Below, one piece after another: positions 1-64,000 of a DNA stretch of 64,000 bases. Position 1 is the first letter of the stretch, and each line of letters opens with the position of its first letter. The stretch covers positions 1 through 64,000 of the forward strand of contig MEQL01000037.1 in the NCBI GenBank assembly GCA_001770205.1, in the 5' to 3' direction. The translations under genes and the position numbers were made by a program. This DNA is from Bdellovibrionales bacterium RIFOXYD12_FULL_39_22 (GTDB lineage: Bacteria; Bdellovibrionota; Bacteriovoracia; Bacteriovoracales; Bacteriovoracaceae). The notes under the pieces were generated by a model, which was given only the letters and a program-made list of their open reading frames with translations, did not search any database and was not told the DNA's origin.

Positions 1-1
1 G

Positions 2-154
2 ATTCTTTCTAAATCTATTGAACTTTCTAACGTTGACTTGGCCACTGAGTTTATTGCGCTTATGGAACAGCAAAGAAATTTTCAGGCCAATGCTAAAACG
101 ATTAATACTGCTGATCAAATGTTGCAAGAAGTTCTAAATATCAAACGTAATTAA
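2..154 (+). CDS. flgE: Flagellar hook protein FlgE, C-terminal end (partial)
   Basis: Only the last 50 codons lie in the window; the gene begins to the left. The segment SNVDLATEFIALMEQQRNF followed by QANAKTINTADQMLQEVL is the conserved C-terminal helix of the FlgE/FlgF/FlgG rod-hook family. The TADQ-ML-E-VLNI ending fits the hook protein FlgE better than the rod protein FlgG, which usually ends QRLAQL. The C-terminal helix packs in the D0 core of the extracellular hook. A strong 17-bp hairpin follows 10 bases after the stop, so this is the end of a flagellar operon. It shows that the organism is, or descends from, a flagellated cell. Confidence 0.85.
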   Translation: MLSKSIELSNVDLATEFIALMEQQRNFQANAKTINTADQMLQEVLNIKRN

Positions 155-164
155 TAAGCAATAA

Positions 165-220
165 AAGCTAGGTGAAAAACTTCTAAATATTAGGAGTTTT
201 TCACCTAGCTTGTTTTTTTG
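165..220 (+). terminator. Rho-independent terminator after flgE, probably bidirectional
   Basis: A perfect 17-bp stem (165-181 pairs with 195-211) with a 13-base loop is followed by a T tract at 213-219. It sits between the flgE stop at 154 and the ferredoxin stop at 225, so it closes the plus-strand flagellar operon. On the minus strand the stem is followed by a weaker T-rich run, so it may also end the ppiD-ferredoxin transcript. Confidence 0.9.
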
Positions 221-224
221 CTGA

Positions 225-452
225 TTAAATTTTTCCAATCGCATTGACGGGGCAGACATCGATTGTCGCATGACACTTCGCTATTTCTTGTGTGGTGGCC
301 GGCTGTTTGTAAACAAAGGCATAGATATTGTCATTATCCATTTTAAAAAACTCAGGGGCCTCTACGATACAGGCGTTGCAAGCGATACATTGGTCATCGG
401 TGAAGAAGTCACCGATGACGTTTTCTGGAATTTTATATTTTAGATCGGCCAT
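225..452 (-). CDS. Small [4Fe-4S] ferredoxin
   Basis: This 75-residue protein has one iron-sulfur binding set: Cys22, Cys25 and Cys28 in CIACNAC, and Cys67 in the CPVNAI motif typical of the fourth ligand. An extra Cys60 lies nearby. The spacing is that of single-cluster [4Fe-4S] ferredoxins of the Fer4_13/Fer4_15 type, cytoplasmic electron carriers. The redox partner is not evident here. It is the second gene of a minus-strand unit, 24 bases after the PpiD-like foldase, and ends at the shared hairpin at 165-211. The start is clear because the family begins only a few residues before the region conserved here. Confidence 0.9.
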   Translation of the reverse strand: MADLKYKIPENVIGDFFTDDQCIACNACIVEAPEFFKMDNDNIYAFVYKQPATTQEIAKCHATIDVCPVNAIGKI

Positions 453-476
453 ATTTTATTCTTTCAAAATTATCTC

Positions 477-1976
477 TTATAGTGTGCCGTAACGTTTAAT
501 AGTTGTTGTGTTTTTAAGTTGAGTTAAAACACTTTGAAAAAGTTTATTTGAAATGGCCTGCGATAAAACTTTCTTGTCTTGTTCATTATCGTTATCGTTT
601 TTTTCTTCTCCCACAAAAGGTGCGGCCTGAACTATTATAGAGCCAGCAATTTCGTCAAAGATCTGTACCTCTTTGCTGGCATTGGTTTTACTTTTTTCAA
701 AAAGCGTTCGTAGTTGCTCATCGCTAAGGGACAACTGTCCACTAGTACCATCTAAACGATTGATCTCTTTTTCTTTTTCAAATAAAAAACCATATTTTTT
801 TTCAAGAGCTTCTAACTTAGTAATTTCTTTTTTATCCATGGCCGCTTTAACTTCCACTTTAACTTTTTCCAGAAGGGCCTTGGCATCATCGTTTTTACTG
901 TTTTGGATCATCTCCTTCGTAAACTGCATTTTGTAGTCTTCAAAAATTGCCTCTTTTGCCGCTTTTTTATCTTCGACCATAATTATGTGGTAGCCAAAAT
1001 CACTCTTGACGGGAGATGAAATGGTTTTGGCGTCCATATTAAAGGCAACTTCTTCAAATGCCGGAACCATCCGTCCCTTGGCAAACCAATCTAAGTCCCC
1101 CCCATTTGTTTTTCCACTTGGATCTTCGGTGAATTTATTGGCCATTTCCTTGAAGTTTTTTAGCGTAACTTTTTTGGCCAAATCTTCTATTTCCGCTTTA
1201 ACTTTCTCTTCATCTTTCCCTTCGGTTGTAAGGAGAATATGCCGGGCCTTTATTTGCTCGGGTTGGTCCAGTTGCTTTTTTTGCTCATTAAATTTAGATG
1301 TTACTCGTGCTAGGTTCGCATCATTTTTTAGAAAGCTATCCATTTCATCTTTACTAACTTCTACAAATTTAAACATCTCTTGCAACGTTATTTTGGCCAT
1401 GGTCGCCTTTATTTTTTGGCCTTTAAAGGTATTAATTTGTTCCATGTATTTTGAAGATATAGGGAAGGTTTTAATTATTGATTGTAGCTTCTTAGTTTTA
1501 AGATCCGTTAGGATATTTTCTTCAAACTCGTTTGGAGTCAGGCGGTTTCTGGAAAGTATGAATTTGTATTTTTCGATGTCGAAGTTCTCATCAGTTTTAA
1601 AATAGGAAATCTCTTTTATCTCCTGCTTGACTTCATCTGCGCCGGCCGAAATTCCCACCTCACTTGCTAAATTGGTGAGGAGTTTATTGTTTATAACACT
1701 TTCAAGTGCATTGTTTTTAAGGTTTAACCCGTCAATGTCTTGCTGCGAGAGCTCTTTTCCAAACATCTGCTGATAGAGTTGAATTTGGCGATTATATTCA
1801 TTGCGAAATTCCTCGACTTTAACCGAGGAGCTGCCAACTTTAGCGATTGTGCCACTACTACCGACTTTATTTGTGAAGGACTGATAATCGCTGAACATGA
1901 AAGAGACAACGATTAGGCCAATTAGGACAGATACTAATATTCCGGAACCAGTTTTTTGAAATCTATCAACGCTCAT
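477..1976 (-). CDS. ppiD: PpiD/SurA-type periplasmic peptidyl-prolyl isomerase, membrane anchored
   Basis: The 499-residue protein has one membrane segment near the N-terminus (about residues 12-30, GILVSVLIGLIVVSFMF) and a SurA_N-like helical chaperone region (about 40-200). A parvulin domain follows (about 240-345), with KARHILL at its start, a GGDLDWF motif, and the typical end SDFGYHIIMVEDKK. The C-terminal third is charged and helical. This is the PpiD layout: an inner-membrane-anchored foldase that helps secreted and outer-membrane proteins leave the Sec translocon. It is divergent from mreC and is followed by the ferredoxin gene. The PpiD call rests on the N-terminal anchor; SurA itself has a cleaved signal and two rotamase domains. 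Confidence 0.85.
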   Translation of the reverse strand: MSVDRFQKTGSGILVSVLIGLIVVSFMFSDYQSFTNKVGSSGTIAKVGSSSVKVEEFRNEYNRQIQLYQQMFGKELSQQDIDGLNLKNNALESVINNKLLTNLASEVGISAGADEVKQEIKEISYFKTDENFDIEKYKFILSRNRLTPNEFEENILTDLKTKKLQSIIKTFPISSKYMEQINTFKGQKIKATMAKITLQEMFKFVEVSKDEMDSFLKNDANLARVTSKFNEQKKQLDQPEQIKARHILLTTEGKDEEKVKAEIEDLAKKVTLKNFKEMANKFTEDPSGKTNGGDLDWFAKGRMVPAFEEVAFNMDAKTISSPVKSDFGYHIIMVEDKKAAKEAIFEDYKMQFTKEMIQNSKNDDAKALLEKVKVEVKAAMDKKEITKLEALEKKYGFLFEKEKEINRLDGTSGQLSLSDEQLRTLFEKSKTNASKEVQIFDEIAGSIIVQAAPFVGEEKNDNDNEQDKKVLSQAISNKLFQSVLTQLKNTTTIKRYGTL

Positions 1977-2125
1977 TTTTCTTATCCTTTGAAAGTTTTA
2001 AGTGTTGTTGAAAGAGATAATATAACCCTTTCTTCTCTTAATTTTCAAGAAAGATAATTGGCAGGAGCTACGATTTTAGTTAAGCTACTGCTTAGAAGCA
2101 AAAATAATAAAAAGGAGATAAATTT

Positions 2126-2995
2126 TTGGGCCTAGTAGAACATGAGGGCAATCGACTAAAGCATTTTATAAACATAGTTTTCCTAGCGGTTTCTCTGTAT
2201 AGCGCTTCAACTACGGAGTACAGGCTAGCAGAGATCTCTTTTTTCGATCGTTTTTTGATTAATGCACTAGCGCCCATCCAGAAGGGACTATCTTCAACAA
2301 AAGACTATATTTCATCTGGGATAGAACACTATCTTTTAAATGTTACTGCCAGCCGCGAAAATATTAAATTAAAGAGAGACTACAGCGAGCTTGAAAGTGA
2401 GTTATTCAAAATTCGGGAGATAGAAAAAGAAAATAGAAGACTAAAGGCCTTATTGGAGTTCAATAGCGAGATACCTTTAAAGAAAGTTCTCGCCGAAGTC
2501 GTGGCCTGGGATGCTTCGAGCGAATTTAAAGTTATACGTATAAATAAGGGATCAAAAAGTGGCCTCCGCCTTCAATCTACTGTAATAACCACTCAAGGAC
2601 TCGTCGGATATGTCTATCGACTAACGGATAATTTTGCGGATGTTCTAACCATACTCGATCGTAATAATAAAGTGGACGCTGTTTTAGAGAGAATTCGCGC
2701 CCATGGAATTGTTGAGGGATATTCTCAGGATAAGTGCATAATGAAGTATGTGGGAAGAAAAGATCCTGTTGTTTTGGAAGATATCTTAATAACCTCGGGA
2801 TTGGGAAATGTTTATCCTAAGGGAATAAAAATTGGAACTGTATCTAGAATTGAGCGTGAAAGTTTTGGAATAACTCAGTACATTGAGGTTAAACCCAGTG
2901 TGGATTTTTCCCGTTTAGAAGAGGTTGTTGTATTGTTATCGCTAGACGATAAAACGCTTGATCAAGAATGGAATGTACTCAATAAAACAAAATAG
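2126..2995 (+). CDS. mreC: Rod-shape-determining protein MreC
   Basis: This 289-residue protein has a short cytoplasmic start, one membrane segment (about residues 14-32), a coiled coil (about 75-115, rich in Glu/Lys/Leu heptads) and then the beta-barrel MreC domain. That domain includes VVAWDASSEFKVIRINKGS, GLVGYVYR and the late VLITSG-like segment ILITSGLGNVYPKGIKIG. MreC links MreB filaments to PBP2 and RodA during cell elongation. The start is a TTG at 2126, supported by AAAGGAG at 2111-2117 with about 8 bases of spacing. It heads a four-gene elongasome operon, 15 bases upstream of mreD. mreB is not adjacent in this window. Confidence 0.93.
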   Translation: MGLVEHEGNRLKHFINIVFLAVSLYSASTTEYRLAEISFFDRFLINALAPIQKGLSSTKDYISSGIEHYLLNVTASRENIKLKRDYSELESELFKIREIEKENRRLKALLEFNSEIPLKKVLAEVVAWDASSEFKVIRINKGSKSGLRLQSTVITTQGLVGYVYRLTDNFADVLTILDRNNKVDAVLERIRAHGIVEGYSQDKCIMKYVGRKDPVVLEDILITSGLGNVYPKGIKIGTVSRIERESFGITQYIEVKPSVDFSRLEEVVVLLSLDDKTLDQEWNVLNKTK

Positions 2996-3010
2996 TGAGG
3001 AGTTTTTTTC

Positions 3011-3547
3011 ATGAAGGTTAGAAGTGAACAGTTGCCGCAGTCATTATTTTTTACCATACTCCTACTGCTGGCATTAGAGATTGTGGCATCAACTTTTTTT
3101 CCAATAATTGGACTTGTGAGATTTCGGCCGGCGTTTAATATTTTAATCGTGCTTTATGTTGGATTTAAGTTGGAAACGCCATTTGTGGCGTTGGTTATCT
3201 TTGCCATTCAATATTTCCACTCTTTCTTTTCTGTTGAAGGCTGGGCGGCCGGAACGTTTGCTGGAATTATTATATGTATGATAATTTCTTATTTGCGAGA
3301 AATGATCCATTTTTCAACGGCACTCGTCACGATAGTAGTGGTGGAGATATTTCAAATTATTTGGTTTATAATTGCCTCCTTGTTGCTCTACTTGAAGACA
3401 GACAATATCACATATGTCTATGAAAAATTTTTTCGCTTTATCCCCGAGAGCATAATTATTGCATTAGTTGCGCCGTATTGCTTTACGATACTGGACCGTA
3501 TTTGGCATAGCCGAAATGAGAGGAAACTGCTTGGAGATGTCTCTTAA
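3011..3547 (+). CDS. mreD: Rod-shape-determining protein MreD
   Basis: The 178-residue protein is almost entirely hydrophobic, with about five to six membrane helices and few conserved residues, as usual for MreD. Identity rests mainly on its place between mreC and mrdA, its length and its topology. It is part of the inner-membrane elongasome. A GTGAGGAG ribosome site precedes the ATG. The stop codon shares one base with the start of the next gene (TAATG), so translation is probably coupled. Confidence 0.85.
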   Translation: MKVRSEQLPQSLFFTILLLLALEIVASTFFPIIGLVRFRPAFNILIVLYVGFKLETPFVALVIFAIQYFHSFFSVEGWAAGTFAGIIICMIISYLREMIHFSTALVTIVVVEIFQIIWFIIASLLLYLKTDNITYVYEKFFRFIPESIIIALVAPYCFTILDRIWHSRNERKLLGDVS

Positions 3548-5520
3548 TGTTTAACCAAGAAGATCTGGTCAAGTCACACAAGCCCCGCGCAGACCTATTA
3601 GGCAATATGGTCGTTTTTGCGTTTGCCGTTGTGTTAGCAAGGTTGTGGTATCTGCAAATTTATCGTGGTGACCTATTATACAGGTTTTCCCTTGAAAATA
3701 GATTGCGAAAAGAAAATGTTGAAGCGCCACGCGGACTAATTTTTAGTCGAAATAATGATCTTTTGGTATTTAATACTCCACGCTTTGATGCTGTATTGGT
3801 TCCTCAATATATTTCTAATGAAGAGCAGACCATCGCTAAGTTATCACAGATTTTATCTATGAATCCGGCCGAAATTAAAAAGATCTTACAGAAAAGTTCG
3901 CGGCAGGCGCAATATCTTCCGATAACTATAAAAAAGAATATCTCTCATACAGAAGTTGCAATTATCGAAACAGAGCACAGTAAAATTCCCGGGATCAGCG
4001 TGCAGACTTTTATAGGCCGTGACTATGCTGATAAAGAAATCGGCGGCCATCTTTTTGGCTATATTTCCGAGATATCGCAACAGCAACTTCCCAAATATAT
4101 CAATCGCGATAAGATTAAATATAAGCAAGGAGATTTCATTGGCCAGTCTGGCATAGAAGAGCAGTTTGATAAATATTTACGAGGAGTGGATGGATATCTA
4201 TTCATGGAAGTTGATGCTATGGGGGCGCTCAAGCGGTTAATTCGTGACGACGCTTTATTTCAAGGAATTGATAACAAACCGGCCATTTCTGGAAATAATA
4301 TGCGTTTGACAATTGATAGAGAGATGCAAACTACGGCCTATAATGCTCTAGAGGGCAAGGCCGGAAGTGTGGTGGCCATAGATGTAAATAGCGGAGAGAT
4401 CTTAGCAATGGTTGCGCGTCCATCCTTTGATCCATCGAAATTTAGTATGAGTCTGTCTTCAGATTATTGGAGTTCTCTTGTTTCTGATGACAAAAACCCT
4501 CTACGCGATCGGAGTATTCAAGAACACTATCCTCCTGGCTCAACATTTAAAACCATTACGGCCATTGCTGCCTTGGAAGAGGGATTAATAAATGAATCAA
4601 CCACGGTTGCTTGCAACGGAACTTTTAAATTAGGAAAGAGAGTTTTTCACTGCTGGAAAAAACATGGCCACGGGGTGGTAGATATTCATCGCGCTATCAA
4701 AGAATCTTGTGATGTCTTTTTTTACAAAATAGGAACTATGCTAGATATTAATATTTTGGCCAAATATGCAAATATGATGGGGTTTGGCCGCCGTTCCGGG
4801 ATTACACTTTCCAACGAAAGAAATGGCCTGATTCCAACAAGAGAGTGGAAAGTGCAAAAAAATGGCCAAGAATGGCAACTAGGCGAGACGCTAATGAGTG
4901 TCATTGGCCAGTCATACGTCTTGGTAACAACACTTCAAATGGCACAAGCGTATGCGATAATTGCTAATGGTAACTCGCTATATCGTCCACATTTGGTGAA
5001 AGAGATATTTTCTAATGATGGAAGGATATTGGCAAAGTTCGGGGCGGAAAAAGTAGCGGAAGTTAAATTATCAGAAAAAACGTTGAGATTGGTTCGTGAT
5101 GGGTTGTACGGAGTTGTTAATGAACGAAGTGGTACTGCCTGGTGGTTTAAAGGAAGTGGAATTAGAATGTCTGGGAAGACGGGAACTGCTCAGGTGATAA
5201 GAATGTCGGCAGAAAAACTTTTTGCTAAATGTGAAGAGTCTGATTACAAATCGAGAAATCATGGATTATTCGTGGCCTATGCTCCTAAGGATGATCCACA
5301 AATTGCAGTGGCTTCGATCATTGAACATGGTTGTCACGGATCTTCGGCCGCTGCTCCAATTGTTCGAGATGTAATTACAACGTATATGAAAAAATATCGT
5401 CCAGAGCAAATGGAAAAATATATAGCCGAAGAGCGGGCCGAACAAGCGCGTTTACGAAAAGCGATGGCGGCAGAGAATAAAACAGAAACGGCACCAGTCG
5501 ATGGCCCGGATGATGAATAG
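3547..5520 (+). CDS. mrdA: Penicillin-binding protein 2 (elongation transpeptidase)
   Basis: The 657-residue class B PBP has an N-terminal membrane anchor (about residues 20-36), a pedestal/dimerisation domain with the EAPRGLIFSRN motif (58-69), and a transpeptidase domain. The three penicillin-binding motifs are visible: SxxK as Ser332-Thr-Phe-Lys335, SxN in the variant form Ser387-Cys-Asp389, and KTG at 544-546. SCD in place of SxN is common in PBP2 orthologues. It cross-links peptidoglycan in the periplasm during elongation, as partner of RodA, which lies 22 bases downstream. The last 30 residues are charged and alanine/glutamate rich, which is a variable tail. Confidence 0.95.
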   Translation: MFNQEDLVKSHKPRADLLGNMVVFAFAVVLARLWYLQIYRGDLLYRFSLENRLRKENVEAPRGLIFSRNNDLLVFNTPRFDAVLVPQYISNEEQTIAKLSQILSMNPAEIKKILQKSSRQAQYLPITIKKNISHTEVAIIETEHSKIPGISVQTFIGRDYADKEIGGHLFGYISEISQQQLPKYINRDKIKYKQGDFIGQSGIEEQFDKYLRGVDGYLFMEVDAMGALKRLIRDDALFQGIDNKPAISGNNMRLTIDREMQTTAYNALEGKAGSVVAIDVNSGEILAMVARPSFDPSKFSMSLSSDYWSSLVSDDKNPLRDRSIQEHYPPGSTFKTITAIAALEEGLINESTTVACNGTFKLGKRVFHCWKKHGHGVVDIHRAIKESCDVFFYKIGTMLDINILAKYANMMGFGRRSGITLSNERNGLIPTREWKVQKNGQEWQLGETLMSVIGQSYVLVTTLQMAQAYAIIANGNSLYRPHLVKEIFSNDGRILAKFGAEKVAEVKLSEKTLRLVRDGLYGVVNERSGTAWWFKGSGIRMSGKTGTAQVIRMSAEKLFAKCEESDYKSRNHGLFVAYAPKDDPQIAVASIIEHGCHGSSAAAPIVRDVITTYMKKYRPEQMEKYIAEERAEQARLRKAMAAENKTETAPVDGPDDE

Positions 5521-5542
5521 GCAGTAGGATTGGAGATAGAAA

Positions 5543-6658
5543 ATGGATTATTCAACAAAATTTGCTAACGCGCTAAAAAAATATGATTTTAGTTTTTTTG
5601 GGACGCTATCCATAATATTTTTAGTCGGTATTGTTAACTTATATTCAGCTACTCACGCATCCAATGAATCATCGATTGCTAATTTATATAAGGTGCAGAT
5701 CGTTTGGTTTTTTCTATCAATGGCGATAGGAGTAGGGATAAGCTTTGTAAATCCAAGAAATTTTTTTCGCTTTTCTTATATAATATATTTGGGGTGCATT
5801 GCAATGTTGCTTGCAGTACTTGCATTAGGCCATGTTGGTATGGGAGCACAGCGCTGGTTGGGATTTGGTTCAATTAAATTTCAACCTTCCGAGTTGAGCA
5901 AAATAGCGGTAGTTCTTGTATTGGGACGATGGTTTGTGAGAAATAATTATGAGCATGAATTAAGTCTATCAGACATGGTAATTCCGCTAATTTTAACCGC
6001 CATCCCCATGTTACTGGTAGTAGTGCAACCAGATCTTGGGACCGGACTTCTCATTTTACTTATATTTTCAGTTATTGCTTTTTATAAAAAACTTAAGTGG
6101 CGCTCTATTGTGGTAGTGGTTTTACTTGCGATGCTGACGGGGGGAGTTGTTTATAAATTTGGCCTTAAAGAATATCAGCGACAACGTATTTTGACCTTTA
6201 TTGATCCAACCGCCGACGCTCGAGGTTTTGGATACAATGCTATTCAATCTAAAATAGCAATAGGTTCTGGCCAGTTTTGGGGAAAGGGTTTTAAAAAATC
6301 ATCACAGGCCTCGCTTAGTTATTTACCTGAAAATCATACTGACTTTATTTTTTCTATTTATAACGAAGAACACGGCCTAACTGGATCGTTGTTGTTAATT
6401 TTCTTGTATATTGTTTTGCTTTTTCGCTTTTTGTGGTTAGCTGGCACGGTAAGTAACCTCTATGATTCGATTATTGTTATCGGCTTTATGTCTATTTTCT
6501 TTTGGCACACCTTTATCAACATGAGCATGGTTATGGGGTTGCTCCCCATTGTGGGAATCCCCCTTCCCTTGATGTCTTATGGAGGCTCCAGCTTACTCAC
6601 TTTTTTCACCTGTGCGGGCATGGCCACCTCAATTAGCAATTCGAGAAATCTATTCTAG
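5543..6658 (+). CDS. rodA: RodA, SEDS-family peptidoglycan glycosyltransferase
   Basis: The 371-residue polytopic protein has about ten membrane helices and the SEDS hallmarks: GAQRWLGFGSIKFQPSE, VQPDLGTG, ENHTDFIF and the final PLMSYGGSSLL. SEDS proteins polymerise lipid II into glycan strands; RodA works with PBP2 in elongation. The length matches RodA. It is the last gene of the mreC-mreD-mrdA-rodA operon and is followed directly by a short hairpin terminator overlapping its stop. Confidence 0.95.
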   Translation: MDYSTKFANALKKYDFSFFGTLSIIFLVGIVNLYSATHASNESSIANLYKVQIVWFFLSMAIGVGISFVNPRNFFRFSYIIYLGCIAMLLAVLALGHVGMGAQRWLGFGSIKFQPSELSKIAVVLVLGRWFVRNNYEHELSLSDMVIPLILTAIPMLLVVVQPDLGTGLLILLIFSVIAFYKKLKWRSIVVVVLLAMLTGGVVYKFGLKEYQRQRILTFIDPTADARGFGYNAIQSKIAIGSGQFWGKGFKKSSQASLSYLPENHTDFIFSIYNEEHGLTGSLLLIFLYIVLLFRFLWLAGTVSNLYDSIIVIGFMSIFFWHTFINMSMVMGLLPIVGIPLPLMSYGGSSLLTFFTCAGMATSISNSRNLF

Positions 6659-6685
6659 ATGCCATTGGCATCTTCTTTGCTCTTT
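6657..6685 (+). terminator. Rho-independent terminator after rodA
   Basis: AGATGCC at 6657-6663 pairs with GGCATCT at 6667-6673 around a 3-base loop, followed by a T/C-rich tract. The stem starts inside the rodA stop codon. The short stem makes it a moderate-strength terminator for the elongasome operon. Confidence 0.65.
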
Positions 6686-6725
6686 ATATGAATAGAGGTT
6701 AACCAGATAGAACTTGGAGATAAAG

Positions 6726-6989
6726 ATGTCAAAAAAAGATGCATTCGTAAAAAAAATGGCCATTTTTGTAGTAGCTTTGCTTACTTATTCCACCTTAATG
6801 GCCGCAGACGAGATATTAAAAGAGCAGCAGTTAATGACTGGCCTAAATAAATACAATGTTAACAGCACTATGATCGAGTCTATCAGATACTCTCTGTGGG
6901 TTAACGGTATTGGCCATGATGCTATAGACAAAAGTGAAGTGGCCGCGGCGGCCATCCCAGAAGAGTTAGCAGTGGCGATTTCCAAATAA
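6726..6989 (+). CDS. Small secreted protein of unknown function
   Basis: The protein has 87 residues from the ATG at 6726, which has GGAG 6 bases upstream; a TTG four codons earlier is in frame but overlaps this ribosome site. The N-terminus is a clear signal peptide with cleavage likely after TLMA, at about residue 24. The mature part is about 63 residues, acidic, without Cys, and ends AAAAIPEELAVAISK. I do not recognise a family. It follows the elongasome terminator and precedes a MarR-type regulator in the same direction, so it may be transcribed alone or with it. Confidence 0.7.
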   Translation: MSKKDAFVKKMAIFVVALLTYSTLMAADEILKEQQLMTGLNKYNVNSTMIESIRYSLWVNGIGHDAIDKSEVAAAAIPEELAVAISK

Positions 6990-7062
6990 GTTTTTTCTTG
7001 AGTTATTGCTAAATCATGCTATTAGTATCAAATCAATACTAAACACAGGTGTTATTACTATC

Positions 7063-7509
7063 ATGAAAAAAATTTCCATTATTGGTAGCTATCTCAAAAA
7101 AATATATCGCGGCTATAGCTCGGAACTACTTTTAAAACTGCAGGCCAAAGGCTTTTTGGATTTGCGGCCAAGTTTTTTAGAGGTCTTGTTATACATTTGT
7201 GAAAATGATGCTACCTCCATCAAAATGATTGGACGAAGCTGCGGCCTTAAAAAGCAAACCATGACTAGCCATCTAAATGAGTTAGAAAGTAGAGGCTATA
7301 TTTTAAGAAAAATTGGCCAAAAAGATAAGCGAGAGCAAAATATAGTTTTAACCGAGTATGGTGAAAAGTTTAAAGTTGCTTTAATGGAGAGTATCGAGGA
7401 GCTGGAAAACAGTTACGTTGATATTATAGGAAGCGTAGAACTCGACCGTATTGAATTAATGCTAAAAAACTTTCATGAAAAACTGCCATCGCATAATGCC
7501 ACCGTTTAA
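7063..7509 (+). CDS. MarR-family transcriptional regulator
   Basis: From the ATG at 7063 the protein has 148 residues, the usual MarR length; an upstream in-frame TTG at 7006 would add 19 unsupported residues. The winged helix-turn-helix covers about residues 38-108: SIKMIGRSCGLKKQTMTSHL is the recognition helix region, and the wing follows in GYILRKIGQKDKREQNIVLT, including the DKR(E) motif common in MarR proteins. N- and C-terminal helices would form the dimer interface. The ligand and target genes are unknown. The gene converges with the DUF350 protein gene; their stops abut. Confidence 0.8.
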   Translation: MKKISIIGSYLKKIYRGYSSELLLKLQAKGFLDLRPSFLEVLLYICENDATSIKMIGRSCGLKKQTMTSHLNELESRGYILRKIGQKDKREQNIVLTEYGEKFKVALMESIEELENSYVDIIGSVELDRIELMLKNFHEKLPSHNATV

Positions 7510-8418
7510 TTAAAAAGCTGGATAGAATGTGCCAAAATCAATTTGGCCAGCGATGATAGTGGTCAAAAAACTAGCGGTTAGATTTAGAGCTCCTTCATAA
7601 ATACCATATCCAATGGATGGCCCGGAAAGATCACGATTAATTTCAGCTTGATTCGCATCCCCTAATTCATCTTGCATTAGATAGATTTTTTGCAACCCCA
7701 GTTTGAATAAGGGATAGATTAAAATAGATAAGAGAATTTTTAACACAACCTGAACGGAGTACCAGTACAAGTTATTGACGCTATTGTTAAGGGAAGAGGT
7801 TATGATTAATGTCCAGCCCCACAAAAAGCCGGAGTAAGAGCATGCTAAGGCAAGATTTCCCTGGATGAGCAAGCGATTAAATGGAAGTTTCGATACCAGG
7901 GAATATGACTTAGATGCCAAACCTATAATTACGATAGCAAATGGCCAAATGAAAAAAAGCAGGATGAGAGAATCCCTTGATACCGATGCAATTGTTTTAA
8001 TAATAATTGCCAAAGTTATAGACATAGAAAAGCTAATAAGGGCATAAGCATAATTTTTTCGTTTAAGTATTTCGTCGGAGAAATCAAAATTATATAAAAC
8101 GATACTTTCCATAATATAGATGGAGGCCAGATAGATAAAAAAAGTTGCAATAGATTTAACAAAAAAATCCAAGATCGAGACAATAATTCCGTTGGCCATG
8201 TAAATATGGAAATTAGAAAAAATTATTCCAACTCCAATAATTCGTGCAAGCAAATGTAGTGTTTGTGCCGGATTTTGCGTTGGATAAAATCTTTTAAAAA
8301 GTTGTAATCGAGATGAAGGATAGAGGAAGGAGTGAGCATATTTATAGGCAAAAATAAGTGCACAAATTAACGCCACAAAAATGGCGCGTATTATTAATTT
8401 ATCAAATAACTCATTCAT
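7510..8418 (-). CDS. DUF350 family integral membrane protein
   Basis: The 302-residue protein has about eight hydrophobic helices and no signal peptide. The region from QGNLALACSYSGFLWGWTL (about residue 187) to GYGIYEGALNLTASF (about 272) matches the DUF350 pattern of GN-A-A pairs and late small-residue helices as I know it, and an equivalent half-repeat precedes it. DUF350 proteins lie in the inner membrane; their biochemical role is unknown. It overlaps the upstream secreted-protein gene by 8 bases, and that gene overlaps the HD hydrolase by 4, so the three form one coupled minus-strand operon. They probably act in one process. Confidence 0.75.
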   Translation of the reverse strand: MNELFDKLIIRAIFVALICALIFAYKYAHSFLYPSSRLQLFKRFYPTQNPAQTLHLLARIIGVGIIFSNFHIYMANGIIVSILDFFVKSIATFFIYLASIYIMESIVLYNFDFSDEILKRKNYAYALISFSMSITLAIIIKTIASVSRDSLILLFFIWPFAIVIIGLASKSYSLVSKLPFNRLLIQGNLALACSYSGFLWGWTLIITSSLNNSVNNLYWYSVQVVLKILLSILIYPLFKLGLQKIYLMQDELGDANQAEINRDLSGPSIGYGIYEGALNLTASFLTTIIAGQIDFGTFYPAF

Positions 8419-9091
8419 ATATTTCCTGTGGTAAACTCAAAAATTTTTGCAGACGTTTTTTTAAAAGGGCCTTCAAAACAACAACCTCTGAGACATTTTT
8501 TTTGGGAAGATTTAGCAGTGTTACCGCGCCTTCTGTTCCAAATTCTTTATTTGTCCCATAAAATGGTGTTTCATTTTTTTGGGCCATTATCATCTCATTA
8601 TAAAATTTTTGATCTGGGCGAAAATCTCCCCAGCTTAACATTGATGGAAAGTGTTGATAGACACTATAAAAGGCCCACAGGCGTAATCCAGAATCCTGTA
8701 ATTTCCAATGGCCGTAGGCGCGATTACCAACAAATTGACTGCCAGGAGGAGAGGGAATTATATTGACTGGCACATCCTTGGCCTGACGTAAAAAAATCGT
8801 CATCCCAATATTTTTTTTGTTTTTTTCCCAAAAATATTTGCTGACGCGGAAAATCTGTTCATCTGCAGAGTTAAAACTATGAATAATGCGGTAGCGGTGA
8901 AAGTAGCTCTTTATGATAAAGCCAGTTTTAAAGTAGTCGGTTAAAATTAAAGAGGTATTTTCTTTGGGAAAATAGTTGGCAAAGACGGTCTCGTCGGGAA
9001 CATATTTAATGCCAGATTCAGATGGATAGAAGCTGGCAGAAATGCCAAGAAAATTTAGTAGTAAAAAAACATAGATGGAAATTTTTTTCAT
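8411..9091 (-). CDS. Secreted or periplasmic protein of unknown function
   Basis: The 226-residue protein begins with a signal peptide (MKKISIYVFLLLNFLGISA, cleavage near residue 20). The mature part is rich in aromatic residues (Phe, Tyr, Trp), has no Cys pairs and no family motif I recognise. It lies between the HD-domain hydrolase (ATGA overlap at 9088-9091) and the DUF350 membrane protein (8-base overlap). The strict coupling suggests a shared function, perhaps at the envelope. Confidence 0.7.
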   Translation of the reverse strand: MKKISIYVFLLLNFLGISASFYPSESGIKYVPDETVFANYFPKENTSLILTDYFKTGFIIKSYFHRYRIIHSFNSADEQIFRVSKYFWEKNKKNIGMTIFLRQAKDVPVNIIPSPPGSQFVGNRAYGHWKLQDSGLRLWAFYSVYQHFPSMLSWGDFRPDQKFYNEMIMAQKNETPFYGTNKEFGTEGAVTLLNLPKKNVSEVVVLKALLKKRLQKFLSLPQEIYE

Positions 9092-10386
9092 TTTATAAGA
9101 TTTATAATATCACGCTTAATTTCATTTGATAATGCATTATAATCGCAGTGTAGCCGATTAACAGCGTGGGCCTTGCTGAATTTATTAAATAGATCAGTTG
9201 CTTGATTGATTTCAATAAACAAAGATTTATCATTCCCATATAGATCACGAGCGACATGAATGGAATATTTGTGAGAGTTCTCAGTCTCGCCCTGATACTT
9301 AGATAGTCGTCCAGAGGTGGAACAGCGAATATATTCGACGCCTTGCTGTTCTAGATATTTTTGAATTATCTCTAGCTGCGCTAGTTGTTTCTCACTAAAT
9401 GATTCATAAATTTTTTGAGGTATATTGTTAGCAACGATGGCCTGTGCATATTTATTATTACTTTTGCGTAAAACTTTCATCAAAAAGTGATCATCATGCT
9501 CGATGTACTGTTCAATATCAGCGGGAATTTTGTATTCGGTGGGAGCGGAGGCAAAGTACTTTAATAAAAGCTGCTCTAAGCAGACGGAGCGGTAGTGAAA
9601 ATAGACTTGCAAAAACATATGGAAGCGGCTGAGTAGAAAGTCATCGAAGGTGACAACGGCCCGTTCAGAAATTCCCAAAAAAGCATCATTTTTTATAACA
9701 CAAACGCGCAAGTTATCTATCATCCAGTCGAGATCAAAATTGCCATAACTAACCCCGCAAAAATAACTATCGCGGAGCAAATAATCCATGCGGTCACAGT
9801 CCATTTCGCTAGAAATTAATTGATGCAAAATGGGGAAATAATTTATGCCATCAATAGTGAAATATTCCAAATTGTCCGTATTGCCAGTGATCAAATCAGC
9901 AATCGCGTGTGGCCCAACACCAGTAGCATCAGAGGACATAGCAAATTTTTCAGTTAGCGAACTATCGACAATTGCTTTAACAGTATAATCTTCATGATTT
10001 GCCTGTCTGTTTAGATCGCTAGGTAGTGATTTATATTTATTGGCCAATTTTAATTCAGAAATTGTTGGCATGGCAGATTCGGTGGCGTGACTTAGTGGAG
10101 CATGTCCAATGTCATGCAGCAGGCATGCTAATTTAAATGTTTTCTTTAGTCTTTGGCCGGAATTTTTTTCTAAAATGGGAGTAAAAAGTCTATCAAAAAC
10201 ACGAGTTCCTATACTCATAACGCCGATGGAATGAAGATAGCGATTGTGAGTTGCTCCTGGATAAACATATTCAGAAAATCCGAGTTGCTTTATTGTCCGC
10301 AAGCGTTGAAAAAAATTGCTTGTAATGATGGGAATTTCCTCATCTTTAATATGAATCGAACCATGCACGGGATCTCTTATTTCCAT
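9088..10386 (-). CDS. HD-domain metal-dependent phosphohydrolase (COG1078 type)
   Basis: This 432-residue cytoplasmic protein starts with the diagnostic IRDPVHGSI motif of the COG1078/dGTPase-like HD family. The HD metal-binding set is visible: His52 in YLHSIGV, His91-Asp92 in LLHDIGHAPLSH, a later HE-x-Y, and the MDCDRMDYLLRDSYFCGVSYG block conserved in this family. Members hydrolyse nucleotides, such as dNTP to deoxynucleoside and triphosphate, but specificity cannot be read from sequence. It heads the coupled operon with the secreted protein and DUF350 genes. A terminator for the upstream H1-like gene separates it from that gene. Confidence 0.85.
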   Translation of the reverse strand: MEIRDPVHGSIHIKDEEIPIITSNFFQRLRTIKQLGFSEYVYPGATHNRYLHSIGVMSIGTRVFDRLFTPILEKNSGQRLKKTFKLACLLHDIGHAPLSHATESAMPTISELKLANKYKSLPSDLNRQANHEDYTVKAIVDSSLTEKFAMSSDATGVGPHAIADLITGNTDNLEYFTIDGINYFPILHQLISSEMDCDRMDYLLRDSYFCGVSYGNFDLDWMIDNLRVCVIKNDAFLGISERAVVTFDDFLLSRFHMFLQVYFHYRSVCLEQLLLKYFASAPTEYKIPADIEQYIEHDDHFLMKVLRKSNNKYAQAIVANNIPQKIYESFSEKQLAQLEIIQKYLEQQGVEYIRCSTSGRLSKYQGETENSHKYSIHVARDLYGNDKSLFIEINQATDLFNKFSKAHAVNRLHCDYNALSNEIKRDIINLIK

Positions 10387-10401
10387 TAAATTTTAATCCA
10401 G

Positions 10402-10430
10402 AAAAAAAGGCCCGAATCAATCGGGCCTTA
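10402..10430 (-). terminator. Rho-independent terminator of the H1-like gene
   Basis: AAGGCCCGA at 10407-10415 pairs with TCGGGCCTT at 10421-10429 around a 5-base loop. Read on the minus strand the stem is followed at once by a T7 run, which is the run of A at 10402-10408. It ends the transcript of the H1-like gene at 10470 and lies before the HD hydrolase start. Confidence 0.85.
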
Positions 10431-10469
10431 AACTATCTTAAATTAGAAGCAGAAAATTATGCTGCCAAC

Positions 10470-11102
10470 CTAATCATCCTCGCCATCACCATCGGTCTCC
10501 TTGGCGTATTCTTCATCATCATCTGCCTCATCATCCTCAGCATCTTCCGGGCGATCAAAGGCATCATTGTATGACCATCCGTATCCATAGCCATCTTTTT
10601 CTTCATCATCCTGTTCATCATCGGGGTTATAGTCACTATCTAAGCGACGATCCTCATCTTCTTCTAGGCCATCTTCGCCTTCGATAACTTCATCGATGGA
10701 AACATTTCCTTCTTCATCATAAATATCATCGACGGTATTATCTAGGTCATCATTGAGAGGTGCTTGAATAGTAGGAAGTGTTTCAATTTTAACGGCCTTT
10801 TTCCCTTTTGGAGTGTCGGACTTTTTCTTTGATGCCGAAGGGGCCTTTTTCTTGGCCGGAGTTGCTTTTGCTACCTTGGGTGCAGCAATTTTTTTGGCCG
10901 GAACCTTTTTTTTGGCAACCACTTTAGTTGTTGCTTTTTTGGGAGCTGCTTTTTTAGCGGTGACTTTTTTTGGTGCTTTTTTGGGCGCCACTTTTTTAGC
11001 GGCCTTTTTTGTTGCTGTTTTTTTAGCTGGTGCTGCTTTGGCCTTAGCTTTAACTTTAACTTTGCTTTTTGCCGGTTTCTTTTTTGCGGTTTTTTTACTC
11101 AC
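10470..11102 (-). CDS. Histone H1-like basic protein with long acidic tail
   Basis: The 210-residue protein is two-part. Residues 1 to about 105 are almost only Lys, Ala, Pro, Thr and Val in repeated AKKA/PKKA/TKKA units, like the C-terminal domain of histone H1 and bacterial Hc1/AlgP-type proteins. Residues about 120-210 are extremely acidic, rich in Asp and Glu, with one aromatic patch (GYGYGWSYNDAF). The basic half should bind DNA without sequence preference. The acidic half may neutralise it, recruit a partner or regulate release; this is inference. The gene is single, with its own terminator. Its low complexity means that similarity searches will give spurious matches. Confidence 0.8.
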   Translation of the reverse strand: MSKKTAKKKPAKSKVKVKAKAKAAPAKKTATKKAAKKVAPKKAPKKVTAKKAAPKKATTKVVAKKKVPAKKIAAPKVAKATPAKKKAPSASKKKSDTPKGKKAVKIETLPTIQAPLNDDLDNTVDDIYDEEGNVSIDEVIEGEDGLEEDEDRRLDSDYNPDDEQDDEEKDGYGYGWSYNDAFDRPEDAEDDEADDDEEYAKETDGDGEDD

Positions 11103-11203
11103 GTTGTTATCCTCGTTTTTTTAAGTTACTAAGATGAAAGATATTTGACTGATTATAACTAAAAACATTGAAAATTATCAAGCAGTTATTTTTGGGCCGA
11201 TTA

Positions 11204-13879
11204 CTAAAAATATAATTCTCCGAATTCTACTAAATCGTCGGGATTAAGCTTGTTGACGTCAGTGGAGATATTTTGGTCGCTCGGCGTATCGCCAAAAACC
11301 CTAGAGTTAGAAAAGATTGACTGGGCCCAATAAGAGTCGGAGGGGACATTGGTTTCAACAAACTTTTTAATTGAGACTAGTTTAGTCGAGTAATAATTGC
11401 GTCGAGAGATCCTTCCGGAAGGGGTTAAAAAAGGACTTAAATTTTCTCCGTTTTCGCCTGCACCTTGACGTGGGCCAGGCATAAATGCCGTTAGTAGTTT
11501 TTTATTCTCGTCGGGAGTTTCTGGGGCGTAGTAACTAGTAACGTAATAGTTAGCAAAGTCAGCTTCACTCGATGCCCTATTTACATACTGAGTCACCATT
11601 TCAGGAATAGGCTCAATATTGCAGGAGGCGGGGTTAGAGGCACGATTTCTTCCTACAAAGAGTTGCCAGAATTTTCCGGCCATGCTTTGACACTCTTTTA
11701 CTATATCTGCCTGGCCTACCAATCCTTGCTCGTTATCAAGATCATAGATCATATTAGCGGCGGCAGTAGCATCGCCTCCTTGTGTTGTTTCTCCATAAGC
11801 TTTGATTTTTTGAGCAACACGTTTTAGTGCTCCCATATAGGTTTGGATGGCCGAAAGATTATTGGCAATGTGCTTGTTAATGATATCTACAATTTTGCTG
11901 TCGTTGCGATATAACGTTTCATCTCCAATAATTGGGCCATATAGCTTATATTTTATTTTTGCCGGATCTTCCGAAACATTTATTACGGCAGAAGATGAAT
12001 CCAGTCTCGCATTTTCATTGTCAAAAGTTGGAATCATATAGTTTAGGGCCTCATACTTAGTCGGGCGACGGGCCTTGCTTAAATAATCATAGACGTTGGC
12101 CACTTGAAGTTGGTCCACATTTAATCCGTCTTGAAACATGCTAAATTGCTTCTGATTATAGAGTCCCACTGACTCTTTTACCTCCACCATATTGGTATCG
12201 CGCGTGATAGGGTCAAGTCCTTGTAGTCTTCTACCTCCACCCCCTTGTGGCCCTAGTTGAGAAGAGATATCCATCGTGTTATCAGGAAAATCATACAGTA
12301 GGTTAGGAATGGCAAAGTAGATATCGCCAGTTCTGGCGGGAACTCCACCAATTGGTGTTGTGTCATCCTGAGACCAAAAGTCGCGATCCATTGGGATGGG
12401 ATCACCGGGAGTATATTCGGTAACAGTAGGAGGAACTTTTAGAGTACTAACGTAAGGAGCTGACCAAGATTGACGATTTTCTGTTCTTGGAATAACGGAG
12501 AGGCCATTTACATCGGTACCAAAAATTCTTGGCCCAATTCTTCCTCCAAAAGGCTTGGCGGAAGCGTAGGTCTTGATGGTAATCCCTTTCGGATCGGCAA
12601 AGGGATAAAATAGTCCACGATATTTAGCTTCTCCTTTTACTGCGTAGTAAGTTGCCGTTGCAGGGTTTTTGACAAAGCCAAAGATGTATCCGGGGACAGG
12701 GATAGCAGTTTTAGATCCGGCACAGGCCGCTTCAGCATCTCGTTGACTTCCGCTTTGAGTGGTAAATTTTTTAGTGGTAGAAACAAAGGAGGTAAAAAAA
12801 GTTGCCAGATTTAAGGGGATAATTTGCAAATCAAGATATTGTTTTACGCGCGCTAAAGTCGGAGTGTTGCCAATGTGAGCATCCTCCGGAATCAAAAAGG
12901 TGCTAAGGGTTTCCGCATTTTGAGGAACGGCATTAGGTGGTAGTTCAAATAATTTGAAGGTTTGCTTAAGATCGTTATTTTCATCTCCGCCCAAGTTGCG
13001 ATAGGCGCTTAAAAAGGCCTTGACCGGCCTCTCATCCAGCGGAAGTTTATGATGCATATTGTTGAGTTCGGTGATAGTAAGGCATCCCCCCTCTCCACTG
13101 GTGCAGATTCCTTCCGAGATAGCAGGTCGATTGACAATCATTTCTAGATTTCGTATGCGTAGTGCTAACTCTAGCGCTTGAATCCAAGAGCCCACATTTC
13201 CTGTAGCAACATCGGGTTGCCCCGGAATCGTTTGTGTGGTTCCAGTTCCATAAACCCATGCTATCGCCGTTGAGAAATTCAAAATAGTTCGCATGGAGCA
13301 GTCATCTTGCTTGGCCTTAACAATTTGATTTAAAAACGCCTCATTATGCTCACTAAGTCCGGCCATGCCGACAATTTCAAAACGTGGAATCCCTGGTACC
13401 CCGTAGGTTTCGCAAATATTGTTGGCCGCTTTAAAGCTAATGCATGTCGAAGGAGCATTATATTTATCAACCTCTTCGGGCCGATAGTTATTACCGCCAG
13501 ATCCCTCTTTCCAAAAAGGATTTAGTCGAAAACTCATATTTGTTGGATGGGGTTGCATGTAGCGCGAGGTGCGATTGTTGAGATTAGTTGGCCAGATTTT
13601 TGGCATGGAGATTTGGCCTAAAACATAATATTTGTACATCCATTCTTTGTAGGTATTACGCAACTCCCAATTAAGATATGCAATATCGGTTAACTGTCTG
13701 GCCTGTACTGCCGCGCCAGACCAGGCGGCCGCATCAACGGCATTTTGTAAATTGATTTTTGCCTTTACGAAGAGACCGACATTGATCACAAAGGCCAAAA
13801 AAGCAATTAACACAAGAGTGGAGGTGGCCATGAAAATACTGAGTTGTCCTCGCTGGGAGCGAAGAAATTTTTTTCGCAT
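11204..13879 (-). CDS. TadG-like Flp pilus-assembly/surface protein, large
   Basis: From the ATG at 13879 the protein has 891 residues. The start RSQRGQLSIFMATSTLVLIAFLAFVINVG, followed by KAKINLQNAVDAAAWSGA, is the TadE/TadG (DUF2134) N-terminus: an S/QRGQ motif, one membrane segment, then the LQNA-DAAA-AGA helix. The rest, over 800 residues, is extracytoplasmic and lacks a domain I can name. TadG proteins are pseudopilin-like or adhesive parts of Tad pili. No other tad gene is in the window, so it is an orphan here. A 33-codon upstream extension to a TTG at 13978, or a GTG at 13903 with GAGG before it, are alternative starts. Confidence 0.7.
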   Translation of the reverse strand: MRKKFLRSQRGQLSIFMATSTLVLIAFLAFVINVGLFVKAKINLQNAVDAAAWSGAAVQARQLTDIAYLNWELRNTYKEWMYKYYVLGQISMPKIWPTNLNNRTSRYMQPHPTNMSFRLNPFWKEGSGGNNYRPEEVDKYNAPSTCISFKAANNICETYGVPGIPRFEIVGMAGLSEHNEAFLNQIVKAKQDDCSMRTILNFSTAIAWVYGTGTTQTIPGQPDVATGNVGSWIQALELALRIRNLEMIVNRPAISEGICTSGEGGCLTITELNNMHHKLPLDERPVKAFLSAYRNLGGDENNDLKQTFKLFELPPNAVPQNAETLSTFLIPEDAHIGNTPTLARVKQYLDLQIIPLNLATFFTSFVSTTKKFTTQSGSQRDAEAACAGSKTAIPVPGYIFGFVKNPATATYYAVKGEAKYRGLFYPFADPKGITIKTYASAKPFGGRIGPRIFGTDVNGLSVIPRTENRQSWSAPYVSTLKVPPTVTEYTPGDPIPMDRDFWSQDDTTPIGGVPARTGDIYFAIPNLLYDFPDNTMDISSQLGPQGGGGRRLQGLDPITRDTNMVEVKESVGLYNQKQFSMFQDGLNVDQLQVANVYDYLSKARRPTKYEALNYMIPTFDNENARLDSSSAVINVSEDPAKIKYKLYGPIIGDETLYRNDSKIVDIINKHIANNLSAIQTYMGALKRVAQKIKAYGETTQGGDATAAANMIYDLDNEQGLVGQADIVKECQSMAGKFWQLFVGRNRASNPASCNIEPIPEMVTQYVNRASSEADFANYYVTSYYAPETPDENKKLLTAFMPGPRQGAGENGENLSPFLTPSGRISRRNYYSTKLVSIKKFVETNVPSDSYWAQSIFSNSRVFGDTPSDQNISTDVNKLNPDDLVEFGELYF

Positions 13880-14034
13880 AGTTAGGTGGAAAAAACGCAG
13901 CACGATAACCTCATAAATACCTACCGCCGTGGGAGCGTGGCCAAGAGTAACCACGGGAAAAATTTGCCGGTGACTCAATGCTACTGGAGACTTAAAGGGC
14001 AGTCAAATTATTCAGGTAATTAGTTGAAATGGCC

Positions 14035-14216
14035 GGAAGTGGTCAGTTATTTTTATGGTACAAAGATTGAAAGTATAAAAGTAGCTCCTTGGCCAGCTGA
14101 ACCATGGAGGTGGATCGTCTGATGCCTCGGCAAATCCTTTCCAACTGTCACGTCAAAAATTTATCCACAAGTGACATATCTACCCTGGATCTCGAGGGGG
14201 GTCCAGGGCCTTTTTT
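14035..14216 (+). ncRNA. Possible small RNA upstream of a strong terminator
   Basis: The 333 bases between the TadG-like gene and the next gene contain no convincing ORF but end in a textbook plus-strand terminator at 14183-14216. Something on the plus strand upstream must be transcribed to use it, and no protein gene is there. The segment contains short complementary runs such as CTTGGCCAGCTGAACCATGG, consistent with folding. I could not match it to 6S, 4.5S, RNase P or tmRNA signatures. The 5' end is a guess. Confidence 0.35.
14183..14216 (+). terminator. Strong orphan rho-independent terminator
   Basis: CCCTGGATCTC at 14183-14193 pairs with GGGGTCCAGGG at 14198-14208, with two G-T wobbles, followed by CC and a T6 run at 14211-14216. 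It precedes the zinc-ribbon gene and has no protein gene upstream on its strand. Confidence 0.8.
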
Positions 14217-14312
14217 ATTAGCGGAAAAGTTATCCATATACATTGCCTTTGATAAATTTGCTAGAATGTAGTGTAGTAAGGTAGTAGGGGCGGAATAAGG
14301 AGTTTTTTTTAG

Positions 14313-14768
14313 ATGAGTGTGGCGCAAAATCGATCAGAAAAATTAAGGCCGCTTGAGCGGCGGGTTTATAAGTATAAAAATCCCAAAATGAATTTTTTTT
14401 GCCCATTGTGTCGTAGTGAACGTGCGCTGGTTTATTCATATCGCTTAAGTTGGATAAATTACGTTCAAATTGCGGTTGCTACCACATTTTTAATGTGGGT
14501 ACTATATCCAATTATGGAAGAAAAATCTTTCTTTATATTTTTTGTTTCCTGGGGAATTTTAGAATTTGGGATGCGCTTAGCATATCGTCGTCAAATTCCT
14601 TGCCCATATTGTGGCTTCGATGCAGCCTGGTATAAGCAAGATGTAAGGGTTGCTAGGCGTTTAGTTAATGAGTTTTGGGGAAGGGACATAGATGATACGC
14701 CTCTTCTTCGTCCAGAATCTACATCGACGGAGAAAGAAAAAGCTTCTCCAGCGCCAAAAAAAATCTAA
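14313..14768 (+). CDS. Zinc-ribbon membrane protein of unknown function
   Basis: The 151-residue protein has two CxxC pairs: CPLC at about residue 31 and CPYC at about 97. Between them are one or two hydrophobic segments (about 45-85, YVQIAVATTFLMWVLYPIM and FFIFFVSWGILEFGM). The two pairs could form one zinc site at the cytoplasmic face of the membrane, since a hairpin would bring them together. The ATG has AGGAG 10 bases upstream. The C-terminus is hydrophilic and lysine/proline rich. I do not recognise the family. Confidence 0.7.
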   Translation: MSVAQNRSEKLRPLERRVYKYKNPKMNFFCPLCRSERALVYSYRLSWINYVQIAVATTFLMWVLYPIMEEKSFFIFFVSWGILEFGMRLAYRRQIPCPYCGFDAAWYKQDVRVARRLVNEFWGRDIDDTPLLRPESTSTEKEKASPAPKKI

Positions 14769-14918
14769 GATAATAGAATCAATAAATGATTTTCATTAGT
14801 TAGTTATTCTTTTTTCTCAATTAGTTTTCATAGCAAACCAACAAAGAAATAACCCATAAAAAAACTTCAAAAAGGGTGAAATAAATTATACGTTGTACTT
14901 TTCAAAAGGAGAGAATCT

Positions 14919-15392
14919 ATGAGCGTTAACAAAGTAATTGTACTTGGAAGACTTGGACAGGCACCGGAACTTAAATACACACAATCTGGCCAGGCAGTAT
15001 GCCATTTTTCATTGGCCACCTCCGAAACCTGGACCGATAAGAGCGGCCAGAAACAAGAAAAAACAGAGTGGCATAGAATTGTGGTTTGGGGAAAAATGGG
15101 TGAGGTTTGTAATCAATATTTGGCCAAAGGCCGTCAAGCGTTTATTGAGGGGAAATTGCAAACAAGATCTTGGGACGGGCCGGACGGAACGAAACGATAT
15201 ACTACAGAAATTAACGCAACTAATGTTCAATTTATTGGAGCACAGACTTCGGCCAACACATCCACAAATGCAGCGGCACCAAATAATTATAAAAATGGGG
15301 CCCCTGAACAGTCTCCAGCTCCGACAACCCAGGAAGAAGAATACAATATATCTGCCAACGCCAACTATACCGCAGATGATGTACCTTTTTAG
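14919..15392 (+). CDS. ssb: Single-stranded DNA-binding protein SSB
   Basis: The 157-residue protein has the OB fold at residues 1 to about 108: [42 protein letters not shown] and [20 protein letters not shown] flexible Asn/Ala/Gln-rich linker leads to the acidic tip ending ADDVPF, the site that recruits replication and repair proteins. It protects single-stranded DNA in replication, recombination and repair. A strong AAGGAGAG precedes the ATG. The gene appears single, followed by an AT-flanked hairpin. Confidence 0.97.
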
Positions 15393-15412
15393 TTTTTAAT
15401 AATACCAACAAA

Positions 15413-15454
15413 AATTTTAGGGCCAATCTTTGTTCTAAAGATTGGCCAAAAATT
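15413..15454. other. Long inverted repeat after ssb
   Basis: GGCCAATCTTT (15421-15431) pairs perfectly with AAAGATTGGCC (15437-15447) around GTTCT, and AATTTT (15413-15418) pairs with AAAAATT (15448-15454) beyond a small bulge. There is no classical T tract on either strand, except that the outer arm supplies T4-T5 on the minus strand. It may terminate or stabilise the ssb mRNA. Confidence 0.6.
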
Positions 15455-15492
15455 CACTCAAGCTTGTACTGTTTTTTGACGATAGCATCCGC

Positions 15493-16047
15493 ATGGGCAA
15501 GCGAATATTAATGGTGTTATCAGTGCTTTTTATCTGGGGAGAAATTTTAGCGGAGATACCAAAGGATATATCTCTGAGTGATTTGGCGGTAGTACCTTTG
15601 GCCGATTCTGAAAATTATGAGATGTTGCGGAAAAAAACCGAGAAGCGAATATGGATGCTAAAAATGCATAAATATACCGCCTATGCGGCATTGGCGGCAA
15701 TGACCGGAGCTATGATGACGGCCGAAGATGAAGGCGAGATTTCGGATGAACATTTAATTTGGGGAGTGGCCAGTGGGGCACTTTATTATACTGCCGCTTC
15801 TTTTGCACTTTTTGCCCCTACTTTTGATGAAAAAACAGAGGAAGAACGAAGCTTGAATTGGCATGAACGCCTGGCGTGGGTTCATGGGCCGGCCATGTTA
15901 TTGGCACCGATATTAGGATATATTGCACATCAAAAATATAAAAATCACGAAACATTAACGGGAATAGAAAAACAACATAGAGGCATTGCTTCGCTGGGAT
16001 ATTTATCTTTTTTAGCGGCGGCCATAACTATTTCTTTTGACTTTTGA
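15493..16047 (+). CDS. Small membrane protein, possible b-type haem four-helix protein
   Basis: From the ATG at 15493 the protein has 184 residues and a signal sequence or first helix (MGKRILMVLSVLFIWGEILA). An in-frame TTG at 15442 lies within the post-ssb hairpin and is unlikely. Three to four more hydrophobic helices follow. Their ends carry His residues (HKYTAYAALAAM, WVHGPAMLLAPILGYIAH, HRGIASLGYLSF), a pattern seen in cytochrome b561-like haem proteins of the inner membrane. The haem idea is inference from His placement only. No redox partner is adjacent. Confidence 0.65.
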   Translation: MGKRILMVLSVLFIWGEILAEIPKDISLSDLAVVPLADSENYEMLRKKTEKRIWMLKMHKYTAYAALAAMTGAMMTAEDEGEISDEHLIWGVASGALYYTAASFALFAPTFDEKTEEERSLNWHERLAWVHGPAMLLAPILGYIAHQKYKNHETLTGIEKQHRGIASLGYLSFLAAAITISFDF

Positions 16048-16100
16048 CCGGCCCAAATTGCATTGAGTTTTTTGGTTTGGAAAAGATTAATTTTTAATCA

Positions 16101-16910
16101 TTACCAATGCATTACGTAGCTAACCATCGTGGAGTAACCACTTCCACTCAAATCATCGTAGCCAAAATCGTGGCCTTCAAGTGGCCGATAATCTTCCTTC
16201 CATTTGTCATGGAAATTTACTAGATGGATAAGAAATTCTACTCCGATATATGATTCTTTTAGCTTTATCGGAAATTCCAACCCTCCGCCCAGGCCCACAC
16301 CAATGCCTCCCCCGTTATCGTCTGGTTCCTTAGATTGATCGACAAATTCGTTAGAAAGATACCAATATTCAAAGCGTGCGGTAAGGTATGGATTAGAATA
16401 GGTGATGGCCGTGCCCAAGTTGGCGGTATTAAAATAATAGCGGTTAGAAAAATAAGCACGCAACATATCGACTTCTACCAGGCCGACTCCTTGATTGGTT
16501 TTGGGATTTCCGTGTCGCAACACCGCCTCTTCTAAAAAAAAATGGTGTCTCGAAAACTCTATGCCCAAAGCAAAAGAGGATTGAAAATCTAAAAAGTAGT
16601 TAATGTTCATTCCGTAAGAGGGGTGTTCATTTTCATAGGCCAGTCCACGATTACCATCAAAGTCGGTAATCCCGAGAGAAACAGCAAAGGAGTAAAAGCG
16701 GCCGTTGTGATAGAACTGTTCATCTTCTAAAATTTGTGTCTCTTCTAAGTTATCATTGAAGTCATCAAAAATATCGCTGCCAACTCCCATATCGTCTTCT
16801 TGCATATCAAAATCATATCCTCCCGGGACAATTTGACCGAGAAGCTTCCCGGCAAAGAGTAGCAGTAAAATAGCAAGCAGTAATATTGGCCGCGTAGTGG
16901 ATGGCCTCAT
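16101..16910 (-). CDS. Outer-membrane beta-barrel-like protein
   Basis: The 269-residue protein starts with a signal peptide (cleavage near residue 25, LLGQ). An acidic stretch (MQEDDMGVGSDIFDDFNDN) comes next, then alternating hydrophobic/polar strands rich in Gly, Tyr and Phe, ending GYSTMVSYVMHW with a C-terminal aromatic residue. That is the pattern of an 8-stranded-type outer-membrane barrel. It follows the smaller barrel-like gene by 2 bases, so the two are co-transcribed. Function is unknown; a porin, structural or sensor role cannot be told apart. Confidence 0.7.
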   Translation of the reverse strand: MRPSTTRPILLLAILLLLFAGKLLGQIVPGGYDFDMQEDDMGVGSDIFDDFNDNLEETQILEDEQFYHNGRFYSFAVSLGITDFDGNRGLAYENEHPSYGMNINYFLDFQSSFALGIEFSRHHFFLEEAVLRHGNPKTNQGVGLVEVDMLRAYFSNRYYFNTANLGTAITYSNPYLTARFEYWYLSNEFVDQSKEPDDNGGGIGVGLGGGLEFPIKLKESYIGVEFLIHLVNFHDKWKEDYRPLEGHDFGYDDLSGSGYSTMVSYVMHW

Positions 16911-16912
16911 AG

Positions 16913-17401
16913 TTATAAGTAAAAGTGGATCCCGGCCACGACGAAATGGTAACCAACTGTTTCGACCACAAATTTATTTAACTGGTTGGCGGATAGGCCA
17001 AATTCGAAGCTTAGGCCCAAACTGTTTAGGCCGGTAAAGCTAAATTCAGTTCCGAGGGTAACATCAAATTGAAAGCCGAGGTCTCCGTCAGCGCTACTAC
17101 CTGTTTTATAGTTCAAGATAGAGGCCAGTCCGGACGAGTAAAAGGTAAGGTTAGGTTCGTCGAAGATGATTTTATACAACTTTAGTCCGGCCCCATAGCC
17201 ACCGCCGAATTCTTGGGTACTAAATCCCAAAAGGCCTCCGATGGCCAGCATCTCCGATTTTTGAATTTTAAACGAAACAGCACTTAGTCCGTTGCTAAGT
17301 TGGTTGCTCATGCCAATTCCGAGTCGAGCGATTCGATTGGTGGCCCAGAGATTTGAGGAAATTAGTATTGCTAACGCGGTAGTTAGGAGGAATCGTAACA
17401 T
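16913..17401 (-). CDS. Small outer-membrane beta-barrel-like protein
   Basis: The 162-residue protein has a signal peptide (MLRFLLTTALAILISSNLWA). The mature chain of about 140 residues has repeated amphipathic strands rich in Gly/Ser/Phe and ends VAGIHFYL with a terminal hydrophobic residue, as barrels often do. It has no Cys. It precedes the 269-residue barrel-like gene by 2 bases in one operon. No family is recognised. Confidence 0.65.
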   Translation of the reverse strand: MLRFLLTTALAILISSNLWATNRIARLGIGMSNQLSNGLSAVSFKIQKSEMLAIGGLLGFSTQEFGGGYGAGLKLYKIIFDEPNLTFYSSGLASILNYKTGSSADGDLGFQFDVTLGTEFSFTGLNSLGLSFEFGLSANQLNKFVVETVGYHFVVAGIHFYL

Positions 17402-17568
17402 TTGGACGTCCTTGTTTGATGTTCGAGTTCGATATCAATAGATTATATCTTACCTAACTACTATATTTTTGACAACGTGAGTTTTGATATTTAGAATTCA
17501 TGGGATTTCCCAAGTTTTACAGTATAGAATTTGCTTTTTTCATTTATTCACATCGGAGAGTCTTTTTT

Positions 17569-18264
17569 ATGGATAATAGTACCGCCAAAAAAACAGTTAC
17601 TGAGTTAGATGTTGTTGCTCGTGAAACCGGATTAGGTGAATTCATCGTCAAATATCGAGTTGCCTTTATTACTTTCGTTGGGCTCTTAATGCTATCTGTT
17701 GTTGGATATGGCCTTTACTCTAAATATAAGGCAAGCGTCGCTTCTGAGATGGATAAGATTATTTTCGATTATACGAAATCGTCCTTACAGGATTTTAAAG
17801 ATGGAAAAAGTGATGCAGATAAGTTGGTTGGAAGCTTTAATGCGCTCCAGGAAAAGATCAAAAATTATGATGGGGGAATTGCCATTACTGCGGAAACGGC
17901 CGATCTTTTGGTGGAAAAAAATAATTTAGATCAGGCACTGCTGATAGCAAAGAGAGGCCATGAGAAATACGCTAAAAATAACGCCTACACTAATTATTTT
18001 CTTTCAGTGAGATTGGCCGCTATTTATGAAGATTTAGGCAAGACAGCGGAAGCGATTTCGCTTCTAGAGGGGTTGCAAACTTCTGCGGTTAAATTATTGG
18101 AGAGTAAAACGTATTTGGATCTAGGAAGACTTTATTACAATATTGGAAATATGGAAAAGGCCAAAGTTAATTTGGAATATTTGGTAGGCCATTTCAATCA
18201 AGACGAATTTGCCAAAGTTGGTAAGCTCATTTTGGATGAAATTAACAAAAAAGCAGTGAAGTAA
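17569..18264 (+). CDS. YfgM-like (TPR_21) inner-membrane tetratricopeptide protein
   Basis: From the ATG at 17569 (GAGAG 8 bases upstream) the protein has 231 residues; an upstream in-frame ATG at 17500 has no ribosome site. A cytoplasmic N-terminus of about 28 residues is followed by one membrane helix (FITFVGLLMLSVVGYGLYSKY) and a periplasmic helical-repeat domain with TPR-like units (LAAIYEDLGKTAEAISLLEGL, LGRLYYNIGNMEKAKVNLEYL). This matches YfgM/TPR_21, which associates with SecYEG and periplasmic chaperones. It lies 4 bases upstream of bamB, the same order as yfgM-bamB in Escherichia coli, and that synteny supports the call. Confidence 0.8.
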   Translation: MDNSTAKKTVTELDVVARETGLGEFIVKYRVAFITFVGLLMLSVVGYGLYSKYKASVASEMDKIIFDYTKSSLQDFKDGKSDADKLVGSFNALQEKIKNYDGGIAITAETADLLVEKNNLDQALLIAKRGHEKYAKNNAYTNYFLSVRLAAIYEDLGKTAEAISLLEGLQTSAVKLLESKTYLDLGRLYYNIGNMEKAKVNLEYLVGHFNQDEFAKVGKLILDEINKKAVK

Positions 18265-18268
18265 TCAG

Positions 18269-19420
18269 ATGAATAATTTTGAAAAAATAATTTCCACCTT
18301 GGCCTGTTTGGGATTTTTTCTCACCTCGCTAATATCTTGTTCGGCCTTTAAACAGGTGCAAAAGTCTTCTGATCTTGCTTTGACGGCCGAGCGGAAAACC
18401 AAGAGTAATTTTGATCTGCTTTGGATAAAAAACAATGATCCTGATTATGAAGCGGGCAATCTCCCTATTGCGACAAACTCGCCACTTTCGTACAAAGATA
18501 TTCTGTATGTTGGGCATAATGGTGGCCAGATGATGGCCTACGATTTAGAAAATGGTCGAGTCGTCTGGGCCCGTGAAGAGGGTGGCGATTTTCCGTCAAG
18601 GCCAATCATTTATAAAGATAGTGTAATTTATGGAAACAGTAACGGGAGTCTTTTTGCTCGGCACTATTTAACTGGAGAATTAAAGTATCGGGTAGATTTG
18701 GAATCGGCCTTTGAGTCAGAGGGATCTGTTTACAAGGGAATGCTTTTTTTTCAACTGCGCAATCATAAGATCGTGGCAATGGATGCTACTACAGGAAAAA
18801 TTTTATGGGCCTATAAGCGCTCGGTTCCATATTTGACGACAATTCAAATGGCCTCGCGCCCTACAGTAATAGACAATAAACTTTTTGCTGGTTTTGCAGA
18901 TGGATCAGTATGTGCTTTTTCTATTGAGGATGGTGTTTTGCTATGGGAGAAAAAAATTGTTTCAGGGTCTAAGTTTATTGATGTTGACATGACTCCGACT
19001 TTTTTTGCTGGCAAATTAATTATTGGTTCCATCTCTGGCCAGGTCACGGTTCTTTCCCCGGAAACTGGAAATACTGAGCGCAAGTTGGAAATTGTGGCAA
19101 ATCGAAGTCCTCTTGTCCAAAATGATAACTTAATTTTTGGTACGATGGATGGTTCCATTGTGGTGGTTGATGGATTATTTAACACGGTTAAAGAGAAAAA
19201 AATAACAGACCTTCCCATTGGAAAAATTAAGAAATGGAAAAATGGTTTGCTGGTTCCTTCCGTTGGGAGCAGGATTTGGTTGGTGGATATTAATACATTG
19301 GGCCCTCTTGAGGCATTTGATCTGGGGCATGCCTCTTCTTCAATTTTGGGAGAAGTGGACGTTGCCGATGATAAATTGTCACTACTTTCTTCTCGTAATA
19401 GGCTTTACGTTTTTAAGTAA
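18269..19420 (+). CDS. bamB: Outer-membrane assembly lipoprotein BamB
   Basis: The 383-residue protein begins with a lipoprotein signal (lipobox LISC, Cys24) and continues with repeated PQQ/beta-propeller blades. Each blade has a D-x-x-xG-x-xxW kind of motif: AYDLENGRVVWAREEG, AMDATTGKILWAYKRS, AFSIEDGVLLWEKKI and VLSPETGNTERKL. BamB is the propeller component of the BAM complex that inserts outer-membrane proteins. Length and the upstream YfgM-like gene fit. The der GTPase gene that follows bamB in enterobacteria is absent here. Confidence 0.88.
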   Translation: MNNFEKIISTLACLGFFLTSLISCSAFKQVQKSSDLALTAERKTKSNFDLLWIKNNDPDYEAGNLPIATNSPLSYKDILYVGHNGGQMMAYDLENGRVVWAREEGGDFPSRPIIYKDSVIYGNSNGSLFARHYLTGELKYRVDLESAFESEGSVYKGMLFFQLRNHKIVAMDATTGKILWAYKRSVPYLTTIQMASRPTVIDNKLFAGFADGSVCAFSIEDGVLLWEKKIVSGSKFIDVDMTPTFFAGKLIIGSISGQVTVLSPETGNTERKLEIVANRSPLVQNDNLIFGTMDGSIVVVDGLFNTVKEKKITDLPIGKIKKWKNGLLVPSVGSRIWLVDINTLGPLEAFDLGHASSSILGEVDVADDKLSLLSSRNRLYVFK

Positions 19421-19450
19421 AGAAGTTAGCGCGTTGCCTTCCGATACAAT

Positions 19451-20437
19451 TTAGTTTTGTCTTCTGATTTTCACCAAATCATCAAGGTAATTATATGTCC
19501 AATGGATGTTGAATCTGTTAACCAGTTCGTTTACATAGCGAGTGTCATATGGAGCTTCATTGTTGTTTGAAGCAATCCCTCGTCCACTTTTCAATTCTTC
19601 CTTGGTGGTATGTGTTATGGAATCAATCAGTACTAAATTGGCAAAAACGGTTGTTTTAAAAAGTACTTTCAAGCTAGAAGGAGATTTTTCAAATTCTGGA
19701 TGTTGTTTTACATAGCTATACAAATTTTCGAAGGTAAAGTAATTTGAGCTAGTACCAGTTTCGCACAATTCATCTAATTCTCTATGTAGCTTAAGGATAT
19801 GCAGATCTATGGCCTGTTGAATGATGGCCGTCTGGCCATTTGTGGCCAAATGATCATGGGCGATATCGATTACTCGTGGGCGAATACTGTCGCCGTTTAT
19901 GGGCAGGGCCAATTCGGGGTAAAGGGCCACTAGCTGCTCGCTATTTGTGCGAGGGACAGATGAGAGTATCTTTGTGTATTTTCCCCACCAGATGGCATTA
20001 GGTCCTGCGGCCCTCGCCACATTTTTGCCACTATCCTTATAATCTAGTAAGGAGTTATGAAAATTTGGACAGAGATCAACTTTTGGTGGGCGTTGTTTAG
20101 AATATATAGATAAGGCATCATATTGGGAAAGCAGTGCAAGAAAATAGAGGCGCTTGTTAGAGTAATTTAAATCTTCACTATCATCAGGTGATGGACGGCC
20201 GGTTGGTTCTTTGATTGATGCGGGGCCTCGCCCGGTGGTGCTTGTTGCGTTGTTGTCGTTTTGCTTAAAAATATCGCTTTCGGTGAACACTGCCATTTCA
20301 GGGACTCGATTACTTATGGCCTCGTGAGGAGTATATCTGGCCATTTTCTCACTTATTGATTCTGGCCGCTTAAGGCCCGAGCAAGCGGTTGATAATACTA
20401 AAATCATCAGTGCCAAGAGGTTTATTGATTTTCCCAT
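19451..20437 (-). CDS. Lipoprotein of unknown function
   Basis: The 328-residue protein has a lipoprotein signal with lipobox STAC (Cys19). The mature part begins with a disordered Ser/Thr/Pro/Gly stretch to about residue 95, followed by a helical region with several Leu/His-rich helices. No motif is recognised. It is convergent with bamB (31 bases apart). The 185 bases upstream hold nothing I can name except AT-rich promoter-like sequence. Confidence 0.7.
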   Translation of the reverse strand: MGKSINLLALMILVLSTACSGLKRPESISEKMARYTPHEAISNRVPEMAVFTESDIFKQNDNNATSTTGRGPASIKEPTGRPSPDDSEDLNYSNKRLYFLALLSQYDALSIYSKQRPPKVDLCPNFHNSLLDYKDSGKNVARAAGPNAIWWGKYTKILSSVPRTNSEQLVALYPELALPINGDSIRPRVIDIAHDHLATNGQTAIIQQAIDLHILKLHRELDELCETGTSSNYFTFENLYSYVKQHPEFEKSPSSLKVLFKTTVFANLVLIDSITHTTKEELKSGRGIASNNNEAPYDTRYVNELVNRFNIHWTYNYLDDLVKIRRQN

Positions 20438-20622
20438 AGATCATCCTTTGGAATAGGCCGTTTATGACAGCGATCTTAAACCAAACCGTCAACTACAAAT
20501 CTTTCGGCATTTTTTTTAATTTTCTTGAGTAAAATTGGCCGCCATTTTTAAATTTATAGCGGCAAGTTGCAAAGAGACGTTATTTTAAGTAGATGTAAAA
20601 CTGAGTGGAGTCTAAATAGTCG

Positions 20623-21972
20623 TTAGTTGATGAAGATATAATTTCCATTATTTTCTTGTAGTTCATTTTTTACGACTACATTTACAGAGCGATTAGTTTC
20701 TTTCGATGTTGTTTTTATCTCAAATAGATATTCCCCTTCATCAAGAACTTTATAAAATTCACCATGCGAAAAACCAAAGGAACTAATAAGTTCATTTTTG
20801 TTGGCGTCTATTTTCTTATATATTGTGATTGCGCCGGAGAGTTGATTATCTGCGAAGTAAACCCCGGCCCCTTGATGAATTCGCCTCATGTACTGGATCA
20901 TAGATTCTTTGTTAAGATTGTATTGGCGAGAAATTTCAGTTATTCTCGGCCACTTTATTAGGGAAAATTCCAGAGTGATCTGCATGTCACCGTGCCAATA
21001 GTAGCTCCAGTCTTGCATTCCGCCATTAACCTCATACCAGTCATAACCGTTGGTGATACCGTCGTTAAACTCTCCCGAGCCTCTCATGTCCGAATTATTT
21101 CGAGCATACTCGGCAGAGAGATCCACAATTAGATTTTGGAATTGGAAATCCCCACCTTTCGTATCCCAAGGATAGTTTACAACGACGGCGCCATCGTGAA
21201 AGTTAGCAGATAGGGCAAAATTGCGTTCCTTTTGAAAATTCATTACGGCCACGGTTTCGGCCGGCCTGGAACCAGAAATGTTTTGATTGTCGGAGGTAGT
21301 GAAGTCCGGAAAGCTGCGATTTAGATCTCTATAATTAGCGTTACCTCGCTGGCGCTTAGCATTGCCGTCTGGATTGATAGAAGGAAGGAGATAAATCTCA
21401 GTATTGTTAATCAGAGAGATTATTCGCTCATTGTTATCGTAGTAGGCCATGGCCAAGTCGGCAATTAATTTTACAAGAAGTTCGCGCCCGACAATTTCAT
21501 CACCATGCATATTGGCGATATATTTAAATTCTGGCTCAATCTCATCTTGGCCGGCGTTATCGGATATTTTTACTGCCCAGATTGGGCGGCCCAAAACAGA
21601 TTTTCCAATGGAAGTTAGAGAAATTATTTCAGGATATTTTTCTTGCAACATTTTAAGTTGTTCGCCAATTTGCTCAGGGGTTTGATAATCGGCCAGAGCA
21701 CCACGCTCGGAATTATTTTTTCTGTTTGCCTCCGCTAGAGAGTTGTAGCGAAGCCCCTTGAAGGACTTAAGCCAAACACCTAGTCCATCTGGCCCATATA
21801 ATTCATATCCCTGAGAGCTAACGAGATCAATAATCATCTCAGGTCGAGAATTGAAGATTTTTAAGTAGCGGTGTTCTTTGTCATAAATGTAATACCCCTC
21901 TTTTGCCGTTTGGGCAAAAAGAGAAGAAGTAAAAAACAGACTCAAAAGAGCGAGAATAATAAATCTAATCAT
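20623..21972 (-). CDS. M14-family zinc carboxypeptidase, secreted
   Basis: From the ATG at 21972 the protein has 449 residues and starts with a signal peptide (MIRFIILALLSLFFTSSLFA); an in-frame ATG 16 codons upstream would bury it. The M14 zinc site shows as NMHGDEIVGRE (His-x-x-Glu) and, about 100 residues later, the SANFHDGAVV His. Substrate-binding INPDGN and the catalytic Glu in MQITLEFSLIKWP are present. A short C-terminal beta domain (AITIYKKID onward) resembles the transthyretin-like domain of CPD/CPN-type carboxypeptidases. It should trim C-terminal residues from peptides outside the cytoplasm, plausible for a protein-degrading lifestyle. Confidence 0.88.
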   Translation of the reverse strand: MIRFIILALLSLFFTSSLFAQTAKEGYYIYDKEHRYLKIFNSRPEMIIDLVSSQGYELYGPDGLGVWLKSFKGLRYNSLAEANRKNNSERGALADYQTPEQIGEQLKMLQEKYPEIISLTSIGKSVLGRPIWAVKISDNAGQDEIEPEFKYIANMHGDEIVGRELLVKLIADLAMAYYDNNERIISLINNTEIYLLPSINPDGNAKRQRGNANYRDLNRSFPDFTTSDNQNISGSRPAETVAVMNFQKERNFALSANFHDGAVVVNYPWDTKGGDFQFQNLIVDLSAEYARNNSDMRGSGEFNDGITNGYDWYEVNGGMQDWSYYWHGDMQITLEFSLIKWPRITEISRQYNLNKESMIQYMRRIHQGAGVYFADNQLSGAITIYKKIDANKNELISSFGFSHGEFYKVLDEGEYLFEIKTTSKETNRSVNVVVKNELQENNGNYIFIN

Positions 21973-22088
21973 AAATGAAGCATCCTGCTTAGAGTTAATG
22001 AATTCTACCATTGAATTCATACAGCTAAATTTTCTAAGGTGGCCTGGTTTTAGTCAAACTAATAATTTTGCCGGATTTAATTTTTTGT

Positions 22089-23048
22089 TCAGAAATTTCG
22101 CAGGGTGAGTACTATAGGGAAATGATCAGAAGGTAGTTTGCGCTTAATTTCTTCGCTGGAGACGGAGATATTTTCCACCCGCAGTCCATTCACATCTATC
22201 TGCGCGGCCACTCCAGACTCAGATCTAACAATTTCTTGCAGAAGGGACAGAGGGACAAAAAAGTAATCAAACTGATTTAGGAATTTAGTGGCATCAACAA
22301 AATAGGTCAGAGAAATGCGTTGCTCTATTGGGATTTGTATTAGTTCTAGTAGATCAGCGAGGGAATTTTCTTTATAGATTGTCGCAAATTCAGAGTCACA
22401 AGTTTTTCTTTGAGCGTTGCCATTGAAGTCTCCGGCCATACAGATAGGTACCTCTGGTAAATTGCTGGAGCGAGAAGGATTGTTGAATTCATCAACCAAT
22501 TCTTTATATATTTCCATTAAAGTTTGTGCTTCAGCGGTTCGGCGCAATTTCCCTCCACGATCTATTTGGTTTATTGCCGGGCCAGTGGAATCTAATTGTG
22601 ATTTAAGATGAACCAGTAGCAGGATCATAATTGGCCGACTGTTGGGAAGATCGGGAGAGGTAGGGTATAGGCGCAATTCGGCAACATCTCGTGAAAAAGT
22701 GTACTTGATGCTGGGATCAAAATTAATATTGCGATCCTTGTGCGTTTTGTGCTGCCAAAAGAACTTAAATTTTTTTTTTATGAGGTAGGCAAGTTCAATT
22801 CCACGTTCAGAGTTGCCGGGGATGAGGGAGGGCACATACTCATTGTTTAAATACTTAGTGTTAAAAAGTTCGAGGGAATAAATACCACCAATTTCGGAAA
22901 GCATGAAAATGTCGGCATTAATCATTTGCATTGTTTTGGCCAATGCTTCCAATTTTTCAGCAGACTTTTCATATTGAGAAGCACTTGGGATTTTTGCCAG
23001 CGCATTGTGCAAAAATAGATTTTCAACATTGAAGCTGCAAATTTTCAT
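22089..23048 (-). CDS. Endonuclease/exonuclease/phosphatase (EEP) family protein
   Basis: From the ATG at 23048 the protein has 319 residues and overlaps the stop of the upstream gene as ATGA (23045-23048). The alternative start four codons earlier ignores this coupling. EEP motifs are visible: ICSFNVENLF (N-terminal Asn), LSEIGG (metal Glu), LLLVHLKSQ, GDFNGN (catalytic Asp and Asn) and the final SDHFPIVLTL (Asp-His). There is no signal peptide. The family includes DNases, phosphodiesterases and lipid phosphatases; the substrate is not readable from sequence. Confidence 0.82.
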   Translation of the reverse strand: MKICSFNVENLFLHNALAKIPSASQYEKSAEKLEALAKTMQMINADIFMLSEIGGIYSLELFNTKYLNNEYVPSLIPGNSERGIELAYLIKKKFKFFWQHKTHKDRNINFDPSIKYTFSRDVAELRLYPTSPDLPNSRPIMILLLVHLKSQLDSTGPAINQIDRGGKLRRTAEAQTLMEIYKELVDEFNNPSRSSNLPEVPICMAGDFNGNAQRKTCDSEFATIYKENSLADLLELIQIPIEQRISLTYFVDATKFLNQFDYFFVPLSLLQEIVRSESGVAAQIDVNGLRVENISVSSEEIKRKLPSDHFPIVLTLRNF

Positions 23049-23791
23049 AAACAGCTCCAACCAAAAACGGTAGTGATGTAGGTTTTACTATCGATGTTCC
23101 AAATGTTTTTACAAAAATATTCAGAGTATAGATTTTTAAGATTGTCTCTTTTTTTGATAAAATGCTCTTTCAAATCTTCTGGGCATTGGGCCTCTATTGG
23201 TGCGGGGGCCTGTGAGAGAAAAGTAGTTAGCTCTATTTCGCCAGATAGTTTGCTTTTCAAGGCGTAATAGTTTCCACCTTCTTCCATAAGAAAGACCATT
23301 CCGCGATTGTCCATATAGGCCGGTACTTCCCCGCGAGGAATTATAAATAGTGCTTCTTCATGAGTAAATTTGGCCAGGGCAATTTCTGCAATAGCTCCAG
23401 GAAGGGAGACTAGTGAGTTGCTGTTTTTAACGATAACGCTTGCTTGATATGTTTGTGGATTGGTTTCGCTTGGGCGATGTCTAAGACAAGGGGAATCCCA
23501 GCTGGCAGAAAGCGGAGCATTTTTTATTTCATTAGTCGCCCATATATTCCAAGGAAGGCCCTTGGTTTTTATCTGTTCATTGGCGATACTGTTTGCGGCG
23601 TGTTTGGAAGACTTCTGCGATATGATTTTTCTCCAGGCGTTGTTGGCCACACCATACTCCTTTGTGCAATGAGAGTTGGTGGGGCAACCGTCGTATTGGT
23701 GGTCTAACATGTAGGGCCGAAATTTTTCTTCTGCCTGTATATTTAGAGCAAAAAGAAAAGGCCATACAAAGAAGGGAGAGATCAATTTCAT
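23045..23791 (-). CDS. Secreted protein of unknown function
   Basis: The 248-residue protein has a signal peptide (cleavage near residue 20, NIQAEEK). The mature protein has several Cys (CPTNSHC, CLRH, CPED, CKN, SCL), likely forming disulfides in the periplasm or outside. It is translationally coupled to the EEP-family gene, so the pair probably works together. I recognise no domain. Confidence 0.65.
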   Translation of the reverse strand: MKLISPFFVWPFLFALNIQAEEKFRPYMLDHQYDGCPTNSHCTKEYGVANNAWRKIISQKSSKHAANSIANEQIKTKGLPWNIWATNEIKNAPLSASWDSPCLRHRPSETNPQTYQASVIVKNSNSLVSLPGAIAEIALAKFTHEEALFIIPRGEVPAYMDNRGMVFLMEEGGNYYALKSKLSGEIELTTFLSQAPAPIEAQCPEDLKEHFIKKRDNLKNLYSEYFCKNIWNIDSKTYITTVFGWSCL

Positions 23792-23923
23792 CGCAACATT
23801 ATAATGTTTTTTCTTTGGTAATTACCACTTCATATTTTTTCTCTGACCGTGAAGCTATGGTATTGCTTCGTCAACCTTTTTTACTGGCCGTAAGATTTTT
23901 TTGAAAAAAACGCCAAGGATTAA

Positions 23924-23982
23924 GCACAATATCTAGTGTGCTGTCAGAGTTTTGGCAGGCGACACCCCAATATATTGTATGC
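23924..23982 (+). promoter_or_regulatory. Tandem NrdR-box-like operators upstream of nrdJ
   Basis: Two palindromes lie about 145-200 bases before nrdJ. The first is GCACAATATCTAGTGTGC (23924-23941), the second CCCCAATATATTGTAT (23965-23980). Both resemble the NrdR box as I recall it (ACACWATATATWGTGT). Their centres are 40 bp apart, close to four helical turns, and tandem boxes on one DNA face are usual for this repressor of ribonucleotide reductase genes. The rest of 23792-24125 holds no gene that I can support; a weak GCCTTTT/AAAAGGC hairpin lies at 23988-24013. Confidence 0.7.
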
Positions 23983-24125
23983 CCGGCGCCTTTTTGGTTG
24001 ACTAAGAAAAGGCCTTGCGTTTTTATAAATTGTATAAGCATTAATCAAAAACTTGAATTTTTTACTTAAAATATTTCGTGGTAGCTTGGACGCCACCCAA
24101 AAATTAAAGGAAAGGAGATCTAGTA

Positions 24126-27100
24126 ATGAAAGTTCGGCGCATTTTGACGACAAAAGGAAAATCATCTTACGAAGGAATCAAATTTGAAAAAAGAACTAGT
24201 GAAGTAAAACAACTTGATGGTTCTGGAAAGAACTCACAAGAGGTGGTGGTTCCCCACTTTTGGTCGCAGGTAGCTGCCGACATTATAGCTCAAAAATATT
24301 TCAGAAGAACTGGAGTTCCTAAAGTTGATGAAAATGGGCGGGCCATTTTAGATGAACATGGCCAACCACTTTTGGGCGGTGAAACGGATAGTCGGCAAGT
24401 TTTTTCTCGCTTGGCCGGCTGTTGGAGAATTTGGGGGGAACAGTATAACTATTTTGATAGTAAAGATGATGCTGATAGTTTTCAAGCGGAGATTGAATTC
24501 ATGTTGGCCAATCAGATGGCCGCTCCAAATTCTCCACAGTGGTTTAATACAGGACTACATTCGGCGTATGGAATTTCTGGAAAACCACAGGGCCATTTTT
24601 TTGTAGACCCAAAAACTAAAAAGTTAAAAAAATCTTCTTCTGCTTATGAGCGACCTCAACCACATGCTTGCTTTATTCAATCTATTAAGGATGACTTGGT
24701 AAATCCGGGTGGAATTATGGATTTGTGGATGCGCGAGGCGCGTCTTTTTAAATATGGCTCGGGAACAGGAACCAATTTTTCCTCTATAAGGGGAGAGGGA
24801 GAAAAATTATCGGGAGGCGGCGCCTCTTCCGGATTGATGTCCTTTTTGAAAATTGGAGATCGAGCGGCCGGTTCCATCAAATCCGGTGGAACGACTAGAC
24901 GAGCTGCCAAAATGGTAACTTTAGATCTAGACCATCCTGACATTGAGGAGTTTGTTGATTGGAAAACAAAAGAAGAGCGCAAGGTGGCCGCCCTAGTAAC
25001 TGGGTCAAAGGTTTGCAAAAAGCATCTAGTAAATATTGCAGAAGCACTAAGTGTAGAGGGATCGGGAGATGCTCGCTTTTCTACAAAGACTAACTCGCAG
25101 CTAAAGAAGGCCATCGCTGCCGCCAATCGCGATCATGTACCAATGAAGTATATTTCTCGGGTGATTGAGTTAGCACAACAAGGAATTACTCAAATTGATT
25201 TTGAAGAGTTTAACACGGATTGGAATTCCGAGGCCTATAGTACTGTGACAGGCCAGAATTCTAATAATTCGGTGCGTATTCCCAACAGCTTTTTTCAGAA
25301 ACTTGAACGCGACGAAGACTTTGAACTGATCAATCGTATTGATAAGAAGGTTTATAAAAAAGTTAAGGCCCGCGATTTATGGAATAAAATTAACCTGGCC
25401 GCCTGGAATTGTGCTGATCCTGGTTTGCAATTTGACGACACGATTAACGAGTGGCACACCTGTCCAAAAGATGGGCGTATTAATGCTTCCAATCCTTGTT
25501 CTGAATATATGTTTTTGGACGATACAGCTTGTAATTTGGCCTCGCTGAATTTGATGCGGTTTTTAGATCCCGTTACTTCTATGTTTGATGTTGAAAAGTT
25601 TATTCACGCCTGTGAGTTGTGGACGGTGGTATTGGAAATTTCAGTTTTAATGGCACAGTTTCCTTCGGAGGAAATAGCCAAGCGTTCTTTTGATTATCGA
25701 ACTCTCGGTTTGGGGTTTGCCAATATTGGTGCACTTTTGATGGTAATGGGAATTCCTTATGATTCAGACGAAGGAAGAAACATTGCGGCCGCCATCTCTT
25801 CAATTATGGGAGGAACTGCGTATAAAACATCGGCCATCTTGGCCGCCGAACATGGCCCCTTTGAGGCCTTTAAGCGCAATAAAGAGGATATGCTGCGAGT
25901 AATTAGAAATCATCGCCGTGCCACCTACGGAGAGCGTCGTGTTTATGAACAACTAACCATTGCCCCTGTAGTACTAAATGATAAGTTTGTAGATAAATAT
26001 CTAGTGGCCGCGGCCAAAAAGGCCTGGGATGATGCCCTCTCTCTAGGGACAGAGCATGGATTTAGAAATGCACAGACCACGGTAGTGGCACCCACTGGAA
26101 CGATTGGCCTAGTTATGGATTGCGATACTACGGGAATTGAACCAGATTTTTCGTTGGTAAAATTTAAGAAGTTGGCCGGTGGAGGATATTTTAAAATAAT
26201 TAACCAATCGGTTCCGGCCGCCCTCATCAAGTTGGGATATAAAAAAGATGAAATTGACGCCATTGTAAAACACGCGATAGGCAGAGGAACATTTGTTGGA
26301 TGTCCAACTATTAATAAAGATATCCTCTTTAAAAAAGGCCTAGATGAGAAAACAATTAGTAGTATCGAGGCCGGACTGTTTAGTGCCTTCGATATTACCT
26401 TTTCTTTTTCTCGCTTCGTATTAGGTGATAAATTTTTAAGAGAGACACTAAAGCTTTCCGAAGAAAAGATAAATGATCCAAATTTAAATGTATTAAACGA
26501 GATGGGATTTAACGCAGAAGATATTCGCTTGGCCAATGACTACGTTTGCGGAACAATGACGTTGGAAGGAGCTCCGGGATTAAAAGATGAGCATCTGGCC
26601 GTGTTTGATTGTGCCAGTAAATGTGGACGTTATGGTACGCGCGTTATTTCTGCTGAAGGCCACATAAAAATGATGGCCGCTGTTCAGCCATATATTTCAG
26701 GTGCTATTTCGAAGACAATAAATATGCCTGCTGAAAGTACAGTTGAAGATGTTGCTCACGCCTATAAATTATCTTGGCAACTAATGACCAAGGCCAATGC
26801 AATTTATCGTGACGGTTCAAAGTTGTCTCAGCCACTTAATGCACAGGCCTTTGAAGATTTTGGGTTGGCCGATTTGTTGGAGAATGCGGAGGAGATGAGT
26901 ACTCCGGATAAAGTAGCAACAGTCGCTCAGAAAGTGGTGGAAAAAATTGTCTACAAAGAAATTTCCAAGAGGCGGCCGCTACCAAGTAAACGCTTGGGCT
27001 ACACTCAAAAGGCCACCATTGCTGGCCATAAAATTTACTTGCGTACCGGGGAGTATGAAGGCGGTGATCTTGGTGAAATTTTTATTGATATGCACAAAGA

Positions 27101-27641
27101 GGGGGCGGCCTATCGCTCACTAATGAATTGTTTTTCTATCGCTATTTCCCTGGGACTACAATATGGAGTTCCGCTGGAAGAATTTGTGGATGCTTTTACT
27201 TTTACTCGCTTTGAACCAAATGGAATGGTGATGGGGCATGACAATATTAAAATGACTACCTCCGTAATTGATTATATTTTCCGCGATATTGGAATGAATT
27301 ATCTGGGCCGCTATGATCTAGTACATGTCAAGCCAGATGATTTGAAGGCAGATACAGTGCAAGGAGAAGTGGCGGAAGAACCATTGCTCGCGTTGATTGA
27401 ACAGGGAGAAGCGGCCTTGCATGCGGATGGTTCGACTTCTGCGGTACCGGCAGTGAGTGTCCACAAAGTTTTTAGTTTTGAGAGTGATTCCAAGATGGCC
27501 GTAGAACAGAAAAAACGGCAGACAGCAAAACTAAAAGGCTATGAGGGAGACTCATGCCCTGAGTGTGGTGCATTAACGCTTGTGCGCAATGGATCTTGTC
27601 TTAAGTGCGATAGTTGTGGTTCCACTACGGGATGTTCTTGA
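24126..27641 (+). CDS. nrdJ: Adenosylcobalamin-dependent (class II) ribonucleotide reductase
   Basis: The 1171-residue enzyme reduces ribonucleotides to deoxyribonucleotides using a B12 radical. Recognisable blocks are [79 protein letters not shown] and, at the C-terminus, a zinc ribbon with CPEC and CDSC plus a terminal Cys pair, as in the long NrdJ form. No separate small subunit is needed. A good AAAGGAGA ribosome site precedes the ATG. The NrdR-like boxes upstream suggest dNTP-controlled expression. The gene is unusually dense in the tetramer GGCC (about 40 copies by hand count). Confidence 0.96.
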
Positions 27642-27664
27642 TTGTGGAAAAAAAGTTGTCATAG

Positions 27665-27696
27665 AGTTGTCGAGCACGCCATCGTGCTCGACAACT
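27665..27696 (+). terminator. Perfect 13-bp hairpin after nrdJ
   Basis: AGTTGTCGAGCAC (27665-27677) pairs perfectly with GTGCTCGACAACT (27684-27696) around a 6-base loop, 23 bases after the nrdJ stop. There is no T tract directly after it on the plus strand. On the minus strand a T run begins 10-12 bases later. It lies between convergent genes, so it is probably a terminator or an mRNA 3'-end stabiliser. Confidence 0.55.
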
Positions 27697-27726
27697 GAAA
27701 GGATGTTTATAATCTAGGGCAGTGAA

Positions 27727-28155
27727 TTAATTGTATTCGCAGTGTTGGTTTGTATATTGCCAGTTATGTTCTCGAACCAACCAAACATTGTCATTATTAT
27801 CAAAAAGATGATCAATTCCGTTAGTGATGTATGTCTTTATGTTTGCCGAATTACCATGATATTCAATACCCTCGGTATATTTATCGAAAAAAAAGAGCAA
27901 AAAATTTCCCACATCAACTATATCGTCTGGTGTAGAAGTTTCGTTTCCGACAATCTTTACTTGATAGTTTTTATAATGTTTTGCAATCAGATCTTTTGAA
28001 ACTGCTATCGTGGCGCTAAGAAAATTTCCACTACTACCAGTGATAATATTGCCGGCGCTTACGACAAAAATATTACAATTGCGGTCATCATATTCCGCGG
28101 CGTCAACCGCATAATTCATCATAATAAGTATTAAAAATGATAGAAGTGATTTCAT
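27727..28155 (-). CDS. Small secreted protein of unknown function
   Basis: The 142-residue protein has a signal peptide (cleavage near residue 20, VDAAEY). The mature chain has two Cys, at the start (DRNCN) and near the end (QHCEYN), possibly a disulfide tying the ends. GGAG precedes the ATG (AGGAGATTATCT on the coding strand). No family is recognised. Codons here avoid GGCC, unlike most neighbours. It is 47 bases downstream of another small secreted Cys protein and likely in its operon. Confidence 0.65.
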   Translation of the reverse strand: MKSLLSFLILIMMNYAVDAAEYDDRNCNIFVVSAGNIITGSSGNFLSATIAVSKDLIAKHYKNYQVKIVGNETSTPDDIVDVGNFLLFFFDKYTEGIEYHGNSANIKTYITNGIDHLFDNNDNVWLVREHNWQYTNQHCEYN

Positions 28156-28202
28156 AGATAATCTCCTGGTTATTGTTTAAAGTATTTCAAAGTTTGGCCA
28201 TT

Positions 28203-28496
28203 CTAATGATCTGTTGAAAAAGGTGGTTTGTTGGATTGATCAGAGCACTCGGCATGATACATACCATTTAAACACTCATTTAAAGATGAATAGCGGAGTG
28301 TACTACGTTCTTGATGGTATCCACCAGGGCATCCGTACCTTGGATCTCCGTTACAAACTGATTGGATTATTGAAAAAGAGTATCCGTCGATTTCTTCGCC
28401 ATTAAGATAGATTTTTTCTAAAATGCATGGTGTGCAATAATCAGCAGCATAAGAGATAGACCCAATCAGAATAATTCCAATTAATAATTTAATCAT
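28203..28496 (-). CDS. Small secreted cysteine-rich protein
   Basis: The 97-residue protein has a signal peptide (MIKLLIGIILIGSISYAA). The mature part of about 80 residues has six Cys (CTPC, SVC, GCPG, NEC, AEC), suggesting two or three disulfides and export. A strong AAAGGAGAGG lies before the ATG. It resembles no toxin or inhibitor family I know by name. It forms a pair with the 142-residue secreted protein. Confidence 0.65.
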   Translation of the reverse strand: MIKLLIGIILIGSISYAADYCTPCILEKIYLNGEEIDGYSFSIIQSVCNGDPRYGCPGGYHQERSTLRYSSLNECLNGMYHAECSDQSNKPPFSTDH

Positions 28497-28610
28497 TTTT
28501 TCCTCTCCTTTTTGTTTGGTTTGTTGAATCTTGTAATTTATAGCACAGCTTGGAGGATTATAAATATTTTTATTTAAAATTGAAATAATTACATATATAA
28601 TGCTAGTTGT

Positions 28611-29234
28611 ATGGTTAAAACAAATAAGTCACTTGAAGCAAAGCAAAAAATCTTGGCCGGTCTAATACGGCTTGCTTATAAAGAAGGTATTGATAGTGTT
28701 ACATACCAAAAAGTGGCCGATGAAGTTGGTCTTAGTTATTACCTAGTACACTACTACTTTGCCAAAGGCACTAACACGCTTTTAGATGAAGGGATTGCTT
28801 ATGTAGGGAAGCGGGCCCAGGAATATATCAGCAACTATATTTCCAATGTTGCAAAAGAATCTAATGTGGTTATGATTCACCAATATATACTGGGGACTCT
28901 TAATTGGGGCCGTGATTTTCCTGATGAAAGTAGTTTTTGGGCATATTATTATCATCTTTGCTCGCGAAGAAGTGATATGGCAAAATTCAATCAAGAGGTT
29001 ACTCGCGTTGCCCAAAAAAGAGTGGAGCGATTGATTCGTGAAGATATCGGAAGTGAGCATTTTCCTTTTCAAAACAACATCCCGGAATTGGCAGAAGATC
29101 TACATACCTATATTGTTGGAGCAACGATAAAATATCTTACCAATCGAAATGATCAACAATTTGATCATGTAGTTAAGCAATCTTGGCGTTTTGCCGAGAA
29201 GTTATTTACGCTACATGCGCGTAAGTTTGTTTAA
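28611..29234 (+). CDS. TetR-family transcriptional regulator
   Basis: The 207-residue protein has the TetR helix-turn-helix at about residues 12-58: KILAGLIRLAYKEGIDSVTYQKVADEVGLS with the following YYLVHYYFAKG helix. The rest is a helical ligand-binding and dimer domain with no recognisable ligand signature. TetR proteins usually repress adjacent genes. It lies 20 bases before a lipoprotein gene in the same direction and diverges from two small secreted-protein genes across 114 bases, both possible targets. Confidence 0.82.
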   Translation: MVKTNKSLEAKQKILAGLIRLAYKEGIDSVTYQKVADEVGLSYYLVHYYFAKGTNTLLDEGIAYVGKRAQEYISNYISNVAKESNVVMIHQYILGTLNWGRDFPDESSFWAYYYHLCSRRSDMAKFNQEVTRVAQKRVERLIREDIGSEHFPFQNNIPELAEDLHTYIVGATIKYLTNRNDQQFDHVVKQSWRFAEKLFTLHARKFV

Positions 29235-29254
29235 TAAAAAGCTAGATTAATTAT

Positions 29255-30451
29255 ATGAAGGTTTTGCTTATTGTTTTCGTTGCTTGTGTCTTTTGTGGTT
29301 GTGCGACTCTCGGTAAGCGTATTCCTGCGCAAATGTCGGATGCTTTTGTTGGTAATCACGCTTGTAGAGATGCGGCCATCAATCTTCTTGAAAAATCTTT
29401 TCTGAATCCACGAGAATACCCGATTAACACTAATCTAAAAACGTTTTTTTTTGAAGCATTAGAAAAAGATTCGGTAGAATCATATAAAACAACAAGACGT
29501 ACTTTTTGGGAACACTATGCCAATGAGTATTTATCTTTTTCTTTGCGCCCTTTTGGAACTTACGAAAAGGTTGTGATAAAAAATGAATTTCCTCAAATAC
29601 CTATTATTACAATCAATAAAGGTCTTTCTTCTCAGACGATTATGAAACGCCTGGCCCAATTGATAACAATGAGCAAATTTCGCAGCGGACAAATAACAAA
29701 GGATAAGGTACCGGCCATATTTAAAGATCGGTGTCTAAAGTTTGGTAATATGGATGGAGAAACTATGGCATTTCTTCATCCGGGAATATGGAAAGAATTA
29801 AGTCAGGAGCTTGCATTTAGTGATATTGTTCAATTTGGGCCACAGGAAAATGCGTATAATAATATTTCTGCGATATTTGCAATTTTACTAAATGAATACC
29901 GATTTAGAAGAAATTTTTCAGAAAATCGCCTGAAGTGGATCATGGACTCTGAAAAAACATTAGAGATTGATCGAATGATTTTTTTTCAGGTAGAAAACGA
30001 TGATGGGTGGTTGGAGGAGTTTATTCGGATTTATCGAGGGGATGGTATTGATTTTTTACTTCCTCTTGAACGACATGCGCAAATCTCTGTGCCAGAAAAA
30101 AATAAAATTGAAATTGGGCGCGCGTTATCGCTAAAATTTAATGAAACACAAGACAAAACTTTCGCGGATATTATGATAGAGATTGGAACATTTATAGATA
30201 AGGCCTATCTTTCAAAGGGTGAAGAAGTTGGTGTTTACATTCATACCGATGCCATCGGGAAGCGCGCATTTAGTAAATATGGTTTTGAGGATTTTGCTGG
30301 CCCGATGGGAGAAGACGAATATGTTATGCGAATGAGTGGAGATAAACTTAAAGAGAAATATGGCAGTCGCTATCCATATTGGCAAAAAATCCTCAACGAA
30401 AAACCACAAATAAAATCTGAAATGCCTAATCGAAAAGACCTATTTGACTAA
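29255..30451 (+). CDS. Lipoprotein of unknown function
   Basis: The 398-residue protein has a lipoprotein signal (VFCGC, Cys16). The mature protein has no internal repeats or motif that I recognise. It contains a GVYIHTDAIGKRAFSKYGF segment near residue 325 that looks like the core of a GNAT acyltransferase acceptor-binding region (H-D-x-G-x-xx-x-Y-F), so a GNAT-like fold is possible but weakly supported. It follows the TetR gene by 20 bases. Confidence 0.65.
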   Translation: MKVLLIVFVACVFCGCATLGKRIPAQMSDAFVGNHACRDAAINLLEKSFLNPREYPINTNLKTFFFEALEKDSVESYKTTRRTFWEHYANEYLSFSLRPFGTYEKVVIKNEFPQIPIITINKGLSSQTIMKRLAQLITMSKFRSGQITKDKVPAIFKDRCLKFGNMDGETMAFLHPGIWKELSQELAFSDIVQFGPQENAYNNISAIFAILLNEYRFRRNFSENRLKWIMDSEKTLEIDRMIFFQVENDDGWLEEFIRIYRGDGIDFLLPLERHAQISVPEKNKIEIGRALSLKFNETQDKTFADIMIEIGTFIDKAYLSKGEEVGVYIHTDAIGKRAFSKYGFEDFAGPMGEDEYVMRMSGDKLKEKYGSRYPYWQKILNEKPQIKSEMPNRKDLFD

Positions 30452-30505
30452 AGACTAAAATGCCTGATTTATTTTATAGTAGTCCTGGGCATTAAGTAGT
30501 AGTTA

Positions 30506-31399
30506 TCAAAATTTTAAAAGGGTCTGTTCGTTGATTGGAAATTGATGTGTGCCTTCACTGGTGCAGGCATATGCTCCAGAAATATTCCCAAACAACATGC
30601 ATCTTTCTATTGGTTGTTTGTGACAGTGGCCATACAGGAAGCTTGCGACAAAGGCATCTCCTGCCCCGTTGGTATCGATAATATCTTTTCCAATATCAAT
30701 GGCCGGAAAGTGTTGCAATAAAATGCCATCTCGCACGGAAAGATAGGCACCATCTTTACCGGCCATAATAATAATATATTTTGCTATCCCATTATTAAAA
30801 ATATCTAAAATAATCGCCTTTCGTTTGTTCGAGATTCTGACGTCACTCAAAAAAACAATATCAGCGAAGTAGGCAAAGTCTCGATGATAATTGTTTTTTC
30901 CATCCCAATCATGAAGATCGGTAGAAGTAGAACCGCTAAAAGCTTTGATTGTTTTGAAGGTTTGTTTGACATAATCCATGATAGAAAGATGAACATGCGC
31001 AGTATCTGGCAATAATAGATTTAAATATTGTTCGAGGGCCGCTGACTCAACTTCACTATGACGTGGATCATAAAACGACATTCTTTGACCTTTCTTATCG
31101 ACAAAATTAACACTTCTTTTTGTGCCGGCCGAGGTGAGGCAATAGGAAAATGGAATTTGGGCCTTTTCAAAATCTTTTTTGATCAAATCTCCCCCCCAAT
31201 CATCTCCAATAAGATCTAAAAGATGGGTGCGCATTCCCAGAAAATGACAACCGCGTACTACTCCATTACCTGTATGCGCCACATATTCTTTTATCGGGCC
31301 AACCAATAGAGCATCTTGATATTGAATCGGGAAGGTGTTGATCTTTATGATCTGGTCGATCCCCACTCCTCCGACTACTAAGACATCAATTTTCTTCAC
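30506..31399 (-). CDS. PfkB-family carbohydrate/cyclitol kinase
   Basis: From a GTG at 31399 (AAGGAG with 6-base spacing) the protein has 297 residues; the ATG at 31438 lies inside the upstream gene and lacks a ribosome site. Family marks are the N-terminal VVGGVGIDQI, the GNG-VRG sugar-binding turn, the late DTNGAGDAFVASFLYG motif (anion hole and catalytic Asp), and SAGTKRSVNFVD. PfkB enzymes phosphorylate a hydroxymethyl group of sugars, nucleosides or cyclitols. It is the last gene of the cyclase operon, and its ribosome site overlaps the stop of the GH4-like gene. In acarbose clusters a PfkB enzyme (AcbK) is a 7-kinase; the equivalence here is inference. Confidence 0.85.
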   Translation of the reverse strand: MKKIDVLVVGGVGIDQIIKINTFPIQYQDALLVGPIKEYVAHTGNGVVRGCHFLGMRTHLLDLIGDDWGGDLIKKDFEKAQIPFSYCLTSAGTKRSVNFVDKKGQRMSFYDPRHSEVESAALEQYLNLLLPDTAHVHLSIMDYVKQTFKTIKAFSGSTSTDLHDWDGKNNYHRDFAYFADIVFLSDVRISNKRKAIILDIFNNGIAKYIIIMAGKDGAYLSVRDGILLQHFPAIDIGKDIIDTNGAGDAFVASFLYGHCHKQPIERCMLFGNISGAYACTSEGTHQFPINEQTLLKF

Positions 31400-31409
31400 T
31401 ACGGTCTCC

Positions 31410-32678
31410 TTAAAAAATTTGTCGAAAAAGCTCATCACTCATTTTTAGTTCAGAAAAATAGGAATGAATTTTATTTTGGGCCTTTATCATTGGGTTAATT
31501 ACACCGGCCTCCATTATGATATCTTTATCCTTTGCCAGAATCCCTTGCAGTAATAATAATTCCGCCTTTTTTAATTGTCTTAGGTGTGGATAGGTTCTTT
31601 CGTCTATGCCAATTTTTGCACTATAATCTTTTATTTCGAATGTTCCCCCAGCAAAAGACACGTTCGTTTCGACAATAGTGTCTTTTGTACCCAGTGCGAA
31701 GGGATCACTCTTTAAGGATACATTTAAAATGTGATTCCCTGAGCTATCCAGGATATTTTTTATCAGAGGAACCACCGCTAGTAAGTACCAATCACTGGAT
31801 CTTTTTCGTAGGATGGGAGGAACTTGAAATATGCTTGGCCGTTTATTATCCATGTTTTTATAAAATTCATGTTCGATATCAACAAGTAGTTGGGCGCGAT
31901 TTATGCTTTGCTTGTTTTGCTTTCCAATTATAATTTCTGGATTGAAGATAATATCCCAATTAGGGATCATCAGCGCAGGAAAAAGACTTTGATCTTTTGC
32001 TTTTGGCCGGAAGGGCGTTTCTTGGTTATGTTTTACAAAATCCGCATAGATTGATTTGCCATCAAGATAAATATCCCAAACTGAGGCGATATGATTTAAT
32101 CCAAAGTAGTCAATTGTCAGCTTTGTCTGATCAATACCCATATAGTTGGCAATCGCATTTTTGAGGCCAAGAGGATAGTCACAAACGCCAATCATGTTCA
32201 GGCCAAAGCTAGCAACTGCGTATTGCGTGATAATGCTACAGGGGTTGGTAAAGTTAATCAGGTGATATCTATTTTTTTTCCCTGACAGCATCTCAAAATA
32301 GGGGGTGATACCCGTAATGGCGCGGATGGCATTTGACATTCCGACTATTCCTAGCGTCTCATCTGCGATCAGTTGATTTTTTATTGCAATTTTTTCATCG
32401 AGATTGCGCTTTTCTATCCCACCAAAACGAATCTGGTTAAAAATGATATCGTAATCTGATGATAGTGAATGTTCAAAAGTAGTAGAAAAATTAATTCTCA
32501 CTGCATAGCGGTGTTCCAGCGGTGACAATAAGGACACCAGATACTTTAATTTTTTTTCATCTCTTCCAAATAGCGTAATGAGATGGAACGAATCAAGACA
32601 TTCGCTCTGTACTAGCGCTTCAAATAGAAGGGGGATATAGATGCTACTACCTCCCCAGATGGCAAGCCCTTTTTTCAT
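31410..32678 (-). CDS. GH4-family NAD- and metal-dependent glycosidase-like enzyme
   Basis: The 422-residue protein has the GH4 layout: Rossmann start with GGSS (9-12), QIRFGG (82-87), the DE-x-IG-Q-like RNLDEKIAIKNQLIADETLG, TNPC (144-147), metal Cys166 in GVCDYP and metal His196 in GLNH. GH4 enzymes bind NAD and Mn and cleave glycosides by oxidising C3, eliminating the aglycone and reducing again. Canonical members act on 6-phospho-glycosides or alpha-galactosides. Its start overlaps the cyclase gene by 32 bases, so it is coupled to cyclitol synthesis. It could hydrolyse a phospho-pseudosaccharide or use the same redox chemistry to epimerise or dehydrate a cyclitol; neither is shown. Confidence 0.8.
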   Translation of the reverse strand: MKKGLAIWGGSSIYIPLLFEALVQSECLDSFHLITLFGRDEKKLKYLVSLLSPLEHRYAVRINFSTTFEHSLSSDYDIIFNQIRFGGIEKRNLDEKIAIKNQLIADETLGIVGMSNAIRAITGITPYFEMLSGKKNRYHLINFTNPCSIITQYAVASFGLNMIGVCDYPLGLKNAIANYMGIDQTKLTIDYFGLNHIASVWDIYLDGKSIYADFVKHNQETPFRPKAKDQSLFPALMIPNWDIIFNPEIIIGKQNKQSINRAQLLVDIEHEFYKNMDNKRPSIFQVPPILRKRSSDWYLLAVVPLIKNILDSSGNHILNVSLKSDPFALGTKDTIVETNVSFAGGTFEIKDYSAKIGIDERTYPHLRQLKKAELLLLQGILAKDKDIIMEAGVINPMIKAQNKIHSYFSELKMSDELFRQIF

Positions 32679-33861
32679 ATTTAGAGGCCAAGGTTAATTT
32701 ACAATTGGAGATAATGTTCATATCTGCGATGGCCTGTCGTAAAATGGCAGGGTCAAAATCGGATATACTAAAAATGAAAGAGGCATGGCCAATATCCAAT
32801 GGGATCACCAGGTTGAAATCTCCATTTTTTCTAATGATAGTTTTTTCCACCCCCATCCATAAATTATCAAAGGTGCAAATCTCAGCGTCAAAAATTGGCA
32901 GGCCGATGTTGGTTAATAGGCCAATAATTCTTTCGAATGCTTCCAGACCTAGTTTCCCAAGCAAATAAGCAATCCGAGAAGAGATGGCCATGTCAATTGC
33001 AACGGCCTCCCCGTGCTTATAACGATAGACGCTTGTCATTTCTATTTGTGGACTAAGAGTGTGGCCAAAATCAACTAGTCGCTTTGTGTCAGTTTCATAA
33101 AGATTTGGCCGCAACTGAGCGGCCATGCCAGTGATTGAATCTGAAATTATATCGCAATCTATCTGTTTCATTTTGGAAAGATCAAATTTGTGTTGCATGA
33201 TATTTTGAAATCTCTGTTCTAGCATTTCAAAAAGTTGACGATTTAAAATGATTCCCATTTTTATCATTTCAGATAGCCCACATCGAATTTCTCGATCATT
33301 TAATGTTTTTAGGAAAGATGGATCGTTGATTGATAGTAATGGGAATTTATATGTACCGATTTCATTTTTGCTTTCATGGAAATTGACTGCGGCCTTTATG
33401 CCAACCCCTACATCAACCTGCGCAACTAATGTCGTATTTATTTTAATATAATCTACAGACTTTTTATAAATGGATGCTGCTAGCCCAACCGTATCTAAAA
33501 CAATCCCACCACCAATAGCAATAAAAATTCCTTGTCGATCAATTTTGTAATCTTGTGCCGCCTTACAAATTTCTTGAACCGTGTGGAGATTTTTATTTTC
33601 CTCTCCTGTTTTGATTTGCAAAAAATTAACATGTCCTTGAAGTGGAAAAAAGTAATTAAAATATGCTTGTATTTTTTGGCCATAAAGCTTGCTGACAGTT
33701 GGCCCAGAAATGATAAGTATTTTTCGGCCTTTGCATCTTTCATACAAAAAAGAATTTTCGGGAGAAAAAAGATTTTGACATGAAATGACCTGATAGGTTT
33801 TTAAAATACGCTCTTCAATTTGAGCGAGTTGAGTTATGCTATCATGTTTATCATCTGCCAT
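32647..33861 (-). CDS. Sugar-phosphate cyclase of the 2-epi-5-epi-valiolone synthase (EEVS) branch
   Basis: The protein has 404 residues from the ATG at 33861 (GGAG 8 bases before); numbering here includes two residues of an upstream TTG extension. It has the dehydroquinate-synthase fold with NAD motif GGGIVLD (119-125). The cyclase region reads DVGVGIKAAVNF (152-163), where DHQ synthase has the MVDSSIGGKTGIN type. The later block is RLVDFGHTLSPQIE (263-276), with Asp for the usual Asn and Pro for the second His, then KHGEAVAID (284-292). These changes and the length over 400 are marks of EEVS-type cyclases that turn sedoheptulose 7-phosphate into C7-cyclitols. The related desmethyl-4-deoxygadusol synthases remain possible. 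It follows a GT4 gene by about 80 bases. Confidence 0.85.
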   Translation of the reverse strand: MADDKHDSITQLAQIEERILKTYQVISCQNLFSPENSFLYERCKGRKILIISGPTVSKLYGQKIQAYFNYFFPLQGHVNFLQIKTGEENKNLHTVQEICKAAQDYKIDRQGIFIAIGGGIVLDTVGLAASIYKKSVDYIKINTTLVAQVDVGVGIKAAVNFHESKNEIGTYKFPLLSINDPSFLKTLNDREIRCGLSEMIKMGIILNRQLFEMLEQRFQNIMQHKFDLSKMKQIDCDIISDSITGMAAQLRPNLYETDTKRLVDFGHTLSPQIEMTSVYRYKHGEAVAIDMAISSRIAYLLGKLGLEAFERIIGLLTNIGLPIFDAEICTFDNLWMGVEKTIIRKNGDFNLVIPLDIGHASFIFSISDFDPAILRQAIADMNIISNCKLTLASKYEKRACHLGR

Positions 33862-33947
33862 AGGCAAATCTCCGTTCGATTGCGAAATAGGTACAGTCTA
33901 AAAAAAAATAAATCGTACGACAAGCTCAATAAAATAGTGTCAAAATA

Positions 33948-35147
33948 TTACAGTAGTTGCCTATATATTTCGAAAGTATCTTGTATTAACTTATCAAATT
34001 GTGGAAGTTGAAACGTGTAAGGTGTTGTTAATGGACGATTATTGATATGATTCTGAACATCTATCATTGCCTGGCAAAATCCTGTTATATCCAGTGGATT
34101 TATAATTCGGAGAGCTTCTTTTTGGCCACTATTTGGAATTAATTCCGCAATGCCACAGAATTGAGAAAGAAGCAGAGGGCGATTTAGGGTGATCGCATCG
34201 TAGGCAACCATATTAAAAGGGTCATATAAACTTGGAATTATAACAATATCACAATTTGCTAAAAATTGAAGATATGTCTTTCTATCTGATTGCCAATCAA
34301 ATAGCTGGAGCTTTTTACTTCGTATTAGTTGGTGGTAACGAATTTCATTTTCTCGGTCCAGGCATTCAGCGAGTGTTGCAAAGCGACACTCCGAAAAATT
34401 ATTCATTACGAAAAGCTCGCCCTCATAGTTTTGTTGATAAAGATAGAAGGCCTCAATCAATTCTTGAAGCCCTTTGCGATAATCCCAGCGCCCAGCGTAA
34501 CCAAATCTTGTGGTCTTGTGTCGGCCGTTTAAATCCTTCTGATTATTATTGTTGGCAGCACGAGAAGGCGGATAAATACAGCTCACTGGACAGCTAAAAT
34601 TTCGGTGATAAAGCTCTGCAATTTTCTGGTCAAACCGACTATTAAAAATTAGATGATCTGCGCAATCAAACATATCCTTTTGTGCTGTTACTGATTGATT
34701 AAAATTTGTTTTTTTTGTATTTTTGTTAATGATGTATTCATGCTGGATGATGGAAGAAATCCAGTAGATGATCTTTGGCCGAATGCCAGGAGTTGCCTTC
34801 AAGCGCTTTATTAGCGATCCCCAAAAATAGCTAACAGAGATAACTAGATCAAAAGATTTGAGCTTCGCAAAAATTTCATCACCACAATCAAAACAATTAA
34901 CACTCTCAAATTGTACTTCATTGTAATAGTCATTTATTTCAAAATTTTCCATCGTCTTTTTATATGAAATATCATCACGGCCACTCTCAATATGTGAAAA
35001 TATTTTGATGGCGGATAGATTAAAATTATGGTTAATTTGTTCCAAGAGGAGCGAAACGTAGTAATTTATCGCTAGGTTGTGGCCCTTAAGATAATTCAGG
35101 GACAAAAAAGCAATCGATATTTTTTTTTCCTCTTTAACTTGCTTCAT
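33948..35147 (-). CDS. GT4-family glycosyltransferase
   Basis: The 399-residue protein is a GT-B fold transferase. The N-terminal half is divergent. The C-terminal half carries RFGYAGRWDYRKGLQELIEAF (about 213-233) and IIPSLYDPFNMVAYDAITLNRP (about 303-324), the E/D-x7-E-type nucleotide-sugar site of GT4, with Asp-Pro replacing the more usual E-PFG start. It should transfer a sugar from a nucleotide donor in the cytoplasm. It is the first gene of the cyclase operon and is divergent from the glycogen-synthase-like gene across 86 bases. The acceptor may be the cyclitol product; this is inferred from neighbours only. Confidence 0.82.
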   Translation of the reverse strand: MKQVKEEKKISIAFLSLNYLKGHNLAINYYVSLLLEQINHNFNLSAIKIFSHIESGRDDISYKKTMENFEINDYYNEVQFESVNCFDCGDEIFAKLKSFDLVISVSYFWGSLIKRLKATPGIRPKIIYWISSIIQHEYIINKNTKKTNFNQSVTAQKDMFDCADHLIFNSRFDQKIAELYHRNFSCPVSCIYPPSRAANNNNQKDLNGRHKTTRFGYAGRWDYRKGLQELIEAFYLYQQNYEGELFVMNNFSECRFATLAECLDRENEIRYHQLIRSKKLQLFDWQSDRKTYLQFLANCDIVIIPSLYDPFNMVAYDAITLNRPLLLSQFCGIAELIPNSGQKEALRIINPLDITGFCQAMIDVQNHINNRPLTTPYTFQLPQFDKLIQDTFEIYRQLL

Positions 35148-35233
35148 ATTTAGGTCAAATTATTTCTTATGCTGTCAACAACGTCAATAGCGTGTATATA
35201 TTAGTTTGATCTGTTAAAAATTAGAGGTGGTTC
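35148..35233. promoter_or_regulatory. Divergent promoters between the two glycosyltransferase genes
   Basis: On the minus strand TTGACG (35182-35187) and AATAAT (35159-35164) are 17 bp apart, a good sigma-70-type promoter for the GT4-cyclase operon. On the plus strand CTGTCA (35172-35177) and TATATA/TATATT (35195-35202) are 17-19 bp apart, a weaker promoter for the other glycosyltransferase. The -35 elements lie side by side, so the two directions may be regulated together. Confidence 0.55.
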
Positions 35234-36832
35234 ATGCATATAGTTGAGTGTTTTATCGAGGCCGGTGGTTTTGACTATAATCTTATTCGAGGTGGGATCT
35301 CCGTCTATATTTGGAATCTAGCACGAAAATTCAAACAACATGGCCACAAAGTATCTGTTGTTACGGCCGCTAACGGACAAATTCCCTATTTAAAAAGTAA
35401 GTATCATTTAAAGGAACTTAACTATAAACATCAGTATGTGCTGCCTTTAGTGCTGGATCAGGCCATTTGGAAAAATCACCCTGCCCAAGTAGACATTTCT
35501 CTTTCTACCAAGGCCTTTCAGGTGGAGATTGATGGAGTTGAATTTTATTTTTTGTCCAACGAATATTTAGATATGTATCCAGCAAGCTGCTTTCCCCCTT
35601 ATGAGAGCAAGGGGAAAGAGCTTGGTTTTTTTAAGCCAATAGTTTATCAGGTTGATGCCATAGAATTTATCAAGCAGTATTTTAAAAATGAAAAGTGCTA
35701 TTTGCATGCGCATGAGCCCTACTATCAATATCTTTTTCCCCTTGCATTTAGAGACGATAATTTAAAAGCTATGATTAGTACCGTTCAAAGTAATATGCCA
35801 ATTAATAAAAAAATATATCGTCCGAAGCTTGAAAAAATTCTATCCTTGCTGGGAATTTCCGTAGATCTAGATCAATACATGGATAAATTAGATGAGCAAG
35901 ATCCGGAAGTCATCAAAATGAGAAAAACACTACCGATCACTCATTTGTTTTATAACTATGATGATAAAAAATACATCAACTTTTACTCTCTCATGTTGGA
36001 CCATTCCGATAAGATTGATTTTCTTTCCGAAGGGCATCTGGAATTTTACACGAGCTTTGCAAACACTCCTTTTGAGTTCTTTTTTAAGAAACTCAAAGTT
36101 TCTCACTTCGTTGAAAAAAAGCGAGAGAAGTTATTTGTAGGTTGGTGTGGAACTTCCGATGAGTGGCTGAGCAAGGCCCCAGACAAAAGCGGTCGAAAAA
36201 AGACCTTGGATGCATTAGGGTTGAAAGATAATCTTCCAACATTCTATCATAACGCTCGCTTTGCTATAAACCATAAGGGGCAATATGAGCTAATGCAGGC
36301 AATTGATCGTTTCCTTTCCGCAGGAGGAGAGGCCAACTTTATAGTACGTTGTCTTTGTTCTAAAGGAATTGAATTTCCATATTTTCATGAAGTCAAAAAT
36401 AAATTCCCCCATAATGTATATCTTGAGTGGGAAACCAAGGCCGTGGAAACACTTATGCGCCACGTTTCGGCCAGCGATTTTTGTATCTTCCCTTCAAAGT
36501 TTGAAATGGATACGTTTTTAATTGCGCAGGGAGAAGCAATGTTTTTTGGACTAGTTCCAATTGCTACCAACCAAAAAGGGATGCAGCATTGGAATCATCA
36601 TCTACCGATTGAGCATCTGGAGGCCACTGGTTTTGCACTTAAGAGATCTTTTGAAGAAAATGACCAGCAATTGGTGGCAGAGATTGTCGATAGAATCAGG
36701 GATGCTATTGCTCTAAAGCAAGATGCCGCTGAAACTTATGTCAAGCTTTCCAACAATTCAAAGGAGCTGGCAAAAAAATATAGCTGGGAGCATGCCGCAC
36801 AGGCACACTTAGACGCCTTCCGCTCTATCTAA
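35234..36832 (+). CDS. Glycogen-synthase-like (GT5/GT4, GT-B fold) glycosyltransferase; pseudoglycosyltransferase candidate
   Basis: The 532-residue protein starts MHIVECFIEAGG and RGGISVYIWNLARKFKQHGHKVSVVT, the GG-loop and first helices of glycogen/starch synthases, and has LHAHEPYYQYLFPLA where those have a HaHDW site. The C-terminal half has HKGQYELMQAIDRFLSAGG and FPSKFEMDTFLIAQGEAMFFGLVPIATNQKGM, the nucleotide-binding end with a Glu in the usual place. AGAGGTGG precedes the ATG. The enzyme is cytoplasmic. In acarbose synthesis a starch-synthase-like protein, AcbS, joins the cyclitol and amino sugar parts, so this is the natural candidate for such a coupling step here. A normal glucosyltransferase is the alternative. 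Confidence 0.78.
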   Translation: MHIVECFIEAGGFDYNLIRGGISVYIWNLARKFKQHGHKVSVVTAANGQIPYLKSKYHLKELNYKHQYVLPLVLDQAIWKNHPAQVDISLSTKAFQVEIDGVEFYFLSNEYLDMYPASCFPPYESKGKELGFFKPIVYQVDAIEFIKQYFKNEKCYLHAHEPYYQYLFPLAFRDDNLKAMISTVQSNMPINKKIYRPKLEKILSLLGISVDLDQYMDKLDEQDPEVIKMRKTLPITHLFYNYDDKKYINFYSLMLDHSDKIDFLSEGHLEFYTSFANTPFEFFFKKLKVSHFVEKKREKLFVGWCGTSDEWLSKAPDKSGRKKTLDALGLKDNLPTFYHNARFAINHKGQYELMQAIDRFLSAGGEANFIVRCLCSKGIEFPYFHEVKNKFPHNVYLEWETKAVETLMRHVSASDFCIFPSKFEMDTFLIAQGEAMFFGLVPIATNQKGMQHWNHHLPIEHLEATGFALKRSFEENDQQLVAEIVDRIRDAIALKQDAAETYVKLSNNSKELAKKYSWEHAAQAHLDAFRSI

Positions 36833-37819
36833 AAATATTCCCATGCCGATTAAGCAGGGCTCTTTTTCGCTTGCTAATGTAAACATGGTTTCGACTTGAT
36901 TTTCGTTTAATCCAAACAACGCAAATCGTTTAATTTGTTTTATGAGTGAGCTTAGGTAACGCGTGCCAATTGCCTGCGCAAAACCACCGAAGATTATATA
37001 GCGCCGAATACCGATGGCCGCATAGATAAGTCCGATTGCCTCAGAAAGTGGAGCAGTCGTTTGATCTAAAATATCTGTGGTAAAAGGATCATCTTCTAAA
37101 ATGGCCTGAACAATGTGATGTGTAGTTAAGTCCTGGGCCTTAGGGCACAAAGCTGAGAGTTTTGAATTAATAAATTTTTCTGGCGATTTTGCTGATTCCA
37201 ATTTAACCTTGGCCAAAACGCCTCGACCAGAGGCAATTGCTCCCAAATGACCTTTGCCTCCACAATCACAAAGCGGAGCATTTTCAGAATGGTCGCACGT
37301 ATAGTGGCCAATTTCTCCGCCATATCCAGTATCATTAATCAAAATAGAATTATTATAAAAAACTTTGTTGCCAATTCCAGAGCTTACCGTAATGGCACAA
37401 AAGGGTTCATTTTCCGAAGAAGCAAAATACCACGTAGCGGCGCTAACGTCGTTGATGGCCACGACATCTCTTTGCATTTTTTTCTTTAAAATTTTTTTTA
37501 AATTCAAATCAATGTTTAGGTTGCCAGTTATTGTGGGGGCCCGATGAATAACCCCTTGAGGAGAGACCGGGCCGGCAAAAGCGATTCCAATTTTAGAAAA
37601 AGTAAATGAGCTGTTTTCCTCTATGTATGTTTCCATATTAAGCAATAGATGATTAATGAACTTATCTTCCAAATTATTCTGACTGTCTTGCCTAGTGGCC
37701 AAGTAATTAAGCGTTTCAATTTTTTTAATGGCAGTTATTTTTTGTACAGAGGGGATATAAGTGGCCAAGCGAAAATATGTTCCCCCAAGGTCAATAACTA
37801 GATATGCGTTTTCTTTCAT
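36809..37819 (-). CDS. ROK-family sugar/cyclitol kinase with altered zinc motif
   Basis: From the ATG at 37819 the protein has 336 residues; a GTG two codons earlier, one base after the upstream stop, is equally possible. ROK marks: LVIDLGGTYFRLA (ATP phosphate loop), GIAFAGPVS, INDVSAATW (catalytic Asp) and the GYGGEIGHYTCDH segment. The zinc site reads CDCGGKGHLGAIASG, where classic ROK kinases have CxCGxxGCLEA: His replaces the third Cys and Gly the Glu. Valiolone kinases ValC and AcbM belong to this glucokinase-like family, so it is a candidate cyclitol 7-kinase; glucose is the default alternative. It ends the aminotransferase operon and overlaps the 3' end of the convergent glycosyltransferase by 24 bases. 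Confidence 0.82.
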   Translation of the reverse strand: MKENAYLVIDLGGTYFRLATYIPSVQKITAIKKIETLNYLATRQDSQNNLEDKFINHLLLNMETYIEENSSFTFSKIGIAFAGPVSPQGVIHRAPTITGNLNIDLNLKKILKKKMQRDVVAINDVSAATWYFASSENEPFCAITVSSGIGNKVFYNNSILINDTGYGGEIGHYTCDHSENAPLCDCGGKGHLGAIASGRGVLAKVKLESAKSPEKFINSKLSALCPKAQDLTTHHIVQAILEDDPFTTDILDQTTAPLSEAIGLIYAAIGIRRYIIFGGFAQAIGTRYLSSLIKQIKRFALFGLNENQVETMFTLASEKEPCLIGMGIFLDRAEGV

Positions 37820-37826
37820 AGGCACA

Positions 37827-38939
37827 CTACCATTCAGTTAAAAAATTGCGGTCCATAAACCTATTTTGCACAATTTCATTTTCTAATATGATTGAGTTTT
37901 TTATTGATGTTTTTCCAAGTATTTTTGCCCCTGATAAAACGATACTATTTTCAATTAAAACATCACTGTCGATAGTAACATGTGGATAGATCAGCGAGTT
38001 CACAATTTGGGCCGATCCGCTTGATAAGTCTGGCACAATAATAGAATTTTTTATTCTTCCGCTGTCTCTCACATATTTTCTTGATATTTCGGGGTAAATG
38101 GTGCGAGGCATATTATCTATAGTTAGTTCGGAATCTTTTGCTAGTAAATTAAGATTCGATTGCAAATATCTTTCTACTGTCCCTAGATCTTCCCAGTAAT
38201 TTTTAAAATAAAAGCATTTGATTGTTTCCTTTCCTGCTAGCATTGCGGGAATGATATCTTTACTGACGTCGTGACGCCAGGAGGTTTTTGCCAATTTTTC
38301 CAAATATTCCCAGAGTTTTATTTTGTTAAAAAAACAGACCGCCGAAAAAACATATGACGATGTTGGATTGGGACATTTTTCGACAAAGTTAATAAGATTT
38401 TCTTTCTCATCAACTTCTACCATTCCAAAGAGCTTTACATATTCTAAGTCAATTTTTTGGTAACCAATTGTTAGTGCTGCATTGCTCTCACGATGCAATT
38501 TATACATTTCGTGATAGTCAAAATTGTAGACATGATCGCTATGCAAAAGGAGTAGATCATCGACATCATCAGTAAAAATAAATTGGGAATTTTGAATAAG
38601 TGCATCCGCGGTTCCTTCTTCTTTAGGTCGTATAAAGCGGGAAAAGACTGTTTCCAAATCTTCATGATGAACTCTATCATAGTATCCAAAATTTAATGTT
38701 AATCCTCTATTATTTGGTTTGGCCCAAGTGTCCAATAAATACTTTGTTAATTTTTTTTCTTCAAAATAAGACAAAAGCACTAGTTCCGAAATATTTGACC
38801 TCAATACATTGTTCAAAGAAAAATCAATTAAGTGACAACAGTTTCCGTAGGGGATCAGCGGTTTCAGGCGATTTTGTCCCAAGCGTCTCATGCGGACACC
38901 TAATCCTCCGGCCAATAATAATGCCTTTACCCTTTTCAT
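37827..38939 (-). CDS. GlgC-like nucleotidyltransferase (ADP-sugar pyrophosphorylase type)
   Basis: The 370-residue protein opens with KALLLAGGLGVRMRRLGQNR followed by LKPLIPYG, the nucleotide-binding P loop of ADP-glucose pyrophosphorylases, then HLIDFSLNNVLRSNI as in GlgC. The substrate Asp is in LHSDHVYNF, the EKCPNP loop corresponds to the sugar-binding site, and left-handed beta-helix repeats follow in the last 90 residues. It would activate a sugar- or cyclitol-1-phosphate with an NTP. ValB and AcbR of validamycin and acarbose clusters are GlgC-like, which fits the context; ADP-glucose for glycogen is the alternative, but no branching enzyme or phosphorylase lies nearby. It is 6 bases after the maltokinase-like gene. 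Confidence 0.82.
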   Translation of the reverse strand: MKRVKALLLAGGLGVRMRRLGQNRLKPLIPYGNCCHLIDFSLNNVLRSNISELVLLSYFEEKKLTKYLLDTWAKPNNRGLTLNFGYYDRVHHEDLETVFSRFIRPKEEGTADALIQNSQFIFTDDVDDLLLLHSDHVYNFDYHEMYKLHRESNAALTIGYQKIDLEYVKLFGMVEVDEKENLINFVEKCPNPTSSYVFSAVCFFNKIKLWEYLEKLAKTSWRHDVSKDIIPAMLAGKETIKCFYFKNYWEDLGTVERYLQSNLNLLAKDSELTIDNMPRTIYPEISRKYVRDSGRIKNSIIVPDLSSGSAQIVNSLIYPHVTIDSDVLIENSIVLSGAKILGKTSIKNSIILENEIVQNRFMDRNFLTEW

Positions 38940-38945
38940 AAAATC

Positions 38946-40424
38946 CTATTCTCCCTTTGAGTCGAGTTGAGTACTTGTTGGTATGTTTTTTAGAAGATAG
39001 GAGATATCGACATATTTAAATTGCCCCCGGCCGTTATAGGAATAATTATATTCTAACTCTTTTAAAAGCCGAGAGTAATAGCAAATCATTTCAAAGATTC
39101 GAAGATTTTCTTTCCCATAACTATTGCTGATGAGTGACTCTACTTTTTCCATCCACAAACTAGTAGCTAAAATCAAATTTTGCAGTTTTTTACTGCTACT
39201 TGAAAAATCCATGTCATTTAGTAGCAACATGATGATCTCATCTTTATCTGCCCATGGCGGAATCATCTTGGCCACAACATCTTGTAGTTCACTATATGAA
39301 AAATACTCAATTGATCTTTTGATTGAAACCAAATCCACCAGCGTTGATTGGGGTCTAATTCCATCACTATCAAAAATTTGCGGGTCGATAAAAGCGACTC
39401 GTTGATCCTCTCCAATAATAATATGAGACATGTGTAAATCGTTGTGGGCGTCAGTGGCACTGGGAATTAGTTTCTCTTTATTTTTGTCAACATATTTATA
39501 AAAACTTATAAGCTCTGATAGCGCGTTAGCAATTATTTTATGGTATTTGTCAAACTGCTTGTCTTTATTGATCAACGCTGAAAGCCACTTTATTTTTTCT
39601 AAATCGCTGCTTATAAAATCGAAGTTGGCAAAATTATTGTTTTTTGAATTTAATAAAGTGTGATAGCGCCGCAAATCATCACCAATCTTTACAAGCAGTG
39701 CTCCCAGCGATTCATCGATAGCATTGCTTACGATGTTTGCAATGTTAACTTTTTTTTCATCTCCTGTTACGATGGATGAAAAAATTTGTCTTATGCTTTT
39801 TCGAAGTACCACGTCTAGACTATCTCCAGTAAAAAACTCTCTAATCTCTATCAGTCGAAACTTTTCTCCGCGTGTCCTATTGTTGTAGGCAAGAGTGGCC
39901 AGGGTAGTATCGTGCAACGCCCTATCCCAATAATTGAAACAATCTCCACCTTGCACATGATTTAATCTCTTTAAAATTTTGCAGGTGAGATGTCTTCCTT
40001 CGGCATTAAAATAGAAGTTGTGATTAGTTGATTCTGGCAAGACTTTCAAATTTTTCAAATCCAATAGATCCTTTTGAATGAATGCTCCGTGAAACTCAAT
40101 CGTGGCCCCTCCCGCCGTGGCCAAGCTTTTTATGGCGGCCAGATGGGCAATTACAAAAAGCCCTGATAGGGGAGAAGATTCCATCTCGCGAATAACCAAA
40201 CCATCTCGGACAATAATGGGGATGAAATAGTATAAATCTTTTGTTGATGCTTTTGCGTTTACTATTATCAAGTATACGCTTTCGTTGTTTTCGATTTGAA
40301 ATGATGCATAGTCATAAAGAGAAAATTGTAAATCATAAGATGCGAGATCTCCAAACCACCGTTTGGTTCTAATAAATTCTGGAAGTTTCTCTGTAACAAA
40401 TTTTTTTAGTGTTCTATCAATCAT
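38946..40424 (-). CDS. Maltokinase-like APH-fold kinase
   Basis: From the ATG at 40424, one base after the aminotransferase stop, the protein has 492 residues. An N-terminal cap with LPEFIRTKRWFGD matches the start of maltokinase (Pep2/Mak), and a C-terminal aminoglycoside-phosphotransferase-like domain has DAHNDLHMSHIII (Brenner motif) and FIDPQIF (metal Asp). Maltokinases make maltose 1-phosphate, the donor for GlgE. No glgE or treS is here, and the DFG-like motif reads IDPQ. It may phosphorylate a maltose-like or pseudo-disaccharide intermediate, or protect the host by phosphorylating the end product as kinases do in antibiotic clusters. The latter points are inference. Confidence 0.72.
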   Translation of the reverse strand: MIDRTLKKFVTEKLPEFIRTKRWFGDLASYDLQFSLYDYASFQIENNESVYLIIVNAKASTKDLYYFIPIIVRDGLVIREMESSPLSGLFVIAHLAAIKSLATAGGATIEFHGAFIQKDLLDLKNLKVLPESTNHNFYFNAEGRHLTCKILKRLNHVQGGDCFNYWDRALHDTTLATLAYNNRTRGEKFRLIEIREFFTGDSLDVVLRKSIRQIFSSIVTGDEKKVNIANIVSNAIDESLGALLVKIGDDLRRYHTLLNSKNNNFANFDFISSDLEKIKWLSALINKDKQFDKYHKIIANALSELISFYKYVDKNKEKLIPSATDAHNDLHMSHIIIGEDQRVAFIDPQIFDSDGIRPQSTLVDLVSIKRSIEYFSYSELQDVVAKMIPPWADKDEIIMLLLNDMDFSSSSKKLQNLILATSLWMEKVESLISNSYGKENLRIFEMICYYSRLLKELEYNYSYNGRGQFKYVDISYLLKNIPTSTQLDSKGE

Positions 40425-40425
40425 T

Positions 40426-41724
40426 TTACTTTTCCGGCCCAATTGTCCTCAGAACTTTTTTCATCCTTTCTAAAACTTCCATCAACACATTTTCTTCTGT
40501 TATAAAAGGAGGGGCCAGGCGAACAATATTGCCACCAAGACTCACCTTTATCCCATCTTTTATGCACTTTAAAAAAAATTGCCTTGCATAATTAGCTGAT
40601 GGCCTTTTTGAGTTTTTATCTTCGACAAACTCGATTGCGTGTAAAAGACCTATTCCACGAACATCTCCTACAAAGGAAAATTCATCCATCATCTGCTGCA
40701 ATTTTATTGAAATAATTTCACCTAGCTTTACAATATGCTGGCCCAAATTGAGGCGGGATAGTTCTTTTAATGTAGCAGCGGCGGCGGCCAGGCCCAGTGG
40801 ATTAGAAGCAAACGTTGAAGAGGATGAACCTGGAGCACTGAACTCATGGGAGTTTAAAATTTCTTTCTTTCCTGCCAAAACTGCGAAAGGAAATCCCGAG
40901 GCCAATCCTTTGGCCATTATCACCAGGTCTGGATTGATATTATAGTAGGAAGAGGCCAAAAATGATCCAACTCTTCCACCGCCAGTGACTACTTCATCCG
41001 CAACAAGCAATACTCCATTTTTTTGGCAGGCCCGGGAAATAATATCCCAGTATTCTTTTGGTGGGACGATCACGCCACCGGCCCCCTGTATTGGTTCAAA
41101 AAAAAGTGCGGCAACACTTTGGTTTTGACAGACTTCCGCCTCTACTTTCTGAGCACAAAGTATTTCGCATGATGGATATGAAAGAGAGAATGGACAGCGA
41201 TAGCAGTAAGCACGATATGCCAAAACAGAATCGGCCGGCAGTGAATTATTTCCAATTTTCCAATGAACCAGCATTCTGGCGCCTAACGTTTTTCCATGAA
41301 AACCATAACGAAGGGCGGCAAGTTTGGATCGTGCAGGTGATGCAAAACAAAATATTGCGCGAATGGCCGCCTCTACAGCTTCTGCCCCCGTAGTTAAAAA
41401 ACAGAAAGTGTCTATTTCCGCTGGTAAATTTTCCGCCAGTATTTTACAACACTCCAACCTCGGGGGAGTAGTAAAGTCATGCACATTCCATAATTTTTCA
41501 ATTTGCTTATGCAACGCTTCTCTAACAAATGGATTATTATGGCCAAGTGATTGGGTAAATATTCCGGAAGCAAAATCAAAATATTTTCTCCCCTCGATAT
41601 CATAAACATAAACCCCTTCGCCTCTTTCTAAAACTACGCGAGACAGCAAGGCCTCTTCTGAAATGCCAGCGACAAGATGTTTTTGTTCTTCGAAAATATA
41701 TTGATCTTGTATTGAATCACTCAT
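40426..41724 (-). CDS. Class III PLP-dependent aminotransferase
   Basis: The 432-residue enzyme has the fold-type I class III signatures: GAEAVEAA (113-120), GFHGKTLG (141-148), VADEVVTGGGRVGSF (241-255, cofactor Asp243) and MAKGLASGFPF with the Schiff-base Lys272. ACHGKT-type substrate loops and late GGNIVRLAPPF are in place. Class III enzymes transfer amino groups to aldehydes or ketones in metabolites such as GABA, acetylornithine and keto-cyclitols. It overlaps the cupin gene by ATGA. An aminotransferase beside a C7-cyclase is what a C7N-aminocyclitol pathway needs (ValM, AcbV roles), but its substrate is not determined. Confidence 0.88.
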   Translation of the reverse strand: MSDSIQDQYIFEEQKHLVAGISEEALLSRVVLERGEGVYVYDIEGRKYFDFASGIFTQSLGHNNPFVREALHKQIEKLWNVHDFTTPPRLECCKILAENLPAEIDTFCFLTTGAEAVEAAIRAIFCFASPARSKLAALRYGFHGKTLGARMLVHWKIGNNSLPADSVLAYRAYCYRCPFSLSYPSCEILCAQKVEAEVCQNQSVAALFFEPIQGAGGVIVPPKEYWDIISRACQKNGVLLVADEVVTGGGRVGSFLASSYYNINPDLVIMAKGLASGFPFAVLAGKKEILNSHEFSAPGSSSSTFASNPLGLAAAAATLKELSRLNLGQHIVKLGEIISIKLQQMMDEFSFVGDVRGIGLLHAIEFVEDKNSKRPSANYARQFFLKCIKDGIKVSLGGNIVRLAPPFITEENVLMEVLERMKKVLRTIGPEK

Positions 41725-42080
41725 CCGCGTTTACTTGTCTGATAGACGATAATTAACATATCTTTTGTTCCGGTGTTTTCTAGGCCATGTTCTGCAAAGT
41801 GGGGGTTTTCGATGATGTCCCCAGGATATACCGCTATATTATTTCCATCTATCTGCATTTGTCCATTGCCTTCAACAATAATGTAGCGTTCGGTATTCTC
41901 TCCATGCATATGCAGGCCGATGGAAGAACCGGGAGGAACTATTGTGAAATCAATGAAATCAACCACCAGCTGGCCATCATCATTTGCATAAAGACGATGA
42001 GTTAAGACGTGGCCTAATCCACCGTGGCAATTTGGTTGTTTAACTAGAAGTTTCTCAAATAAGTTGAGTGCTCTTTTCAT
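41721..42080 (-). CDS. Small cupin-fold protein, metal binding
   Basis: From the ATG at 42080 the protein has 119 residues, the usual single-domain cupin size; a longer reading frame would run into the divergent amylase gene. Motif 1 is GLHMHGENTERYIIVEGNGQ (two His and a Glu), and motif 2 is YPGDIIENPHFAEHGLENTG (His). These bind a divalent metal in a small barrel. Cupins of this kind include isomerases, epimerases and sensors. It is the first gene of the aminotransferase operon, so it may act on, or sense, a cyclitol or sugar intermediate. Confidence 0.8.
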   Translation of the reverse strand: MKRALNLFEKLLVKQPNCHGGLGHVLTHRLYANDDGQLVVDFIDFTIVPPGSSIGLHMHGENTERYIIVEGNGQMQIDGNNIAVYPGDIIENPHFAEHGLENTGTKDMLIIVYQTSKRG

Positions 42081-42143
42081 GGTGAAAAATATCGTAGCAG
42101 AAAAGATTGGATATTTCATGGATATTCTGACACATTTTATAAC

Positions 42144-45100
42144 ATGATAAAATTTAAAGAGAAGCATTTTTGTCTCCTCTTTTTCGTTCTACTAATCGCC
42201 ACAACTTCGCAGGCGATGGAGCTAAAAAAGACGGTGATGGTTCATCTTTTTGAATGGAGATGGACGGATGTAGCACAAGAGTGCGAAAAATTTCTAGGGC
42301 CCAATGGATTTAGTGCTGTGCAAATATCTCCACCCAACGAGCACGCTGTAATTAAAAATTATCCATGGTGGCAGCGATATCAATTTGTCAGTTATAAATT
42401 GGAAAGCAGAAGTGGCAACAGGCAGGAGTTTGTTGATATGGTGCAAAGATGCAATAAAGCGGGAGTTGCTATTTATGCCGATGTTACTTTAAATCACATG
42501 GCCGGATCATTTGGCCCGGATGATAGTGAACGAGTTGGATATGCGGGAAGCAAATTTGCCCACTATAACTATCCCGGTATTTATGAAAGGAGCGATTTTC
42601 ATTATTGCCAAAAACAAAACGATTCTTCACGCGAAATTAAAAGCTATAAGGATGCGTGGGAGGTGCAAAATTGTGAGCTGGTCTCTTTGGCCGATTTAGA
42701 TACTGCCTCAGAAAAAGTTAGAAGTACCCTTGCGGCATTTTTAAATGATTTGATTAGCATTGGAGTTCGCGGTTTTAGAATAGATGCTGCCAAGCATGTC
42801 TCGCCGGCGGACACAACGGCGATATTAGCAAAAGTAAGCAGTAAACCTCATATCTTCCAAGAATTTTATAATATCCCAGGGGAGCCATTTGATGTAAATC
42901 AATTCTTGCAAAATGGAGATGTGATTGAGGGGAGTTTTGGATATAGATTAACCGCTGCCTTTTTAAGAGATAAAATGATCACCCATGTAAAAGACATTGA
43001 ACAGGGACTGATTGATTCAAAAAGAGCGATCACCTTCGTTGACAATCATGATAAGCAACGAGAGATTAACTATTTAACGTATAAGCAAGGCAATCTTTAC
43101 GATATGGCCAATATTTTTATGCTCGCTTATCCCTACGGTTATCCGGTGATAATGTCAGGGTATCGCTTTGATCTAAAAGATCAGGGCCCTCCCTCGGACC
43201 AAAATGGAAATACAAAGCATATATATATCAAGGGAAAATTTCTATGCACTGAAATTGGTTTTTCCTGTGAACACCGAAAAAGACCGATTAAGAATATGAT
43301 TAGTTTTAGAGAATATACTGCGGGAGAAAAAGTAATCGACTGGTGGACAAACGATTTTAATCAATTTGCATTTGCTCGAGGCCGCAAAGGCTTTGTGGCC
43401 TTCAATAATGAAAACACAACACTGCAAAGGAAGTTAAGCACCCATCTTCTTCCTGGACGGTATTGCGATATTATTAGTGGGGACTTTGATTCTAAAAGTA
43501 AAACATGTACCGGTAATATTGTTGACGTAAATAACGAGGGTGTGGCCTTAATAATTCTCCCTCCTCATACATCATTGGCGATCTATGAAAAGGCCCGGAT
43601 GGAGACTCAAATAACACTCGTAGGAAATCTGCAAAAAACTTTAGGTGATTTTTCGGACTGGAATCCTTCTTCTTCTAAAACCAGGATGGAATATCTTGGC
43701 AGTGGGCTATATCATTTTAAAACCTTTCTTCCCAAAGGATCATATGAATACAAATTTGCCATAGGTGGCAGTTGGTTAGAAAATTACGGGCAAAATGGAA
43801 CTCTTTCCGGAAAGAATATTCCCCTCGTTGTTCCCGAGGGCCAAGAGATCATTTTTTATTTTAGCGATAAAACGCATAAAGGTACTTCTAGTCTAGATTA
43901 TAAATTACAAAGTAATCCGCCAGTGCTTTTTTTATCAGACGAGCGGATGATAAAACTAGTAGATCACAGCTTTAACAATCTTTTTTACACCACGGTAACT
44001 TTGCAAGATGGAAATTATAATTTTGTGGTGCAATATCAAAATAATAAATATCCACTTCCGCCCTTGAAATTAAATAGAATTCAAGATGTTTCGCTCTATT
44101 TCGATTTAAGCAAACTAGAGACATCTTTTGACTTACATACACTGGAAGAAGCTCAAATCCTTCATGATAGCTTCAATGATCTCTATCGAAAACCATTTCA
44201 TGCCATTGAAGAAAACGAAGCGATTACTATCAAGCTCTCAGTAATTCCAAACAAGTTAAAGAAAGTAGAACTTTTTTTGGTACAAGAAAATATTCAAAAG
44301 CGAGATAAGGTTGAATATACGGAATATAAGACTATTTCCATGAAAAAAACGGCAGAAAGTGATTTGAGGGAGTTTTGGTCTGCAACACTTACCTTTCCTG
44401 AAAAAGGAGTATATGGATATAAATTTCTCATTAACGGTAATGAAGAATATGGTGACGATCAATTTCCAGGAGGTGTTGGCCAACTATATAAAAAAGATGG
44501 CCGATATTTTCAGATTACGGCATATGATAAAAACTTCCACCCACCAGAGTGGTTGCAGCAGGGAATTATCTATCAAATTATTCCGGATCGTTTTTATAAT
44601 GGTGATTCCAAGAATGATTATGTAAAAAAATATGCGCGAGGCCTTGATCCTATTTTTCATAGTCAATGGAATGCGATTCCCTCCAATGGCGGGCCACTTG
44701 ATCACGATTCTTTTTACTGCAATGATTACTACGGAGGAGATTTACAAGGTATAATTTCCAAACTGGATTATCTGCAAGCAATGGGAGTTTCCATTATATA
44801 TCTTAATCCTATTTTTAACAGCGGATACAACAGTAAATATGATACTGGAGATTATCTTTCAATTGATCCAATGTTTGGAACAAATGATGAGTTTGCAAGG
44901 CTTGCTTCCGAATTACAAAAGCGTAACATGCGTCTCATCCTTGATGGAATTTTTAATCATGTCGGTGATGACTCTATCTATTTTGACCGTTACGAAAAAT
45001 ACCCTTGGGTAGGTGCTTACGAATATTGGAGCAAAGTCTATAAGAAAATTAATGATCAAAAACTATCAATTGAAGATGCAAAGAAAGCTACAACCCAAGA

Positions 45101-46241
45101 ACTTTTAAGTAACGGACAGAGGTTTCATCCATCAAATTGGCAAAACTGGTTTACCATCGAAAACAATTTTATTTCCACTCCAAAGAGAGGAGTGCCTCGT
45201 TTCCAATATGAGGAGTGGTGGGGATACGACAATCTGGCGGTGTTTAATGATCAAAGCGAATTAAATAATCCAGAATGGAGAAAATATTTTTTAGATGGCC
45301 CGGACTCTGTGGCGCAAAGATGGATTAGAGCTGGAAGCGCTGGATGGAGGCTAGATGTCGTTGCTGAGATGGATACAACCTTTATTAATAAATTTAGAAT
45401 GGCCGTCAAATCTCAAAAAACTTTAAGTGGAGATGAGCCTATTATTTTAGGAGAAGTTATTCCCGATGCTTCTCATTATTTGCTTGGTGATAAATTTGAT
45501 TCTGTCATGAATTATCGTTTTCTAAGGGCCGTAATAAAAGACTTTCTTGTTCGAGGTAAGGCGGAAGATGCTTATCAAATATTAACTAATGTTTTTCAAA
45601 GCTATCCACCAGAGGCACTAAGGGCAACAATGAATCTGCTTGATTCTCATGACTCCATGCGAGCAATTTATCAATTAGGTGGCGGGATTGCCAAAAAACA
45701 TTTGGTGGCAATCCCCGGGAAAAATTTTGACTACGAACTTGGAAAAAAAAGATTCAAAATAGCACTGGCCTTCATGATTGGCCTGCCGGGTGTCCCGACA
45801 ATCTATTATGGTGATGAAGTTGGTCTTTATGGTGGAGAAGATCCTGATAATCGCAGAACTTATCCTTGGGGACGAGAAGATGTTGGGTTGCTTGCATATA
45901 CAAAAAAAGTACTGAACTTTAGAAAAAAACATTCTGAGATTTTTTCTCGGGGAGATATCAAGACGTTGTACGCAAAAGGTGATGTCTATATTTTTAAACG
46001 ATCTTACAAAGATAGCGTTTTTATTTTTGGCCTTAACCGTGGAGATTCGATATTTGAAATGACTAAAGTTATTTCGGGGATCAATTTAAAAAAGTGGTGT
46101 GATATTATGCCGGAAAATAATAAGCAATATTTAGAGTTTTCGGTAGATCAAATTCCTCCGGCCTCTGTGCGCATTATTGAAAATTGCCAACATCGGCCAG
46201 ATACCCGAGTTTTACATTCGGGATTGTTTGGGAATGACTAA
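42144..46241 (+). CDS. Secreted two-module alpha-amylase (GH13 + starch-binding-like + GH13)
   Basis: The 1365-residue protein has a signal peptide (cleavage near residue 24, SQAMELK). Module 1 (about 28-480) is an animal/Streptomyces-type alpha-amylase: DVTLNH (113-118), GFRIDAAKH (nucleophile Asp214), Glu240 and FVDNHD (Asp303). A beta-rich X25-like module follows (about 488-590, KGSYEYKFAIGGSWLENYG), then an E-set domain to about 790. Module 2 (about 803-1300) is a neopullulanase/cyclomaltodextrinase-type GH13: YQIIPDRFYNGD, DGIFNH, GWRLD (Asp1071), ILGE (Glu1104) and DSHD (Asp1170). Both triads are complete. It should degrade starch or glycogen outside the cytoplasm. It is divergent from the cupin-aminotransferase operon across about 60 bases. 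Confidence 0.93.
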   Translation: MIKFKEKHFCLLFFVLLIATTSQAMELKKTVMVHLFEWRWTDVAQECEKFLGPNGFSAVQISPPNEHAVIKNYPWWQRYQFVSYKLESRSGNRQEFVDMVQRCNKAGVAIYADVTLNHMAGSFGPDDSERVGYAGSKFAHYNYPGIYERSDFHYCQKQNDSSREIKSYKDAWEVQNCELVSLADLDTASEKVRSTLAAFLNDLISIGVRGFRIDAAKHVSPADTTAILAKVSSKPHIFQEFYNIPGEPFDVNQFLQNGDVIEGSFGYRLTAAFLRDKMITHVKDIEQGLIDSKRAITFVDNHDKQREINYLTYKQGNLYDMANIFMLAYPYGYPVIMSGYRFDLKDQGPPSDQNGNTKHIYIKGKFLCTEIGFSCEHRKRPIKNMISFREYTAGEKVIDWWTNDFNQFAFARGRKGFVAFNNENTTLQRKLSTHLLPGRYCDIISGDFDSKSKTCTGNIVDVNNEGVALIILPPHTSLAIYEKARMETQITLVGNLQKTLGDFSDWNPSSSKTRMEYLGSGLYHFKTFLPKGSYEYKFAIGGSWLENYGQNGTLSGKNIPLVVPEGQEIIFYFSDKTHKGTSSLDYKLQSNPPVLFLSDERMIKLVDHSFNNLFYTTVTLQDGNYNFVVQYQNNKYPLPPLKLNRIQDVSLYFDLSKLETSFDLHTLEEAQILHDSFNDLYRKPFHAIEENEAITIKLSVIPNKLKKVELFLVQENIQKRDKVEYTEYKTISMKKTAESDLREFWSATLTFPEKGVYGYKFLINGNEEYGDDQFPGGVGQLYKKDGRYFQITAYDKNFHPPEWLQQGIIYQIIPDRFYNGDSKNDYVKKYARGLDPIFHSQWNAIPSNGGPLDHDSFYCNDYYGGDLQGIISKLDYLQAMGVSIIYLNPIFNSGYNSKYDTGDYLSIDPMFGTNDEFARLASELQKRNMRLILDGIFNHVGDDSIYFDRYEKYPWVGAYEYWSKVYKKINDQKLSIEDAKKATTQELLSNGQRFHPSNWQNWFTIENNFISTPKRGVPRFQYEEWWGYDNLAVFNDQSELNNPEWRKYFLDGPDSVAQRWIRAGSAGWRLDVVAEMDTTFINKFRMAVKSQKTLSGDEPIILGEVIPDASHYLLGDKFDSVMNYRFLRAVIKDFLVRGKAEDAYQILTNVFQSYPPEALRATMNLLDSHDSMRAIYQLGGGIAKKHLVAIPGKNFDYELGKKRFKIALAFMIGLPGVPTIYYGDEVGLYGGEDPDNRRTYPWGREDVGLLAYTKKVLNFRKKHSEIFSRGDIKTLYAKGDVYIFKRSYKDSVFIFGLNRGDSIFEMTKVISGINLKKWCDIMPENNKQYLEFSVDQIPPASVRIIENCQHRPDTRVLHSGLFGND

Positions 46242-46334
46242 TTTTTTTTATCTTGTTTGTGTCGGGAATCGTGTGATAATATTTACAAGGAATAACTGGG
46301 TCAGTGTTAACCAATAAACCACAGGGAGCATAAT

Positions 46335-46820
46335 ATGAAATTTTTAGTAATTATGATGGTATTGTTAAGTGTTTTTTTTAGTTGTTCTAGTCCGCAATCA
46401 ACAGGGGCATCGAAAATAGATAATCGAGACCTTGCCTCCTCTAATTGGGATTGGGTAATTAGATGTGATAATTCAGAAGATGGGAAGATAAGAATAGAAA
46501 AGAGAAACTGCTACTATGGTGGAACCTTCCACGAATCTCAGTATTGCGAGTGGCAAGCAGTCGTTAACGGAAAGAAAATCATCGACGAAATGAGGGCCGC
46601 CAAAGTATTTTATGATGGCCGGTCGACTGAAGAATATGTTATCCGCGAACTTAGGGATAATGGAGGTACTAATTTTACTGCGTACTCATATTATGGAGGA
46701 TATGACCTTCGATATATTATTGAACCGGTATCACCTGGAAGTCCAAATATGAAACTTTTTGCACGATCCCCTAGTGTAACCAAAGAATGGACTTTCTACG
46801 ACTGCTCTTTCCAAAAGTAG
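46335..46820 (+). CDS. Small lipoprotein of unknown function
   Basis: The 161-residue protein has a lipoprotein signal with lipobox FFSC (Cys17). The mature part contains several Cys (RCDNSEDG, NCYYGG, YCEWQ, DCSFQ), likely disulfides in the periplasm, and many aromatic residues. AGGGAGC precedes the ATG. No domain is recognised. It lies 93 bases after the amylase; co-transcription is possible, but there is no coupling. Confidence 0.65.
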   Translation: MKFLVIMMVLLSVFFSCSSPQSTGASKIDNRDLASSNWDWVIRCDNSEDGKIRIEKRNCYYGGTFHESQYCEWQAVVNGKKIIDEMRAAKVFYDGRSTEEYVIRELRDNGGTNFTAYSYYGGYDLRYIIEPVSPGSPNMKLFARSPSVTKEWTFYDCSFQK

Positions 46821-46830
46821 TTAGAAAAAA

Positions 46831-47766
46831 TTATTTTTCTAGTTGGCGATTGTTACTTCGTGCTAATCCATATACTCCAGCTGGGAGAATCCGTTCGTCG
46901 TTGGAATGAATAAGACCGATGTCTCCAGATGTGATGTTAAATTTCCAGAAATTACTTTTTAAAACATTGCGCAATGCCTGATGCTGAACTCCAGGTGTAT
47001 GAGTGGTAAGCAAGAAAAAAGATTTTTCCGGGCGTAAAATAGTGGACGATAATTTTAATAATTCAAAAATATGTTCTTCAAAAATCCATTTTTCTTTTTT
47101 GATTCCGTGTCCCCAACTTGGGGGGTCTGCCAATATGCCATCAAATTGTATTTTTTTTCTGGCCGCTGAACGAATAAAGTTCATCACATCATCATGCTGC
47201 CAATTGATTTTATGCTCTGGAATAGAATTTAATTTTTGATTTTCCTCACCCCAAGATAAAACCCCTTTGGCACTATCAACATGAGTTACCTCTGCTCCCA
47301 AATTGGCCATTACGATGCTTGCACAACCTGTATATCCAAAAAGGTTTAAAATTTTTGGATTCTTTGTACCACTTGCTTGTAGTGTAGAGACTAATGTTTG
47401 CAGCAAGGACCAGATGGCCTCTTGTTCAAAGAATACTCCGCAATGGCCAAAGGTAGTGAGTTGAATAGAAAAACGCAGTTCTTTTTTTTCTCCAGCGCTT
47501 GGCCATCCAACGGAGAGATTGGCCGGGACTTCCCTTAAATGTTTCCAAATTCCGCCGCCATCTTTTTTCCGAATAGATATACTGGTGGCCAAAGACCATT
47601 CAGACTTTGCTTTGCGAATTGGCCAGATAGATTGTGGTGATGGACGTTCAACAATAATCTGGGAAATGCGCTCTAATTTTCTCTCGTTGCCACTATCAAT
47701 CAATTGATAGTCTAGGCAGTTTCGGGCAAGAAGTTCTGATGGTGTTGTCCAATCTATTTCATTCAT
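46831..47766 (-). CDS. RlmI/RlmK-type SAM-dependent methyltransferase
   Basis: From the ATG at 47766 the protein has 311 residues and overlaps the upstream methyltransferase stop as ATGA; an in-frame start 11 codons earlier is unlikely. The SAM-binding start is ILNLFGYTGCASIVMANLGA, followed by THVDSAKGVLSWGEEN, and the catalytic-type motif is ADPPSWGHG, typical of 23S rRNA m5C-type and RlmK/L/I proteins. It lacks an N-terminal PUA domain, unlike its neighbour. It probably methylates rRNA or another nucleic acid in the cytoplasm; the site is unknown. Confidence 0.8.
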   Translation of the reverse strand: MNEIDWTTPSELLARNCLDYQLIDSGNERKLERISQIIVERPSPQSIWPIRKAKSEWSLATSISIRKKDGGGIWKHLREVPANLSVGWPSAGEKKELRFSIQLTTFGHCGVFFEQEAIWSLLQTLVSTLQASGTKNPKILNLFGYTGCASIVMANLGAEVTHVDSAKGVLSWGEENQKLNSIPEHKINWQHDDVMNFIRSAARKKIQFDGILADPPSWGHGIKKEKWIFEEHIFELLKLSSTILRPEKSFFLLTTHTPGVQHQALRNVLKSNFWKFNITSGDIGLIHSNDERILPAGVYGLARSNNRQLEK

Positions 47767-49136
47767 TGATGTTCCTTCGAAGCATCGATAATTTGACAAA
47801 TTATGGCCTTAAGATAATTACCTTGAGGGAAGTTGGCCAGCGTTGGATGGTCTAGTGAATGCCCACCATGGGCCAGCGTTTTTAAGTGGCAGCTATTTTT
47901 TTGGGCCGCATTGGCCACTATTTGTGTTAAATCACTCTCGGAAAGATGTTGAGAGCAAGAACAAGAGATAAAATATCCGCCAACTTTTACTTTAGAGAGA
48001 AGCGAGTTGTTTAATTGTTGATAAGCACTTTTTCCGTTGTAGTAATCGTTACGATTTTTAATTAATGCTGGAGGATCACAGATGACAATATCAAATTTTT
48101 CCTCTGCCAATGTTTCAAGAAGTTGTGAATTTTTTTTGATAATATCACTTTTAATTATTCGGCATTGGCCACCAGCGCGCAATACATTGGCGTAGGCCAA
48201 ATCCAGGGCAGAGGCAGAAGAGTCGACCACCGTTGCGATTACTTGATGGCGCAAATAAGTTAGATGATGGGTTAGTTGAGTGGACCACTGTCCAACATAG
48301 GAAAACAGGTCTAGTATTCTTATTGGGGAGGTGTCATCAATTCTTGAAGAAAAATTTAAATTTTCCAAGAGGAGTGAAATATTGTGATATTGATCAAGAA
48401 AAAAACCAGTCTTTTGTCCTCCCTGTAGATCAACTGAAAAAAGTAGATAGTTGTTATTATTTTTCGATGCCGATTTAATTTTAATCGAAAAGGTAGATAA
48501 GCTTGTTGGACAGTTTTTTAAAATGATAGCTTCTTTTTCTTCTTCATTTTCACTTATTTCTTTAGCTGGTAATCCCTCTAGTTTTCTGGCCAGAGCATCG
48601 TTTTTTAAAATAACAAAACTCTTATCCCAGGAGCGAGAGGTATATTTATTCAGTCGACTGAGGAATGTCTCGAGTATACCAGACATTGATGGGAGTAATT
48701 GATCCATTGCGGCCGTTGAGGCCTGAATAGAAAAACATTGATAATCATCTTCTAAAACAAAACAATCGATTACTAATCCGGGCAGAGAGTCTGCCTCGGC
48801 AAAACAGAGTCTATGACTATATTCCAAAAAATTATCTTTAAAACGTCTATTGGCCGCCGCAACTAACTTATCGATCACAAAACTGGCCAGAGTTTCGCTG
48901 CTGTTTTTAAAGTCACGGGGCGAGCGTGATAGCTGGCGAAAAGCAATTTGTGAAAAGGCGTTGGTAATTCCATGGCCCAAAAACTTTTCCTTTTCATCAA
49001 CCAATTCGACGATAGCACCAGGCGGAGTGCCGTTTACGCCTTTAATTATGTCGCCGATGAAGACCCAAGGATGTCCGGATAAAAAATGTTTGGCACCTTT
49101 TTTTGATGCGACCCAACGTTTTACTACAGTGCTCAA
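47763..49136 (-). CDS. rlmI: RlmI-like rRNA methyltransferase with PUA domain
   Basis: The 457-residue protein starts with a PUA-type domain (about 1-80: KKGAKHFLSGHPWVFIGDI, GAIVELVDEKEKFLGHG) followed by the RlmI-like middle domain and a Rossmann domain. Motifs are KTGFFLDQYHN, ILDLFSYVGQWSTQL (SAM loop) and ICDPPALIKN (catalytic-type DPP). RlmI makes m5C1962 in 23S rRNA. The gene overlaps the second methyltransferase by four bases. The chain is about 60 residues longer than typical RlmI, mainly from an insertion around residue 180-230. The symbol is assigned by family resemblance. Confidence 0.78.
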   Translation of the reverse strand: MSTVVKRWVASKKGAKHFLSGHPWVFIGDIIKGVNGTPPGAIVELVDEKEKFLGHGITNAFSQIAFRQLSRSPRDFKNSSETLASFVIDKLVAAANRRFKDNFLEYSHRLCFAEADSLPGLVIDCFVLEDDYQCFSIQASTAAMDQLLPSMSGILETFLSRLNKYTSRSWDKSFVILKNDALARKLEGLPAKEISENEEEKEAIILKNCPTSLSTFSIKIKSASKNNNNYLLFSVDLQGGQKTGFFLDQYHNISLLLENLNFSSRIDDTSPIRILDLFSYVGQWSTQLTHHLTYLRHQVIATVVDSSASALDLAYANVLRAGGQCRIIKSDIIKKNSQLLETLAEEKFDIVICDPPALIKNRNDYYNGKSAYQQLNNSLLSKVKVGGYFISCSCSQHLSESDLTQIVANAAQKNSCHLKTLAHGGHSLDHPTLANFPQGNYLKAIICQIIDASKEHQ

Positions 49137-49211
49137 AAAGATCCCCTTTAACTATTATTATTTCATTGCTTGAAAAGTGAATCAGAAAATTATATTACAA
49201 TCAGAACAAGC

Positions 49212-49991
49212 ATGGAACAAAACTTTTTTTTAATCTCAATCTTACTTTTTTTTGCCGGCCTATTTGCTGGTTGGATTGATGCGATAGCGGGAGGTGGTGG
49301 ACTAATCACATTACCTGTTCTTTTGCATGCGGGGATACCTCCGGCCATGGCCTTAGGAACGAATAAATTTCAATCTAGCTTTGGTAGTCTAACTTCATCG
49401 TATCAATTTGTACGAGCAAAAAAAATTAATTTGAAAGAGATTATTCCCGGGATTGTTTGTACGGCACTAGGCGCCCTTGCTGGTACGACAGTGGCCCGTA
49501 CCATTAGTTCACAATTTTTATCCAAAATCATTCCACTTTTGATGCTCTTAATTGTTGGATATATGCTGCTTGCCCCGAGACTGTGGCCTACTGGAATGCA
49601 GAATCTTTCAATGCCCAAGATAAAATCACGAAGGCCTTTTTGGTTGTTCACTATCGGGGGCGTCGTTTTAGGATTTTACGATGGCTTCTTTGGGCCAGGC
49701 ACTGGTAATTTCTGGGCATTCTCGCTGATGGCCTTTGCTGGCCTTAATTTAGTTGACGCTACTGCCCATACTAAGATTTTTAATTTTACTAGTAATATCG
49801 TGGCATTCTTCCTTTTTGCTATGGCCGGGAAGGTTCTTTATTCCATGGGGTTGGTAATGGCGATAGGGCAGATAATTGGCTCCCGAATAGGTGCTAAAAT
49901 GGTAATTAATCGCGGGCCAAAGTTTATTCGGCCAATTTTTATTACGGTAGTAGTGGTGTTAGCGCTGACTCTTGCATATCGCAATGTTTGA
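49212..49991 (+). CDS. TSUP (TauE/SafE, DUF81) family permease
   Basis: From the ATG at 49212 the protein has 259 residues and about eight membrane helices; a TTG 14 codons upstream is less likely. TSUP marks are the repeated AGWIDAIAGGGGLITLPVLL and GFYDGFFGPGTGNFWAF, one in each half, as in the internally duplicated family. Members export or import organosulfur compounds, sulfite or similar anions across the inner membrane; the substrate is unknown. It is divergent from the rlmI-like gene. A second TSUP gene lies at 53657. Confidence 0.88.
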   Translation: MEQNFFLISILLFFAGLFAGWIDAIAGGGGLITLPVLLHAGIPPAMALGTNKFQSSFGSLTSSYQFVRAKKINLKEIIPGIVCTALGALAGTTVARTISSQFLSKIIPLLMLLIVGYMLLAPRLWPTGMQNLSMPKIKSRRPFWLFTIGGVVLGFYDGFFGPGTGNFWAFSLMAFAGLNLVDATAHTKIFNFTSNIVAFFLFAMAGKVLYSMGLVMAIGQIIGSRIGAKMVINRGPKFIRPIFITVVVVLALTLAYRNV

Positions 49992-50091
49992 TATCCAATA
50001 TGTAGAGATTACTTTGTTCATTTACAGTTATACGAGTTTCTGTTAATAAGGTCAAAATATTGTCAAATTCTTGAATATTTAAGGAGGGTCT

Positions 50092-52728
50092 ATGAGATAT
50101 CTTGCAATTCCTATTATATGTTGTTTGTTTTTTGCTACGGTTTCTTGTTCGGGAGGAGGCCCAAAGGTGCCAGGATCACAGTCCGGGCAAGATGCTCTTA
50201 ACCAATTATCTGTTACGCACCGTTCAAATTTTGAAAATTGGAAAGCTAGTATCAGTAAGTCGTGCAACGCCATAGAAGCGTTTAGTTCATCAAGTGTCGA
50301 TTCGGGAAGTTCTAATGGTTTGGATGTTATTGCTTTGTTGAATAAAAATAATAACTCCTTTGTTTTTTCAGATGAAGATCAGTTTGCAATACTTTCTAAT
50401 TACAATACGTATTTAGGTATGGAAACTTCAACTTTTGAAGAGAGCACAGAAATAAATGGGCACACCTACAAGATACGTGCAGAAGCGAGACGCGATGGTT
50501 CTACTTGTACGCTGTCTCTTTTTGGAAAAAAGATTTATGAGACCTATGTCGTTGCAAATTTCGGTATTGGGTATGAATCTTCTGTGGACAAGAAGATATT
50601 TTCGAAAGTTTCCGCTCCCGTCGTGCGTAATTTAGGAAAAAATGGACAAGCTGAAATAGATGGGGATGGGATCTTTAATTTAATTAGAGAGACACTAAGG
50701 CCAAGAGAATTGGCGGTTAAATTCATTGGTGAAAAATTGGGATTAGATTTAAGTTCGGCAAAGCAATTATTTTTTGTCGCTGATTATCCAAAGAATGAAT
50801 TTATAGCAAAAATTTCGGAGGACGAGAATGCTGTGTGGTCAAGTCTTTGGTCTGGTAATATTATTTCTCAGCGGTCTGTGTTAGAAAAATATTTTGAAAG
50901 TTATAATTCATCGATTCCGCTAGAGGTTCTAGTTCCGATTCCTGCTTTTGAGTTTATGCAAGTATCTAATAAATCGGATGTTGGAAATTTTAAATTACAT
51001 TTAATTGCTAGAATGTCTGCGAAAGAACAAGTTCATACTTATGAACTAGAACGGTTTGAAAATAAAGGGATAGAATTGTTTAATAAACATGAAGCCGAAA
51101 AATGTGCAGTAGATAGATTATTTGCGTATCTTTCAGATGATAGCAACTATCGTGGAGAAATTCGGCCATCAGTGGAATTGATGATGCAACCTTGCCAAGT
51201 TATTTTTTCAAATATTCGCGAAGAGGCATATGCCAGTGGTTTCTACAAAGACAACATAGCACATGTTTTTGCTGGTATTATTCCTTCGGCCAGATTTAGT
51301 TATGGAGAGTGGGATGATGTTTTAGCTACATTGGCAAAACAATCCATGGCCGCCGAAGTTGATCCCAAAGAAGATCTTGATCCTTCAGGAGTAACCCAAA
51401 TTATTCCGAGTATATCTGCACAGCTATATTCTATCGAAGATGAAGTGAAGAAAACAAAGAATATGAAACAATTTAAAGAGCAGCTTTATAATATGGGGAT
51501 GGGATGGGTTTTTACCGGTACACTTGTTGATGAAACAAGATTAGAAAATATTATTCAATCTTTAGATCCCGCCGGGGATATTTTCACTAACTCGGTAAGA
51601 GGAGTTATTTCTTCATTTGACCAATACAGCGGCCGAAGTGAAGCACTGCTTGCGTTTGCATCTGGCATTGATGAAGAATACAAAGAAGAAGCTCAAAAAG
51701 CGCTCAGGTTGTCTCAACAGTTAGAATATGTGGGTTTTGAAACAGAGGTATTTAATCAGATTATTCAAAAACAAATTTCGATAGAAGAGTTGAAAAAATG
51801 GAATGTTAATTTTTCTACAATAAACAATGAGATCAGCAAATATAAAAACTTAAACAAAGTAAAAGGGCAATTGGTTGCAGCAACAGTCAATGGGCTAAGA
51901 AGTGGCGAAGTTCGTCCGTCGGATTTGAAAGGATATTATGCTTCTTTAAATAATGTTGTGGCCACCTTCTCAGAGAGTTCTTTGCGCCTAATTGGTGATC
52001 TTGAAAGATCATTTTTAGAAAGCAAACCAGCGCTAGATTTTGCAAACACTGTTACAGAAAAATATAAACAGTTGGCCCAGGCGATCTTAAAAAACTCAAA
52101 GGCGGCCGAATTTGAAGATTGGGGAAAAGACTTTTTTGATACTATTTTGCAGAAACGTCCCACATTAGATCAATTGAAAAAATGGAATGGTTTATGGATT
52201 TCAACACTGGCCTTTGTAAAAAGAGATAGTGCCAGGGTTGATATGGTCACCGAAATGAGAAGTAAGTGGGCCCGCGAAGAAATAGTTCAAATTGCGATTA
52301 ATGAAGAGTGGGGAGAGCAGGATTATCGTTCATTGGAAGCTATTTCTGCATTAGCAGTTAATAAATTCATGTGCGATAATCTAAAGGATGCTAGCGGACG
52401 CGCCAGTTGCGCGGGCCTTGATTCTTTTAGTAATAAACCGAAAAAGTTTTTTGATCCTGAATTTAAAAATCGCTACACAGCTTTAGCAAAAAAATTTAAT
52501 GGATATATGAAAATCTTGACTGGGTTCGAATTATCTTCGCTGCGCTCAGAGTTAATTGATAGTTTTTTTGGTTATCCTATTTGGTCGGAGTGTGACAATG
52601 CAGCATTTGCAAAAAAAGAAGTTTTGCTGGATAAACAAGTTAAGGCAATTGCTAAAATAGAAGATGTATTTAGACGTTGGGATTTGGAGCGGCAAATAGG
52701 AGAAACGCTCAGCAATTGTAGTAACTAA
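50092..52728 (+). CDS. Large lipoprotein of unknown function
   Basis: The 878-residue protein has a lipoprotein signal with lipobox TVSC (Cys19), followed by a short Gly/Ser/Pro linker. The mature part is mostly predicted helix, with charged repeats in the second half (e.g. QLKKWN around residues 570 and 690). Cys occur at the start and end of the chain. AAGGAGGG lies before the ATG. I recognise no domain. It probably faces the periplasm or cell surface. It converges with the radical SAM gene with a 4-base overlap of stops. Confidence 0.7.
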   Translation: MRYLAIPIICCLFFATVSCSGGGPKVPGSQSGQDALNQLSVTHRSNFENWKASISKSCNAIEAFSSSSVDSGSSNGLDVIALLNKNNNSFVFSDEDQFAILSNYNTYLGMETSTFEESTEINGHTYKIRAEARRDGSTCTLSLFGKKIYETYVVANFGIGYESSVDKKIFSKVSAPVVRNLGKNGQAEIDGDGIFNLIRETLRPRELAVKFIGEKLGLDLSSAKQLFFVADYPKNEFIAKISEDENAVWSSLWSGNIISQRSVLEKYFESYNSSIPLEVLVPIPAFEFMQVSNKSDVGNFKLHLIARMSAKEQVHTYELERFENKGIELFNKHEAEKCAVDRLFAYLSDDSNYRGEIRPSVELMMQPCQVIFSNIREEAYASGFYKDNIAHVFAGIIPSARFSYGEWDDVLATLAKQSMAAEVDPKEDLDPSGVTQIIPSISAQLYSIEDEVKKTKNMKQFKEQLYNMGMGWVFTGTLVDETRLENIIQSLDPAGDIFTNSVRGVISSFDQYSGRSEALLAFASGIDEEYKEEAQKALRLSQQLEYVGFETEVFNQIIQKQISIEELKKWNVNFSTINNEISKYKNLNKVKGQLVAATVNGLRSGEVRPSDLKGYYASLNNVVATFSESSLRLIGDLERSFLESKPALDFANTVTEKYKQLAQAILKNSKAAEFEDWGKDFFDTILQKRPTLDQLKKWNGLWISTLAFVKRDSARVDMVTEMRSKWAREEIVQIAINEEWGEQDYRSLEAISALAVNKFMCDNLKDASGRASCAGLDSFSNKPKKFFDPEFKNRYTALAKKFNGYMKILTGFELSSLRSELIDSFFGYPIWSECDNAAFAKKEVLLDKQVKAIAKIEDVFRRWDLERQIGETLSNCSN

Positions 52729-53627
52729 TCTTTTTTTCCAAACCGGCGTACAAAGTCACAGCGTTGACATAAATCCTCTACCAGTACGTTGTGTTCGAAT
52801 CCTCTTTTAATTGCCTGTGCACGTGAGGAGTTTATGATGGAAAATAAACTCCTCTGCAGGCAATTTCCCAAGTTAATAATTCCACCAACATCTAAGCAGC
52901 AAGGGACCACGCTACCATCGGCCAAAATTCCTATTTGATCACGCATCCCATGACACCTGCCGTATGCGCCTAAAGGGCGATCTTCGAGATTGGGCCATTT
53001 GAATCTGGAATCAAAATGAAGATAGATTTGCGGAGCTATTTTTTTTGATTTAACCATTTTCACATCCACATTGCGAGAAATTTTTTGGCCATAAGCGCGT
53101 TCCAATAAGGCCAATAGAACTTCATTGTGTTGGCCATTTGATTGTTGAGGATGCAAATTCCAGAGGCGATAATTAACATAAAGATGAGGATTAATAGTTA
53201 ACTGTTTTGACGTCAGTGTTATTATATTATTTAGGTAGTTTTTAAGCAGATCAATGTTTTTGTCCTCAGGGCCATCTAAAACAGCTTGTAGCGAATAATT
53301 AATTTGGCGAATGATTGGTGATAGCAAGGCACTTTCTTTAAATTTAGAAATAAGTAATCCATTTGTAGTTATTTGTACTGCCGTCTGATAGTGCTCACAT
53401 ACTTTTATGACCTCTTCAAAATGAGGATGTAGTAGCGGCTCCCCCAGCATGTGCAAAAAAACTTCTTGGCAGAGATCTTTTGCTTGTTTAATTATGGCCG
53501 TAAAATTATCAATAGACATGATTTTGGCCGGTGAATTTATTTGATCAGCGGCCGGACAGAAAGAGCAGCTTAGATTGCAACGATTAGAAATTTCAATGTA
53601 AATTTTCCGTAAAAGTTTTTTCTCCAT
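52725..53627 (-). CDS. Radical SAM protein with SPASM-type C-terminus
   Basis: The 300-residue protein has the radical SAM cluster motif CNLSCSFC (Cys17, Cys21, Cys24), GEPLLHP at the SAM site, and a C-terminal SPASM-like segment GSVVPCCLDVGG plus LCQRCDF for an auxiliary Fe-S cluster. SPASM enzymes modify peptides, carbohydrates or proteins. Its substrate is not evident: the convergent neighbour is a lipoprotein, and the upstream gene a TSUP permease. No short precursor peptide gene is visible beside it. Confidence 0.85.
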   Translation of the reverse strand: MEKKLLRKIYIEISNRCNLSCSFCPAADQINSPAKIMSIDNFTAIIKQAKDLCQEVFLHMLGEPLLHPHFEEVIKVCEHYQTAVQITTNGLLISKFKESALLSPIIRQINYSLQAVLDGPEDKNIDLLKNYLNNIITLTSKQLTINPHLYVNYRLWNLHPQQSNGQHNEVLLALLERAYGQKISRNVDVKMVKSKKIAPQIYLHFDSRFKWPNLEDRPLGAYGRCHGMRDQIGILADGSVVPCCLDVGGIINLGNCLQRSLFSIINSSRAQAIKRGFEHNVLVEDLCQRCDFVRRFGKKD

Positions 53628-53656
53628 AAAGTTACTGTAAATGCTGATACACTAAA

Positions 53657-54481
53657 CTAGACAATATCAATTATTGTTTTAACTAAAATAAAAACAAGTA
53701 GACCTAAAAAAAGATACTCGGCACTTTTTTTAGAAATGCGATTGCTTAGGGATGCCCCGAATTGAGAGGCAATGGCCGCTCCAATAGATAAGGCCAACAC
53801 AATGAGGAGGTTTACTTGTCCCATTTGAAAATTATCTAGGATTTTTAATGGAAAATTGTTTTCTACTGGAGGAGAAAAAAAAGAATAGGTGATTACGGCC
53901 GCGAAGCAACTAACCGCCATTGCCACATTGGAGTAAACGGGAATCCAGCGATAGGGCATTTTCAAAAAAGAGATAAAAAAGGGAATGATGATTATCCCAC
54001 CTCCAAGTCCGGTAATGCCGGAGATCAGTCCAGCGATAAACGCAGGCGGGATCATTTTTATAAGCGCGATGGCATTTAAGTCATCTGCAAAAGATTCGTT
54101 GAGATTGTCTGCGTGGCGTTTGCCGCGAATAATTTTTTTAAAAAGAGAGAAGGCGACTAATAATGCAAAAATAATTTTTATACTCGTGCCAGAGAGTAGA
54201 TTAATCAAATGCCCTCCGGCAACTGATCCCACGAGCATGGCCAAGGCAATAATGGATATTAATTTAAAATTTGGAATCCGTCCGCCGCGAACAAAGGTGA
54301 TGGTGTTAATAACAGAGTTAAAAAAAATCATGGTTAATGAGGAACCAATAATGGTTTGAGGGGCTGTGCTAGGAAAAATATTATATAGGGCCGGAATGGT
54401 TATTATTCCCCCCCCGATTCCAAAAAAAGAAGAGACAAAACCGACAAGAAGGCCTGTTAAAATTAAAATTGTAAAAATCAT
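53657..54481 (-). CDS. TSUP (TauE/SafE, DUF81) family permease, second copy
   Basis: The 274-residue protein has about eight membrane helices. GFVSSFFGIGGGIITIPALYNI near the start and GLISGITGLGGGIIIIPFFISF in the middle are the two TSUP half-repeats. It is only distantly like the other TSUP protein here, judging by the differing motif residues. It lies 29 bases upstream of the radical SAM gene on the same strand and is divergent from the SO_0444-type permease. The substrate is probably a small sulfur-containing or organic anion. Confidence 0.88.
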   Translation of the reverse strand: MIFTILILTGLLVGFVSSFFGIGGGIITIPALYNIFPSTAPQTIIGSSLTMIFFNSVINTITFVRGGRIPNFKLISIIALAMLVGSVAGGHLINLLSGTSIKIIFALLVAFSLFKKIIRGKRHADNLNESFADDLNAIALIKMIPPAFIAGLISGITGLGGGIIIIPFFISFLKMPYRWIPVYSNVAMAVSCFAAVITYSFFSPPVENNFPLKILDNFQMGQVNLLIVLALSIGAAIASQFGASLSNRISKKSAEYLFLGLLVFILVKTIIDIV

Positions 54482-54557
54482 TTCACTTTACCTTTTATCT
54501 ACCTATGATAGTGTAGTTACCTTAGTAATGACGTTGTATGAAAAACAAGGATAGCAT

Positions 54558-55619
54558 ATGGAATTCTTATACGCATTTATAAAATATCTAGTAATCACAG
54601 CTCCATTTTTGTTGTTTGGATTTGGTATTGCTGGAATCATTAACGCAGTTGTTTCCATGGAATATATCAAAAAAAACCTAGGAGGTAGTGGGGTGTGGCC
54701 AATTATCAAAGCGGCCATTTGGGGTGTTCCCCTTCCACTTTGCTCTTGTTCGGTAATCCCCACTGCGGTTACGTTAAAAAAAAGTGGTGCTTCTAACGCA
54801 ACAACTTCTGCCTTTTTAATTTCTACTCCGGAATCAGGAGTAGACTCTATTGCAATTACCTACTCGTTAATGGATTTACCGATGGCCATCATTCGGCCAG
54901 TCTCTGCTTTTGTCACAGCATTTATCGCCGGAATATTACAGAATATTTTCAATAGAACTAATGATAATGCTGAAACAGAAAAACCTGAGAAAGAATCTTG
55001 TGGTTCTTCCTGTTGCTGCAGTGAAAAAAAGACTCCACCACCATCCACTTCGATTTTTGAAAAAATAAAAAGTGTATTTACATTTGCCTATGGGACACTG
55101 ATTGATGATATGGCCGGTTGGTTACTTTTTGGGTTAGTGGTTGGTGCGGCCATTGACTATTTAATTCCGGTTCATATTATTGAAAATTTTAACGGTATCG
55201 GGGGGAAATTTGCTATGTTGCTCGTGGGGATTCCTCTGTATATTTGCGCTTCTTCCAGCACCCCCATTGCTGCCGCCCTTATGCTTAAGGGGATGAGTCC
55301 AGGGACGGCGCTTATTTTTCTTTTAGCGGGCCCGGCCACTAATATATCCAGTTTGATTGTTATGCAAAAATATATCGGACGCAAAGGTGTTATAATAAAT
55401 GTTGCAACAATTGCCATCGTGTCATTAATAATCTCGATCATTGTTGATTTTCTATATGAGTTTTTTACATGGCCAACGACCTATAATATTGCGGCCCATG
55501 AACATATGGGCCATGGAGAGTTTTCGTATGGAGAAATTGCCATGGCAACGATTTTATTCCTGCTGCTTTTAAAAGGGATCTATATGGCAAATTTTAAGGG
55601 TGGAGAAGGAAAGAAGTGA
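54558..55619 (+). CDS. SO_0444-family (ArsP/DUF318-like) metal efflux permease
   Basis: The 353-residue protein has about eight membrane helices. The key motif PLPLCSCSVIPTAVTLKKSGAS, then STPESGVDSI and the later ICASSSTPIAAALMLKGMSPG, characterise the SO_0444/ArsP permease family. A hydrophilic loop in the middle carries a Cys cluster (ESCGSSCCCS), a likely metal-binding stretch. Related proteins export Cu/Zn or organoarsenicals; substrate choice here is inference. AAGGATAG precedes the ATG. Its TGA overlaps the GTG start of the SDR gene, beginning a six-gene coupled operon. Confidence 0.85.
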   Translation: MEFLYAFIKYLVITAPFLLFGFGIAGIINAVVSMEYIKKNLGGSGVWPIIKAAIWGVPLPLCSCSVIPTAVTLKKSGASNATTSAFLISTPESGVDSIAITYSLMDLPMAIIRPVSAFVTAFIAGILQNIFNRTNDNAETEKPEKESCGSSCCCSEKKTPPPSTSIFEKIKSVFTFAYGTLIDDMAGWLLFGLVVGAAIDYLIPVHIIENFNGIGGKFAMLLVGIPLYICASSSTPIAAALMLKGMSPGTALIFLLAGPATNISSLIVMQKYIGRKGVIINVATIAIVSLIISIIVDFLYEFFTWPTTYNIAAHEHMGHGEFSYGEIAMATILFLLLLKGIYMANFKGGEGKK

Positions 55620-56362
55620 AGGTTTTCATCACAGGCGGAACTTCTGGAATTGGATTGGCGCTAGCGATAAAATATTTGGATCAGGGGTACAAAGTCGGAG
55701 TTTGTGGTCGAGATCTTTCAAAGGTACCGACGGCCGTAATTGAAAAGTATAATAACAATTTATCTCTTTTTCAAGTCGACGTTACAAGCAGAGAGGAGTT
55801 GAAATCATCAATTGCCAAATTTGCTGAGGGGCGATTAGATATTTTAATTGCTAGTGCTGGCATATCTATCCCGCACAAAAAGACATTACCTGATTTTGAC
55901 CGTGCTCATGCAATAATTAACACGAATGTACTGGGATTATTAAATAGCTTTGAGGCCGCCTTAGAGGTTATGTTGCCAAATAAAGGCGGCAAGTTAGTGG
56001 CCATTGCATCGGTTGCCGGAATGATTGGCGTTCCCAGGGCCGCGGCGTATTGTGCTTCCAAGGCAGCTGTTATAAAATTTTGTGAATCTCTGACAGTTGA
56101 TTTATTGCCAAAGGGAATTAACGTTATAACAATTGCTCCTGGATTTATTGATACTCCGCTTACTCAACAAAATAATCACCCACTTCCTTTTGTTATTGAT
56201 TCTTCCACGGCCGCCGAAAAAATTTATGTTGCCATTGAGAATAATATTCCGCTTTACATTTTTCCAATTCCAATGAAAATATTGATATATTTTTTATATT
56301 TTTTACCACGATGGTTATATCGAAGGTTTATGATGTTTATCCAATGGGGAGGAGAGTCATGA
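55616..56362 (+). CDS. Short-chain dehydrogenase/reductase (SDR)
   Basis: The 248-residue protein starts at a GTG (55616) that overlaps the upstream TGA. SDR marks are TGGTSGIGLALA (NAD(P) binding), ASAGIS (NNAG position), an active-site Ser in IASVAG, and YCASKAA (Tyr-x3-Lys). The Arg in GRD suggests a preference for NADP(H). The last 35 residues form a hydrophobic amphipathic segment ending in PRWLYRRFMMF, so it may be membrane associated. The substrate is unknown. It overlaps the next lipoprotein gene as ATGA. Confidence 0.88.
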   Translation: MKVFITGGTSGIGLALAIKYLDQGYKVGVCGRDLSKVPTAVIEKYNNNLSLFQVDVTSREELKSSIAKFAEGRLDILIASAGISIPHKKTLPDFDRAHAIINTNVLGLLNSFEAALEVMLPNKGGKLVAIASVAGMIGVPRAAAYCASKAAVIKFCESLTVDLLPKGINVITIAPGFIDTPLTQQNNHPLPFVIDSSTAAEKIYVAIENNIPLYIFPIPMKILIYFLYFLPRWLYRRFMMFIQWGGES

Positions 56363-56625
56363 AAATTACGCTAGTAACTATTTTATTATCAATCATTATC
56401 TTGAGTGGTTGTGATTGCCCTGTTTTTTCATCAAATGATGAGAGTGGCCTGAAAGCGACCACAACAGTTTCTCAAGCGTCTTTTGATTTAGATAAATTAG
56501 AGAAGGGCCAAAAGGCCGAGAATGCAGCTGATGATTGTGAAATCAAAGACAAAAATAAAATAGATCTTGAGGCCAACAAACCATTTAAGCTACAAGGAAA
56601 CGATGGTGGCTGTGAAACCAAATGA
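56359..56625 (+). CDS. Small lipoprotein of unknown function
   Basis: From the ATG at 56359, overlapping the SDR stop (ATGA), the protein has 88 residues with a lipoprotein signal (lipobox LSGC, Cys18). The mature chain of about 70 residues is charged, with Cys20 and three more Cys near the C-terminus. The small size and the coupling on both sides suggest an accessory part of the operon. No family is recognised. Confidence 0.65.
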   Translation: MKITLVTILLSIIILSGCDCPVFSSNDESGLKATTTVSQASFDLDKLEKGQKAENAADDCEIKDKNKIDLEANKPFKLQGNDGGCETK

Positions 56626-57431
56626 GTAATCTTAAATCAGGTTCCTATGATCATATAATCTTAGGGCATTATAAGAAGGTGGCAAAAAATAATGGCCTTG
56701 ATGGACGCTCTTCAATCGAAGATCAATATATTCGTAAAAGTGAATTGGAATGCCTATCTGCCGAGATTGAAATATTACAAAAAATTCATAAAAAAGAATT
56801 AACTGTTCTTGATGTTGGTTGTGGTAATGGCCATACCTTGGCCACTGTTTCACAGAGATTTCCTGGGTGTATGTTTTATGGATTAGAATTTTCGCCAGAC
56901 CTTTTTCAACTGGCCACATCTCGAAAAATTCCCAATGTGGAAATTATTCATCACGATTGTCGGCAAGAAATTCCTTTTAATGTTAATTTTGATTTAATTT
57001 ATACCGAGCGAGTTATTATCAACATACTGAATCGAAAGGATCAATATATTGCGGTTGATAATATTAGCAAAAGACTATCGCCCCAGGGAAGATATTTGGC
57101 CATGGAGAGTTTTCGTGAATCTTTGGTGGAGTTAAATTTGGCGCGAAGAGAGATGTGCTTGGAAGATGTTTCTCCCTCTAAGCATAATCTTTTTTTGAGT
57201 GAGCATTTTGCTAATAAGCTGGAGAGATTTGGCCTTCACCGTATTCCAACAGCGATGCCCTTTAACCATATGTCGACTCATTTTTATGTAACGCGAGTAT
57301 TTCACAAGGCAATTCGTCCAGAGGGTGGAAAAGTAAAGTTTTCCCGAATGGCACAATTTTTTACGGAAGCGCTTCCTCCGGCAATTGGAAATTACTCGCC
57401 TATTCAATTTCATCTTTTTGAGAAACGATAG
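56622..57431 (+). CDS. Class I SAM-dependent methyltransferase
   Basis: The 269-residue protein overlaps the lipoprotein gene stop by ATGA. The SAM site is LTVLDVGCGNGHTLATV (about 65-81), followed by FYGLEFS and, later, DLIYTERVIINI. Type 11/25-like small-molecule methyltransferases have this form. The C-terminal 60 residues, with FNHMSTHFYVTRVFHKAI, resemble enzymes acting on large or lipid-linked substrates, though only loosely. It belongs to the permease-SDR operon, and its product may be an envelope lipid or saccharide. Confidence 0.82.
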   Translation: MSNLKSGSYDHIILGHYKKVAKNNGLDGRSSIEDQYIRKSELECLSAEIEILQKIHKKELTVLDVGCGNGHTLATVSQRFPGCMFYGLEFSPDLFQLATSRKIPNVEIIHHDCRQEIPFNVNFDLIYTERVIINILNRKDQYIAVDNISKRLSPQGRYLAMESFRESLVELNLARREMCLEDVSPSKHNLFLSEHFANKLERFGLHRIPTAMPFNHMSTHFYVTRVFHKAIRPEGGKVKFSRMAQFFTEALPPAIGNYSPIQFHLFEKR

Positions 57432-57446
57432 AAAGGAGATTTTGCA

Positions 57447-57941
57447 ATGATTTTAAAAAAAGTGCTATTCGTCTGCATGGGAAATATTTGTCGATCTCCC
57501 GCAGCAGAAGGGGTTATGCAGCATTTGCTAAAGGAGCACAAGCTAGATCAAAGCGTGAGGTGTGATTCTGCCGGAACAATAGGGTTTCATTCAGGCTGTC
57601 CGGCAGATGGCCGGATGCAGTCACATGCTAGACGACGAGGCATTGAATTACTAAGTCGTTCTCGGAAATTTGATGAGCAAAATGATTTTGATAAATTTGA
57701 TTATATTGTAGTAATGGATAAGCAAAATTGGCGAGATGTAAAAAAATTGGATCATGGTAATAAATATGCGGATAAAATTTTTATGATGACGGATTTTTGC
57801 CAGAAGAGATCTGAAAAGGAAGTGCCCGATCCATATTATGATGGTGGAGATGGATTTGAACTAGTACTAGACATCATCGAAGATGCGGCATCGGGCCTGC
57901 TTGCGAGAATAAAAGCGGATCTAGAAAGGCAGTCTACTTAG
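57447..57941 (+). CDS. Low-molecular-weight protein-tyrosine phosphatase
   Basis: The 164-residue protein starts with the P loop VLFVCMGNICRSPAAEG (Cys10, Arg16, Ser17) and has the catalytic acid in VPDPYYDGGDGFE. The length fits the family. Such enzymes remove phosphate from tyrosine of protein kinases, often those that control polysaccharide export. AAAGGAG precedes the ATG. It follows the methyltransferase by 15 bases and precedes the DUF6165 gene, both of which may be linked to envelope glycans. Confidence 0.92.
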   Translation: MILKKVLFVCMGNICRSPAAEGVMQHLLKEHKLDQSVRCDSAGTIGFHSGCPADGRMQSHARRRGIELLSRSRKFDEQNDFDKFDYIVVMDKQNWRDVKKLDHGNKYADKIFMMTDFCQKRSEKEVPDPYYDGGDGFELVLDIIEDAASGLLARIKADLERQST

Positions 57942-57954
57942 GAGCGAGTGAGGC

Positions 57955-58335
57955 ATGAATATTTTATGTCAAATTTCATTGGGCGAGTTAGTTGATAAGA
58001 TATCTATTTTGCGCATAAAAAAGCGCAAAATAATAGAGCAAAGCAAGCTGGATTTTGTTATTCAGGAAGACAATGTTCTCACGGCCACTCTGGCAAAACT
58101 TAACATTACAGATATTCGTCACTACCTAGATGAGTTAATTGCGATTAATTCAGAATTATGGGAGATTGAAGATAAAATTCGTCTTAAAGAACGTGCGCAA
58201 AAGTTTGATGATGAGTTTATTTCTTTGGCGCGTAGTGTTTATATTATCAATGATCGACGATTTGTCGCAAAAAATAAAATCAATCGCGATTTTGGCTCCT
58301 CATTGCGAGAAGTAAAATCATATGAGGATTATTAG
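57955..58335 (+). CDS. DUF6165-family protein
   Basis: The 126-residue cytoplasmic protein has the DUF6165 pattern as I recall it: SLGELVDKISILRIKKRKI at the start, ELIAINSELWEIEDKIRLKE in the middle, and ARSVYIINDRRFVAKNKIN then GSSLREVKSYEDY at the end. It is mostly helical and charged. The family is commonly found beside LPS or capsule genes, with unknown function. It is the last gene of the operon and converges with the START-like lipoprotein gene. Confidence 0.78.
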   Translation: MNILCQISLGELVDKISILRIKKRKIIEQSKLDFVIQEDNVLTATLAKLNITDIRHYLDELIAINSELWEIEDKIRLKERAQKFDDEFISLARSVYIINDRRFVAKNKINRDFGSSLREVKSYEDY

Positions 58336-58348
58336 GTTCGGGCAAAAA

Positions 58349-59080
58349 CTAACGAGTAACAATATAGCGATAGTTTTCTAGATGCTCTAGAAATGTTTTT
58401 CGCAGCATTGGGCCGGCAATTACTCGTGCGACTGGAATCCGTAGAATGGTTCTCATTTTATGAGCAGAGTGAAATGTCACTAAAGTGTTTTCTGGCCCAA
58501 AAGATCTAAATTGAACGGAGCCAAGATCTGCGTCAGTCGATCCATTATCTGAATAATAAACGCGCCAACAAATTTCACTGAAGTTTGTTCCGTAGTTAAT
58601 GATCTCCGCTTTGGTCATATCTTGGTTAAAGGGAAGAACCATTCGTTCAATTTGTCTAATAGGTCGCCCCTCGCTATCTCGTTCAACCACTCTAACTTCT
58701 CCGCCGCGATACTCCGACAGTTGCATTCCCCAGCTCTCAGGAGGAAGCTTGCGGATGAATTTATTATAAGGAATGTTAATGAGCATTTGACTATACTCCA
58801 CCGTAACATCTTTTTCAGTTTGAATAGTATCAACCTCAATAGTAGAAAAATAATAAGTTGAACGGCCACGCTCTAAATCTTCATTTTTCCATGATTTAAT
58901 CAGATCCATTTTTTCTTCCGGAACTTTTGATTGAAATTTTTCCAGTAGATCTAAAAATTGCCAATCTTCTTCCTGCGGGGCCTGGGTTACAGGGAAATTT
59001 GGATTAATACTTGCCATAGTACTACTAGTAGTACACGAACAAAAAAGTGTGATAATAGCTATTAAACCTAATTGTTTCAC
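58349..59080 (-). CDS. Lipoprotein with START/SRPBCC-like domain
   Basis: From a GTG at 59080 (GAGG five bases upstream) the protein has 243 residues and a short lipoprotein signal (MKQLGLIAIITLFCSC, Cys at the end). An in-frame ATG at 59104 or a much longer upstream start would bury it. The body, with STIEVDTIQTEKDVTVEYSQM, SWGMQLSEYRGGEVRV, the later SEICWRVYYSDNGS and a final helix KTFLEHLENYRYI, resembles START/polyketide-cyclase folds that hold hydrophobic ligands. This is a fold-level guess. It is probably an envelope protein. It is divergent from the methyltransferase gene at 59264. Confidence 0.6.
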   Translation of the reverse strand: MKQLGLIAIITLFCSCTTSSTMASINPNFPVTQAPQEEDWQFLDLLEKFQSKVPEEKMDLIKSWKNEDLERGRSTYYFSTIEVDTIQTEKDVTVEYSQMLINIPYNKFIRKLPPESWGMQLSEYRGGEVRVVERDSEGRPIRQIERMVLPFNQDMTKAEIINYGTNFSEICWRVYYSDNGSTDADLGSVQFRSFGPENTLVTFHSAHKMRTILRIPVARVIAGPMLRKTFLEHLENYRYIVTR

Positions 59081-59263
59081 TTTCACCTCTTGTTGGTCTG
59101 ACATAATTTTTAATTCAGTATGATTGGCATTTGAAATTTTTACAAGAGTAAAATTTTTCATATAACCAAACAGCTTGGTTATATATTTTGCCAGCACTTG
59201 ACCCATGACAACATCCTAGTATACTTATCCAAATTTATCAAAGTATCTACATAGGACGTAATC

Positions 59264-60073
59264 ATGCAAGAAGAAATAGAATGTACACTCCCACCAGAAA
59301 TTAAATATCAGTTATACGAAACATCAGTACAGTGTCACTCGGCAGATATTCTGTTTATCAATAGAGAATTTAAACAGGCCTATGATAAAGCCCCCCTGTC
59401 TCTTAGAGAAGATTTTTGTGGAACAGCTATTATGGCATGTGATTGGGTTTGTCAAAGTCAAGAACATTTGGCCTTCGCAATTGATATTGATAAATGTCCG
59501 CTTGAATATGGCCTCTCCCATCATTACCCCAAGCTATCAAGTGCTCAGCAGTCACGCATGAACTATGTATTAGGTAACGTCTTGGACAATTATTCTTTTA
59601 AAACGGACGTAGTTGTTGCCTTTAATTTTTCTTATTTTGTGTTTAAAAAAAGAAAAGAACTATTGGATTATTTCAAAAAAGTGCGTAAATCACTAAATGA
59701 GCAAGGTGCCTTTTTTATAGATCTCTTTGGAGGAACTGAGGCATTCGCACCACTAGAAGAGGAAACAGAACATGATGGCCACTCTTATTATTGGGACTGT
59801 GAGGGATATAATCCTCTTACCGCAGAATGTCAGTACTATATTCATTTTAAGACTCATCATGATGGAATAAAACATAAAAACGCTTTTAGTTATTCCTGGA
59901 GAATGTGGACGGTAGCAGAGCTATGTGAAATTTTAGAGGATGCTGGATTCTCGAAAACTATTACCTTCTGGGAAGGAGAGGATGGAAAAGGCAGTGGTGA
60001 TGGCGTTTTTTATAACACCAAACAGGCCGAAAACTGCGAATCTTGGGTGACCTACATACTGGCCTTAAACTAA
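59264..60073 (+). CDS. Class I SAM-dependent methyltransferase
   Basis: The 269-residue protein has a SAM-binding area LREDFCGTAIMACDWV (G-x-G variant, CGTA) followed by AFAIDIDKCPLEYG and VVAFNFSYFVFKKRKELLDYF. The C-terminal half, RMWTVAELCEILEDAGFSKTITFWEG, is typical of Methyltransf_25-like enzymes with a beta-strand substrate domain. The start MQEEIECTLPPEIKYQLYE is well placed. The substrate is not identifiable. It converges with the PilZ gene; the stops are adjacent. Confidence 0.8.
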   Translation: MQEEIECTLPPEIKYQLYETSVQCHSADILFINREFKQAYDKAPLSLREDFCGTAIMACDWVCQSQEHLAFAIDIDKCPLEYGLSHHYPKLSSAQQSRMNYVLGNVLDNYSFKTDVVVAFNFSYFVFKKRKELLDYFKKVRKSLNEQGAFFIDLFGGTEAFAPLEEETEHDGHSYYWDCEGYNPLTAECQYYIHFKTHHDGIKHKNAFSYSWRMWTVAELCEILEDAGFSKTITFWEGEDGKGSGDGVFYNTKQAENCESWVTYILALN

Positions 60074-60406
60074 TTAAACCATTGGGGCGCGAACTGACAA
60101 CTCATCAAATAAATCCAACGATAACTCTCGCTGCATCTCAATAGCAAATCCCATATCATCTCTTGCCACATCTTGCGCCAGCCTAACAACGCGAGCATTA
60201 CCTGAAGATTTTGAGCGGCCATATTTGTCGGTAATTACATACGTAATAATCTCGCCCAACTTCGGTAGGTGCGTAGACTTGATAAATGCTCCTCTGCGGC
60301 TAATGTCTTTTAAACTAACGGTGTAAGAGCAGATAGAAACACTAGTGTACAGCTTCATAAAACCATTAGATGGCCTTCTTTCTTGTCTGTTTCGTTCTAA
60401 TCCCAT
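60074..60406 (-). CDS. PilZ-domain protein
   Basis: The 110-residue protein has the c-di-GMP binding start RQERRPSNGF (RxxxR-like), and SLKDISRRGAFIKS supplies the D/N-x-S-x-xG motif. The remaining strands and MGFAIEMQRE end match a single PilZ domain. It is a cytoplasmic c-di-GMP receptor candidate, with unknown partner. It lies 30 bases after the cheW-like gene on the same strand, so motility or surface behaviour may be the shared theme. Confidence 0.82.
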   Translation of the reverse strand: MGLERNRQERRPSNGFMKLYTSVSICSYTVSLKDISRRGAFIKSTHLPKLGEIITYVITDKYGRSKSSGNARVVRLAQDVARDDMGFAIEMQRELSLDLFDELSVRAPMV

Positions 60407-60436
60407 GTAAAAAACCTCCGATACTTTTCTGTTTGC

Positions 60437-60979
60437 TTATTTATTGGTGTTGCCTTTAAGCATTTTTAATTCATCAATACTTAAAACCTTACCAATATCC
60501 AAAAGTAAAACAAGATTTTGTTTTTCTTGCTTAGCAACTCCGGTAACGAATTTACTACTAACATTGCCTTGAATTTCTAAAGAACGCTCTATTTGATTTT
60601 GTTCGAGGCCAACAACTTCATCAACATCATCAACTACGGTCCCAATTTTTATCCCTTCAATTTCCACAATGATGATGGATGTCTTTTTTAAGGCAAGTTT
60701 GCTTGATGGCGCAATAGATAACTTGGTTCTTAGATCAATAACAGAAATAATGTCACCACGTAAGTTTATTAAACCCTTAAAAAAATTTGGCACTTGTGGT
60801 ATCGGAGTTATTTCTACGGAACCAATTATTTCTTTGACTGTGTGAAGTGGGATGCCAAATCGATCATCTCCCAAAGAGAAAATTAAAAATTTCTCTCGCT
60901 TTATTTCATTTTTTTGTCCTAGGCACTGACTTCCCATGAGTCTCTTTGCTTTTGCCTCGGTAGTACTATCTGTGTTCAT
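60437..60979 (-). CDS. cheW: CheW-like chemotaxis coupling protein
   Basis: The 180-residue protein has a 35-residue lead and then the CheW fold: FLIFSLGDDRFGIPLHTVKEII, PIPQVPNFFKGLINLRGDIISVIDLRTKL, and IKIGTVVDDVDEVVGLEQNQI. CheW couples chemoreceptors to CheA kinase. No receptor or cheA gene is in the window, and the chemotaxis locus must lie elsewhere. The gene stands before the PilZ gene. The 169-base region upstream holds a short imperfect inverted repeat near 60984-61022 but no gene. Confidence 0.92.
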   Translation of the reverse strand: MNTDSTTEAKAKRLMGSQCLGQKNEIKREKFLIFSLGDDRFGIPLHTVKEIIGSVEITPIPQVPNFFKGLINLRGDIISVIDLRTKLSIAPSSKLALKKTSIIIVEIEGIKIGTVVDDVDEVVGLEQNQIERSLEIQGNVSSKFVTGVAKQEKQNLVLLLDIGKVLSIDELKMLKGNTNK

Positions 60980-61148
60980 CTGATTAGTGCCTCAAATAAA
61001 ATAAGACAACCTAATTTTATGAGGTAATAATTGCTTTTGGAATAGTTATTTTTTGCCTATTTTTTTGGCACACAGGGCCATTTAAAATATCTTCAGATTA
61101 ACTAACTAGAATTGTTAAAAATTACGTCAAAAAGTTAATCTCTTTAAA

Positions 61149-62168
61149 CTATCTAATGGAGGAAGAAATTTTTTTCCAGACCGTTTCAACTTGAAGTTTT
61201 CGTAAGCAATCCATCGTTTCGCAATGAAATTTACCACAATAATGCGCATTCTCTGTTCGGCAGATAACATCTTCAATATAAAAATAGGGATGAGTACTAA
61301 CATCATAGGGATGCCACTCATTAGGTGGCTCTGGCCCAAAAAAGGTATAAGTTTTTAATCCTACAGCGATGGCCAAATGTTTAATACCGGTATCATTTCC
61401 AATGTACAAAAAACTTTCTGCGAAAAAATGGGGAAGTTCTGCGAGTGACAAATGTACAAAGATTATGCGTGAATCAATCTCGTGTTTGGAAAATTTTTCT
61501 TTTATTGCTAAATCGTCGGAGGATTTGGAAAGAGGAATTGCAATTTCAATATCAGGATGATGTTTGAAAATTATTTTACTCAGCAGAAGATAATTTTCTA
61601 TAGGCCACATCTTGGTTGCTCTGGTGGCAACAACACCAAAGATTATGCGGCGTTGTTTTTGGGCCTTTCTAGTAATCAATAATCTGGGTGGGTAATGCAG
61701 GTAATGGGGAGGGGAGGTATCATGATTATTTGTGCGTCCCAAAAAAGAGTATACACCATCAAGATCTCTTTGAATTAGTGGCCTGATCATTCCTTGGCCA
61801 ACAACAGAGGTTCCATCTTTGAGGTGATGATTATGGAAGAAATATGGGATGCGATGTATTAGTGAAAATAATGAGAAAAATTTTTTTGATCTACCGCTTT
61901 GATGCATTTCATACACAAGATCTATCTTTAGTTGCCGCATAAGGCGCCAGCATTTAATCCAATCATGCGGCCGCTTAAGGTCCATAGCAATAATTGCATC
62001 GGCCGAGATTTTAACGTTATCATAAAGTGGGACAATCCAACTGGGGACTGCATAGTATATTTTGCTCTGCGGATACAGCGATCTCAAGTAATCCACAGTG
62101 GATAGTCCCATTATTGAATCACCCAATGCGCGTAGCTTTACGATAAGAATGCTTTGTTTGTTTTGCAT
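61149..62168 (-). CDS. Glycosyltransferase family 9 (heptosyltransferase-like)
   Basis: The 339-residue protein starts IVKLRALGDSIMGLSTVDYL, the GT9 acceptor-side motif with RALGD, and has VVATRATKMWPIENYLLLS, then IGNDTGIKHLAIAVGLKTYTFFGP, the donor-side N-DTG-H motif of WaaC/WaaF proteins. It should add heptose or a related sugar to lipid A core in the cytoplasm. The C-terminus has four Cys (CRTENAHYCGKFHCETMDC), likely a zinc site, common in GT9. It lies near a second LPS-type transferase at the right edge. Confidence 0.88.
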   Translation of the reverse strand: MQNKQSILIVKLRALGDSIMGLSTVDYLRSLYPQSKIYYAVPSWIVPLYDNVKISADAIIAMDLKRPHDWIKCWRLMRQLKIDLVYEMHQSGRSKKFFSLFSLIHRIPYFFHNHHLKDGTSVVGQGMIRPLIQRDLDGVYSFLGRTNNHDTSPPHYLHYPPRLLITRKAQKQRRIIFGVVATRATKMWPIENYLLLSKIIFKHHPDIEIAIPLSKSSDDLAIKEKFSKHEIDSRIIFVHLSLAELPHFFAESFLYIGNDTGIKHLAIAVGLKTYTFFGPEPPNEWHPYDVSTHPYFYIEDVICRTENAHYCGKFHCETMDCLRKLQVETVWKKISSSIR

Positions 62169-62267
62169 AAGATAAAAAAGATTCTAGCACTGTGCAAATA
62201 AAGGATCTAGTATTTCGCTCAATTTTTCCTATACAGAAAGCACTATTCAGCATTAAAATTTAGTTCT

Positions 62268-63521
62268 ATGTATAAAATTATTCTTTTCGCGATTTTGTTT
62301 TTTAATTTTTTTATGGCATCTGCCAAGGACTTTGTTGGAAAACTGTCTGCTAGCGCGGCCAGCAGTAAGCTTGCCACACTAGAGATAAACGCCAAAAGAG
62401 TTACCACTAGCTTTGGAGAATTTTTAGTCATTGAGGATACTGTTTTATCTGGCCTAATAAAAAACAAATTGAGTGATGACCTATTTGAATACATTGAACC
62501 AAATTACTCCTATCATGTTGATGTAAACGACACTCTGCCTGTTTTAGATCCAATGTTTTCTCGCCAGTGGGGCCTTCGAAATACCGGGAAAAATGTAGAA
62601 CAGTCACTTTTGCGTGGAAAGAAAGGAATGGATATAGATGCACTACGAGCTTGGACTATTACTACTGGGAAAAAAAGCGTAAAAATTGCCATTATCGATA
62701 CTGGTGTTGATTACACTCATCCTGATTTATTATCCAATATGTGGGTGAACGAGGAAGAAAAAAATGGATTAATGGGAGTTGATGACGACGAGAATGGTTA
62801 TATCGACGATATCCATGGATACAATTTTGTAAACAATAGTGGAGATCCTCAAGATGACTATGGCCACGGAACACATTGCGCAGGTGTGATTGGCGCATCA
62901 CATGATACGATTGGTATTTCTGGAGTAATGGCACAAGTTTCATTAGTAGCTATTAAATTTTTGAATCAAGAGGGAGTTGGTTCGCTGGAAAATGCACTTA
63001 AATCTATTCAATATGCTATCGATATTGGTGCAGATATCATGTCAAACTCGTGGGGAGGTTTTGATGAATCTGCAGCACTGGCAGAGGCAATTCGTGCCGC
63101 GGAAACGGCCGGGATTGTATTTGTGGTGGCGGCCGGAAATTCGATGAGCAACAATGACAAAAAACCTGTCTGGCCCTCCAATTATGCGATGAGCAACGTA
63201 ATTAGTGTTGGCGCTATGAATGGCCAGGGTGGGCGATCTTATTTTTCTAATTTTGGAGAAAAGAGTGTTCATATTTTCGCTCCAGGAAGTAATATTTTAT
63301 CAACCTATAAAACTGGTGGTTACTACCTATCTTCTGGTACGTCTATGGCCACTCCTTTTGTTGCTGGTATGGTGGGCCTGTTATTATCACATCAAGCGAA
63401 ACTAAATCCTCAAGAAGTGCGAGATAGACTTATTGATACTGCCGAAAAATCGTTTAAACTGGATAAGTCAGTGGCCGGTGGCCGGGCAAATGCATATAGA
63501 CTTTTGTCAGATACTAGGTAA
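62268..63521 (+). CDS. Secreted subtilisin-family (S8) serine protease
   Basis: The 417-residue protein has a signal peptide (cleavage near residue 19, MASAKDF), a short propeptide-like region to about residue 90, and a subtilase domain. The catalytic triad is Asp144 (AIIDTGVDYTHPDL), His200 (YGHGTHCAGVIG) and Ser359 (SSGTSMATPFVAG), with the oxyanion Asn in VVAAGNS (291). It should degrade proteins outside the cytoplasm. No C-terminal export domain is seen, and the chain ends soon after the catalytic core. A mature protease of this kind is plausible in a predatory or proteolytic organism. Confidence 0.94.
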   Translation: MYKIILFAILFFNFFMASAKDFVGKLSASAASSKLATLEINAKRVTTSFGEFLVIEDTVLSGLIKNKLSDDLFEYIEPNYSYHVDVNDTLPVLDPMFSRQWGLRNTGKNVEQSLLRGKKGMDIDALRAWTITTGKKSVKIAIIDTGVDYTHPDLLSNMWVNEEEKNGLMGVDDDENGYIDDIHGYNFVNNSGDPQDDYGHGTHCAGVIGASHDTIGISGVMAQVSLVAIKFLNQEGVGSLENALKSIQYAIDIGADIMSNSWGGFDESAALAEAIRAAETAGIVFVVAAGNSMSNNDKKPVWPSNYAMSNVISVGAMNGQGGRSYFSNFGEKSVHIFAPGSNILSTYKTGGYYLSSGTSMATPFVAGMVGLLLSHQAKLNPQEVRDRLIDTAEKSFKLDKSVAGGRANAYRLLSDTR

Positions 63522-63533
63522 TATTTATATTCC

Positions 63534-64000
63534 ATGATCAAATTATCAGTTGCAATTATCACGTACAATGAAGAAAACAATATTGGCCGCTGCTTGCATT
63601 CAGTGCAAAATATTGCTGACGAAATAGTCGTCGTTGACTCTTTTTCCACTGATAAAACGGCCCAAATTTGCCAGAAAATGGGAGCAAAAGTTATTACCCA
63701 TACATTCGTTGGGCACATAGAGCAAAAAAATTATGCGTTAACACAAACAAACTATGACTACGTCTTGTCTTTAGATGGAGATGAAGAATTAGGCCCAGAG
63801 TTAATTGCAGAGATAAAAGAAATAAAACAAAATAGTGACATTGCCCATTTGGCCGATGGATATTTTTTCAATCGCCTGACAAACTATGCTGGCCACTGGG
63901 TGCGATATTGTGGTTGGTATCCAGATCGGAAATTGCGTCTATTTAATAAGCACAAAGGACAATGGAGTGGAGTTAATCCTCATGATATTATTCGTATGGA
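63534..64000 (+). CDS. Glycosyltransferase family 2, LPS-core type (partial)
   Basis: The gene starts at the ATG at 63534, 12 bases after the subtilase stop, and runs off the right edge after about 155 codons. GT2 marks are VAIITYNEENNIGRCLHSV, IVVVDSFSTDKT, and the metal-binding DXD-like LSLDGDEELG. The later HWVRYCGWYPDRKLRLF block is typical of KdtX/WaaE-type beta-glucosyltransferases that act on lipopolysaccharide core. The acceptor and end of the protein are outside the window. Confidence 0.9.
   Translation, partial: MIKLSVAIITYNEENNIGRCLHSVQNIADEIVVVDSFSTDKTAQICQKMGAKVITHTFVGHIEQKNYALTQTNYDYVLSLDGDEELGPELIAEIKEIKQNSDIAHLADGYFFNRLTNYAGHWVRYCGWYPDRKLRLFNKHKGQWSGVNPHDIIRM

Follow-up and report, generated by a model that had tools for sequence, protein, structure and literature searches.

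Acarbose-type compounds serve as drugs and crop protectants. The closest described systems are the acb cluster of Actinoplanes sp. SE50/110 and the sct (acarviostatin) and gac (acarbose) clusters of Streptomyces. In the available text of PMC9200736, the C-N bond is made by AcbS, AcbS and AcbI are both longer than 700 amino acids, and an AcbV homologue is present in most putative pseudo-oligosaccharide clusters; amylases adjoin the acb and sct clusters according to the accessible part of PMC13240717. None of the sct enzymes is characterised, as far as the available part of PMC8234114 reports. In S. coelicoflavus NBRC 15399, ORFs of 393, 350 and 324 amino acids correspond to SctC, SctM and SctO of strain ZG0656 as given in that text, and the acb gene order was present in an Actinoplanes genome among the relatives. 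Further literature was drawn on in part (PMC5133447, PMC4426668, PMC3364876, PMC7081202, PMC12498427). Literature searches found no paper linking an acarbose biosynthetic gene cluster with Bdellovibrio; aminocyclitol and Bdellovibrionota do co-occur in papers.

The stretch analysed here, called the window, consists of 64,000 nucleotides of contig MEQL01000037.1 from Bdellovibrionales bacterium RIFOXYD12_FULL_39_22. Judging from homology, we consider it likely that it carries a divergent cluster of the acarbose family, whose predicted product would be a C-N-linked C7-cyclitol pseudo-oligosaccharide. The original prediction of an aminocyclitol pseudo-oligosaccharide locus is supported by homologues of the acb/sct core and by the placement of the cyclase, the product and its role being predicted.

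Gene content and relation to known clusters

Eleven intact ORFs occupy positions 30506 to 46241 (Table 1), all at the places where they had originally been listed, and the Pfam, NCBIfam and hhalign families agree with that list. Pfam and NCBIfam assigned PfkB, GH4, DHQ_synthase fold, GT4, starch-synthase-like glycosyltransferase (GT), ROK, GlgC-like, class III aminotransferase and cupin families. The 'maltokinase-like' kinase had no Pfam or NCBIfam match; its assignment comes from a comparison with AcbU proteins. By homology, all three cyclitol kinases (AcbM/SctM, AcbU and AcbK) have a counterpart in the cluster, as does the AcbR-type cyclitol nucleotidyltransferase (42% identity over 356 aa), whose substrate is predicted. 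For the AcbV-like aminotransferase, no PDB chain was found at E 1e-60 or better. Repeats in the 28-47 kb region belonged to short families only, and were chance-like.

Table 1. Features of the locus, with coordinates in the window
Feature	Position	Strand	Evidence
PfkB kinase, AcbK/SctK-like (acarbose 7-kinase homologue)	30506..31438	-	Pfam PfkB; 34% to AcbK (SE50/110-type genome), 39% to plasmid homologue
GH4-like NAD enzyme	31410..32678	-	Pfam GH4; PDB 1up7/1s6y alignments
Predicted sedoheptulose-7-phosphate cyclase, nearest gac/sct type	32647..33867	-	Best PDB match 4p53 (ValA); tree; diagnostic residues
GT4 glycosyltransferase, possible AcbI stand-in	33948..35147	-	Pfam
AcbS/AcbI-family glycosyltransferase, nearest AcbS by identity	35234..36832	+	47% to AcbS, 37% to AcbI; trees place it between AcbS, AcbI and a third group
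ROK kinase, SctM/AcbM-like (cyclitol 7-kinase homologue)	36809..37825	-	37% to plasmid homologue, 23% to AcbM
GlgC-like nucleotidyltransferase, AcbR-like	37827..38939	-	42% to AcbR, 44% to plasmid homologue
AcbU-like phosphotransferase, HNDLH motif	38946..40442	-	hhalign probability 98.4 over 412 columns; 25% over 312 aa to AcbU, E 9e-20
Class III aminotransferase, AcbV-like	40426..41724	-	51% to AcbV, E 1e-147
Cupin, SctJ-like (proposed 2-epimerase), probable start 42080	41721..42167	-	40% to plasmid cupin
Secreted amylase, GH13 + X25 + GH13	42144..46241	+	Pfam, PDB matches, signal peptide by eye

The candidate 2-epimerase of the SctJ type is the cupin, whose homologue in S. coelicoflavus sits between SctC and SctM. 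From a reading of the sequence, its start is probably an internal ATG (homology begins at 42065), so that it would not overlap the amylase gene. AcbO was rejected as its counterpart: the window and plasmid cupins were unmatched in the SE50-type region at E 1e-5, and position and size indicate SctJ.

In one scan, the closest relatives found were a Streptomyces plasmid (NBC_00467) and 57 further loci, 57/57 of them Actinomycetota by record title. Eight of the eleven genes, that is, all except those for the GH4-like enzyme, the GT4 and the amylase, were matched within the single cluster of this plasmid. We then considered 48 long loci (at least 19 kb, with this GT), namely the plasmid locus L023 and 47 of the 57; a single S. 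alfalfae assembly accounts for three of them, which are copies. Homology in these comparison loci was taken from tblastn; simple gene calling misread several GC-rich loci. Cyclase, aminotransferase, GT and GlgC-like matches occurred together in 41 of the 48 (near-copies included). Because of this shared four-gene core and the eight matches inside one plasmid cluster, the gene grouping is more than chance. A cyclase match was present in 45 of the 48, of which at least two (L074 and L078) have a cyclase outside the sedoheptulose-7-phosphate (SH7P) group. The neighbouring genes are thus conserved elsewhere beside a cyclase, and not as a glycogen operon, in agreement with what had been expected.

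With the sct and gac clusters the window shares the cyclase branch, the SctJ cupin, the SctM-type ROK kinase, homologues of AcbU, AcbS, AcbR, AcbV and AcbK, and neighbouring amylases (PMC8234114, available part). Unlike them, it has no match for an SctO-like protein, a glucanotransferase, dTDP-sugar genes or an ABC exporter, its genome has no second GT of the family, and it has the additional GH4-like and GT4 genes; identities to the S. coelicoflavus locus (L046) are 20-50%. Another comparison is with the acb-like clusters that have a single family GT in the fetched stretch, as in the window (the NBC_00467 plasmid, L047, L054, L055 and L065). They share with it the order cupin-AcbV-(...)-AcbU-(AcbS)-AcbR-ROK, but in the window the GT is on the opposite strand and the cyclase is relocated; the RmlD-like, NUDIX, HAD, MalQ and ABC proteins of the plasmid have no match there. 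Identities to the SE50/110 acb cluster range from 51% for AcbV through 47% for AcbS, 42% for AcbR, 34% for AcbK and 32% for AcbC to 25% for AcbU and 23% for AcbM. In contrast to SE50/110, the window has a cupin (unmatched in the SE50-type region, E 1e-5), has no match for AcbL, AcbJ or AcbQ, and is without the second GT. The locus had been described as acarbose/validamycin-like; the first half of this description stands, given the acb, gac and sct homologues, whereas validamycin is not the closer likeness.

The cyclase and the glycosyltransferase

The best PDB match of the cyclase was 4p53 (ValA). In a tree of 64 rows, it joins 17 gac/sct-type rows (SH-aLRT 97) within the SH7P-cyclase group (SH-aLRT 100). 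It carries the SH7P state at 13 of the 16 residues that separate SH7P cyclases from three dehydroquinate synthases (DHQS), and has Asp266 and Pro273, as do EEVS and sct-type rows, where DHQS have Asn and His. We conclude by phylogeny and residues that it is a sedoheptulose-7-phosphate cyclase, its activity being predicted. Identity was 42-43% to the cyclase of plasmid NBC_00467 and 32% to AcbC. Among 33 columns that separate the sct type from the ValA/AcbC type, the cyclase agrees with sct at 10, with ValA/AcbC at 6 and with neither at 17, which counts against our reading, as does the statement in PMC8234114 that the sct enzymes had yet to be characterised. An EEVS-branch cyclase had been predicted; its place inside the SH7P-cyclase group bears this out, but the branch is that of the gac/sct type, beside and not inside that of ValA/AcbC.

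A 3-dehydroquinate synthase (AroB) is excluded by the place in the tree, by Asp266/Pro273 and by a separate AroB encoded elsewhere in the genome, so that the cyclase lies outside the dehydroquinate synthases as anticipated. A sunscreen (DDGS/MAA) reading was also rejected: the cyclase groups with sct-type rows and not with 5tpr, and no methyltransferase or ATP-grasp family was found among the cluster genes. The tree retained 64 of 85 rows after removal of 21 near-copies; one of the rows kept, L084, is a fragment of the locus under study. The 85 rows exclude L002 and L003 (window), L036 and L039 (copies of L035), L059 and L093-L097 (loci present in other form), and the short stretches L105, L106 and L112-L115 as single items. 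For both the cyclase and GT trees, the program warned of long branches and of deviating letter composition in the window rows, a further point against our reading.

For the GT, identity groups were set by N-terminal motif and locus, with row L071 set aside. Mean identity was 46.8% to 44 AcbS-type rows, 38.9% to 34 AcbI-type rows and 35.9% to 12 other rows (near-copies included). Trees of 43 and 29 of 92 rows (L036, L039 and L059 lie outside the 92) placed it where AcbS, AcbI and a third group meet; AU values were 0.206 for AcbS and 0.201 for AcbI, neither being rejected, and in the best tree it fell with the third group at weak support (82/79). It is 532 aa long, shorter than AcbS and AcbI, and has no C-terminal extension. 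Its length and its place between the groups count against our reading. From these comparisons we assign it to the AcbS/AcbI family, with the pseudoglycosyltransferase AcbS nearest by identity. The genome holds no second GT of this family, and no separate AcbI was matched in the window.

Taken alone, the family names (GlgA-like, GlgC, ROK, PfkB, amylase) would suggest an operon for starch/glycogen or maltose use that also carries a surplus AroB, in which the GT would be a glycogen synthase, the GlgC-like protein would supply ADP-glucose and the cyclase would be a dehydroquinate synthase. The GT reached only 43 of the 328 bits of the NCBIfam glgA cut-off, however, and the GlgC-like protein 221 of 425 bits for glgC, both far under; their identities to AcbS (47%) and AcbR (42%), a cyclase that is not a DHQS in a genome with its own AroB, and the cyclase matches beside this GT (45/48 long loci, though L074 and L078 lie outside the SH7P group) likewise argue against such an operon, which we find extremely improbable. 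The original statement that a plain starch/glycogen cluster is insufficient thus holds.

Absent genes and proposed pathway

When the window was searched with acb and plasmid queries, AcbL, AcbJ, AcbQ, the SctO-like protein, RmlA, RfbB and an ABC exporter were all unmatched, as were phosphatase, glucanotransferase and dTDP-sugar genes. Several known steps are therefore left without their known enzyme, which counts against an acarbose-family cluster. Among them are the dehydratase/reductase step (SctO or AcbL) and the supply of dTDP-4-amino-4,6-dideoxyglucose together with AcbI, as the plasmid RmlA-like and RfbB proteins are unmatched in the window and the genome has a single family GT. RmlB is encoded elsewhere in the genome; RmlA was not found over the cut-off in the 94.6% complete assembly, which also counts against, so that a substrate for the AcbV-like enzyme can be proposed only tentatively.

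These gaps might indicate a decayed acarbose cluster that has lost genes (SctO/AcbL, phosphatase, glucanotransferase, exporter, second family GT) and makes no product. This seems very doubtful, since the 11 frames are intact and closely packed, though with homologues at 23-51% identity, and two enzymes unseen in other clusters, the GH4-like protein and the GT4, are present (no match at E 1e-6 across 58 compared loci). We propose that these two may stand in for absent pathway enzymes, the GH4-like protein in a redox/dehydration role. It has the NAD-binding start and NFTNP motif of the GH4 6-phospho-beta-glucosidases 1up7 and 1s6y, and its Cys166 and His196 align with the Cys and His that we take to be their metal ligands. 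It differs from them at the position of Tyr241 of BglT, presumably the GH4 catalytic tyrosine, which is Glu or Asn in two pairwise alignments. A GH4 glycosidase proper was rejected on this absence, the metal-site residues being retained, and a relationship with SctO was dismissed at an hhalign probability of 0.1.

In the proposed pathway, the cyclase would convert sedoheptulose 7-phosphate to a valiolone-type C7 cyclitol, which the cupin would epimerise and the ROK kinase phosphorylate at C7. Dehydration and/or reduction by the GH4-like enzyme would give a valienol-type phosphate; C1 phosphorylation by the AcbU-like kinase and activation by the AcbR-like enzyme would then yield a nucleotide-activated pseudosugar. 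The AcbV-like enzyme would place an amino group on the acceptor sugar (or the cyclitol), the AcbS-type enzyme would form the C-N bond between pseudosugar and aminated acceptor, and the GT4 might attach one more sugar.

The amylase, with an X25 domain between its two GH13 domains, lies head to head with the cluster; amylase matches were found in 20 of the 48 long loci (near-copies included). Together with the AcbK-like kinase, it suggests that the product acts outside the cell, as an inhibitor of amylases or a carrier of sugars. The C7 cyclitol could instead decorate the surface, in a cell-bound glycan or glycolipid, and not enter a secreted inhibitor: the additional GT4, the unmatched acb-type exporter, and a genomic RmlB that lies, by eye, amid surface-polysaccharide-like genes would fit. 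Both the AcbK-like kinase and the amylase, arranged as with acb/sct clusters (PMC13240717, in part), speak against this, and none of the cluster genes belongs to a flippase or polymerase family; we judge it unlikely.

Host genome

LpxC was over the cut-off in the source genome. Of 14 controls, 4 also exceeded it, each of them Gram-negative, and the actinomycete control Corynebacterium did not; the host is therefore no actinomycete. A distant, partly rebuilt acarbose-type cluster in such a host may make a new sugar-mimicking molecule. More tentatively, and with rather less confidence than doubt, we suggest that this perhaps predatory host has rebuilt the pathway so that the hydride-transfer/elimination chemistry of a GH4 fold dehydrates and reduces the C7 cyclitol, that GT4 replaces AcbI, and that a new pseudo-oligosaccharide either inhibits the amylases of competitors or brings starch fragments to the host, whose own double amylase would tolerate it. 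If a rebuilt cluster is indeed present in a different phylum, acarbose-type chemistry has spread more widely than the actinomycete loci show, and the cluster would be a source both of a new natural product and of a candidate cyclitol-biosynthetic enzyme of the GH4 type. The locus is also relevant to the question why amylase inhibitors are made by bacteria, as carriers or for competitor exclusion (PMC9200736, available part).

In a survey of the phylum at E 1e-10, the GT was found in one of 368 genomes, the source genome itself. Twelve other genomes of the same family were searched for the NrdJ encoded in the window, and 5 of them have it at 67-72% identity; the contig is therefore native.

Gene content and predicted chemistry

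Gene-by-gene re-reading of the sequence gave eleven open frames in 30506-46241, arranged in four blocks. Pfam and NCBIfam confirmed the families named in the original prediction for every gene except the third kinase, which had no match in either collection; its AcbU-like nature came from hhalign (probability 98.4 over 412 columns), and it retains the H-x-DLH motif.

Arrangement of the cluster genes
Feature	Position	Strand
GT4, cyclase, GH4-like and PfkB genes, in this order	35147 to 30506	minus
Single glycosyltransferase (GT) gene	35234-36832	plus
Cupin, aminotransferase, kinase, GlgC-like and ROK genes, in this order	42167 to 36809	minus
Large secreted amylase gene, divergent from the cupin-to-ROK block	42144-46241	plus

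In the amylase, an X25 domain is flanked by two GH13 domains (Pfam), and the acid motif of the first domain is FQEFYN, compared to FQEVID in 1jd9. A 398-aa protein without a Pfam family (29255-30451) directly adjoins the cluster, and its gene is preceded by a weak TetR-like gene (28611-29234). A 924-aa protein without an NCBIfam family is encoded at 11204-13978 of the window.

The GH4-like protein matched 6-phospho-beta-glucosidases (E about 4e-26). Its NAD-binding start is retained, as is the NFTNP motif, together with a Cys and a His aligning with the metal ligands. At the position of Tyr241 of BglT, the tyrosine acting as base there, one alignment places Glu and the other Asn. GH4 catalysis proceeds by proton abstraction beside a ketone, beta-elimination and hydride transfer; with the base tyrosine lost, the hydride step alone may remain. 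The protein would dehydrate and/or reduce the cyclitol: of the eleven gene products, no other belongs to an NAD-dependent family expected to act on such a compound after the cyclase, and the cluster has no SctO. hhalign found no kinship between the GH4-like protein and SctO. The GT4 would replace AcbI and attach one more sugar.

RmlB is encoded on another contig of the genome, while no RmlA was over the cut-off in the assembly (94.6% complete). Because of this, the supply of dTDP-4-keto-6-deoxyglucose in the host is doubtful, and so a different amino sugar could serve as the predicted acceptor, or else an aminocyclitol, the case known from validamycin.

The cyclase and the glycosyltransferase

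The original prediction placed the cyclase on the EEVS branch and named its placement among 3-dehydroquinate synthases (DHQS) as one outcome that would refute it. ValA (4p53) was its top solved relative, followed by 5tpr, the Anabaena DDGS. In a tree of 64 rows (short search without bootstrap, with one extra row being a fragment of the window itself), a wider group holding the window cyclase, ValA, Actinoplanes AcbC and 5tpr had an SH-aLRT of 100. The three DHQS fell outside it, as did the relatives' enzymes. Furthermore, 16 columns are shared by both kinds of sedoheptulose 7-phosphate (SH7P) cyclase but different in all three DHQS, and at 13 of them the window cyclase has the SH7P residue. 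The cyclase is not a DHQS.

Within the wider group, the window cyclase joined 17 rows at SH-aLRT 97, with warnings for long branches and for the odd letter make-up of the window row. All 17 come from acarbose/acarviostatin-type loci of Streptomyces, Kitasatospora, Hamadaea and Nocardiopsis. A further 33 columns distinguish the acarviostatin (sct) and ValA/AcbC types; the window cyclase agrees with sct at 10, with ValA/AcbC at 6 and with neither at 17. It thus represents an ancient lineage of its own, close to the sct type. Also outside the SH7P-cyclase group were the cyclases of L074, L077 and L078 (Streptomyces sp. 8K308, Allokutzneria), loci that hold an AcbS-family GT and an AcbV-like aminotransferase; the product of these clusters is perhaps a pseudosugar of yet another, third kind.

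A second member of the cyclase family is encoded on another contig of the same genome. Among 143 genomes, own included, no other cyclase match exceeded 36% identity, save one of 46% over 66 residues. Six relatives' genomes (G003, G054, G055, G086, G107 and G116) each gave two sugar-phosphate-cyclase matches.

According to PMC9200736, the C-N bond is formed by AcbS, a pseudoglycosyltransferase whose sister AcbI is a glycosyltransferase; some AcbS homologues occur without an AcbI partner, and the two kinds are hard to separate from sequence alone. The window GT, the only match of its kind in its genome, was closest to the AcbS type (43.7-49.0% identity, n = 44), followed by the AcbI type (35.6-42.8%, n = 34) and a third group (33.5-37.7%, n = 12). 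Of 16 positions that discriminate between AcbS and AcbI, it has the AcbS residue at 10, the AcbI residue at 4 and neither at 2. In trees, it forms a long branch close to where the three groups meet, joining the third weakly (82/79 support); constraining it to AcbS or to AcbI was not rejected (AU p 0.206 and 0.201, respectively).

Related loci in actinomycetes

An Actinoplanes genome in which the acb gene order is present served as reference for acarbose. The protein-level comparison upheld the proposed likeness: the window holds homologues of AcbV (51% identity), AcbS (47%), AcbR (42%), AcbK (34%), AcbC (32%), AcbU (25%) and AcbM (23%). The sole match of AcbI was the GT that also matches AcbS (37%), and AcbL, AcbJ, AcbQ and an SctO-like protein had no match in the window (E 1e-4). 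For sct, open frames of 393, 350 and 324 aa in S. coelicoflavus NBRC 15399 have exactly the lengths published for SctC, SctM and SctO in strain ZG0656. The SctC and SctM genes flank a small cupin gene, in the place of SctJ in the published table; PMC8234114 gives SctJ as 138 aa and a proposed 2-epimerase.

A plasmid search with the cyclase led to a Streptomyces sp. NBC_00467 plasmid whose corresponding gene set is arranged almost identically, running cyclase, cupin, aminotransferase, three ABC genes, phosphotransferase, GT, GlgC-like, ROK, RmlD-like, NUDIX, HAD, MalQ and PfkB. The window ROK is 37% identical to its plasmid counterpart, compared to 23% for AcbM, and the window cupin is 40% identical to the plasmid cupin. 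The plasmid's RmlA-like, RfbB, RmlD-like, NUDIX, HAD, MalQ and ABC proteins had no match in the window (E 1e-4).

Scanning 84,980 species genomes with the GT alignment yielded 57 loci, all Actinomycetota by title; the scan keys on two short peptides, and distant forms can escape it. Long loci (at least 19 kb; 47 from the scan plus the plasmid, near-copies kept) were then compared at E 1e-6. Of these 48, matches were found for GlgC-like in 46, cyclase in 45, ROK in 43, aminotransferase in 42, cupin in 39, PfkB in 31, third kinase in 25 and amylase in 20; GH4-like and GT4 matched in none. Cyclase, aminotransferase, GT and GlgC-like were all matched in 41. We conclude that the locus is a new version of an acarbose-family cluster; support is good for its kind and weak for its details.

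In Streptomyces alfalfae XY25, the cluster was on three scaffolds (L035, L036 and L039) with identical match figures, either real copies or an assembly artefact. GMC oxidoreductase-like frames, recognized by eye, lie near acb-like genes in L054 (17501-18997) and L074 (12852-14387), and may encode an additional redox enzyme acting on the cyclitol.

Origin of the cluster

The window's ribonucleotide reductase had relatives of 67-72% identity in five of 12 other same-family genomes searched (the remaining seven gave weaker, partial or no match); outside the family, two genomes gave 60-61%. GC content varies little across the window (36.5-42.5%). The window is therefore not a stray actinomycete contig. 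At E 1e-10, the GT was present in the window's genome only, among 368 genomes of the phylum (own included). The GH4-like protein was rare nearby, in two of 143 genomes searched, own included. Horizontal gain of the cluster long ago, in either direction, fits. As for the host, LpxC was over the cut-off in its genome and in those of four controls out of 14 (E. coli, Caulobacter, Synechococcus and Bacteroides), with none in Corynebacterium, the actinomycete control. TIGR02147 proteins, a family known from Fibrobacter and Bdellovibrio, are compatible with the Bdellovibrionota-like host of the original prediction without proving it: seven were over the cut-off in the host genome, compared to none in the 14 controls.
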